Assembly: GCA_949152475.1 (NCBI GenBank)
Contig: OX424561.1
Span: forward strand, 21,446,481-21,510,480
Source of the DNA: Terebella lapidaria
Lineage: Eukaryota > Annelida > Polychaeta > Terebellida > Terebellidae
Length of the DNA stretch: 64,000 nucleotides
Direction: 5' to 3'
Below the pieces are notes generated by a model. It saw nothing but the letters and a program-made list of their open reading frames with translations. It ran no database searches and was not told the origin of the DNA. The translations under genes were made by a program, and so were the position numbers. This document shows, piece after piece, positions 1 to 64,000 of this stretch. Each line of letters opens with the position of its first letter. The stretch's first letter is position 1.

Positions 1-865
1 TGATCTCATTTTCAAGGTCAGAGAACAAAATGGCTAATATGTCGCTTATTATCATCTTTACATCTGCCCCTGATGACGCCAGTGTGTCTTTGGATAAACT
101 ATTTGGTCGGGCTTTGTTTCTATTGCAAAATGTTGTATTTTACCTTTCTTATTGGCATCATCAAAATTTGATTGTATTGGTGGTAATAGATTGATAGTTA
201 CATTTGTACCACTGAGTCGGTGTCACTACTGGCGAACGTTAAATCTGTCCCCGAGGATACCATCAACTCAGTAGCCTTCGGGCTTGTGATTGGGTACTTT
301 TGTACTTGTCATGTATCTATTCCATGGGGTTAGATTCGGATTTCTAAATTTTTTTCATAGGTTGTTGGGCAGTTGTATACTAATTCCATCTGGTGTACAG
401 TAGAAACAACTACATTTAACACATTGTCTGCCCCTGAAGACGCCAGTGTGTCTTTGGATAAACTATTTGGTCGGGCTTTGTTTGTTTCTATTGCAAAATG
501 TAGTATTTTACGTTTCTTATTGGCATCAACAAAATCTGATTGTATTGGTGGTAATAGATTGATACTTACATTTACAGCATAGGAATCAATTGCGAATATA
601 GAGGAATGATATATACTGAATATTTTCATAACCTTGAACTTGAACTTTGACCTCATTTTCAAGGTCACATCACAGAATGGCTAATGTCTCACTTATTATC
701 GACTTTACAGCTAAGGAATTTATTGTGGACATACTAGAAGTGATATATTTGTTGAAAATTCATGACCTTGAATTTATCAGTGACTTTATTTTCAAGGTCA
801 CTGGACAAAAGGCTAATATCTAAAATGTATATTGTCCGGTAACCTTTCTTAGCCCTTGGGCTAAT
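1..865 (+). mobile_element. N-family Helentron-like element, 3' part
   Basis: This is the distal part of an N-family element running off the left edge. It holds diverged copies of the 134-bp core monomer, recognisable by repeated 'gacctTGA' and 'aaggtca' blocks and 'aaatggctaatatctcgcttattatcg'-like text. It ends at the family's right terminus: CCGGTAACCT, then a short AGCCC/GGGCT hairpin, then CTAA before a T run. Immediately after this end the sequence restarts with internal N-family sequence, so further copies are nested here. No host gene is supported on either strand. Confidence 0.6.
61..573. repeat. 150-bp direct repeat with coding-like reverse strand
   Basis: Two near-identical segments of about 150 bp lie at about 61-205 and 424-573, 363 bp apart. 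Both contain 'cgccagtgtgtctttggat' and 'ggtggtaatagattgata'. The second copy reads open on the minus strand as a peptide with ordinary amino-acid composition (for example LLPPIQSDFVDANKKRK, then SLSKDTLASSGADN). The first copy does not keep that frame. I do not recognise the peptide. It may be a captured and duplicated gene fragment inside the surrounding element, or chance. Confidence 0.4.
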
Positions 866-880
866 TTTTGATTTTCACAT

Positions 881-3300
881 TTTTTTGAAAATGGTGGCCG
901 TTTTTGTCGAAAACGCTCAATTTTGGACTTTGACGGCCATTTTCTCAAAAACTGTCTGATCAGTTTTGAGTTTTTGGGTTTCAAAAGATTCCCCTCATAT
1001 ACCTCTGTGATATGTATAAGTTTAGTTGCCCTAAATTCGCCGGCCTCTGTGTGGCGGCCATTTTGAATTTTTGACGAGTCGGCGAAAAAATTTGTTTTCG
1101 CCCCAAATTGCATTATTTCTAGGCAAAAAAAATTTTTCACCCTTTGAAAAAAAATTTCGGCACTGTCCTGGCTCAAATTTGCACCTGGTCTATCTTTTCT
1201 CGAAAACTGTCTGATCAGTTTTGAGATTATTGTTTCAAAAGATTCCCCTTATGTACCTTTATGATGTTTATAAGTTTTGTTGCCCTTGAATCACCGGTCT
1301 CCGTGTGTTGGCCATGTTGAATTTTTGGCGGGTCGGCAAAAATGAAAACTGTCTGATCAGTTTTGAGATTATTGTTTCAAAAGATTCCCCTTATGTACCT
1401 TTATGATGTTTATGAGTTTTGTTGCCCTTGAATCGCCGGTCTCTGTGTGGTGGCCATTTTGAATTTTTGGCGGGTCGGCAAAAAAACTTTTTTGCCCCAA
1501 ATCGCATTATCCATTTTGGGTCATTTCTAGGCAAAAAAAAATTTTGCCCTTTGAAATGAATTTTGGACTTTGAAAATTTTTGGCACTTTTTTCCTTCATA
1601 ATAGTAGCTGCCAGGAATGTACTCATAGAACGCTTGAAGTCAGAGCTTAGATATTGGCACTTTCAGATAGGAAGTCATATATGACGATTTGGGAGGTGAC
1701 CTTTGATGACCTTGAAAGGTCAAAACAGTCATTTTGGGGTAGAAAAAAAATTTGCCTCTACAGATGAAATGCATGTAGATAGAGCTTCAGTTTGCATTAT
1801 GAACATATAGGAAGTCATATATGGAACAACTAATGATGACCTTGATTTTGACCTTGGATGACCTTGAGTGCTAGATGTCTGGCTTGAAATCTTGAAAGTG
1901 GCCTCTGAAGCTTAAACTTTTGCACATACAGGTTAGGATTGTGTATAAGCCTATAAACATAGCACCAAGGGTGCTGTAGCTTACCGGCAATCATGAGAAA
2001 CGCAGAGTATTGATTTTCCAACATATAAATTGTTACACTGATCTTGAACTCTAAATGTCAAAACATGTTCGTAAATGTTGCTGGAAACACATTTTCTGCA
2101 TGGACTATAATACGAAATAAAATTACACATCACAAAGGTAGATAAAGAGAATCATATACATTATTTTGAGAAAAACTGTCTGAATAGATTTTGACAAAAT
2201 GGCCACCAAAGACAAAATTCATCGTTTTTGACCTTTCAAGGTCATTGAAGGTCAAATTCAAGGTCATCACTCAAACCGCTATATATGATTTCCCATTTGA
2301 ATGTGCCAATACTTAGGCTCTATTTTGAAGTCTTCTATGAGTTTACTCTGCACAGCTCCCATTATGAAGGAAAAATTGGGTGAAATTTTCTAAGTCCAAA
2401 ATATTTTTCAATGGCCAAAAAAAAAATGTTTTTTTTTTGCTTGAAATCACTCAAAACGAATAGTGACTTGATTTTGGACAAAAAAAAAATTGTTTTTGCC
2501 GACACGTCGAAAAATCAAAATGGCCGCCACACGCAGACCGGCAATTCAAGGGCAATGAAACTCATACACATCATAGAGGTACATAAGGGGAATGTTTTAA
2601 AACAAAAATCTCAAAACTGATCAGACAGTTTTTGAGAAAATGGCCATCAAAAATCCGAAATTGGCCATTTTTCGACAAAAAAGGTCGTTTTGACCTTCCA
2701 AGGTCATTGAAGGTCAAATTCAAGGTCATCACTCAAACCGCAATATATGATTTCCCATTTGAATGTGCCAATACTTAGGCTCTATCTTCAAGTGTTCTAT
2801 GAGTTTACTCTGCACAGCTCCCATTATGAAGGAAAATTGGGTGAAAGTCCAAAAATTTTTCAATGGCCAAAAAAAATTTTTTTTTTTTTTGCTGGAAATG
2901 GCTCAAAACGAATAGTGACTTGATTTGGGACCAAAAAAATTTTTTTCGCCGACCCGTCAAAAAATCAAAATGGCCGCCACAAGCAGACCGGCGATTCAAG
3001 GGCAACGAAACTTATACACGTCATAAAGGTACATGAGAGGAATGTTTTGAAACAAAAATCTCAAAACTGATCAGACAGTTTTTGAGAAAATGGCCTCCAA
3101 AGTAAAAAAATTGGCAATTTTTCGTCAAAAATGGCCGCCAAATAGGCAAAAACGATTCAATCAAAAAAATTTAAAATTCGTCTTTAGATACTGGCCCAAG
3201 GTATGTTCTGACAAATTTATGGGGAAATTCATAACGTCAAAAAAAGGTTACAGACCCGGACGGACGACGGACGAACGACGGACGAAATACCACGACAATA
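881..3300. repeat. Nested and inverted N-family internal sequence
   Basis: The 5' interior of the N family appears here in both orientations. At about 880-1600 it reads forward ('ggccattttctcaaaaactgt', 'ctgatcagttttgag'). At about 2160-3300 the same text reads as its reverse complement, twice. A 142-bp tandem duplication sits at about 1206-1490. The stretch ends near 3300 with degraded reverse-complement text of the family's left end ('cggacgacggacg', 'aataccacgacaatag'). The two orientations could fold into a long imperfect hairpin. No gene is visible. Confidence 0.55.
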
Positions 3301-3309
3301 GCTAAAAGT

Positions 3310-3873
3310 CGTATAAATGGCACATCTTTTGGTGACCTTGAATTAGACCTTAAACGACCTTGAAGGGCAAATCTCAAAATCTTAAATTGGCCTCTGCAAA
3401 CGAAATACTTGTTGATAAAGCTTACATGTTTGTATTATGAACATATATGAAGTCAAATGCAGCATACCTAATGGAGACATTGAAATTCACAAAGATGACA
3501 TTGACTGGTAAGTCTCAAAATCATCTTGAAAGTGGCCTCTGAAGCTTAAACTTTTGCACATACTGGTTAGGATTGTGTATAAGCCTATAAAAAGTCATGT
3601 ATAAATGGCAAATCTTTTGGTGACCTTGAACTTGACCTTAAACGACCTTGAAGGGCAAATCTCACAATCTTAAATTGGCCTCTGCAAACGAAATACTTGT
3701 TGATAAAGCTTATATGTTTGTATTATGAACATATATGAAGTCAAATGCAGAATACATAATGGAGACATTGAAATTCACAAAGATGACATTGACTGGTAAA
3801 TCTCAAAATCATATGTCACCTACAATGCTTAAAACTAAAATTGTCCGGTAACCTGTTTTAACCCTTGGGCTTA
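3310..3873. repeat. 288-bp tandem duplication and N-family right end
   Basis: A block with 'tcttttggtgaccttgaa', 'gcctctgcaaacgaaatact' and 'tgtattatgaacatatatga' occurs twice with a shift of 288 bp. Related monomers are found near 1640-2020 and 35270-35870. The block ends with a degraded N-family right terminus (CCGGTAACCT followed by ACCCTTGGGC) at about 3844-3873, just downstream of gene A exon 3. Confidence 0.5.
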
Positions 3874-3965
3874 TTTTTACCATGGGTGCTATTGAAAATG
3901 CCCCCGATTAGTATTTAAGGCTCTTTGGTACATTGTATTTTCAATGTAGATGACAACAAACCGAC

Positions 3966-6900
3966 CAGGCATGTCCTGTTTGTTCGCCAGTACAACAAAT
4001 GGAACTTTGGCCATATCCTCGTGATCCAGAATCTTTTTGAGCTCGCATCTCGACTCCTCGATTCTTTCTCTGTCAGAGCTGTCGATAACGTACATTAGAC
4101 CTGGAAAATAAGTTTTGTTTTACGACTGGAAAAATTATGAGAAATCTACAAGTAATGGTGGATAAATAGATCGTATTCTAGATGGAATCAAATCTGATCC
4201 CCTTCTTTATGTACAAGAGAAACTTCGTACCATGTGTGCCCTTGAAGTAGTACTTCCAGAGAGTTCGCAGTCTGTCCTGGCCGCCCACGTCCCAGGTGAT
4301 GTACGCCGTCCGCGGACAGGTCTCGATATCCTCCACATTAAAGCCCACAGTCGGGGTCGTGTACACACTGCGCTTGTACTTGAGCTGGTAGAGGATCGTC
4401 GTCTTACCTGTTGGTTGGGATGCCTTTGTTAAACATTTGACAGTCCAACATTTCACGATCCAATAAGTTATGTTTATTTAGGTAATGCCTGCTAGTCAGA
4501 TTTTGTTTGTGATTAAGTTTACTCCAGACAAAAGATGCTGACGACTCATGGTCAGAGAGTCTAGTTCAGTGTCAAAGTTCGCCTTCTATAATAAACACTC
4601 CGAACATTTGAATCGGACATCAAATATTGTGTGCATACATTAGGATTTCACCATTCCCAGTTTCATTAGGGCATTTCGGCCCGAAATGCCCTTATGGTTT
4701 TGTCTGGGTTTTTTTTTTTTTTTTTTTTTTACTTTCCGTCGTTTTGGTTTCCGATCAATAACTCGGGAACGCCTGAACGGATCTTGTCCAAATTTACACC
4801 ACTGGTCAGAAATATTACATGGAAGACCCCTATTGTTTTGGAGGCGGCTCCGGGGTCCGTGAGGTCCGTGAGGATGAAATCAAGGTTGATTTTGAGACTT
4901 GGTTTCCGATCGATAACTCAAAAAGTATTCATGCAATGGCAAGTATTCTCTGCATGGGAGTTCATATACCACCAAGGAAGAACCCTATTGATTTTGGGAT
5001 CACTCTGTCGAACGACCTTTGACCTAGAGCTCGGAAGAATTTTTGCTGATTCATCCTTGAGGCTTTCTTGCATATCTCGGAAACGGTGTGTCGTAGAGCG
5101 AAACGGAGCTCAATTTCGGCCTCCTGGCACTAGACAAATTAGTCTAGGGGATATCCTGGGTCGAAACGACCCCTGGTGTCGATTTTTTTTTTCGCCGACT
5201 CGGCACTTCCTGTTTGTCCGTATCTCGGAAATGGTATGTCGTAGAGCGAAACGGAGCTCAATTTCGGCCTCCAGGCACTAGACAAACTAGTCTAGTGTGT
5301 ATCTTGGGTCAAAACGACCCCTGGTGTCGATTTTTAGGTTACCGGACCTATGGTCCGTAACCTATTGGCATGGCGATGCGTCCGGCGTCGTCGTCGTCGT
5401 CCGTCGTCGTCGTCGTCGTCGTCGTCCGTCAACAATTTTATCTTTAAAGTTTACGATCGAATTTTTCTGAAATTTTGCACAAAAATGCCTAAAAATATTT
5501 TGAGAGGGAGGTATTTTTTAGTTTTTTGATTTTCGCATTTTTTTCAAAATGGCAGCCGTTTTCGTCGAAAAACGGTCAATTTTGGATTTTGGCGGCCAAT
5601 TTTTCTCAAAATCTGTTCAGTAACTTTTTTTATTATTGATGTATAACACTCCTCATATGTACCCCTGTGACATGTATAAATTTCGTTGCGCTTGAATCGC
5701 TCGAAGTGGGCCATTTTGGGCCCAAACTCAGCCCAAATGGGACTTTCCCATGTTAAATTCTCCTATGCTTTATAATGGGACACATTAAAGCCTAATATCT
5801 CACTTAATATTGAGATTAGAGACTAGGAATCAATTGTGGACATATAGGAAATGATATATGCTGAATATTGTCGTGACCTTGAATTTGACCTCTGACCTTG
5901 GTTTCAAGGTCAGAGCGGCCGTTTTCGTCGAAAAATGGCCAATTTTGGAGTTCGACGGTCGTTTTCTGAAAATCTGTTTCAGTAACTTTTTTTTCTTATT
6001 GATGAAAAACACTCCTCATATGTACCCCTGTGACATGTTTAAATTTCGTTGCGCTTGAATCGCTTGAAGTGGGCCATTTTGGGCCCAAACTCGGCCCAAA
6101 TGTGACTTTCCCATGTTAAATTTTCCTATGCTTTATAAGGCACACATTAAGCCTAATATCTCACTTAATATTGAAATTAGAGACTAGGAATGAATTGTGG
6201 ACATATAGGAAATGATATATGCTGAATATTCTTGTGACCTGGAATTTGACTTTTGACCTCATTTTCAAGGTCACAGGACAAAATGGCTAATATCTCGCTT
6301 ATTATCGACTTTACAGCTTAGGAATCAGTTGTGAACATATAGGAAATGATATATGCTGAATATTCTTGTGACCTTGAATTTGACCTTTGACCTCATTTTC
6401 AAGGTCACATGACAAAATGGCTAATATCTCGCTTATTATCGACTTTACAGTTTAGGAATCAATTGTGAACATATAGGAAATGATATATGCTGAATATTTT
6501 CGTGACCTTGAATTTGACCTTTGACCTCATTTCCAAGGTCGCAGGACAAAATTGCTAATATCTCGCTTATTATCGACTTTACAGCTTTGGAATCAATTGT
6601 GTACATATAGGAAATGATATATGCTGAATATTTTCGTGACCTTGAATTTGACCTTTGACCTCATTTCCAAGGTCGCAGGACAAAATTGCTAATATCTCGC
6701 TTATTATCGACTTTACAGCTTAGGAATCAATTGTGTACATATAGGAAATGATATATGCTGAATATTCTCGTGGCCTTGAATTTGAGCTTTGACCTCATTT
6801 TCAAGGTCACAGGACAAAATGGCCAATATCTTGCTTATTAGCAACTTTACAGCTTAGGAATCGATTGTTAACATATAGGAAATGATATATGCTGAAAATT

Positions 6901-9900
6901 CTCGTGACCTTGAATTTGACCTTTGACCTCATTTTCAAGGTCACAGGACAAAACGGCCAATATCTTGCTTATTAGCGACTTTACAGCTTAGGAATCAATT
7001 GTGAACATATAGGAAATGATATATGCTGAAAATTCTCATGACCTTGAATTTGACCTTTGACCTCATTTTCAAGGTCACATGACAAAATGGCTAATATCTC
7101 GCTTATTATCGACTTTACAGCTTAGGAATCAATTGTGAACATATAGGAAATGATATATGCTGAAAATTCTCATGACCTTGAATTTGACCTTTGACCTCAT
7201 TTTCAAGGTCACATGACAAAATGGCTAATATCTCGCTTATTATCGACTTTACAGCTTAGGAATCAATTGTGAACATATAGGAAATGATATATGCTGAATA
7301 TTCTCATGACCTTGAATTTGACCTTTGACCTCATTTCCAAGGTCACAGGACAAAATGGCCAATATCTTGCTGATTAGCGCCTTTACAGCTTAGAAATAAA
7401 TTGTGAACATATAGGAAATGATATATGCTGAATATTCTAGTGACCTTGAATTTGACTTTTGACCTCATTTTCAAGGTCAACAGGACAAAATGGCTAATAT
7501 CTCGCTTATTATCGACTTTACAGCTTGGGAATCAATTGTGAACATATAGGAAATGATATATTCTGAATATTTTAATGATATTGAATTTGACCTTTGACCT
7601 AAATTTCAAGGTCAGTCATTTTATTTTCAAAGTCAGATTACAAAATGGCTTATATCTCGCTTATTATCAAATTTACAGCTTAGGGGTCCATAGTGAACAT
7701 ATAGGAAATGATGTATGCTGAATAGTTTGGTGATCTAGAATTTAACCTTTGATCCCATTTTCAAGGTTAGAGATATGGCGATTTAACTTTCTCGGCTTAA
7801 CTCTGTATATTTCTCCGGTAACCTTTCTAGCCCATTGGGCTAATTTTTTTTTCGCCGACTCGGCACTTCCTGTTTGGCCGTATCTCGGAAACGGTATGTC
7901 GTAGAGCGAAACGGAGCTCAATTTCGGCCTCCTGGCACTAGACAAACTAGTCTAGTGTGTATCTTGGGTCGAAACGACCCCTGGTGTCGATTTTTTTTTT
8001 CGCCGACTCGGCACTTCCTGTTTGGCCGTATCTCGGAAACAGTATGTCGTAGAGCGAAACGGAGCTCAATTTCGGCCTTTTGGCACTAGACAAACTAGTC
8101 TAGTGTGTATCTTGGGTCGAAACGACCCCTGGTGTCGATTTTTTTTTTCGCCGACTCGGCACTTCCTGTTTGGCCGTATCTCGGAAACGGTACGTCGTAG
8201 AGCGAAACGGAGCTCAATTTCGGCCTTCTGGCACTAGACAAACTAGTCTATGGGGTATCTTGGGTCGAAACGACCCCTGGTGTCGATTTTTTTTTTCGTC
8301 GACTCGGCACTCCCTGTTTGGCCGTATCTCGGAAACGGTGCGTCGTAGAGCGAAACGGAGCTCAATTTCGGCCTCCGGGCACTAGACAAACTAGTCTAGT
8401 GTGTATCTTCGGTCGAGACGACCCCTGGTGTCGAATTTTTTTTTCGCCGACTCGGCACTTCCTGTTTCGCCGTATCTCGGAAACGGTGTGTCGTAGAGTG
8501 AAACGGAGCTCAATTTCGGCCTTTTGGCACTAGACAAACTAGTCTAGTGTGTATCTGGGGTCGAGACGACCCCTGGTGTCGAATTTTTTTTTCGCCGACT
8601 CGGCACTTCCTGTTTGCCATATCTCAGAAACGGTACGTCGTAGAGCGAAACGGAGCTCAATTTCGGCCTTCTGGCACTAGACAAACTAGTCTAGGGGGTA
8701 TCTTGGGTCGAAACGACCCCTGGTGTCGATTTTTTTTTTCGCCGACTCGGCACTTCCTGTTTGGCCGTATCTCGGAAACGGTGCGTCGTAGAGCGAAACG
8801 GAGCTCAATTTCGGTCTCCGGGCACTAGACAAACTAGTCTAGTGTGTATCTTCGGTCGAGACGACCCCTGGTGTCGAATTTTTTTTTCGCCGACTCGGCA
8901 CTTCCTGTTTGGCCGTATCTCGGAAACGGTGCGTTGTAGAGCGAAACGGAGCTCAATTTCGGCCTTTTGGCACTAGACAAACTAGTCTAGTGTGTATCTT
9001 CGGTCGAGACGACCCCTGGTGTCGAATTTTTTTTTCGCCTACTCGGCACTTCCTGTTCGGCCGTATCTCGGAAACGGTGCGTCGTAGAGAGAAACGGAGC
9101 TCAATTCCGGCCTCCTGGCACTAGACAAACTAGTCTAGGTGGTATCTTGGGTCGAAGCGACCCCTGGTGTCGATTTTTTTTTTCGCCGACTCGGCACTTC
9201 CTGTTTCGCCGTATCTCGGAAACAGTATGTCGTAGAGCGAAACGGAGCTCAATTTCGGCCTCCCGGCACTAGACAAACTAGTCTAGTGTGTATCTTCGGT
9301 CGAGACGTCCCCTGGTGTCAAATTTTTTTTCCGCCGACTCGGCACTTCCTGTTTGGCCGTATCTCGGAAACGGTGCGTCGTAGAGCGAAACGGAGCTCAA
9401 TTTCGGCCTTTTGGCACTAGACAAACTAGTCTAGTGTGTATCTTGGGTCGAAACGACCCCTGGTGTCGATTTTTTTTTCGCCGACTCGGCACTTCCTGTT
9501 TGGCCGTATCTCGGAAACGGTACGTCGTAGAGCGAAACGGAGCTCAATTTCGGCCTTCTGGCACTACACAAACTAGTCTATGGGGTATCTTGGGTCGAAA
9601 CGACCCCTGGTGTCGATTTTTTTTTTCGCCGACTCGGCACTTCCTGTTTGGCCGTATCTCGGAAACGGTGCGTCGTAGAGCGAAACGGAGCTCAATTTCG
9701 GTCTCCGGGCACTAGACAAACTAGTCTAGTGTGTATCTTCGGTCGAGACGACCCCTGGTGTCGAATTTTTTTTTCGCCGACTCGGCACTTCCTGTTTCGC
9801 CGTATCTCGGAAACGGTGTGTCGTAGAGTGAAACGGAGCTCAATTTCGGCCTTTTGGCACTAGACAAACTAGTCTAGTGTGTATCTGGGGTCGAGACGAC

Positions 9901-12900
9901 CCCTGGTGTCGAATTTTTTTTTCGCCGACTCGGCACTTCCTGTTTGCCATATCTCAGAAACGGTACGTCGTAGAGCGAAACGGAGCTCAATTTCGGCCTT
10001 CTGGCACTAGACAAACTAGTCTAGGGGGTATCTTGGGTCGAAACGACCCCTGGTGTCGATTTTTTTTTTCGCCGACTCGGCACTTCCTGTTTGGCCGTAT
10101 CTCGGAAACGGTGCGTCGTAGAGCGAAACGGAGCTCAATTTCGGTCTCCGGGCACTAGACAAACTAGTCTAGTGTGTATCTTCGGTCGAGACGACCCCTG
10201 GTGTCGAATTTTTTTTTCGCCGACTCGGCACTTCCTGTTTGGCCGTATCTCGGAAACGGTGCGTTGTAGAGCGAAACGGAGCTCAATTTCGGCCTTTTGG
10301 CACTAGACAAACTAGTCTAGTGTGTATCTTCGGTCGAGACGACCCCTGGTGTCGAATTTTTTTTTCGCCTACTCGGCACTTCCTGTTCGGCCGTATCTCG
10401 GAAACGGTGCGTCGTAGAGAGAAACGGAGCTCAATTCCGGCCTCCTGGCACTAGACAAACTAGTCTAGGTGGTATCTTGGGTCGAAGCGACCCCTGGTGT
10501 CGATTTTTTTTTTCGCCGACTCGGCACTTCCTGTTTGGCCGTATCTCGGAAACAGTATGTCGTAGAGCGAAACGGAGCTCAATTTCGGCCTCCAGGCACT
10601 AGACAAACTAGTCTAGTGTGTATCTTCGGTCGAGACGTCCCCTGGTGTCAAATTTTTTTTCCGCCGACTCGGCACTTCCTGTTTGGCCGTATCTCGGAAA
10701 CGGTGCGTCGTAGAGCGAAACGGAGCTCAATTTCGGCCTTTTGGCACTAGACAAACTAGTCTATTGTGTATCTTGGGTCGAAACGACCCCTGGTGTCGAT
10801 TTTTTTTTTCGCCGACTCGGCACTTCCTGTTTGGCCGTATCTCGGAAACGGTACGTCGTAGAGCGAAACGGAGCTCAATTTCGGCCTTCTGGCACTACAC
10901 AAACTAGTCTATGGGGTATCTTGGGTCGAAACGACCCCTGGTGTCGATTTTTTTTTTCGCCGACTCGGCACTTCCTGTTTGGCCGTATCTCGGAAACGGT
11001 GCGTCGTAGAGCGAAACGGAGCTCAATTTCGGCCTTTTGGCACTAGACAAACTAGTCTAGTGTCTATCTTCGGTCGAGACGACCCCTGGTGTCGAATTTT
11101 TTTTTCGCCGACTCGGCACTTCCTGTTTGGCCGTATCTCGGAAACGGTGTGTCGTAGAGTGAAACGGAGCTCAATTTCGGCCTTTTGGCACTAGACAAAC
11201 TAGTCTAGTGTGTATCTGGGGTCGAGACGACCCCTGGTGTCGAATTTTTTTTCGCCGACTCGGCACTTCCTGTTTGCCATATCTCAGAAACGGTACGTCG
11301 TAGAGCGAAACGGAGCTCAATTTCGGCCTTCTGGCACGAGACAAACTAGTCTAGGGGGTATCTTGGGTCGAAACGACCCCTGGTGTCGATTTTTTTTTCG
11401 CCGACTCGGCACTTCCTGTTTGGCCGTATCTCGGAAACGGTGCGTCGTAGAGCGAAACGGAGCTCAATTTCGGTCTCCGGGCACTAGACAAACTAGTCTA
11501 GTGTGTATCTTCGGTCGAGACGACCCCTGGTGTCGAATTTTTTTTTCGCCGACTCGGCACTTCCTGTTTGGCCGTATCTCGGAAACGGTGCGTCGTAGAG
11601 TGAAACGGAGCTCAATTTCGGCCTTTTGGCACTAGACAAACTAGTCTAGTGTGTATCTTCGGTCGAGACGACCCCTGGTGTCGAATTTTTTTTCCGCCGA
11701 CTCGGCACTTCCTGTTTGGCCGTATCTCGGAAACGGTGCGTCGTAGAGAGAAACGGAGCTCAATTTCGGCCTCCTGGCACTAGACAAGTAGTCTAGGGGG
11801 TATCTTGGGTCGAAACGACCCCTGGTGTCGAATTTTTTTTTCGCCGACTCGGCACTTCCTGTTTGGCCGTATCTCGGAAACGGTGCGTCGTAGAGCGAAA
11901 CGGAGCTCAATTTCGGCCTCCTGGCACTAGACAAACTAGTCTAGTGTGTATCTTCGGTCGAGACGACCCCTGGTGTCGAATTTTTTTTTCGCCGACTCGG
12001 CACTTCCTGTTTGGCCGTATCTCGGAAACGGTGCATCGTAGAGCGAAACGGAGCTCAATTTCGGCCTTTAGGCACTAGATAAACTAGTCTAGTGTGTATC
12101 TTGGGTCGAGACGACCCCTGGTGTCGAATTTTTTTTTCCCCGACTTGGCACTTCCTGTTTGGCCGTATCTCGGAAATGGTGCGACGTAGAGCGAAACGGA
12201 GCTCAATTCCGGCCTCCTGGCACTAGACTAACTAGTCTAGAGGGAAACGGTGCGAATTTTGGGAAACTGGTGTCGAATTTTGCGTCGAGACGACTTCTGG
12301 TGTCGAATTTTTTTTTGCCGATTCAGCACTTCCTGTTTGCCATATCTCAGAAACGGTCCGTCGTAGAGCGAAACGCAAAAATGCCTAAGGACGGGGTATG
12401 TCACTTAAACTTTGACCACGGACAGATTCAGAGTCATTATGGTTCTACGCGGTCTCTTAGGTAAATGTTAGGTAGGAATAGAACTCACACGAAATGCCCC
12501 AAGGCATCTTCAGGCCTTGACGTCTAGTTTTATATATTCGTTCATAATTTGTCGTTCATAATTTGTATTTTTAAACACAACCTTAATTTAGTGTATTGCC
12601 GTCATTCTTCTGTCTAATACAGTATTTTGTTAATCTTAATGTTTGAAAAGTAGTATAGATTTGCTTGACTTCTAGGTTTGGTTTCTAGGTTTTGCTCACA
12701 AGCTCAAATACTTGTGACCCACGTATAATACTTTGATTCTGGGCCGACAAATTTTGATTTCGGTAGATGGCAAAAACCGGAACATCATGCTTACATGTAC
12801 ATATACTTGTCATGACATTAATGTCTAGTTGGCCAACGTAAGGCCAGACTAATACAATAATCAAATCGCCCACACAGTATAGCCTTTTCTCTCTTCCGAT

Positions 12901-15900
12901 CGAGTAATTGTATTTCCGGACGACACACTGTAACAGATATTATAATAGCCCCCGAAGACCTGAAAAAGTGCGTAGATTATGCTGTTGGTCATGTTACATG
13001 TGTAACCTGGTAATTTTCATATCCTCATATCGAAATGTGTGTTCATGAACTACATGTTAAAGTCTGATAGTATTATTGCAGAACTATGAGCAAATATCGG
13101 TCTTTTCATTGTCCATGTCTAAGTATCTCCAGACAATGTTTTTCAGGTTACCGAACTTTTTTGGTCCGATATCGTATTGGCAGGGTGTTGCGTCTAGCCG
13201 GGTAAACATTCAGGGTTAATGGGCTTTGAAATAGCCCCTAAACCCAGGTATTTTTATGAACAAAATGGAATAACGGCTTATTTTGGTGTCAAGTGGTTTA
13301 ACGGAGATACGAAATTTAACATCTTAAAAGCCCTTTAACCTAAAATGTTGGGCCGTCCGTCTGACTAGCCGTGCGTCCTGCCTTACCATTTTTATCTTTA
13401 AAGTTTACGGTCGAACATTTGTGAAATTTTGCACAAAAATACAGAGAGGTATTATTAGTTTTAGGTTACCGTACCTTAAGTCCAGTAACCTGCTGTTGGT
13501 CCGACAACCTATTGCCATAACAAAAATGCCTAAAAAAATATTTGTTTTTGCAATTTTCCCAAAACCGTGGCCATTTTGACTTTAGTGGACATTTTCTTGA
13601 AAACTGCCTGATCATATTTTAAAATTGTTGTTTCAAAAGGTTCCCTTCATGTACCTCTGTGACGTGTATAAGTTCCGTTGCCCTTAAATCGCTGGTCTGC
13701 GTGTGGTGGCCATTCTGAATTTTTCGACAGGTCCAAAATGGGATTTTCCAATGTTAAATTCTCCTGTGCTTCATAATGGGACACATTTCCCCTAATATCT
13801 CACTTAATATTGAGATTAGAGAATTGGAATCAATTGTGGAGATATAGGGAATGATAAATGCTGAAAATACTCTTGACCTTGACTTTGACCTTTGATCTAA
13901 TTTACAAGGTCACAGGCCAAGATGGCTTATATCCCGCTCAATATCGACTTTACTGTTGGGAATCGATTGTGAACATATATATGAACTGATGTATGCCAAT
14001 CATATTTGATGACCTTGAGTTTGACCTTTGACCTCGATTTCAAGGTCAGAGCACAAAATGGCTGATATCTTGCTTATTATCGACTTTACGGCTTAGGAAT
14101 CAATTGTGGACATGATGTATGCCGATTGTGAAAATGATGTATGCCAATTATTTTGATGACCTTGAATTTGACCTTTGACCTCGTTTTCAAGGTCAGAGCA
14201 CAAAATGGCTAAAAATTGCTTATCGACTTTATGGCTTAGGAATCAATGGTGTACATAAAGGAGATGATATATGTCATTCATGAATATATCATATACCATC
14301 ATACATGACCCTGAACTTGACCTTCGAACTTATTTTCAAGGTCGGGGCACAAAATGGCTAATATCTCAGTTTATTTCGACTTTTAAGCTTATTAATCAAT
14401 TGTGCACAGACAGGAAATGATAGATGCTGAATATTCTCATGACCTTGCACTGACCTTCGCATTATTTTCAAGGTCGGAGCACAAAATGGCTAATATCTCG
14501 CTTATTTTCGACTTTACAACTTGAGAATTAATTTTAGACATACAGGAAATGATATATGCTGAATATTCTTGTGACCTTGAATCTGACCAGTGATCTTATT
14601 TTCGACGTCACAGGACAAAATGGCTAGTATCTAAAATATTAAACATGTGTCTGGTAATCTTCCTTAGCCTTTAGGATAATTTTTCATTTTCGCATTTTTT
14701 TTCAAAATGGCGGTCGTTTCAGACGAAAAACGGCCACTTTTGAACTTTGACGTCCATTTTGAGCAGTTTTGATATTTTTGTTTCAAAGGATTCACCTTAC
14801 GTACCTCTGCAATGTATGTAAGTTTCGTCGCCCTCGAATCCCTGGTCTGCGTGTGGCGGCCATTTTGCATTTTCGACGGGTCGGCAAAAAAACTTTTTTT
14901 AGGCCCAAATCAAGTCACTATTCTCTTTGAGTGATTTCCAGCAAAAAAAAATATCCCCCCTTTTAGAAATTTTCTGGACTTAAAAAATTTCACACAATTT
15001 TTTTTTCATGATGGGAGCAGTATGGAGTAAACTCCTGGGACACTTCAAGAGAGAGCTTAAATATTGGCACATTCAAATGGGAAATCATATATTGCAGTTT
15101 CAGTGGTGACTAAATTCAAATTTATTGGTAGATATATTTATGTTGCAATTATATTTTAGGAGTACCTTAGAACACAGTTTTCACAGTGTTTTGTGCCAAA
15201 TGGTGTCATATATTAGGCCTCCTATTTTTTTTTCAAAACTGGGTAGGGAGGGACTTTTTATTTTTCATTTTTTATTTTGCAAAAAAATACCGTCCTCAGC
15301 TCAAGAGAAAATTGGGTAGGGAGGCACTTTTTATTTATTTATTTTTTTTGGTGGGACGACATTTCACACATATGAAAATAAATTTGATTTATTGATTGAT
15401 TAAAAAAACACTTGCGCACAGACGCATTCAAGCCCAAATAAATCAAGCCTTTTGAATTGAAATCATGTGTAACACATGACTTCGTTTCTAGAGGCTCGAT
15501 TTATTTGGGCTTAAAACCTCTTGGCCGGGCACATTGACACTACTGGTGTGCTATCATTATTACAGACAGGATGATTCTGTGTACTAGTAGCATCATGATA
15601 AAAACCGTCAGTTGATGATATATTTCAATGATGAGTAATTGTTGAGAACCGTTCTATCAGTTAATATGTCCTTTGAAGTATAACATGAGGAATAGAGTAA
15701 ATCAATTAATACATACACGTAATCACATAGAATAACTGTTTTTGAAAACTGGTAGCGTCTTTGTCTCATTTGGCGGAGAGTGAAAACAAGGAGGTAAGTT
15801 AAATATATGCCTTGCATAAGTTGCATGCTGTGATTACGTTTCTCGATCATTCACTATCCCCAAAATAGGGGCGGGAACACTTTATTTTTTATTTGAGAAT

Positions 15901-18900
15901 CGCAAAAAAAAAATTAGTACCGGACAATGTTTAATATTTTAGATGTTAGCCAGGTCAATGATTAAATTCAAGGTCGAGAGAATATTCAGCATAAATAATA
16001 TTAAGCATATATTATGTCCACAGTTGATTGCTTAGCTGTAAATTCAATAATCAGAGAGATATTAGAATTTTTTTGCTGTGGCCTTGAAAATGAAAGCAAT
16101 GGTCAAATTCAAGGTCATCAAAATAATCAGTGTACATTGTATATTATTTTCTACATGACCACAATTGATTCCCAAGCCATACAGACAATAGAGGAGCAAA
16201 ATATGAGCCAGTTTGTCCTTGGACCTTGAAAATGAGGTCAGAGGTCAAATTCAAGGTCACGAGAATATTCAGCATATAGCATTTCCTATATGTCCACAAT
16301 TGATTCCTAAGCTGTAAAATCGATAATAAGTGAGATATTAGCCATTTTGTCCTGTGACCTTGAAAATGAGGTCAAAGCTAAAATTCAAGGTCATGGCAAT
16401 AATTTGCACATATTTCCTATATGTTCATAACTGATTCCTAAGCTGTAAAGTCGATAACAAGCGAGATATTAGCCATTTTGTCCTATGACCTCGAAAATGG
16501 GGTCAAAGGTCAAATTTAAGGTCATCAGAATATTCAGTATATATCATTTCCTATATGTCCACAATTGATTCCTAAGCTGTAGAGTCGATAATAAGCGAGA
16601 TATAAGCCATTTAGTACTATGACCTTGAAAATGGGGTCAAAGGTCAAATTCAAGGCCATCAGAATATTCAGCATATATCATTTCCTATTTATCCACAATT
16701 GATTCCTAAGGTGTAGAGTCGATAATAAGCGAGATATAAGCCATTGTGTGCTCTGACCTTGAAACTGAGGTCAAAGGTCAAATTCAAGGTCACGAGAATA
16801 TTCAGCATTTTTAAGTGAGATATTAGGCATAATGTGTTCCGTTATAAAGCATAGGAGAATTTAACATGGGAAAGTCCCATTTGGGCCAAAATGGCCCACT
16901 TCGAGTGACTCGAGCGCAACAAAATTTATAGACATCATAGGAGTACATATGAGGAGTGTTATGTATCAAAAAGAAAAAAAAGTTACTGAACAGATTTTGA
17001 GAAAATGGCCGCCAAAGTCCAAAATCAGGCATTTTTCGTCGAAAACGGCCGCCATTTTGAAATAAAAAATGCGAAAATCAAAAAACTAAAAAATACCTCC
17101 TTCTTGAATTATTTTTAGGTATTTTTGTGCAAAATTTCAGAAAAATTCGCCCGTAAACGAAAAAGATAAAAATTAGCCCAAAGGCTAAGACAGGTTACCG
17201 GACAATTTTGGTTTGGCCATGGCAGCATTGGCAGGTAACAGACCTTGACATTTACCAATCAAGGTTCGCAGTGTGAACAAATGACCTTGAGATTCACCAA
17301 TCAAGGTCATCCGTGTGAACTTCAATGTCACCATTACATGTATGTGTGCGGCATTTGATATTCTATATGTTCATAATACAAAGATATATCTGGGTGGAGT
17401 CATTACGAGTCAGACATTTGGCACTCAAGGTCATCTGACGTCAAGATCAAGGTCATCATTAGTTGTGCCATATATGTCTTGCTATATGTTCATAATGCAA
17501 ACAGGAGTTCTATATGCAAGCATTTCATCTATAGAGGCATATCTGGGCATTTTTTCACCCCAAAATGGCTGTTCCGACCTTTCAAGGTCATCCAAGGTCA
17601 AATTCAAGGTCACCACACAAGTCGCCATATATGGCTTTCCATTTGAAAGTGCCAATTTCTAAGCTCTATCCTCAGGCGTTCTAGGAGTACAGTCCTGGCA
17701 GCTCCCATTATGTATAGGATAATGCCCTAGGCTGAGTATTTCTCACGAATAGAGACCGAGGCCGAAGGCCGAGGTTTCTATTCGTGAGGAATACGAAGCC
17801 GTAGGCATTATCCGACATAGTGCATGCACCGCCCCCCCCCCCCCCCCCACACACACACGCACACATTTCTGGTACAGGCCACTCCCCCCCCCCCTCCCCC
17901 CTCCCCCCCCCCCACATACACTTTACGTAATTCACTATATATCAAAAGAACAAAACTGCAAAAGCAACGCACAGTCCTTGCCCAATCAAGTGTATCCGTC
18001 AGGAAAGCTTTGAATCACTCGCTACAGAAACTGCTTCCCCACATGAGTCAGCTCATAGATTGTACCTTCAACCCTAGCCCGCATTCTGTTGTTATGGCTA
18101 CAGTATACATGGTTCCAACTGAGTGTGTTTCTGGTGGACTCGCACTGTGCCTTTGAGCTGTTTTCTCCCCCTAGTAACGCGTTTGTGAGTATTGCTCAAA
18201 TGGAACCCTATAAAAACAAACGCGGCAAAAGGCGCGCTCACTTTGAAACAGCAAGCTACGTGACACCAACTTTTCGTGATGAAAAATGCAACACATGGAT
18301 ACGATGCATGCGGATATAAACGCGTGTTCTGACGCGCCTGTTTGTTGGATACAGTTGCAAAATCTTATTCCTGGGAATTACTCAAACTTTTGGTCTAACC
18401 AGATGCAGTACATGAACAACATACCAGATTTGTAAACCGGTGAGTATATCACTCTTCTTTGAATTCAAAACAAAATTCTCAAAACAGAATTCAAAACAAA
18501 ATTCTCCTTCTGCATTATCTAAAGGGTTGTAACCATGTACAAAGAATTGAATCATAATTTATGCCCGAACAAATATCTTTATCCTGCGTTCTTTCAATCC
18601 TTATAAGAAAATAAAAAACGATTTGTACACATGTATTTACAGAATTCCTCGTAAAACCACTACAGTAACGGCGATTATAAAGTTTGATCCATGACTTCCA
18701 CGTACGACCGGTAAGTAAAAGATTTTTTTTGGTGTGCTATCCCTGCATTGAATTTATATGGCGGAGTGAAAGTTATGTTCAAATTGTTCCCATAATACAT
18801 ATGCTGAATAGGTATAAACTAGATTTGAAGAGGAAAAATCAAACATTCATGTTTGTATATTTCATTCATGTTTGCAGGAAAATTACGTTATGCGTGATCT

Positions 18901-20958
18901 CTGGAGGCTTCTCTAGGATTCCGGTACATTTGCGGATGTGGAATATCGCAGGATTATTATCAAAACCTCCGGAATTCCAAGGATATTGTGGATATATACG
19001 TTTTCACTGGATTTCTGCAGAAGGCGGATGATTTGATGAACCAAATGTCCAAAAATTACAACCGTTGTGACTCATGGATTAAACTCACACACCATAGCGA
19101 TTAGCAGTTTATGTACATCGAGTTATATAAGTCTGATACATGTATATGCTTGGCAATAAAAAATACAATCCCGGTGTGTTTACTGTGTTCACTAGTATTG
19201 ATTTATTTTCATTCCATGCCTGGGACAGGTATTTATTGGAAATAGATACCTCTGTGGGAGGTATTTATTACAAATAGATACCTGCTCGAGACAATGGAAT
19301 CATGCACTATGAAGAAAAAAAGGCCAAAATTTTTTTCAAAGGGTGAAAAAAATTTTTTTGTCTAGAAATGGCCCAGAATGGATATTAATGCGATTTGGGG
19401 CGAAAAAATTTTTTTTCGCCGACTCGTCAAAAATTCAAAATGGCCTCCACACGGAGATCGGCGATTCAAGGGCAACAAAACTTATACACATCATAAAGGT
19501 ACATGTGGGGAATCTTTTGAAACAAAAATCTCAAAACTGATCAGACAGTTTTCAAGATAAGACAGACAAGGTGCAAATTTGGGCATTTTTCGACCCAAAA
19601 ATGGCTGTTTTGACTTTCAAGGTCATCCAAGGTCAAATTCAAGATCACCACACAAGTCGCCATATGACTTCCCATTTGAAAGTGCCAATTTCTAAGCTCT
19701 ATCTTCAGACGTTCTAGGAGTACAGTCCTGGCAGCTCCCATTATGAAGGAAAAAAGTGCCAAAAATTTTCTAAGTCCAAAATTTTTTTCAAAGGGTGAAA
19801 AAAAATTTTTTTGTCTAGAAATGGCCCAAAATGGATTGGAATGTGATTTGGGCCAGAAAAATTTTTTTTCGTTGACCCGTCGAAAATTCAAAATGGCCGC
19901 CATACGCAGACCGGCGATTCAAGGACAACCAAACTTATACACATCACAGAGGTACATAAGGAGAATCTTGTCAAACAAAAATCTCAAATCTGATCAGACA
20001 GTTTTTGAGAAAACAACCGTCAAAGTCCAAAATTAGCTGTTTTTCGTCAAAAATGGCCGCCATATTGAAAATAATCCGAAAATCAAAAAACTAAAAAATA
20101 CCTCCCTCTCGAAATATTTTTAAGCATTTTTGTGCGAAATTTCAGGAAGATTCGATCATAAGCTTTAAAGATATGAATGTTGACGGACGACGACGGACGC
20201 AACGCCACGGCAATAGGTTATCGGAGCATTTATGAGCATTTTTGTTCAAAATTTCAGAAATATTCGATTGTAAACGTGAAAGATAAAATGTAGACGGACG
20301 ACGACGGACGCAACGCCACGGCAATAGGTTATCGGACCTTTGGTCCGGTAACCTAAAAATCCGGAGGCTGCTTTTGAACACAGGCGGGCGGGGACGAGAA
20401 ACAGAAAATTTATATTTTAGGCCTTACAGGGAAATGTACCATGTACATACACAGTAATATACGTACCAAAAAAATATATTATGTTGCAATGCTCATCACA
20501 AAGTAAACTTCATTATTTATGATCCAAGCGAAAATTTAAAGAGAAGGCATCTGTATCTCATAGTAATTATTGTGATATGAGACAAACTATTCTAATACTA
20601 CTGGAAAAAAGAACTTCTCAATCACATTGTTCACATATATACCGATACTAGCATATCAAAAATAGCCACTTCTAATACTTAAGGGCTGAATAAATGTAAA
20701 CCACTAGTAAGTATATTCGGTATGCTTTTTGTTTTTGGCTCACCCTGTACATCTACATCTACATGTACAATAGGTATCGTCTAGGCACGTTATTAGTTAG
20801 GTAGGCCTACGTTATTTACAATCTCTAAATTTATTTACATATATGTGGTGAAACATCGATTTTATATTTGTATAACGAATGTACATACCGGCGGAGTCGA
20901 GGCCTAGCATGAGTACTCGACCTCTGGACTTGCCCAGTCCGCAGCACGCCTGACCCAT
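3966..20958 (-). CDS. ARF/ARL-family small GTPase, gene A (ARL11/ARL14-like), last exon not found
   Basis: Predicted exons are 20958-20889, 4407-4231 and 4100-3966, all GT..AG with phase-1 introns. Exon 1 encodes MGQACCGLGKSRGRVLML followed by GLDSA; exon 2 completes the P-loop as GLDSAGKTT. Then come the switch region PTVGFNVE, the DxGGQ motif (WDVGGQ, catalytic Gln kept) and NKQD in exon 3. The product is a GTP-binding switch of the ARF family, which act on membranes. Gly2 fits N-myristoylation and Cys5-Cys6 could be acylated. GLDSAG is typical of ARL11/ARL14, but the assignment is an inference. Intron 1 is about 16.5 kb and packed with M and N elements. The fourth exon seen in genes B-E, carrying the C-terminal TCA motif, is absent down to position 1; it may lie beyond the edge or be lost. 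Joining exon 1 to exon 2 rests on matching phase, motif continuity, shared exon size (177 and 135 nt) and absence of other ARF exons between. Confidence 0.8.
5336..7844 (+). mobile_element. N-family Helentron/Pearl-like element N1 nested in M1
   Basis: The left end is AGGTTACCGGACC with a matching GGTCCGTAACCT, followed by 'attggcatggcg' and a CGT-rich run. The right end is CCGGTAACCT, then the hairpin TAGCCCATTGGGCTA and CTAA next to a T run. The insertion falls in the poly-T tract of an M1 148-bp monomer: 'gtgtcgattttt' is on its left and the monomer resumes with 'ttttcgccgactcgg' on its right. The interior has a 5' segment of 'ggcggccattttctc' type, partly duplicated at about 5890-6120, then a 134-bp tandem array. 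N1 is younger than the part of the M1 core it interrupts. No coding capacity for transposition is seen. Confidence 0.7.
6157..7790 (+). repeat. 134-bp tandem array (N-family core) with AGGTCA motifs
   Basis: The landmark tatct(c/t)gctt recurs at 6157, 6291, 6425, 6559, 6693, 6827, 6961, 7095, 7229, 7363 and 7498, a period of 134 (once 135), and again at 7653 after a 155-bp step. Monomers contain TGACCTTGA, then TGACCTTTGACCT, then TCAAGGTCA. That is two extended nuclear-receptor half-sites around a perfect DR1. Eight of the roughly twelve monomers keep the DR1 perfectly. Whether any receptor binds is unknown. Confidence 0.85.
7845..12380 (+). repeat. 148-bp satellite-like array, core of M1
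   Basis: About 30 monomers run head to tail; two more lie at about 5043-5335, on the other side of N1. Each monomer contains a T-run, cgccgactcggcacttcctg, 'tatctcggaaacggt', 'gcgaaacggagctcaattt', the inverted pair CTAGACAAACTAGTCTAG and the palindrome-like GGTCGAAACGACC. Each is open for about 71 codons in one frame. Because 148 is not a multiple of 3 the frame shifts by one at every monomer, so there is no continuous coding sequence. Confidence 0.9.
8170..11640 (+). repeat. 1.33-kb higher-order repeat within the 148-bp array
   Basis: Variant monomers recur in the same order every 1330-1331 bp (nine monomers). The marker 'tctatggggtatc' has its tggggt at 8251, 9581 and 10912. The marker 'gtgtatctggggtcgag' recurs near 8551, 9881 and 11212. 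Copies one and two are complete; the third is partial. This indicates recent segmental amplification of a nine-monomer block rather than independent monomer gain. Confidence 0.8.
12528..13146. other. No gene seen
   Basis: AT-rich single-copy-looking sequence between M1 and N2, inside intron 1 of gene A. It contains only a short direct repeat, 'gttcataattt' twice near 12540. No exon-like reading frame with splice sites was found. Confidence 0.5.
13147..15120 (+). mobile_element. N-family element N2, with nested copy and 3' flanking fragment
   Basis: A left end (AGGTTACCG, 'ggtccgatatcg', 'attggcagggtgttgcgtc') starts at 13147 and a second left end starts near 13463, so one copy sits inside another. 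Diverged 134-bp monomers at about 13800-14630 include perfect TGACCTTTGACCT. A degraded right end ('ctggtaatct', 'ttagcctttaggataat') lies at about 14650-14680. Internal N-family 5' sequence follows to about 15120. The element is more diverged than N1. Confidence 0.55.
15121..15910. other. No gene seen; contains a short fold-back
   Basis: T-rich intronic sequence (intron 1 of gene A) with an approximate direct repeat of 'gggtagggagg' near 15240 and 15315. It holds the hairpin described at 15430-15512. No coding exon is supported. Confidence 0.45.
15430..15512. repeat. 83-bp fold-back with two stacked inverted repeats
   Basis: The outer arms AAGCCCAAATAAATC (15430-15444) and its exact complement (15498-15512) enclose an inner pair TCATGTGT/ACACATGA (15463-15470, 15472-15479). 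The stretch could form a two-part hairpin and looks like a very small MITE. I saw no clear target-site duplication. Confidence 0.7.
15911..17170 (-). mobile_element. N-family element N4, reverse orientation, truncated
   Basis: Reading on the plus strand, it starts with a degraded reverse right terminus ('aaattagtaccggacaatg'). It continues through about six reverse-complement core monomers ('gaggtcaaaggtcaaattcaa' type). It ends in the reverse 5' interior ('gaaaatggccgccaaagtcc', 'aaaaactaaaaaatacctcc'). The reverse left terminus is missing where it abuts the right terminus of the next copy. Confidence 0.6.
17718..17813. repeat. Imperfect palindrome of about 96 bp next to poly-C tracts
   Basis: The arms GGATAATGCC and GGCATTATCC enclose TCACGAATAGA and TCTATTCGTGA, with CCGAGGCCGAAGGCCGAGG at the tip. 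It is followed by long C runs and a CA repeat (17830-17920). It looks like the end of an inserted fold-back element or a fragile hairpin. Confidence 0.7.
17814..19300. other. Inserted sequence of unknown nature; no gene supported
   Basis: After the C-rich tracts, about 1.4 kb of moderate-GC sequence lacks N-family motifs. Near 18205 a TATAAA lies in 'ggaaccctataaaaac', and donor-like 'gtaagt' or 'gtgagt' strings occur, but no reading frame resembling a known protein was recognised. The N3 interior resumes near 19300. Confidence 0.3.
20889..20958 (-). CDS. First coding exon of gene A
   Basis: The exon is 70 nt: 23 codons plus the first base of the P-loop glycine codon, followed by a gtatgt donor. 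The start ATG gives the obligate Met-Gly of myristoylated ARF proteins. Exon 1 of genes B-E ends at the same P-loop base. It is listed separately because it lies 16.5 kb from its partner exons and would be easy to miss. Confidence 0.8.
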
Positions 20959-23519
20959 TGTCTGCCGCTTGATCGGGCGTCCGCCGTGTCTACATCATCG
21001 CGCCCAGAAATAGCTCGTGATTCACGAAATTAACTGCGATCTGTGTACATATTTATTGTTCCTCGTTCCAGAATCTTTGATATTATCGGTTCCAGCTCGC
21101 TCTTTTGGTTTTAGTTATATATGTAGAAACATTCACCAATTTTAGTTTGTACATGTATGTGACGACCGTGGCGTGACCCGAGTGATATGCGATATTTCCG
21201 TTCCGACCTATAATGTCAGTTTTAATGATTAATGGATTCCATATGCTATGAAAATAACTCCATTCTTCCAGTCATATTGAAACTAAACGGCCACAATGTA
21301 ATAATAATTGAGGAGATCAAAGAGAGCACATCGATTTAAACTCCCCCACATCTTGCTCTTGATGTCATGTTGAATTCTCAACACGGACAAAATAATCCAA
21401 TTCCATACATTTGTATATATATAACTGTTTGATTATAGACTTCAGTGTCATAAAAAATTGCTAGTCTTAATTTTGCTAACAGACATCGGCTTACACCCAA
21501 AACCAACATTGGAGCGCTGCACGTGTAATGTTCTATCAACATACGTACACCGAGAAAAATACCCTTGAACTTCCTCGTGACTTGGTCTGTTTCAGCAACT
21601 GTGCCAGAGGAAAGGGGGTGGAGGGGGGCCTGATGTGGGCGCAACACATGATGGTCTGTTCAGCAGTATTGTCAGTTCAGCACTATTACGAACGATTGGG
21701 TTTTGAAATTATCTCGCGGCCAGGGCTGGCCTCTCCTGGCCTGAGCAGATAACTAGGGACCGATACACACATTATAATGCCCATATTTATTTCTCCCACG
21801 TGGATCTCCTATTTCCATTCCGGTGTCCATTCAATGACTATAACGAGAGGCGTGTTGTTGGATGTAATTATCTATAATAAAACAATATGGTACATTGTAC
21901 CCATGGTTTGGTATTAGATAAAGTACGTAGAGTCGAGTAGGCTATGATGTGCCATATAGGGTCATAGAATAGTGCTTGTTATGCGGCTAGAGGGGGATGT
22001 TACACTCAGCCTGTATTGTCGATGATTTTGTTTTACATGAACAACGAGAAATATCCCACATTTATAATGGATTTACAGTGTAAATTTAGTATATATACAT
22101 TTAAGTGTGAGTTTCATATATGTTATGAGTCATAAAATAGTCAGGATTGGACCTGGTACCAGGGTCCATGCATTTTACATAATTTCATTAACCGATTTAG
22201 GTCTTAAAAATCATTCACCAAAACGCCCGGACACATAAATTTAGCTTTTTATCGCTTTACATGGAACCGCCAAATCGACAACGTTTTTTGACAACTGTGG
22301 TTCATCATCCTTCCTAGTAAGTTGTCAAATCATAGAACAGTCAACTTTGCAAAGAACTTTGGCTCATCATGTGAATACGTATATAGATGCGCGAGTGAGA
22401 AGGAAAATAACGAAATTCGGGTCTCCAATAAAAACTGGGTCTTTCACTCATGAACCACTGTAGCATGATGACATGGTGTGGCTACACAAGTAGTGACACC
22501 ACAGTTGTAGCGCACAGTTCATGCTGGTGCACTTATGAGACAATGGGTGATGCTCCAATAAAGGGTTATACTTCTTTATCGTGAGGTCGCCGAACTTTAC
22601 ATTGGTGCCGTACCTTTCGAACCTCTGACGGTTTATCTCGGCGTCGGCATTTTGGTGACGTTTTGCGAAATCGGTACTGTCTATCACTTGTCTGAGGCAT
22701 CCATACAGGCTGGTGTGGCTGAAGAGTGGGCTCGGAGCTGACCTCGGAGACGAGTTATCTCAGAAAGAGGGAAGACACGGTTGTGGTTCACAGATGCTGG
22801 CACATTCCTAATACAGTGCCATCAAGGATCCTATAACAATTGTTATAGGATCCTTGGTGCCATCCATTAATTTGGGGCCACTTGATTACCATAATTTAGT
22901 ATTGCAGTCACATGATTATGAGTGTATATTTTCAATAAATCCAGTGATAAAAACTACAGGCTACATTGGGGTTACAATAAGAGCGTATATTCGGTGACAC
23001 TTTAGTAATTGGCTATTCCTCTCCATCATGGGGTAGCCAAACTTTACATTCATATGGAAAGTTATATATGATTAATCATTTTGTGACCTTGAGCTTGAAC
23101 TCAGACGACTGCTCAAAGTGCTCAAACTCAAGGTTAAGTCCATTTGAAAAAGAAATGCTTGAGTTATTATGGGCATATTATATACATGTAGGAAGTCATA
23201 TATATTGTGCATGTTACCTGGGACCTTTTTGTCGCTCACTAAATAGTCATTATCAGAAGCACAAAAAAAAGGTTCCGGGTAGATGTATACCGGTAATTAT
23301 TTCATAATAAACTGTGCAAACTGCTTCATTTAGGTAATGTGCACTTTCTGACCGTCGGAATGACTGGAATCACAGATACTAGTATACCCGTAGCAGTTGC
23401 CTGTTAGATGCTGCTTAATTTTTTTTATCCGACATCGTGGAATTTGACATTACGGTTGAATTCGGAAATCATGGTCAAATCGAGTGCACGGCAACCTTCC
23501 AACTGCTTTGAACACATGT
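20959..23519. other. Intergenic, upstream of gene A; no firm gene
   Basis: No gene can be supported here. On the minus strand at 22687-22448 there is an open stretch of about 80 codons with coding-like composition (for example DFAKRHQNADAEINRQRF). I recognise no family, see no clear splice partners, and list it only as a possible orphan exon. The promoter of gene A should lie just above 20958 but no clear core element was identified. Confidence 0.35.
22823..22856. repeat. 34-bp perfect palindrome flanked by 8-bp direct repeats
   Basis: CAAGGATCC at the left arm mirrors GGATCCTTG at the right, and the middle (ACAATTGT) is also palindromic, so all 34 bp are self-complementary. GTGCCATC occurs at 22816-22823 and again at 22857-22864, consistent with a 7-8-bp target duplication. 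It may be the smallest remnant of a hAT-like MITE. Confidence 0.75.
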
Positions 23520-24107
23520 TCTACTCTAACTTTTCTACTTCGTTACACTGTTGTTGCTTTTTTTTTTGCTTATATTTTTGCGATGCAAAACAGTGTCGCT
23601 CTATAACTTGGTATACTATACTTCACCTGGGAGTCAAACGGCAATGTTCTTCCAAATTTCAGACTTATATCGCGAAAATTGGAAAAGTTGGCAATCTACC
23701 CAATGTTAAATTAAGCCCTGTCATTTAATTTTTGTGTCCGCACAAAATGTTGTGCATTTGCTCGGTTTTGTAGCGATGCAATCATTCGAAATCAACATCT
23801 TTGTGTGCAATATAATTCAGTGTGTCTTCTGGTTCAAAATTACAATAATATTTTGATTCCTGATGGATGTAAATGGGACCAGATCCTCAGATATGCTCAG
23901 ATTCTCGAGATCTCATTTTTGGCTGTAGTTTAACATTGAGCTAGATTGCCAACTTCTTCAAATATTGCGATAAAAGTCTGATCTTCGTTACAAAATGGCC
24001 ATTTGACTCCCAGCTGAAGTGTGCCAAGTTATAGAACGATACCGTTTAGCATCGCAAAAAATATCGTCAAAAACCGGAATAAACGAGTTAGAAAAATCAG
24101 AGTATAG
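23520..24107. repeat. Fold-back element F1, arms of about 180 bp
   Basis: The left arm (about 23520-23707) and right arm (about 23932-24107) are imperfect reverse complements. Shared text includes 'ctataacttgg', 'gggagtcaaa', 'gttggcaatcta' and 'caatgtt'. The inner part of the arm matches the element at 44178-45428, so this is a dispersed family. It lies downstream of gene B. Confidence 0.65.
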
Positions 24108-24524
24108 CACGTACAAATATAGCATGTAACCTGCATTGTATTGACCATATTTACATCTTTGGACATGTTTTATTGTGTCAAATATGGAAAATCTCTTGGT
24201 GAATATCACATATGTATAAATATGAATGAATGTGAATATATGTGATCAGTTTCAGTGTGTTGATACCTAGAACAAAGAATAGTTCGGAAATCATTTGCCA
24301 ATTTATTTCACAATACGTCTACATGTATTTACACGAAGTAGCCTCCTTAATATGAAGAGGCAAACGTATACTGTCGTCCATGCAAACAATACGACCATGT
24401 AATTAATACAATCTACAACTCGATATACCAGCGATTTGTACGCATAATACACAAACACACAATTAATATTCATTTTTCACGGTACAATCTTCAATATATG
24501 TGAACACCCTTACATAAATGCCTG

Positions 24525-27500
24525 CTAATGTGAACTAGTACTGGTATATGACGCACTTTGTGGTGAACTAGACGTGCTATTTCTCCTTGATTTGACGAAC
24601 TGGGAGAGAATGACCATTGCCTCGCAGATCCCGTCGCCCTTGACAGCGCACGTGGCCTGCACGTGCCATTTATGGTGGGGACTCAAACCGACCATATCCA
24701 GACTGTCAATTAACTCGTGAGGCTTCAAGGCGCCTGCAATATAAAATGTAATTCACATGTACGTAGTATACTAATTGTAGATTTGCCATTTCGTTTTACA
24801 CACTTTATTGTAAAGTGAAATTTTGAGGTTATGTTTGTGTTGGGTGTACATGTAGCCTTAGTACTGACGGTACTTATAATAGTACGGTTACCGAGTTGAT
24901 ACGATAAGATGTTTTACAATATCGCATGGGCACGTGGAATTGTGCATGTGTCTCTATCAAGATGAAATATATGACAATATCAGGCGACGGAATGAGGCTG
25001 AAGAGTGCTCGTCTTGGCTGTTATGAGACACGATATCTGATGATTGGTAGTGACATAATATGATAATACAAATGATCAACACCCGAAAGTAGGCCTAATA
25101 CACGTATAGCTTAATGTGAATATTTACATGAATCTTTGTTTTAATTAAAGTGATGTTGGCAGGAAAACTATTTTTTCCAAATCAATTACATATATGCCTG
25201 TGGTCTCAGAATAATAGGTTACAAAACAAACTTTGCTTAATCAAATGGATAAATCAAGCATTTGACAGTACTAGCAGCCGTTTTTTTTTGTTTTGTGAGC
25301 CACTCAGAGTTACCTCTGACTTAACCTAGTTCACGCTCGATTGGCTCGAACATATACGAGTAAGCTGGAATCGCACTGCGTCACGGTATACAAAGCACCG
25401 AGAATGGCGGTAATGTAAACAAACTCAAAATATCTCCACCAGAAACTCGCAACGAAATCTATTAGAAAGGGACGTCTGTTTGGGCATACAAGTGCAGATA
25501 TATAACTGTTATGTTTTCTTCGTTTGATCAGAAAGATATGGAAAAATCCATAACTTATTGCCAATATCACTTTAAAATGAAGGGGCTCTTATACCGCCAA
25601 ATACAGATATATAAGGATAAGCGCAGTGAAGAAATAGGGCCTAAATCTGTCTTGAAAATACAAAATGCGAGGAAAGAAAGATCGGAACAAAATGAAGCTA
25701 TATTAAATAATTGAATAGTCTAAATATATGCATAATTGGGGGAAATACACAAGTTTGTGCAATCTTTGTACCTGCGATATCTTGTTTATTTGCCATGACG
25801 ACACAAGGCACATGCTTCATTTGGTCGTCTGCCATGACATTGTGCAGTTCCTGGCGGGCCTCCCACAGCCTCTCAATGTCTGAACTGTCAACCACAAATA
25901 CCAGGCCTGTGGGACGGTAATGATGTAGTTATTTAGAATGATTGAAATGTAAAACAAACAGAGAACACTACCGTACAGTGCAGTATTTACTGTAGATCAT
26001 ACTATACACAACACTGTAGGCCTACGTGTATTGAATTTTCTCCCAACAAAGTCAACGAGATATTTGGAGAACTTGATTTCGATTGCTTTATTTAGAGAAC
26101 AGATCTTTTAACTTGGTCTGGTTTCAACGTCATACAGTAGAGTACTGTAGCCTACATTCACTCTAGCCATAAAGAGCTATCTATGTTCAATCAAATAGAG
26201 ATGTAGGTCAGCTAAACTCTGTTCATGTTCTAAGCAAACTAAACTTCAGTTGTGCAGCCAATGCGTGACTTATTATCACGACTATATACACACTGACCTA
26301 ATTTATTTATAATAAACCAATTATCGACTTTCATTCTAATAACGAGCCTTTATTTTAATAATATATGGCGAGCTAAACGAATGGGCTGTGGATAAAACCA
26401 GTTTAAATTGACTATAGTGCACAGTGCATGCATGTACGTATCGGTATTATACAAAAGGAAGTCAAAATATACATGTTTTGGGTTGTTTGACGCAAAATAT
26501 ATAGAGGGGTTCAATATGGTACTCAGGACGTTGATAAATGATATCGCATTGCATGATTTAGTTCTGTAGCGAATCTTCATTTGTGATCTGTTAGGTTTGC
26601 GTAGATGGACAGGGTTATTGTTTGTGTCATATTCTTGTTGTTTACTTCCTGAACAACAGTAAAATCTACAACGTTCGGGAAGTGTATAACATGACAATCC
26701 CCACCAAAAAGGAATTAAACATTGATTGTGCATCACTGCACTTAGGCCATGAACAAAGAAACATGTAAGCTTCGAGTTGTTATTATAAGGAATAGCTAGG
26801 AATAAGGAAGACTAAATTTGAAAGCAACACCTCATTATATTGAGAAAATATTGCACCATTACTTGAAGGCTGCTCTCACTGAATTCTTCCGTGAATGTTT
26901 CCGGGCGCTTTGTTGTGATTTCATTAGCTACAGCTGTACATGTAAGCTGGTTTAAACACCAAGATATGGATATGCAATCAGTACTCAGGCATGCGATTAA
27001 ATGCATGGTTTCTACCATTACGTGCACATTTTTAATATACAAAATATAAGTATCCGATGAAATTGTCCGCACCTGCCGTATCTGGGTAATAATGTCGCCA
27101 GAGCTTGCGCACCTTGTGTTGGCCCCCGATGTCCCACGCCATAAACGTGACGCCTTTCACGGGCTCCACCGTCTCGACATTGAACCCCACAGTCGGGTTT
27201 GTCGTGAAATCGTTCTTCAATTTCATCTTATACAACACGGTAGTTTTACCTATCAAACGATGTGAATGGACATGTACATCATCTGTTGTGCGATGTTCAA
27301 TTAAGTATGATAATGGCTGCCATAAAAATGCATATATGTCAAAAGAACATTACAATTCATGTACTTGTAAAACTTACATGTATGTTACATGAACAAACTT
27401 CACAAAACATAAAATATGAACAGATATCGGATAGTCTAATCGATACTCCAATAGTATTCAATGTAATACTGTACCAGTATTCAATAATGATACTCACCGG

Positions 27501-27594
27501 CAGCATCCAGACCTAATATGAGAATCCGCTTCTCTATGCCCTCAACTTTGATTTTGTCCCAAAGTTTGGCAGCTTTCCCCATGACTGGCCCCAT
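24525..27594 (-). CDS. ARF-family small GTPase, gene B, with Ser/Thr-rich tail
   Basis: Four exons: 27594-27498, 27249-27073, 25906-25772 and 24733-24525, all with GT..AG phase-1 junctions. The predicted protein is 205 aa. It starts [15 protein letters not shown], an N-terminal amphipathic helix with a Gly2 suited to myristoylation; a second in-frame ATG follows four codons later. GLDAAGKTT is the P-loop, then PTVGFNVE (switch I), WDIGGQ (switch II, Gln kept), NKQD (base recognition) and TCAVKGDG. It should cycle between GDP and GTP on membranes. The C-terminus extends past the usual ARF end in a Ser/Thr-rich tail ([20 protein letters not shown]), unusual for an ARF. A possible polyadenylation signal (reverse AATAAA) lies near 24302. 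The family assignment is firm; the orthologue is not. Confidence 0.93.
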
Positions 27595-27599
27595 GTCTT

Positions 27600-28959
27600 A
27601 GTAGAGTTCGAGATGTATTGTGTATTCCTACAGTTAATGGTAATCTGTATTTCCTTGTCTTTAATGTAGGCTACCCACATATATATATATACCAACTTTC
27701 TTTGCTGGCTTCGAGATTGTGCATGGGTATATAGCCCCTATATGGCACAGATTTCCTTATAGAGTATCCTCTTTATGTATACACGCATGCCACATGCATG
27801 ACATTCTTATATGTATTCCGTGCTCCATCCAATACGGCTAAATGGCGATGAATTCCGACTCCTTCAAATCCGCTGCTGCTTGCAGATTCGCTCTTTCACA
27901 AATCAAGTGTACCACATTATATTTTAAGAAACTGTACTTCGTTGCTGTATGCTCATTATTTGCCATATGCAAAATTTCCGTTAAAAACTTATTGGCAAAA
28001 ACTCCGAGCTATACCCAGCTTCAATCAGCGAACAAGAGTCCATTCATACCACATGGCAAATGACTAATGTTTCAAACCATGAGTGTACCACTTTTCAGGA
28101 TATTTTTTTTCTGACATCACTCATCCAGTGAATATAAACTAAGACAGTGTCGCGTTTATATTATCGTATTCACCGGAGCATCCTCAAGTAGGCTACACAT
28201 GAACGATATATATATTGTATGTGGATCTATCGCACCAGTAAACGATGTCGTAGTTTATGTACATTCCTCCTACCGAGCAGATGACTCTCCAAACTTCTGG
28301 ACTAATAACTTCCGCTGAAGGCCATTGTTCATGTAATAAATATATAATTTCTGATATTGCAGCTACTGGAATAAACAAACCAGCCGATTGACACGATCCA
28401 ATGTTATATCTGCCTGCCCAAACGCGCACTGAACTTGTCACGAACTTTTAATGACTAAATTAATGTATTGTAAACTTTGCCGAGCTTCAGTGTATCCAAT
28501 ACGCTTATGTTCATGTACATAGGCCCATGACAATTTCGTGAATGTTGAACCCAAACTGAGCGGCACAACGCCGATCGTTTATGGTGTGGATGAGAATCAT
28601 TACAACATGTATATAGAATCCCCGTATATATAGCCTACCCTCGCTGGTCGGTACGTAAACACAATGTCACCGGGGTCACCAGGCCTGCCGTAGTCTAAAT
28701 GGCGAGGGTGACTGGAGTGCAGATTAGCTGAGCATGATAAAATCTGTCTCCAAACAAGAATTTTAGACGCGACGAGATCAGGAAGGTTTTATTTTATGTA
28801 ACAGCCACTGCGCAAACGTGTGTGTCTATATTTGTTAAGCCGTGGGATCATTTTAAATATACTTATACATGTGACTATGCATTCACGTGCAATGCTCATA
28901 TGAAAATCCCCTGACCATCTTTCGTTTCGGCCATTGTGCGGAGTAGTCTGGTGCTGTAA
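27600..28959. other. Intergenic; no gene seen
   Basis: Upstream of gene B. AT-rich, with scattered short reading frames of no recognisable similarity and no paired splice sites. It should include the gene B promoter, but no clear core motif could be assigned. Confidence 0.45.
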
Positions 28960-29687
28960 CTTTTTACAGAACCTTTGGTCTGATATCCTGTTGACATGTG
29001 GCGTTGCGTCCGTCGTCGTCCGTCTTCCTCATTTTTATCTTTAAAGTTTATGATTGATCATTTCTGATTTTTTGCACAAAGCACCTAAAAAATATTTACG
29101 GAGGTAATTTTTAGTTTTTTTTATTTTCGCATTTATTAGAGTATCCGAAATAAATACCAATTTTGGACTTTGACACAAATCTGTTCAGTATTTTTTTTTC
29201 TTATTGATGCATAAAACACTTCATACATGTATGTACTTTTGTATCTTTGGACGGCGGCCATGTCGATTTTTCGATACATGTACATCGACGAAAAAAAAAT
29301 CCCCTCATTGAAATTTTTTTGGACCACATAATGGGAGCTGTATGGAGTAAACATTCAGCGGTGATCTTGAATTTGACATTCTATGACCTTGAAAGGTAAA
29401 AATCGTCCATTTTGTCGAAAAATTATGAATTTCGACTTTGGCGGCCATCTCTTTGAAATCTGTTCATTACTTTTCCTCTTATTGATGAATAGGACTCCCC
29501 ATATATACTCTTGTGATGCGTATAAGCATGCAGCGGCCATATTGATTTTCCGATGGGTCGGCGAAAAGAAAAACTTTGGTCGGAAGCTCTTTCATATAGT
29601 GGCTTTTAACGGCCCTCAGCTTGTCAAATAGTTTCCAACAAAATCTTTTGTTTCCGCCAGGAATATTTAGTTTGCGCCGATATTTTT
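28960..29687 (+). mobile_element. N-family 5' fragment N5
   Basis: A diverged left end ('agaacctttggtctgatatc', then 'gacatgtggcgttgcgtcc' and CGTC repeats) is followed by N-family 5' interior with deletions. It abuts the left end of the next copy. No core monomers remain. Confidence 0.5.
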
Positions 29688-30839
29688 AGGTTACCGGCCC
29701 TATGGTCCGATAACCTATTGGCATGGCGTTGCGTCTTTCGTCGGCGTCGTCGTCCGTCCATATTTTTATCTTTAAAGTTTACAGGTGAATCTTTTTGAAA
29801 TTTTGCAGAAAAATGCCTAAAAATAATTAAAAAAGGGTGCATTTTTAGTTTTTTGATTTTCGTGTTTTCTTCAAAATGACGGCCATTTTCAACGAAAAAC
29901 GACCAATTTCTGACTTTGGCGGCCATTTTCTCAAAAACTGTTCAGACAGTTTTGAGATTTTTATTTCAAAAGATTCCCCTCATATACCTATGTGATGTGT
30001 ATAAGTTTCGTTGCCCCTGAATCGCCAGTCTGCGTGTGGCGGCCATTTTCATTTTCTCGACGGGTCCCAAATGGGACATTCCCATGTTAAATTCTCTCCT
30101 ATGCTTCATAATGGGACACATTATGCCTAATATCTCACTTAATATTGAGATTAGAGACTAGGAATCAATTGTGGACATATAGGAAATGATATGTGCCGAA
30201 TATTCTCGTGACCTTGAATTTGACCTCTGACCTCAGTTTCAAGGTCAAGAGCACAAAATGGCTGACATCTCGCTTATTATCAACTTTAAAGCTTAAGAAT
30301 CAATTGTGAGCCTATAGGAAATGTTTTATTCTGAATATTGCTATGACCTTGAATTTGACCTTTGATCTGATTTTCAAGGTCAGAGCACAAAATGGCTGAT
30401 ATCTCGCTTATTATCGACTTTACAGGTTAGGAATCAATTGTACACATATAGGAAATGACATATGCCGAATATTCTTGTGATCTTGAATTTGACCTTTGAC
30501 CTTATTTTCAAGGTCAGAGCACAAAATGGCTAATATTTCGTTTACTATCGACTTTACAACTTGAGAATCAATTGTTGACATATAGGAAATGATATGTGCT
30601 GAATATTTTCATGACTTTGAATTTGACCTTTGGCCTCATTTTCAAGGTCACATGACAAAATGGCTAATATCTCGCTTATTATCGACTATAAAGCTTAGGA
30701 ATCAATTGTGGACATATAGGAAATGATATATGCTGAACATTGTCGTGACCTTGAATTTGATCTTTGATCCATTTTCAAAGTCTCACAGAACAAAATGGCT
30801 AACATCTTGTTTACTATCAACTTTGCAACTTAGGATTCA

Positions 30840-32830
30840 ATTTTGGACTTATATATGCTGAATTATATATGCTGAATATATTAAATACGCATATAAAATA
30901 TTGAATACACATATATTAAAAGATTAAATACGCATATAAAATATTAAATATGCATAATAAATGATTAAATACGCATATAAAATATTAAATATGCGTTAAA
31001 TGATTAAAATATTAAATACGCATATATAATATTAAATACACGTAATAAATGATTATATAGGCGTATTTAATATTGTAACGGGTTTGCACCCTTCTGTGAC
31101 GTCTTGATGAACCGGTTTTCTTGGGAGGTTGGTGAGTTGTTATTTAACCGGAGCTGAAACGGTAAAACTCCGGGATACTGCTACTGCTGTACGGTTGAAC
31201 TCCGGCTAGAAGTCTCTAAGGTTGGTAGCGTGGTCTGGAATGGACCTCTTAACCGTTGTCCGACTGCTAATCTGCAACTGCACCTGTAAAGTAAGGATCC
31301 GGAGGCGTTTCCGTCTCCGGGTACTGCAACTGCTCCGTCGGGATACTGCTTTACTGCAACAGCTCCGTCGTTTTCCGCCTTACTGCAAACTGCGACTGCA
31401 CCTGGAATAGAGAATCCGGGAACGTTGCCGTTTCCGAATACTGCACCCGCTCTGCCAGGTTCCGCCTTACTGCAAACTGCTCCGGTTGACTCCGCCTCAC
31501 CGCAACCTGCGACTGCACCTGAAATGGAGTATCTCGGAAGTGTTCTCACTTCCGGTTACCGCAACCGCTCCGTCAGGTACTGCCTCTGCAACTCCGTCGT
31601 CCGGTACCGCCTCTGCAACTGCTTCGTCGTTCCCGTCTCTGCAACTGCTCCGTCCGATACCGCCTCCGTAGTTGCTCCGTTGAATTCCACCTCCGTCTCC
31701 GTCTCCTTCCTCGGTGATCTGGGTTCTTAGATCACCCTAAGACGTCGTTACAACTTGGTCTTAACCGACTGTGGTCTTATCTCCCTTTACTCCATATTAC
31801 TTTCTTTTCCGGTGAACTAACTTTATTATAAATTCCAGTTCCCTAACGAACACGGAAAAACAACTCGGTTGAAGTTTTCATGTTTATTTTCCAGGTGCAC
31901 AGTCGGAAGACTTAACTGCTATCATCTGGATGACTCTATCCGGAACAAGGGAGTACTCTGCTATGGGAGAAGGGGTCTGCACAGGTCGACGTCAGGACAC
32001 CAACTCCGCCGTCCGCTGTGAAGCGTGGGCTTTTATAGACCTGAGACCCATGTCACGTGACCAACCTATTGTGACGTCATAGTCCGCCAAAACACTGATA
32101 TTTTCCGGATTTCTAAAAACACTCTAGAACCAATCAGTGGCTGACACGTCACCTTTCAAACCGAAAACGAGGCTGATCACATGACCTTCCGGAAATAACG
32201 TCATTACGTTTTTGTACTCCATTGTTCCGGCTCCGTCTCCGGTTCCGTCTCCGGTTCCGGCTCCGTCTCCGGCTTTACCAACATCATAAATATACCAAGT
32301 TCCGAGACGGAAAACCTTTTAAACATTAACAATACGGAACCGTATGAACCTTTAAACACATATACATTTTAATAAACGGTTGTTTAACCATAATATCACA
32401 AAACATTAACAGAATTATTAGGGGAAACTTTTGGGTACGCCCCAAAACCGTTACAATATTAAATATGCATAAAAATATTAAATATGCATAATAAATGAAT
32501 AATGATGCATGTAAAATATTAAATATGCATAAAAAATATTAAATACGCATAATAAATGATTAATTATACATATAAAATATTAAAAATGCATATTAAATGA
32601 TTATATACGCGAAAAAAATATCAAATACGCGTATACAATAATAAATATGCGAATTAAATTATTAAATATGCATAAAAATAATAAATATGCATAAAAGATA
32701 TTAAACATGCATAATAAATGATTAAATATGCATATAAGATATTAAATATGCATATTAAATGATTAAATACGCATACAAACTATTAAATACGCGTATATAA
32801 TAATTAAATGCGCCCTACAATATTTCCCTA
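30840..32830. repeat. AT-rich minisatellite, interrupted by an LTR
   Basis: Short units of the type 'ttaaatacgcatataaaat' and 'ttaaatatgcataataaatg' repeat with variable spacing at about 30840-31073 and 32456-32830. The stretch between them is the LTR-like fossil, so the minisatellite predates that insertion. It is embedded in the N6 core. Confidence 0.75.
31074..32455. mobile_element. Solo LTR-like fossil (probably Ty3/gypsy-type)
   Basis: The segment starts TGTAACGG and ends CCGTTACA, with the 4-bp repeat ATAT directly on both sides, as expected for an LTR-retrotransposon target duplication. It is 1382 bp and contains no pol-like reading frame. Internally it has CCG-rich degenerate repeats ('gctccgtc', 'ctccggttccg'). 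The matching flanks suggest a fairly recent insertion followed by loss of the body by LTR-LTR recombination. Assignment to Ty3/gypsy rests only on the terminal motif and is an inference; a long-TIR DNA element is the alternative. Confidence 0.5.
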
Positions 32831-33847
32831 CAATATTTTTAAAAAAAATTAATAATAAGGTGATGTCCTAAAAGAGCCAACGTAGACACATTATGCCTAA
32901 TATCTCACTTAATATTGAAATTAGAGACTAGGAATCAATTGTAGACACATAGGTAATGATATATGCTGATTATTGTCATGACCTTGAATTTGATCTTTGA
33001 CCTCATTTTCAAGGTCAGAGCACAAAATGGCTAATTTATCGCTTATTATCGACTTTACAGCTTAGGAATCAATTGTGCACATATAGGAAATTATATATTC
33101 TGAATATTCTGATGATCTTGAATTTGACCTTTGACCTCATTTTCAAGGTCAAAGCACAAAATGACTAATATCTCAATTATTATCGACTTTACAGATTGGG
33201 ACTAAATTTTGGACGTATAGGAAATGATGTATGCCAAATATTTTGATGATATTGAATTTGACCTTTGACCTGATTCTCAAGGTCACAGGACGAAATGGCT
33301 AATATCTCGCTTATTATGTACTTTACACCTTAGGAATCAATTGTGCACATGTATATAGGAAATGATATATGCTGAATATTTTCATCAGCTTCAACTTGAC
33401 TTATGACCTCATTTTCGAGGTCAGAGCACTACATTTCTAATATTTTGCTTATTATCGACTTTACAGCTGGTGAATAAATTGTGGTTGTATAGGAAATGAT
33501 GTATGCCGAATATTTTCATGACCTAAATTTGACATTTGACCTCATTTTCAAGGTCACAGTACGACATGGCTAATTTGTCGCATATTATCGACTTTACAAC
33601 TTGACAATCAATTTTGGACATACTGGAATGATATATATGCCGAATATTCTGATGACCTTTGATTTGACCTTTGTGGTCATTTTCAAGGTCGCGGGAAAAA
33701 ATTGACAATATCTCTCTCAGTATTGAATTTACAGCTTAGCAATCAATTGTGGACATATAGGAAGTGATAAATGCTGGATATTCTCATGACTTTGGATTTG
33801 TTCATAAACAAATATTATCCGGTAACCATTCTAAGCCCTTGCGCTAA

Positions 33848-34640
33848 TTTCTCAATAACTGTTCAGACAGTTTGAGATTTTTGTTTCAAAAGACTCTTTT
33901 CATATACCTCTGTGATGTGTACAAGTTTCGTTGCCCTTGAATGTGTGGCGGCCATTTTGATCTTTCCACTGGTCCCAAATGGGACTTCCCCATGTTAAAT
34001 TCTCCTATGCTTCATAATGGGACACATTATGCCTAATATCTCACTTAAAATTGAGACTAGAGAATAGGAATCAATTGCAGACATATAGGAAATTATATAT
34101 GCTAAATATTCTCGACAAGATTTTTTGTCTCCAACAAGACTTTTTTGTTTGCGCCGCGATTTTCTAGTTTCTACCAAGATTTTTTTTTGTTTCCAACATA
34201 TTGTTCGTATATGTACAAAACTTGAGTGGTGAGTGGTAAATCTCCATGTCACGGTGACCCGAAATGTGTAGACTGGCCTCTACATACAAAAAGCTTGTAG
34301 ATGAGCATATAGGAGGTTATAACAGTCATATATAATTCTTTTTGTGACCTTGAAGTTGATCCGACGACCTTGAAGGTTAGATCTCAAGGTCAGGCCTGAT
34401 ATGAAATGTGCGATATAGCCTTTGCAGTATTTGTGAATAGGGCCCAAAATGGTAATAATTGCACCTTTTGGCACTTTGCTCGGAATTTATTCAGTAACTA
34501 TCTTTCTATTTTCATAGGTGGATAACATTTAGGACTGTTTAGTTTGTGTAAGAAATAGGGCCTTGTATTATTCAAATTGGCCAAATTGCCCAAATTTCAC
34601 TTTTTGACACTTTGCTTGAAACCTATTCAGTAACTAATTT
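33848..34640 (+). repeat. N-family fragments
   Basis: Right after the N6 terminus the sequence restarts with the N-family 5' interior ('ctcaataactgttcagacag', 'ttcgttgcccttgaatg', 'tgttaaattctcctatgctt'). One partial core monomer and diverged 'gaccttgaagttga' monomers follow. No gene is visible. Confidence 0.5.
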
Positions 34641-34857
34641 CACATATTCATTATATACATTATGTTCTGTTCATTTTGTATATCAAGATGAAATGCCTCA
34701 AATCGCTCGAAAGGCTCAAAATGTACTAGTAGGTCCAAATGGCCCCAAAACGGCCAGAAATTCACAAATAAAAATGTTTGTAGACAAAACGCTTTTAGAC
34801 ACAGCTTGGTCACGTAATATGGACATAAAGGAAGTCCTATATAGACTATTGCACGGG

Positions 34858-34887
34858 ATAAGGGCGTAAGTGTAGATACGCCCTTAT
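34858..34887. repeat. Short perfect hairpin with related sequence 170-350 bp away
   Basis: ATAAGGGCGTA (34858-34868) and its exact complement (34877-34887) are separated by 8 bp. ATAAGGGCG appears again at about 35052 and 35218, so 34858-35245 may be a small dispersed element with sub-terminal repeats. Confidence 0.5.
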
Positions 34888-35269
34888 TTCGGGAAATAAT
34901 TTTAATCAATAATTTGATGAATTTTTGTACACTTCACAAACATTCATTTGATTGCATTTAAAGAGGATTGGTTACCATAAATTAATAACTTGATAGAAAT
35001 ACTTTAATCTTCAACCTGCATGTTGATATCACTGATAGTAACTTTTACCGTAATAAGGGCGTATCTCAAAATGTGAACAATGGTATTCAGTATTTTTATT
35101 GGAAAAATTAATTCCTATTAAAAGTAAGTTAAACCTCACTATATTTAATGCAATAATTTTGTTAATGTAATATTTGTATAAAAGAAGAAAAACATCTTTC
35201 AAACAAATTTGCACATCATAAGGGCGCATGTACACTTAAGTCCTCATTCTTTGCAACAGTCGACATGGT

Positions 35270-35890
35270 GTATCTTTGAATGACTTTGCATTTGACCTCA
35301 CATGACCTCACACGAAATGGCAAAACTCAAGGTCACGTCTAAACTGACATGTTTGATTGGACCTCTACATACTAGACGCCTACAAATAGAGCTTAGGTTT
35401 GTATTATGAACGTATAAGAAGTCATATTGCGGATCTTTTATTTGTCTTGAAGTTGACATCAAATAACCCTGAGTGGTAAATCAGGCTTCGTCTGACTCGA
35501 AATGTGTAAATTGGACTCATACAAAACGGGTGTAAATAGAGCTTATAGGTTTGTATTGTGAACATATAGGAAGTCATATATGGCTGATCTTTTGGTGGTC
35601 TTGGCCGTTGACCTCATAAGATATTGACTGATAAATCCGAAGTTCATGTCTGACCTGAATTGTGCAATTGTATTCTGCATAAAAAACGGCTGTATAGTTA
35701 GAGCTATATTTGAATTTTGCTCATAAAGGATATCATATACATGTATGGTGGATCTTTTGGTGAGCTTGACGTTGGTCTCAGACGACCTTGAGCGGGCATC
35801 ATCTGGTCATCATAGTGGACCTTGATTGATATCAAATTCATATCTCGCCTGTGATGCTTAAAACCAAAATTGTCCGGTAAACATATCTAT
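35270..35890 (+). repeat. Diverged N-type monomers of about 150-160 bp
   Basis: Three units share 'tgtattatgaac', 'ataggaagtcatatatgg' and 'gatcttttggtg', with spacings of about 152 and 161 bp. They are like the 288-bp duplication at 3310-3840. The array ends in 'ttgtccggtaaac', a decayed N-family right end. From 35891 to 36726 only diverged N fragments and unremarkable AT-rich sequence are seen. Confidence 0.45.
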
Positions 35891-36726
35891 ATCCATTGGC
35901 CTTGATTACCAAGTTTTGACTTATGGTCGTTTCCTGAAAGTCTGTTCATTAACTTTTCTTGTAATTTATGCATAAAACTCCTTATATGTATCCCTGCCGT
36001 GTGTATGAGTTTCGTTGTCCTTGAATCTCTGGTCTGTTCATGGTGACCATAATTATTTTGATTTATCGCCAAATTGGCGAAAAAAAATCTTTGGTTCGAA
36101 ATCAAGTCACTATTTGTTTTGAGCCATTTCCAGCCAAGTTACATACATAGCGATTTCAATAGTGAGCTTGAATTTGACCTTCAATTAACTTGAAAAACCA
36201 AAACGGAAATTTTGTTTTAAAACAGCAGTGACCTCATGCAAGACATTTCTCCGCCAATTGTTCTTAGCGCTTGGACTAATTTTCGAGTTTCCGATTAATC
36301 AGTTTCAAACCCTATCCACTAAAAAATGACATCGGTGTATGTGGAATCACCCATTAATAACATTGCACATGTACCACAAAAGTTTATTTATACATACTGC
36401 ATCCAACAATATACATTTACAACAAACATAACAATGATAATATAATAATAAAGCATATCATGTAGATTTTGTGGATCGTTGACCTCCATTTTTCCCAGCC
36501 CAATTCAGTTATAAAGTTGCTAAATGGAATAAAACCTTTTTCTATCACGATCAGAGAATCTATAGCCAATCAGTATTACGTGTATTCGAAATATGAGTGT
36601 ATTATTTACATACTAGTATAGGTATAAATCGCAGATATAGAGACATCATACAATATCACATCAGGTGAACGGAGGAACACGGATCTGTATGAATATATTC
36701 CAATCAGACAGGCATCGTGGACAACA

Positions 36727-37884
36727 TCAGAGCGAGTTTTTCCGAAACTCTTTGGACAGTTCTGACATGGTTTCCATGGATTCATAGAGCCCCTCTCCAG
36801 AAGTCGCACACGTGCCCTGCACGTGCCAGCGGTGTCCCGCGGTCAGTCTCCGCAGCTCCAGGCATTCGATTATCTCACTGGGCTTCAAGGCGTCTGGCGG
36901 TATATTAATTAAAAATTAAAAGCAATTAGTGAGCTGTGTGAAATTTGATACATTTCATTTCATGGAGACGTCATCGGGCAAAGGTGATGCAGATCTATTC
37001 ATGAAAATTCGTGCATTTATGAATGTATGAATGTTGAATATCACATCGGTATTGTATACTGACTGGGCATGTCCTGTTTGTTGGCAAGTACGACGACTGG
37101 TACGTTCCGCATCTCGTCCGCCTCCAGGACCCCGAACATCTCCCGGCGTGCCTCGGACAGACGCTCCCGGTCAGCACAGTCCACTACGAACAGCAGGCCT
37201 ACATCGAAACACACATCATGTCTGTAATTCTTGCGTACATGTCTTATCATCCTAGTCACTTACAGCAAGTTATTCTATCATGGAAACATGACAGTGTTGT
37301 ACCAATATGTATCATGTCTTTTCTTTTCCTATATACATGTATGTCTTTACCCTGTGATCCCTTGAAGTAGGGTTTCCAGAGCCCCCTGATTTTGCCCTGA
37401 CCGCCGATGTCCCACACAGTGAACTTGACCCCGCTAACTGGTTCCACGGTCTCTACGTTGAAGCCAATAGTCGGAATCGTCGACACCGTCTCGTTCACCT
37501 TCAATTTGTACAGTATCGTCGTCTTGCCTGAAACGCAACGCTGACGTTACATGGACCGGACAACAGATTATAAAATTTAGGCTACATGATTGTGTATATC
37601 TCCAAACTATATTTCGTTTTTCGCGACAGGCGTATATACTAGTAATTCTACATAATCAGATAATTCGCACACCGTATAAACACTTGTGATTATAGGCTTA
37701 AATATAGCGTTTGTACAAAACTGTGAAATTAATTTATTATCTGATTATTTATTATCATCTACGTCTAGACCCATATATATTTGAGAGTTTACTTACCAGC
37801 CGCATCCAAGCCCAACATCAGGATCCGTGTGGGCTCGCCGCCGGCCCGAAAGGCTTCAAACAACTGACTCAGATATATACCCAT
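36727..37884 (-). CDS. ARF-family small GTPase, gene C
   Basis: Four exons: 37884-37797, 37527-37351, 37198-37064 and 36893-36727. The protein is 188 aa, close to ARF1 length. It starts [16 protein letters not shown], a myristoylatable Gly2 plus amphipathic helix. The P-loop GLDAAGKTT, switch [21 protein letters not shown] and TCATSGEG follow in order. The third intron interrupts the codon after NKQDMP (A|AC, giving Asn), the same site as in gene E. The protein should be a membrane-recruited GTP switch. All introns are short (152-269 bp). Reverse AATAAA about 340 bp below the stop could be the polyadenylation signal. Gene E is the closest relative by eye (shared MPNAL, QGTCA and EARxE motifs), which suggests a duplication within the array. 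Confidence 0.95.
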
Positions 37885-39113
37885 TATCCTTATATGTTTG
37901 GGATCGAACTTCTGGGAAAGTAGAGATATTGCCCGCTATAATTTCACACCAGCCACTCAATTTCAGCGTTAATTATTGAAAATGTGGCAAAACAAATAGT
38001 GTTGCGCATGTACAGTTCCAAAATCATATAGATAGGCCTATCTATTGTTTTTTTGGTTCCGTGTTGTATAATGACTCATTATTATAAATCCGTTTGAAAC
38101 ATTTTGTTTCATCAAATTTTCCGGTGATGATAAGTACTTGCACGGTAGTTCAATGTATATATGACAAAATGCCCACATAACTTTACCCAAGACAGCGAAA
38201 TACCTCGTTGCAGAAAGCTCCACGTGTTCAGGTCCAGCTCAGAGAAGCACGGCCGCCGAGTGGCGCTACGCTCGACCTGCGTGGGCCCAACCATATAACC
38301 ATCGAACTACCCCATGTATTGATCAAATCAATGTCATTGCATGTAGAAAATAGGTGTATGTCATTGACAACACTCTGTTTACATGAACGTGTCACGTTCG
38401 TTGATAAAAATAGATCATGTTGTTGTCATACCATGTAAACCTACTATGCCAATACATGTTTCGATGATTGTAGAAAATGATCGCTAATTCTTTCAATATT
38501 CGTCGACAGGGTTTAGGTTTATGTGTATGTACAGGTGGTATGAAATGTGCAATTAATTAACGTTAGTTGCAAAAGTATTTGCAATTGAATAAATTAAGAA
38601 TGAAACTCGCGATACCAAATTATTGAGAGTGTTATGAAACCAATAGGCTATCGAAAATTCTTAGTCAAAATTTGTAATTACTATAGTAAAAATATGTTAT
38701 ACAATACCTTACATATCTATAGCTAATAGATACCATAATATAATATGAACTAATTAGTGGAAGTGTGATATATTGATAATGTTATATATAGATATAGGCC
38801 TACGCATAACAATTCAGGCAAATCAATAGTACTGTATATTCATAATAGTATGTAGACGTAAGATGTTTTAAGAATTTTATTGAAAGTATCACATAATAAA
38901 TAGCTTACAAGCACATTTTCCATCATAGCAGTGGTCCTTCAGTTTTCAGGCACATATTGTACACGCGGACTACACCAGGGATTGACAGTAGGCCTGATCA
39001 CATCGATGATCCTCGGCCCATTGCCACTACAGGTGACTATCACAGATAACAAAGACATTCCCTTCCGTGTTCATTGACAGGTGGTTTGTCTGATTCTTGT
39101 TTATTAATGGATA
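37885..39113. other. Intergenic between genes C and D; no further gene seen
   Basis: Contains the presumed gene C promoter and the gene D 3' region. Reverse AATAAA strings occur at about 39099 and 38876. A short GC-rich island at 38200-38290 shows no recognisable protein. The rest is AT-rich without repeats of the M, N or E families. Confidence 0.4.
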
Positions 39114-40635
39114 TCATCTCAAGGCGACTTTAGAAACAAGTCCAATTGCATGGTCCAATCCTTCCCCGGATATTGCACAAGTTCGTATCACGTGCCAGTC
39201 ACGTGATTTTAGCGTATCCAGGCGAAGTTTCTTTGTTATATCATCCGTGGACATTGCATCTAAATAAATAGATGTATGGAAATTACATGAGAACACATTT
39301 CTTATCAGGTAATACATATCTATTTCGTACATGTAGACCTACAGGTATATCACAGCAGAATGCGTGTTCGTATAGACCAGCAGCGTTTAGCTCTATGATT
39401 CTCCTTTATTCCTTGGAGAATTCACTTATCATGAACATGTAGATAATGTAAATAACTTGAAATCGTCCACTTATCTATGCTCTTCACATAATTGATCATA
39501 AGCAAAAGTGGTGAACACCCAAAGAAATGTACTTGCACATATGTATTGCAACAAAAATGTGGCATTTGTTTGAAACAATAAAAAAAATTCCTTTGTCATT
39601 GCCAAATTGCATCACATTGAAAACCTACTATGCCTGTAAAACCTCTAAATGATGATCATACCTTTTTCGTCAATTTTGTTAGCTAGAACCACGATAGGTG
39701 TCCCGTCCATGTCCGGGTTAGCCAGTAGGTTGTGAAGGGCATCTGCTGAGCTGTCCAGTCGCTCACTGTCACAACAGTCCACTACATACATCAGCACTGA
39801 AAATACATGGACCACACATCGAATATAATACATCTAGAGGCAAATTCATGCAAAATAATTCCTCCAGAACAGGAATTTCCCGCTTTTCGCGTTCGTTTCA
39901 AAGAATGATACTGTTCTAAGGTTGAAAAGAGTAGCTCCGAAACTTCACCTGGGTAAGAGGAGGAGCACTTTGAGGTAGAGCAAAAATATTGAGGTGCTAA
40001 TTCATTCGATTCAACCAACTGATCCGAAAGCAGAGTTCTGGTTCCGTATACATGACGACATTGGCTGATTAGTTAGGCCTATAGATGTGGGCCCCAATGA
40101 AACATATGGTCGCATAAATTTGCGTCAAACCAGTACTAGGCCTACGACTCGTTGACTTTTAAGTTCTGAGGACAGTTCGTGCACACATACCCTGTGTTGC
40201 TGTGGTATAGTGTCTCCACAGTGGTCTAATTTTCTCCGACCCTCTCACGTCCCAGATTGTCATGGCAACAGCCGGTGTTTTCACGGTCTCCACGTTGAAG
40301 CCTATGGTCGGAGTCGCTTGTACAGCCTCCCCCAGCACCAGGCGATATAGAATGGTTGTCTTACCTGACAAATATATATGCAGAATACATCATGTAGTAG
40401 CCTGCTAAATGTATGAGCTCATATATGTATTACGATATATTGAATGGGTGTTTGTGGGACATCTGTTATACTCTCACTTTTACCCGTTGACTTTTAGCTC
40501 ATCACGAAAGGAAATACTAGCGAGTATATGGCATAAGTATGACTGTCACAGCTAGTCGATACCTGCTCCCTCGACGCCCGCCAAGAGCACGCGGATATCC
40601 CGTGGCGGCGCCCCGCAGCTAGCGCCCGTACCCAT
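39114..40635 (-). CDS. Divergent ARF-like GTPase, gene D, lacking the switch II Gln
   Basis: Four exons: 40635-40563, 40364-40191, 39796-39662 and 39259-39114. The protein is 175 aa. MGTGASC fits an N-myristoylation signal (Gly2, Ser6) with an adjacent Cys that could be palmitoylated; the amphipathic helix of classical ARFs is missing. The P-loop is GVEGAGKTT and switch I PTIGFNVE is intact. Switch II reads WDVRGSEK where its neighbours have WDxGGQ: Gly becomes Arg65 and the catalytic Gln becomes Ser67. NKxD is kept as NKID (122-125) and TCAISGEG is present. Exon 2 is one codon shorter than in the other four genes. All frames and splice sites are intact, so the gene looks expressed rather than dead. 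If translated it should bind GTP but hydrolyse it poorly or by another route. The C-terminus is short. Confidence 0.9.
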
Positions 40636-42248
40636 CCCTCTGGGTCGTCACTGCACGCTTACGTGTACCTACAAAATGATGAAGTTGTGCGAACATTGTT
40701 CCTTTTTGACTTATGAAGGAATATGAAAATTTCAAGTAGGCATACATGTGCCTGATATCTATGTCTACCTCACATAATATAAGTCACTCGCCAGACAGGC
40801 AAACTCAGTATGTAAAGTACGGTCTTTGTAGGCCTAGTATCAAATTTGATGGACAGGTGTTAGCTAGTGGCCGTTTGTGTGCTCTACGAATTTGGTTCCA
40901 CAATTCACATGTTGGTCCTAGATTAGTGTTTTTCACAGGCAAAATTAGATCAGTATTAATATCAGTAGGCATACCACACATTGCGATAATAATAGTGGTT
41001 ACGTTTAAACGTTATACATGTGGCTGGCTATAAGTTTCTGTGCCATGTCCATGTGACTGTCGGTATTGATTTACGCCAACACCTATGCTTACCGTTTGCC
41101 TCCAGATGTAGGCCTATGTGGCATTATGTAGCCTGATAATTGATATGTGAATTTACATGCAAGATTTCTGGTCACAACATGCTCTAAATGTTGTTTCTTC
41201 ACCGTTGCAATGACATGTAAGCCTATAATCATTCTCCTGTACGTAGATTGGTCCAAGAATAGCACTGGCTGTGCCTGCTATTTATAAGCTGGTGTTGAGC
41301 AAGTGGCATCCATAACAATGGTGTGTATATCCTGCTGACATGTGAATACACCTGGTTTGGACGCGATCCACCATGTTGTTGGCAGGGTAAACAACATACA
41401 TGTATCATACAGGTCCCCATGCATTGATTAGTTGTGGAGCCCTGCGTATACATGTATGGTCCATGATGATTTTGTTATCAGGCTAACACAAGGCACAATC
41501 TAGGAGTTGCACCTGGGTTGTCCTTTAATATCGATATATATCTAAATATATACATGGATTATTATCATTATTTTTATGTATGTACCTTGAACGATGGTCC
41601 GTTATTTTTATTATAATATTATACCAGACACATTGACTTTTTAAAAAGTTTTATTGCTTTCTTCATCACTGTGACAATTGTAATAATAGGCCTACAACGT
41701 CAAAAAATACATGCACGTGGAATTATGTAAATATGCAGGTGGGTAATTAAATACCGGTGGGTTTTGGGGTTACAAATTTCAGCATCACAGATATGGTCCC
41801 CTTATCACAAATATCAATTATATCTATTCATGGACAAACGTTACAGTACGAAATATATATTCATGTAAAGCTGGAAAAGGTAATACATTCAGATATACAT
41901 TCATTTAGGCTATACATAGGCCTATATATATGTACATATCTTAATTCAATCATGCTCATATGCGTTCAGAGGGTCTTATATTGACTCAAATAAACTATGT
42001 ACTTGAAACCCATCATGCAGTTATATGGACCAGCCATGTAACAAAGTTCTGCAATTACTCGAGCCTGTTTACACATATACGTTGTAGGTGATCACAACCG
42101 CCGTGACATTCTCACCAAATTGCACTAAAAGACTGATTGGATTAGATTGCATAAAAATTTAATGTCACAAACACAAATACCTCATTCTGACCTTAGATCA
42201 TGCACAATTACACACAATTCACACGATATATTCCATACACCTTGTTCA
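40636..42248. other. Intergenic between genes D and E; no gene seen
   Basis: AT-rich sequence with no recognisable exon or M/N/E element. The gene D promoter should lie near 40640-40900. Several reading frames of 60-95 codons are present but have no similarity I recognise. Confidence 0.4.
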
Positions 42249-43331
42249 CTATCGTCCTTGTTTCTTGAACTGTTTGACTAGCGTGGACAGAGCTTCCATT
42301 CCCTCGTAGATACCGTCGCCATTGACAGCGCACGTGCCCTGCACATGCCACTTGTGACTACCCGCCAACTTGCGCAGTTCCAGCTTCTCGATAATGTCAT
42401 AAGGACGCAATGCATCTGGAAGTAAAGTGAGCACATTAATTAATTATGATTCTAGGAATCATTGGTAAGATGTATTCTTAGACGGACTTTACCATAACTA
42501 CATAGCCTACATTGATTTGTGTTAACTTCACTTAAGGGGGCCTATAGATATTTCTCAATTATGATCTAACCTAAGCAGATACCGTTTTAATAACATTTAC
42601 TACGCAAAGCAGTAACTTTACTTTAGTATGTTAGCCATGCTGTTAGCCAAATAAAGCAAAAATGCAACTCACTGGGCATGTCCTGTTTGTTGGCAAGAAT
42701 CACGAACGGGACTCCTCTCATTTGGTCACTCTCCAAGATCCCAAATAACTCGTCCCGGGCCTCGCTCAGTCGCTCTGTGTCCTGGCTGTCCACCACAAAA
42801 ATCAACCCTGGAAAGAGATATTGTGTGTAACTATACGGGAAAAAGTTATATTTTAAGCCAATATGTAGTTCTACCTTATTTGACACTTTTTTTAGTCCGG
42901 ATTATGGCCTATATGTGGACCTACCTTCGGTGTTCTGGTAGTAGTGCTCCCAGAGGCGCCTAATTTTCTCCTGACCGCCCACGTCCCACACAGTAAAGCT
43001 GACACCTTTCACTGGCGTCACCGTCTCGACGTTAAACCCGATAGTCGGAATGGTGCAAACATTCTCGTTCAGTTTCACCTTGTACAGGATTGTCGTTTTA
43101 CCTGGGATGGAGATAAACCAAATAGCTAGGTTTCATTATATAAAGGCCTAAAAATGTATACGTCATATAAGTTAATTAGCAACTGCGCTTTGTTGTTGTA
43201 AGATTTCTGTTTGCATAAAAGTCTGAAAGTTACTCACCAGCTGCGTCCAGTCCAAGCATCAGAATTCTTGCTTGTTCCCCATCCATGAAGTTTTGGAATA
43301 GACTGGTCAATTTGCTCAAAAACAAACCCAT
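42249..43331 (-). CDS. ARF-family small GTPase, gene E (most ARF1-like)
   Basis: Four exons: 43331-43238, 43101-42925, 42807-42673 and 42415-42249. The protein is 190 aa. [18 protein letters not shown] forms the myristoylated amphipathic N-helix. GLDAAGKTT is at residues 27-35, then [14 protein letters not shown] (70-75, Gln75), NKQD (130-133) and [13 protein letters not shown]. All ARF hallmark residues are present, so this is an active GTPase that would recruit effectors to membranes. It is the tightest gene in the array, with introns of 117-257 bp. Its start codon lies 736 bp from that of RAB4 on the other strand, so the two may share a promoter region. ARF identity is firm; which ARF subclass is not. 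Confidence 0.96.
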
Positions 43332-44067
43332 CGCGTTACAGAGTTAACAAAATTATTCGTAAAAAAACCAAATTTCACTGCTGAATTGGATATATAGGCC
43401 TATTGTTGCGTGGTCCTATCTGTAGTTTTCTCAAGACAGCATGCAGGTCGATCCCTTTCTTGTGGTCGTGTAGGCCCTAAACTCTTTTTTGCTAGAGATT
43501 TCTGTGTTGTTCTGCATTGCGACCAATATTCCACGGTTTTTTATAATGCTTAACCTGATGATGAAATTTTGGCCGCCGTGTTTATTTCCACCGTGCATAG
43601 CTCCACGTGGCCACGTCCATGTCGGCGGCTTTCACAGTGGAGCAAATTTATCGATTTCACTCGGACACGAAATCGACACGGTCCTCTGCGGTGCATCGCT
43701 GGAGAATCCAGCATGGAATTTCTTGCAGTCATGACGTCATACGAAGTGATTCCCATGACGTAACGAACATCAACAAAACTCCCACTTCCTGTTTGGACTT
43801 CCACGCATTGAAACAGCAATTTCAGCTTTTCACACAAGAAACAATATATACAATATGTTGTATCAGCAATTCATGATATTAATTTAGATGTTCTGATAGA
43901 ATTTATGAAACATCAAGCAAATTACGCTGCCAAACTTATTTTGACAGTTCATGGCGATCACGTGACCAAATGTAGAAGAGGCCATATTTGTTATTCGACA
44001 AGGAGGAAGGTTGCACTTTCGGTTCAATTTGTTTCCTGCGTAATCAACAACAAAATACAATCTAACC
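43332..44067. promoter_or_regulatory. Divergent intergenic region between gene E and RAB4, CRE and E-box motifs
   Basis: Only 736 bp separate the two start codons. The region is richer in CG than its surroundings and holds a perfect CRE, TGACGTCA (43732-43739), a CRE half site TGACGTAA (43756-43763) and an E-box CACGTG (43604-43609). TCACGTGACC (43958-43967), about 100 bp above the RAB4 ATG, matches the TFEB/MITF-type extended E-box. No TATA box was seen near either start. Function is inferred from motif match only. Confidence 0.4.
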
Positions 44068-53140
<9,073 letters not shown>

Positions 53141-54614
53141 TGCCTTCGTTCATTTGATTTTATCAGACATTGTATCACCGTGTGATTGCATTTCTATGGC
53201 TGGATCTCACCGAGGAGTTACCATAGTAACACTGCTGAATAATCAGCGCCTGATCCTGTTTTCGTGGCGACCAGAAGCCGCCATTTAGCCATTTGAAATT
53301 CAATGCTTGTTAAGTTGTATATCCCAGACTTCTTACAGAAGAAATGCCATCTGAACATACTCACTCGTTATGAATACCATGTCAACAGTATCAACATTTT
53401 GTTTTGCATGTATATGGAGCTTGATTTGTAGCTTGTATGACTTCACGAGACTCTGCGGGCCAAATGAGTATGCTGTGCGATGCATTTAGACACTAATACA
53501 TGTAAGCTAAGATGATGAAAATTGCCCAAATATTGATCGATACATATGCTAGCTACAATGATTCAAATACCTGACAGATCTACCTGTATGGAAAGAAAGT
53601 TTCCATTAATATCGTACATCTGAAAGGTAACAAAATTACTGAGACAGTTGTGATAGAAGTGTAGGATGGTGCTGAGGAAGTAACATCGGCTTGTGTGTAG
53701 GTGTGTGTGTATGTCTGTGTGGCTACAAATGTTGACTAGTCGGAGTAAGAATGTACGAGGAAATGGTCCCAATATAAAATATATCAACGTTTTCTCGGAA
53801 TGTTCAAAAGTTTTATAATTTTCCATGTGATATTATGATATACCCTCCAAAAATCATTGCTTATGTATTCTTGTGATGTGATATGGGATAGATACTTGTA
53901 AGTTAATATTCCAATTTAACATATAACTATTGATACTAACAAGTGATAATTTTTGTTCAAATACAATTTATATGTAGCAAGTACAAATTGTACATAATTG
54001 TTAATGTACATTCTGGATACATTTCTAGGTCTGAGCAATGTGTGCATTCTTTCCAGCCACATTTCTATGAACACTGTATCCAGATGGAGACTGATTGCCG
54101 ACACATTTATAAAATCACTGCATTCATGTTTGCATGGAGTATTTAATTGTTTGTAAATGGAGGTGTGAAGAAGTTCAAATGACATAATTGTGTATAGCAG
54201 GCTTCATTCAGTCACCAATTGTGTCCCATGTTTTACGTAATTCATAGAACATCATGTTGTTGGAGGCTACAAAGTCTCTGACGGGTGGGTATGTGTGTTA
54301 TTGTGCAATACTTGGTATGCTGTTCACTTTTATGAGAAGTATTTCTTCTGAATGTTTTCTTGTGTACATGTGCACATTATGTGGATATTAACAAACACTA
54401 GTGATTGACTGATCTTTGAAACTTGGTGAGTTTAATTATAACGTACTATATATAACTTTATACCAGTTGTGCAGTTATTGTAAAGAGCAAAAATTATCAT
54501 CTACGTGCATAGGCTTTGGATGAAGGGAGCAATTTCAAAAGCATTGAAACAGCTTAAACATTTATAGTTGTATTTTTGTAAGTTTGTGCTTGTTCAAAAT
54601 ATCCTTGTTATAAT
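53141..54614. other. RAB4 3' UTR and downstream; no second gene seen
   Basis: The sequence after the RAB4 stop probably contains the 3' UTR, but its end cannot be placed. No coding region was found before the M2 element. Confidence 0.4.
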
Positions 54615-56006
54615 TAAGGCATTTCGGAAGAAATGCCTTTATGGTTTTAGCAGAATTTTTTTTTTCCTTTTTTTTTTTTTTTTTTTTTCTTCCGCCGTGT
54701 TGGTTTCCGACTGATAGCTTTAGTTTGCCTCGATGTATCTTCACCAAATTTTCAGCATTGGTCAGACATATTATGTGGAAGAACCCTATTGTTTTTCAGC
54801 CGGATCCGAGGTCCGTGAGGATGAAATCAATGTTGTTTTTTGGACTTTGTTTCCGCACGATAACTTAAAAAGTATGTAGGCAATGGCTGCATAACTTTGC
54901 ATGGAGGTTTATATATCAACAGGGAAGAACCCTAGCATCAATCCGTCAAACGACCTTTGACCTAGAGGTCGGAAGAGTTTTCGCCCAGTCATCCTTGAGG
55001 TTTCCTGCATATCTTGGAAACGGTGCGTCGTAGAGCGAAACGGACGTTATTTTCGGACTCGTAGCCCTAGACAAACATGTCTAAGGGGTATTAAGGATGA
55101 CTTTCGACCTTGACCTTGAATTTTTCTGCTGAGTCGGCATTTTTCGTTTTCGCCTATATCTCGGAAACGATGCGTCATAGAGCGAAAAGGCTGTTATTTT
55201 CGAACTTGTGGCACTAGACAAATATGTCTAAGGGGTATTATGGATGAACTTTGACCTTGATGTAAAATTTTTTCGCCGAGTCGGCATTTTTCGTTTTCAT
55301 CGATATCTCGGAAACGGTGTGTCGTGGAGCGAAACGGACATTATTTTCAGACTTGTCGCCCTAGACAAAAGGTCTAAAGGGTATTAAGGATGACCTTTGA
55401 CCTTGACCTTGAATTTTTCTGCCGAGTCGGCATTTTTCGTTTTCGTCGATATCTGGGAAACGGTGCATCGTAGAGCGAAACGGACGTTATTTTCGGACTC
55501 GTCGCCCTGGACAAACATGTCTAAGGGGTATTAACGATGACCTTCGACCTTGACCTTGAATTTTTCTGCCGAGTCGGCATTTTTCCGTTTTCGTCCATAT
55601 CTCGGAAACGATGCATCGTAGAGCGAAACGGACCTTATTTTTGCACTCGTGGCACTAGACAAACATGTCTAAAGGGTATTATGGATGAACTTTGACCTTG
55701 ACCTCAAATTTTTTCGCCGAGTCGGCATTTTTCGTTTTCGTCGATATTTCGGAAACAGTGCGTCGTAGAGCGAAACGGATGTTATTTTCGGACTCGTGGC
55801 ACTAGAAAACCATATCTAAGGGGGTATTATGGATGAACTTTGACATAAATTTTTTTCGCCAAGTCGGCATTTTTCGTTTTCGTCAATATCTTGGAAACAG
55901 TGTGTCGTAGAGCATTGTAGAGTCCATGATAAACATTTTATAAATATTACAAATTAGTCTTAACACCGAAATGCCTCCAAGGCATCTTTAGGCCTTGACG
56001 TCTAGT
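54615..56006 (+). mobile_element. M-family Helentron/Pearl-like element M2, short core
   Basis: The left end TTAAGGCATTTCGG forms a hairpin with AGAAATGCC; the right end is CCGAAATGCC, then AAGGC/GCCTT hairpin text and gacgtCTAG before TT. The 5' unique segment aligns with that of M1 ('ttggtttccga', 'tccgtgaggatgaaatcaa', 'aaaagtat'). The core has about six 142-148-bp monomers with 'gagtcggcatttttcg' and 'tcggaaacg', related to M1's but diverged. Several monomers contain TGACCTTTGACCTTGACCT. Confidence 0.75.
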
Positions 56007-56667
56007 TTATTTAAGAAGTCATATTTGATTAATAGGCATGTTTGTTTGGGTGTATTGGAAAGACTTATATGATTACACTGCATGTATTTTTGGCTTTTAT
56101 GTGGTGTTATATGCTGATTGTAATAATATTGCATGCATTTATTGGATCAGTATGAGAAAAACATGTATTCATATAAGACCACTTACAATGAGTGAAAATC
56201 ACCCATTAACAGCTTTTTGGGTGAGAACATTAAATGTCTTAACCACCTTTCTGGTGGCTCCAATACCAATAGAGTATAGAAAATTTCCCCTAAATATTCC
56301 CATAGCTAAATATTTCCATGTGTGATATGAATGTTACAATACACATGGTCAATGGCATATTTTTATCCAACCATGTTCATGTAAACCCCACTGGACATGA
56401 CTGCATGATTAGTGCACGATTTCAGTACTCGTGATATACATGTAACCTTCACGTGTGCACCAATATTTGTGAGCATAAACTTCAGAAACATTTCATTTCT
56501 TGCAAGTTAAATTAGATATCAAAAGTACCGAAGTTTCTTTCTATGTTCTGAATAGCAATGAAGAAGATCGCATAACATTTATGCGACTTTGTAGACACCA
56601 AATCGAAAACTACTATGAAAAACTAGTCCTCGGAATTGGATGTGATTGGCAGAAGACTAATACTATG

Positions 56668-57088
56668 TTCACGCTAATAGCGCTATGATAGCGCTATCCT
56701 CCTATAGCGCTTTTATAACACTATGAAACCACTTGGAGCGTTCACACCTAATAGCGCGTTGTCCACGAAAGTGAGTTCACATATAATGAGGTATCGTACG
56801 TCACAGGTGATACACGATTAAAGCCCATATGTTAAATTAACCATCCATACTCACAATAAGCACAGTGTGAATTTTAGCAAGATGGAGCAAATATTATGTA
56901 GGATACGAAATGGATAATATATTGGGTATATGGCCGCTAGATCCTGGTTGATATGGGTACGGTACTTGCAGGTCTACTAGTAAGATCAAACTTCTACACA
57001 CAGTGAATAATGCAGGCATTTACGATTTGATGTTTATGCCCACGTGGAAGCATAGCGCTATGATAGCGCTATTGTGGCCTGGTGTGAA
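56668..57088. mobile_element. MITE with AGCGCT-rich inverted ends
   Basis: The left end TTCACGCTAATAGCGC and the reverse of the right end (TTCACACC, then AATAGCGCTATCATAGCGC) are imperfect inverted repeats. Each end holds two copies of the self-complementary ATAGCGCTAT. It is 421 bp, without coding sequence. A target duplication is not clear. Just upstream (56500-56660) is a short open frame of no known family. Confidence 0.55.
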
Positions 57089-57469
57089 TGCAGAATAAGT
57101 CCGTATTGAGTGCTTGTCAGCGAATTAGTGATTAGGCATATTTGTTCACCCATAATTTTATTACTGTATGGTGAAATTGTCTCTGTAATTAGAACAACAT
57201 TCCATGTTGTTTGCTAGTAATATTGTACATTTTGTGTCAATAAATCAATACTTGTTACATGTGTACATTTCTGCACTTGCCCAAATAGTTTTGAATCATT
57301 TGAGAAATGCTTAACTGTATAGTAGCGGTGTTATAAAATGTATTTTTCACCAGTGTGCAATTAACCCCCAGTGCATTGACATTATACAGCCCAGTTCCGC
57401 TCCAGCACACTTAGTGTTTGCCTTGGTGACACTCCGAAAACCTGGTGTGAGATATTGGGAATGAACTTT

Positions 57470-57640
57470 ATCTAAACTGTTTTGCTGAGTTGGCATTGTT
57501 TGAAACATGTTTTAAGGGGTTTCAGGAATATATTTTGCCCTAGAACTAAGTTTTTGTTGTTGAGTTGGCCTGTTGTTTATTATTCTGCACCGAAATGTCT
57601 CCAAGGCATCTTTGGGCTTTGTATGACGTGAAGTCAACTC
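57470..57640 (+). repeat. Decayed M-family 3' end
   Basis: 'gctgagttggcat', 'aaacatgttttaaggggt' and 'caccgaaatgtctccaaggc' then 'atctttgggcttt' match the M2 core and right end in order, with many changes. The remainder of 57089-57950 shows no gene. Confidence 0.5.
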
Positions 57641-57953
57641 TACCTTGAGAAATTGAGTAATTTCTGTCGTTCATTTATCTAGGCTACACCTCTAGTGTGG
57701 TTGCCGAATACTTGAGGTCCGGTCATGTCGCCCCATATATTATATAGGCGGATCCAGCCCCCTTTCCATTGCAAAAACATCAATGGATAAAGTGGCATAT
57801 ATACCTAGGAGGCCAGGAAGGTGCCACATAACATTGAAAAAGGCTCTGGGTTCAGGGGTCCTTGATTGGGCCCCTGGCCACAAAGGGTTTGCATCCTGGA
57901 TGTGCCCCTGATGTATTCAGAAAAAAAAGCAATGATATGCATGCACAGAATGC

Positions 57954-58118
57954 ATGTCCCTGGATCAAAGCAGCCCCCCTCCTGGGCCCCCGATTGGAAT
58001 TGTCCCCGGGGTCCTTCCGGACCCTCAAGCCAGACAAAGGTGATGAGGAGTACATGACCGTGCCTACCCTCGTCCTCTCGCCTTGACAGCTCTGAGACAA
58101 CTCAAAGAAAGCAAGACG
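57954..58118. repeat. Inverted copy of the gypsy fossil's 3' interior
   Basis: This 165-bp stretch is the reverse complement of about 61296-61457 ('cccccgattggaatt', 'tagccagacaaag', 'gtcctctcgccttga', 'gagacaactcaaagaa'). It is probably a remnant of a second, oppositely oriented copy of the same element. Confidence 0.6.
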
Positions 58119-61100
58119 GGCTGCTAGCTAGCAGCGCACGAGAGCGAGGGTGTGACGTCATGGCCAAAGATACAGTATAGTGGAGTGAAAAAGGACAATG
58201 CGTCTCCAAGGAGATAAACAAGCTTTGAACGTGAAGCAGGACGGTGGAGCTAAACGATGTCACACGGAAGGACTCATATCCTCTCCCCCACATCGAGCAC
58301 ACCTTCGATGCCCTGGACGGGTCACACTATTTCTGTGCTTTGGACCTGGCCTCTGGGCATTGGCAGGTCGAGATGCACGAGAGTGATCGGGCTACAACAG
58401 CCCTTGTCACCAAGAACGGGCTCTACCAATTCAATGTAATGCCTTTTGGGCTCTGCAACACCTCCGCGACATTCAAGCGCCTCATTGAAATGATGCTAAA
58501 AGGGTTCCTCTGGAAGCGATGTATGGTCTACATAGACGATGTCATGTACGGCCGTTCGTTCGATGAAACCCTCACCAAACTCCAGATGGAGCTCCATCGC
58601 ATCCGCGATGCAGGCCTTAAACTCAAGCCTAACAAGTGCGAACTCTTCGCCCAGGAGATCTTGTACTTGGGCTTTATGGTGACAGGCACAGGTGTTCATC
58701 CAGACCCTGTGAAGATCGAGGCTGTGCCCCGGCCTTGTAACGTGGCAGACGTGAGGTCCTTCCTGGGCTTCGTGAGCTACCACCGCAAGTTTATACTAGG
58801 CTTCGCAGAGATCGCACGTCCCCTCACCATCCTCACGGAGAAGGGTGCCGATTTTGTCTGGGAGGCTTCCCAGGAGGTAGCTTTTGCAGACCTACGAAAG
58901 CCTTGGTGGCAGCACCTGTGCTCCGGTACCCACTCCCCGACTGTGAGTTCATTTTGGACACGGACGCGAGTAACTTCGCGGTTTCTCTTCTGGTAGCTTA
59001 TGCGAGTGTGGCCTTGAGCCGCTCTCAAATGAACTACTGCACGACTCGCCACGAGCTCCACGCGTTTGTTACTATGACCAAGCGCTTCTGGCATTACTTG
59101 TTGGGGCAAAAATTGAGCACCATGCTGGAAAACAATATCCGCCAGGATGGGATCAGTATTTGATCTTTCTCGGTCATCCAAGGTCAAAGTCAAGTCTGAC
59201 TGTCACCGTTTTCAAGCCCGACTGTCACGCTCCCATAAATGTAAGAATCCGGTCTGCGCAGGGATGACACCATTCCAGCGTTGCAAGGATTCTTCCTTCG
59301 ACTCAAAGCTGGACCTTCCAGGAAGACCGCAGGCCGCTGCACCCCTCAATACCATGGCGGGTACGATCTGGGGGTTCTACTCGACCCAAGCGAGTCTTCC
59401 TCGACACTGGTGGTGTACTCTTCTTGGGTACCCTCCCTATCCTTGGACGAGGCAATTGCGCCCTGTGGTGATGGCCACTGGCGTGCAGCCAGATGTAATG
59501 GATGAGGAGCCTACCTACTTAGGCGGGTACTCTCCCCAGCAGCTGGCTGCAAAGCAAAAGGCAGACAGCGCCCTGGCGCCGGTAATCAAATCCTTGGAGG
59601 CGAAACGGAAACCTCTGTAGGCGGAGCAGAGGAGGAGACACAATCTCTAGTCTCCCAGTGGGAATGGCTCGCCCTCTGGTACATTTGGCAGCTGGTACTT
59701 CCTGCGGAGCTACACAAAGAGGTACTGCACCAACTGCACGACTTCCGTCACCGGTGATGTCATCTGGGCATCCAGAGGACCATCCACTGGCTGCGACAGC
59801 ACTTTCACTGGCCTGGCAGCGGCCTGGATGTGCAGAGATGGTGCGCAGCTTGCCCGTGGTGTCAAGCTCGTAAGGGAGTTCCGACTCCTGGCTGCCACCC
59901 CTTGACGGATAAGGCTGGTGCGCCTGCAGCGCCAGACGGTGGACGAGGTGGCTCAGTTACTGGCAAATATGTGGGTGGTGTACCATGGCGTACCCAAGCA
60001 GGTACATTCGGATCAGGGCACGCAATTTGAAAGCAACCTGTTTCGGGGCCTAGCACAGATGCTAGGGAGTACCAAGGTTCGCACCACCCCTTAAAGGTTC
60101 AATTGATTTATCCTGAATATGCTGGCGGCCTTCGTAAACGATCATGCAAACGACTGGGATGATCAGCTCCCCTACATCTCGATGGCGTATAAGTAGTCGG
60201 TCCACGCCTCGACTGGGGTGACCCCGCATGCGATGCTGTATGGCCGGGAGCTCAATCTGCTCATGGATGTATCCAACTGCAGCAGAAACCAGCGCAGTAC
60301 TGCAGTGTGGTCCCGAGTACATGGAGTGGGTTCGCCGCGCTTTGGGGAACGCCCATGAATTTGCACGATCGTGCCTGGATAAGACCGCTCTTTATACTGG
60401 CTACTCCGGTACTGAGCTGAGGCCTCCCATGTCGCCTGCACCCTTGCACACGACCAAGGCCTCATGGAAGGTACCCAGTGTAGCCTAGAGAGCTACCGGA
60501 CTCTGACCGTGGCTGACCGTGAGCAGCGTGCATTTCACAACGGAATGGCCGCAGCTCGATCCACCGAAGCCGGGAAGAGTTCTGCCTCCGCCGAGATAAT
60601 AGCCGAAGTGCAGCGACTTCGGACTGAGAATGAGGAGCTACAGCATTGTTTACACGAAGCCGAGGCTGCTTAGACTCACCTGCAGGAGATCATCGATGAT
60701 CCTATGTCGGCTCTCCTACGACGGCAGGACGCAGCTCTGGAGCTGGCGCTTTACCCCATTTTGGTCAGGAAATGGGGCGAGCGGACCAGCGGCCAGCAGC
60801 ACATCCGGCATCGGGTTGAGATGTTCGCCGCGGTAGCTGATCTAGACACGGCCGGTCTCCCTGCCTCCATCCAGGCAGCCCCTCCAGGGCCGGCATCACA
60901 GGGGTCACCCACCAAGCCCCTGCTAGTTGGCGAAGGCAACCGGCAACCCCTTTTAGAGGTATCACATTTTTTTATCGCCGGTGTGTCGTTTTACAAAATT
61001 TCTAAAGTTAAAGTTAACCTGTAATTGTATTCCAAAGACTCGGCACACCGTCCCTTTCAGCGGACGACCTTTCTAGGTCATCATCCTTTCTGGATCACCT

Positions 61101-61788
61101 CGTTCAAAATTTTAGCTTGTTTATTAGGATTTATTCAAAATTTCGGAGCGTTTCAGTATAGTCACTATGTCCCGAGGTCGACCCCCATTCTTCCAAAACA
61201 GACCCTTAAATTCTGGCTCTTTTGCATCGCAACTTTCGGGTACCACTCACCTTGGTTCCTTTTGGTCCGCCTGGTGATGCTTCGGTTGTGTTTGCCAGTT
61301 TTGCCTTCTTTGAGTTGTCTCACAGCAGTCAAGGCGAGAGGACGATGGCGGGCAGGGCCACGCCCCCTTTGTCTGGCTAAGAGGGTCCACGAGGATCTCA
61401 GAGGCAATTCCAATCGGGGGTCCGGGAGGGGGCTACTTCGATCCGGGGGATCATGCCCTGTGTAACGGTAGTCTCTCGCACTGGGATGGTGTGACACAGG
61501 CTCTGGCAGACCGTCAGGCTGTCCGGGGTTCTATCCCTGGGGCAGGGTCGTCGGCGAGGCCGACCAGCAACACGCCCTCGTGTGCGGGTTCCGGAAGCCG
61601 CTTCCATGGTTCCTTGGCTCGTCACACCAGGCTACATTACCATGATGATGTAATATCTGAGTGATGTATGAAGGCCGGACTTGTTTGGCGGAGTGTTGCC
61701 TGGTTGTAGTTATGTAATTACGGCGCCCGCCGTGACCATGTCTCAGTACGGGGCGCTGCGCCCTAGGTAGCGGGCGTCAAACGTTACA
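58116..61788 (+). mobile_element. Degraded Ty3/gypsy retrotransposon fossil with 3' LTR
   Basis: Pol-type similarity runs in order: reverse transcriptase (FALDLASGHWQVEM-like text, the YIDDV box, LGFxVTxxGVxPDPxK), RNase H (LDTDAS), the integrase zinc-finger region and part of the integrase core. A 3' LTR closes the element. The order RT-RNaseH-integrase and the RT motifs assign it to Ty3/gypsy. No convincing gag or 5' LTR is seen. The element is broken, with many interruptions across pol, so it is an old non-functional copy. The codon composition is much richer in GC than the neighbouring host genes. Confidence 0.8.
61461..61788 (+). mobile_element. 3' LTR of the Ty3/gypsy fossil
   Basis: The 328-bp segment begins TGTAACGGTAG and ends AACGTTACA, the TG..CA pattern with a 7-bp inverted end. 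It directly follows the fossil's internal region. The similar TGTAACGG end of the solo LTR-like fossil at 31074 suggests relatedness, though the two bodies do not otherwise look alike. Confidence 0.6.
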
Positions 61789-61837
61789 GAGTATATATTA
61801 TTAATTGAACACTGTGTCATAATACGTTTTTTAAATA

Positions 61838-62047
61838 ATGGCTGACTTTGATCTCAACTATCTGGTTGTTCCCCATGCTGAGGAGAAATTCACCAAATCT
61901 GCTCCAATATCTGCCCAAGTTGAAACGTCTTCACCTCAATGCATAACTCATGGTATGTCTCAACTTGAATTAGCACAGTATCGTTTAGAATACAAACTAA
62001 CTTCTGTACGTAGATCATTCAGATTGTATTATGAGCTACATGGTTGA
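61838..62047 (+). CDS. Unrecognised small open reading frame
   Basis: A 69-codon frame begins in a good start context (aATGGCTGAC). It reads MADFDLNYLVVPHAEEKF with balanced amino-acid composition and ends in YYELHG. It starts 50 bp after the LTR. No domain, signal peptide or family is recognised, and no intron is needed. It may be a small gene, an exon, or chance. Confidence 0.2.
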   Translation: MADFDLNYLVVPHAEEKFTKSAPISAQVETSSPQCITHGMSQLELAQYRLEYKLTSVRRSFRLYYELHG

Positions 62048-63543
62048 GCTATTACGGAGATCTCGATGACCTCGAGCTTTAGGCCTACCTCAAAAGACCC
62101 ATGAAGATTTGCGGATTTTGCTAAGATTTGTAATACTATGGTGTATAGAAAGTCCTATATTCTGCATCTCATGACAACATTGACCTTAATTGGCATCAGA
62201 TCACCTCGAATAGTTTATTTCTGAGGGAAAAAATAGTGTCATCTGTGTTATGTTTTTCTTCTATTTCAATTGAGGTGATCAATGGACCACTAGCAGATTT
62301 CATGTGGTTCCATCACAACGGTCATATTTCCATGTTTGATTAATTGTACTTGTCATCACAATAAGATTTATTTGTGGCAAGTTTAAGGTAAAAAAAAAAC
62401 GGTTTGAAAGTTGAAACTATATTGTTTTCAACGACTGGGTAAGTCCGGTAACTGTGTAATCTTTATATATCATGTTGTTTGATTTCACTTTAACATTCAG
62501 TTGTTAATGACATGCAAAATATAAATTTTGTAATTATGCGCACACAATATATCTATTACATTGTCTAACATATACATTTTAGTTGAATTAAAATGCAGAA
62601 GTATGGTCAATTTACGATGCGAAAAACACAACAAAGGACCATTTAGGATGGTTTTGCTACTGTATGAAAAATATTCTTAGCATTACCTGGTGTAATTATT
62701 GTTCTTGGCTGAACTGAAACAATAAGTGAGTATTCGTTAATCTGGCCCTGAAAAGGCCCAGGTGGGCGTTTTGCCTCTTTGTGGCGCGGGCGTTTTGCCC
62801 CAATGCAGAGTATCATTCGAAACATGGTATGTCGTATAAGCCTGCATTAGCACTCGCCCTAAATGACAAGAAAACATTATGAAACTTCATGCTTCGCCCA
62901 ACAGAGACCAGTTTTCCATTGCCACTACTTTATTATCCAAGCGCTTGTTAACACAATATATTATGAAAAAATAGTTTTTTTTTCTACGAAAAATGAATCT
63001 GTGGAGATATATTTGGAGTCTATGAAAAGAACGCTTCAATTAACTTAATAAAGCATTTGACAGGTGTTGGCACTTCAATGCAAAATTGCAGTCTCATCCT
63101 TGTAGAATTCGCGTGAATGTGCCCACTGGGCGTTTTACCCCACCTGCATTCTATTTCATATTGATGATTAAAATTGATATTCACATTCATATCAAAGGGT
63201 ATGTTAAAATGTAGATCTGAGTTGAAGCCTACCACCCACATATAACCTCACAAAAAAAGCGCGCGAATTTAGTAACATGGACACAAAGGGTTAAAAGCCA
63301 GAAAAAGATGAGCGCCGTCTGGCGACTGGCATTCGAATCACCTATCAGTGAATGATGAACTACGTTGTCACGAGAATCGCATTCCTTGCTCGAAACAGAG
63401 TCAAAATGAAAATATTTAGTCACTAATCGCTATCACTATGGATTATTCTACCCAAAGACACCATTTTCATTTCCCGTAATGCATATTTTTATAAAAAGAT
63501 AACCTAAAAAAATTAAGGTGATCGAGAACGAAAAAATTTCAAC
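62048..63543. other. Intergenic; no gene seen
   Basis: AT-rich sequence with no recognisable exon. A phrase 'gggcgttttgcc' recurs in variants near 62765, 62787 and 63128 ('gggcgttttacc') and may belong to an unidentified repeat. The promoter of the right-edge gene should lie at about 63250-63540; no TATA box is evident. Confidence 0.35.
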
Positions 63544-64000
63544 ATGGCGGACAACGAACAACAACAAACTGTTGATATTCTTGCTGGAGATGCAAACTTG
63601 GTTCATACCGAAAATGTAGTTAGTATCCCTGTAGACAATGTTCATAATGGGGAAGGAGCCATTCAAGACATATTACAGCAAGCTTTTCAAGAAGCGTCAG
63701 GCCCCTATGTTCAAGAGCCAGCCAGTTTTGCACATGGCCAAGTGACTCTAGCAGACGGAACCAGTGCCATCGCCTTGTCAGATGATGTCAAAGTAGAGGG
63801 ACAGGTTATATACCAACTGGCAGGGGCTGATGTAGCTGTCAGTGATTTACACAGCGAAGCGCAGGAAATCCAGTGTCTATCCAGTGACCAACTCAATGGA
63901 AACACAGGAGAGACAACACTTCTGCAGCAAGTTGTTGGTGAAGGACTTGGTGATCATATCATCCATGGAGACCAGATCGTGGTACAGCTGGACGATGACG
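63544..64000 (+). CDS. N-terminal part of a ZNF143/ZNF76 (Staf)-like factor, runs off the edge
   Basis: The frame is open from ATG to the window end (152 codons, no stop). The start context is caacATGGCGG, which also resembles a YY1-type ATGGCGG motif. The protein is acidic and Gln-rich (MADNEQQQTVDILAGD) and contains VTLADGTSAIA, VEGQVIYQLAG and GDQIVVQLDDD. ZNF143 has a series of 'VTLADGSTAY', 'DGQVIQLEDG' units in its N-terminal activation region, and the present pattern is similar. If correct, C2H2 zinc fingers should follow beyond the edge; the protein would activate RNA polymerase II and III promoters of small nuclear RNAs and many other genes. No zinc finger is inside the window, so the assignment is tentative. 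Confidence 0.55.
   Translation, partial: MADNEQQQTVDILAGDANLVHTENVVSIPVDNVHNGEGAIQDILQQAFQEASGPYVQEPASFAHGQVTLADGTSAIALSDDVKVEGQVIYQLAGADVAVSDLHSEAQEIQCLSSDQLNGNTGETTLLQQVVGEGLGDHIIHGDQIVVQLDDD

Follow-up and report, generated by a model that had tools for sequence, protein, structure and literature searches.

The window, a 64,000-nucleotide stretch of DNA from Terebella lapidaria, contains six repeat copies, two each of the families M, N and E, and a Rab4-like gene (Table 1). The three families have unrelated sequences and are built on one ground plan: subterminal inverted repeats, terminal hairpins, tandem arrays, a CTAG or CTAA tip and insertion on the T side. This plan had been proposed in a preliminary description of the window, and refined coordinates, repeats, arrays and tips confirmed it. 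The tandem monomers measure 147-148 bp in M, 134 bp in N and 131-132 as well as 121 bp in E. By blastn-short, no meaningful similarity was found between cores of different families, and the two M cores had a single stretch in common (31 bp, 90% identity). E copy 1 is placed directly upstream of the first Rab4-like exon read, and E copy 2 lies between two exons of that gene.

Table 1. Positions of the HINE copies in the window and of one coding Helentron copy elsewhere in the genome
Feature	Position	Strand	Tandem arrays	Terminal parts	Remarks
M copy 1 (HINE)	4668..12527	+	5034-5335 and 7844-12240 (~148 bp monomer)	5' hairpin 4668-4692; 3' subterminal repeat 12490-12499; 3' hairpin 12500-12519; CTAG 12524-12527	N copy 1 nested inside at 5336-7843
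N copy 1 (HINE)	5336..7843	+	6153-7614 (134 bp)	3' subterminal repeat 7814-7824; hairpin 7828-7842; CTAA 7840-7843	sits in T run of an M monomer
N copy 2 (HINE, decayed)	29688..33847	+	30123-30879 and 32893-33800		broken by another element, about 31066-32462
E copy 1 (HINE)	46559..49072	+	47074-47948 (132 bp) and 47965-48767 (121 bp)	3' subterminal repeat 49029-49038; hairpin 49046-49061; CTAG 49069-49072	
E copy 2 (HINE)	49827..51479	+	50336-50756 and 50808-51118	3' subterminal repeat 51436-51445; hairpin 51453-51468; CTAG end 51479	
M copy 2 (HINE)	54616..56005	+	55009-55913 (147 bp)	3' subterminal repeat 55966-55976; CTAG 56002-56005	
H copy C9 element	C9:36037528-36057178				19.65 kb

The longest exact inverted repeats between the 5' and 3' subterminal regions were 10 and 11 bp in M (GGGCATTTCG / AGGCATTTCGG), 11 and 9 bp in N (AGGTTACCGGA / GGTTACCGG) and 10 and 10 bp in E (GTATCCCCCG; E-type ends are GTATCCCCCG and GCGTCTAG). 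In all six window copies the distance of the repeat to the terminus is 0-1 bp on the 5' side and 19-34 bp on the 3' side. The 5' hairpin has a stem of 12 bp in M copy 1, 10 bp in M copy 2 and 6 bp in N copy 1 and E copy 1; this hairpin or its inverted partner was unrecognisable in N copy 2 and E copy 2, leaving four of the six copies clear. At the 3' end, palindromes with stems of 6-7 bp occur in 5/6 copies, N copy 2 having a stem of 4 bp only. Hairpins at both ends, as originally described, are thus present in most copies but have decayed in N copy 2 and partly in E copy 2. The tip next to the T's is CTAG in M and E and CTAA in N, and TT is found on either side of every window copy (6/6). The terminal string ascribed to M and E stands as a common CTAG tip with TT, but its letters are (A/G)CGTCTAG rather than g(a/c)cgt. 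Left junctions beginning TTA hold for M (ATT/A, the slash marking the junction) but not for E (ATT/G, E starting TT/GTATCC).

As a control for chance, 3000 random segment pairs were drawn from the same window. Inverted repeats of at least 9, 10 and 11 bp occurred in 2.0%, 0.7% and 0.3% of these pairs, respectively. Control pairs in which such a repeat came with 5' and 3' hairpins no shorter than the observed ones numbered 0 of 3000 for either M copy, 2 and 48 for N copies 1 and 2, and 5 and 12 for E copies 1 and 2. Taken by themselves, the hairpins of N copy 2 and that at the 5' end of E copy 2 were not above chance; a 6-bp stem alone arises in about 20% of controls.

Using tip patterns that included the hairpins, we counted 5565 M, 2233 N and 3106 E 3' tips at no more than 2 mismatches in the 761.6-Mb genome, while the reversed-pattern controls gave 0 for each family. 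The 3' ends were sharp. With the last 91 bp of M plus flank as query, all 39 other rows among the best 40 scored ended 3-17 bases beyond CTAG, and for E all 39 others among the best 40 ended 2-12 bases beyond it. At the 5' end of M, 39 of 40 other long matches began at window positions 4659-4666 (query 60-67), the one exception beginning at 4651 (query 52). M, N and E are mobile families.

A profile search for the Rep domain (PF14214, Helitron_like_N) yielded 150 scored matches among 234 candidates, all above the curated cut-off of 28.9 bits and many within open frames of at least 2000 aa. Helentron Rep genes are abundant in this genome. Rep motif 2 was present in its Helentron form, RIEFQARGSPHAH, with S between G and P, in 30/30 Rep loci read. 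None of these 30 was a copy of family H, the group that became central to the analysis of N; its Rep domain was placed by profile alone, with matches of 104.3-105.8 bits over profile positions of about 34-191. The longest frames of H reach about 2500 aa. An AP-type endonuclease match (Exo_endo_phos, E 9.9e-06; L043) lies behind the helicase matches of H copy C9 and continues in another frame; these helicase matches are weak, with E near 1e-4 and one of the three exceeding its own cut-off. In a second family, B (L046), Exo_endo_phos was matched at E 2.7e-05 at the end of a 2356-aa frame, and the B locus and a further one (L032) have DUF6570, OTU and Rep domains. The predicted domains of H and B are the Helentron domain set.

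The two H copies at C9:36049350 and C14:35161006 can be aligned as far as ...TCTCCGGTAACCTTTCTAGCCCTTGGGCTAATTTT and diverge thereafter. Including eight further copies that were picked by group and not by their end, all ten H copies whose 3' end was read finish at the same base with ...TCTCCGGTAACCTTTCTAGCCCTTGGGCTAA and a run of 4 or more T, beyond which their flanks differ. The tip of N copy 1 in the window equals the 33-base tip of H except for CCCATTGGG in place of CCCTTGGG. When the genome was searched with the H 3' region, 34 other places were matched. At 31 of them, which include 9 of the 10 copies read, the alignment reached the tip and in every case stopped at query positions 784-790, inside the T run; the three remaining places matched the inner part only, and one short row, at C17:5324080, ran across the boundary as an exception. 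For 22 of the 31 tips, a Rep match (PF14214) lies 5.4-11.6 kb upstream on the same strand, against a chance expectation of about 0.1% each. For the other nine, the windows used, into which 87 of the 150 Rep matches were entered, held no Rep match, and decayed copies are likely to be among these nine too; conversely, 10 of the 32 entered H-group Rep matches, including the query C9 itself, had no tip row within 12 kb. Over the final 330 bp of H, three copies that occupy separate sites show 100% identity, indicating that H moved recently. Two Rep copies of a '70-group' also seemed to end in N's tip and were dropped: the tip on C4 belongs to a 741-bp N insertion, with a decayed N 5' end 741 bp before the tip end and N core between them, and for the C2 copy 191 bp before the tip were read.

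The 5' end of N was likewise found upstream of Rep, in H copy C9 (L077:29) and in a related copy at C4:21223670 (L056:1406), and these two share more sequence inside N's 5' end. Over the first 600 bp, N copy 1 and H copy C9 are 87% identical. The N 5' end upstream of Rep in H copy C14 is of a variant form (L051:168) and is separated from Rep by 200 N bases and other insertions, and the inner 5' sequence of H was not recognised upstream of Rep; this end may therefore belong to a truncated N copy. In H copy C15, where an assembly gap and an unrelated tandem array intervene, no N 5' end was found. Genome-wide, a Rep match follows the inner 5' region of H within 30 kb on the same strand at 14 of 37 places, with about 0.3% expected for each; at the other 23, some of which are likely to be decayed copies, no Rep match was present in the windows used (87/150 Rep matches entered). 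The 5' region, Rep and the tip occur in this order at 8 loci (9 rows). The array of N was not seen in the H regions read.

The unread middle of the C9 copy falls within a single open frame of 2526 aa, which leaves no room for a second N end. The sequences that flank this copy, TGCTTTATAATGGGGCTCATT on the left and CCAAATATCTCACTTAATATTGAG on the right, are the two halves of a stretch that is unbroken in other N copies; most simply, the whole unit, Rep included, entered an N repeat as one piece. Based on these predicted features, N shares its ends with a coding Helentron family, H, with Rep, helicase and endonuclease domains, and H is very probably the machine that moves N.

The last 170 bp of H look partly N-like and include the words AACCTATTGCCA and GACCTTGAATTTGACCTT, so that H may owe its N tip to an insertion of N long ago. 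H would then move by other ends, carrying a frozen N-HINE, and would not be the partner of N; the C4 relative is a case in which an N HINE has landed next to a Rep gene. We consider this improbable: every one of the 31 tip-reaching alignments stops at the tip, the N 5' end of C9 is found across Rep from the tip, and the C9 unit bounded by these two N ends splits a stretch of N that would be complete without it.

For M and E, the 5-kb 3' flanks of 12 other Rep copies, from groups sorted by score and identity (L052-L055, L067-L074), contained no tip of either family, whether searched for exactly or with as many as 3 substitutions allowed. One of these flanks holds the M array. This Rep copy, at C14:13676585, abuts the array with its 3' side, the array being in reverse orientation, and an M 5' end closes the far side of the array (L075:1015). 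A Rep copy on C1 shares this junction of M array and Rep 3' flank (86-87% identical), and there too no M tip lies between the two. The fusion was thus seen in two of two copies, with the M 5' end read in one and the M 3' tip in neither; among the matches listed, the 3' flank of the C14 copy appeared in no further row, and rows for its 5' side were confined to a different repeat, some 950 bp long, that lies within that side. The reading of the C14 copy as a full M-type Helentron was rejected: its M 5' end and array are present in reverse orientation, but the 10 kb read on its other side contained no M 3' tip, neither an exact one nor one with up to 3 substitutions. A 347-aa piece of this M-type Rep is 30-38% identical to the other listed Reps and 45-95% identical to its own near relatives (117 of 228 candidates scored, including one H relative, C5:43484853, at 30%). 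From the position of the array, this Rep copy is a likely candidate for the engine of M, and we tentatively place M in another Helentron lineage than H. A Helentron with its Rep gene in opposite orientation has been described by Thomas et al. (PMC4067079).

These partners bear on the earlier proposal that a single Rep-helicase source moves M, N and E, with M and E read through a shared CTAGTT tip. Its basis is that all three families share the plan and T-side insertion, and that M and E have (A/G)CGTCTAG with TT in common. However, the ends of N lie on H, while the M array adjoins a different, reversed Rep gene in both copies seen, with the M 5' end in one, and a single source is therefore not supported. 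The subterminal repeats are completely different between families, and according to Thomas et al. 2014 (PMC4067079, as far as available) family membership needs at least 11 bp of identical subTIR. The M/E tip itself, CGTCTAGTT, comprises CTAG, three letters and target T's; because it is so short, and because subterminal repeats and hairpins differ, it is weak evidence for a shared enzyme, and the suggestion that one enzyme recognises both families was not borne out. The genome search for Rep-helicase genes with matching ends succeeded for the N tip on H, but none of the Rep genes whose flanks were read had the pair of M ends or the pair of E ends. We regard a single source as unlikely.

Three N-type insertions allowed comparison with uninterrupted sites. 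N copy 1 is flanked in M by T5 and T9, where uninterrupted M monomers have 9 or 10 T's in 22 of 23 cases and 8 in one. An N copy within N (L051) is flanked by T4 and T5, as compared with T5 in 4/4 uninterrupted sequences, and H copy C9 by T5 and T4, where its relatives have 5-6 bases (TTATG, TTAAG, TTAAAG). About four extra T's were thus gained in each case, and no duplication was seen outside the T run. Element-borne terminal T's and a TTTT duplication fit these sites equally well, and the predicted insertion between T's without target duplication stands only as far as the sequence outside the T run; terminal T's have been reported for Helentrons and some Helitron2 elements in the available parts of two studies (PMC4067079, PMC5148889). 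That the families are cut-and-paste MITEs, their repeats being terminal inverted repeats and the roughly four T's added by two N copies and H copy C9 a 4-bp TTTT target duplication, is highly improbable, as the repeats are placed asymmetrically (5' distance 0-1 bp, 3' distance 19-34 bp), the tip reads CTAG or CTAA, and the coding relatives with N's ends have a Rep domain and showed no DDE transposase in searches aimed at other domains.

Taken together, our preferred reading, which we hold with a probability of roughly 0.83, is that M, N and E are independent HINE families, N being moved by H and M, tentatively, by another Helentron with a reversed Rep gene. The initial classification as HINE/Pearl-type non-autonomous relatives of Helentrons is upheld by the abundance of Rep genes, the ends of N on family H and T-side insertion. 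According to our reading, the three families would have kept only the sites needed by a Rep-helicase, placed around tandem arrays: the 5' hairpin with its subterminal repeat, the 3' subterminal repeat, the 3' hairpin and the CTAG or CTAA tip beside the T's. By analogy with the Helentron literature, Rep would nick and peel off one strand at the 5' end and halt at the 3' hairpin and tip, and the copy would be joined into a T-rich site without target duplication. The source would be family H for N, with near-identical copies at different sites, and possibly a different Helentron with its Rep gene in reverse orientation for M.

The kind of element is already known, since the plan equals the HINE plan published for mites, flies and oyster. 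Comparisons here refer to the available parts of the cited papers. Cg_HINE elements of Crassostrea gigas (PMC7492417) likewise have a 5' subTIR with a complementary inverted repeat, a 3' subTIR and a 3' palindrome, a microsatellite and one or two satellite-like arrays (oyster monomers 138-181 bp), a T-rich target, described for the oyster elements as having no TSD, and several sequence-unrelated families in one genome. The comparison is one of plan, and ten autonomous oyster elements could not be related to the HINEs, whereas N is tied here to a coding Helentron. Bivalve Pearl elements, as described in the same paper, are non-autonomous with short arrays of ~160-bp repeats, and are likened to ours by description only. 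In the available part of the oyster genome paper (PMC7992393), no autonomous element is reported and Helitron-like elements are judged likely inactive.

HINE-Mo, DINE-1 and their Helentrons (PMC4067079) resemble the present case in that ends are common to HINEs and to Helentrons with Rep, helicase and endonuclease, in their palindromic subTIRs and in T's that vary at both ends; their sequences differ, and N has both its 5' region (600 bp, 87%) and its 3' tip in common with H. Helitron2 elements of Fusarium (FoHeli, PMC5148889) share asymmetric terminal inverted repeats, hairpins at both ends, T-side insertion, an ATTTT end in two subgroups and reversed ORFs in some subgroups, but are fungal elements without an endonuclease domain, as described in the part available. 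New here is the link, by its ends, between one satellite-carrying HINE family and a coding Helentron, together with evidence for M in another lineage; among the titles and abstract openings listed from the open PMC literature, none announced a mollusc HINE tied to a coding Helentron. Because the ends of N connect it with a coding Helentron that was copied recently, how satellite arrays spread becomes a testable question, and a shared blueprint need not imply a shared enzyme.

E-type 3' ends also precede the putative Rep start, by 427 bp in C9, 418 bp in C14 and 239 bp in C4. These and a fourth, in C15, are not four independent cases, because C15, read over 454 bp, is identical to C14, tip included. 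A DR1-like motif considered as a function was dropped, its copies being one repeat unit and giving no independent support. A broader scenario, which we consider rather doubtful, is that separate Rep lineages each keep their own satellite HINE family, with unrelated passengers converging by copying the end sites of their own engine, and that the E-type HINEs at an almost fixed place shortly upstream of the Rep start in N-type Helentrons (4/4 copies read, two identical) may be carried within an engine that fails to recognise their own ends, or may serve as its promoter.

A second composite of M with N was observed on C2 (L002), continuous with the window copy at 97%. As N sits there at the same spot in M and no match was found left of M's start, the composite of M and N seems to have moved as one unit.

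A further copy of M, one of the non-autonomous Helentron (HINE) families of the window, was found on C2, where it bears an insertion of the HINE family N at the identical place within M (window 4668-5440 versus L002 1568-2293, reverse strand). Left of M's start, no match was seen between the C2 copy (L002) and the window. Given these observations, the M-plus-N composite seems to have moved as one unit. The second N copy of the window is itself interrupted by an inserted element (about 31066-32462) whose ends are inverted, TTTAATATTGTAACGG / CCGTTACAATATTAAA.

The motif TGACCTTTGACC had 17 exact occurrences in the window compared to 0.02 expected, a count that reflects repeated units, and all were located within M, N or N-like arrays. 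It is a candidate DR1-like nuclear-receptor motif. An additional N-like family occurs in L076 (8625-10000) and starts with AGCTTACCGGCCC..GGGCCGATAAGCT; its repeats of ~450 bp match window 2222-3285 at 94%.

The window copies of the third HINE family, E, lie beside or between exons of a Rab4-like GTPase gene, for which, with reading frames examined, the top PDB match was Rab-4B. E copy 1 is positioned upstream of the first of the three exons read, and the second and third of these flank E copy 2.

Positions of motif sites, exons and E-type ends
Feature	Sequence	Position
TGACCTTTGACC sites	window	6381-7599, 14022-14180, 16501-16780, 30490, 33125-33270, 55391
Rab4-like GTPase gene, first of three exons read	window	49395-49472
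Rab4-like GTPase gene, second of three exons read	window	49613-49726
Rab4-like GTPase gene, third of three exons read	window	51633-51692
E-type 3' end near putative Rep start	L041	1530-1573
E-type 3' end near putative Rep start	L044	1965-2007
E-type 3' end near putative Rep start	L057	about 7630-7672
E-type 3' end near putative Rep start	L056	6968-7555

In H, the coding Helentron family carrying N's ends, and in related Helentrons, E-type 3' ends also lie a short way upstream of where Rep putatively starts. In C9 and C14, E-type 121-bp repeats lie in the interval from the E-type tip to Rep. C9 further contains a stretch (L077 about 1730-3600) that by eye resembles the protein of a non-LTR retrotransposon, including a PHD-type finger, and appears to be captured or inserted. 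Upstream of the H copy C15, a tandem repeat was observed that recurs every 1657 bp (L057 199-6800). In another Helentron family, B, several palindromes ACTTGCCG..CGGCAAGT (L040 4700-5001) follow past the 3' flank and a tandem array of ~330 bp. The palindromes, which perhaps represent a further end family in which the Rep gene is reversed, resemble, in inverse orientation, a palindromic stretch adjoining an N copy (L051 41-75).
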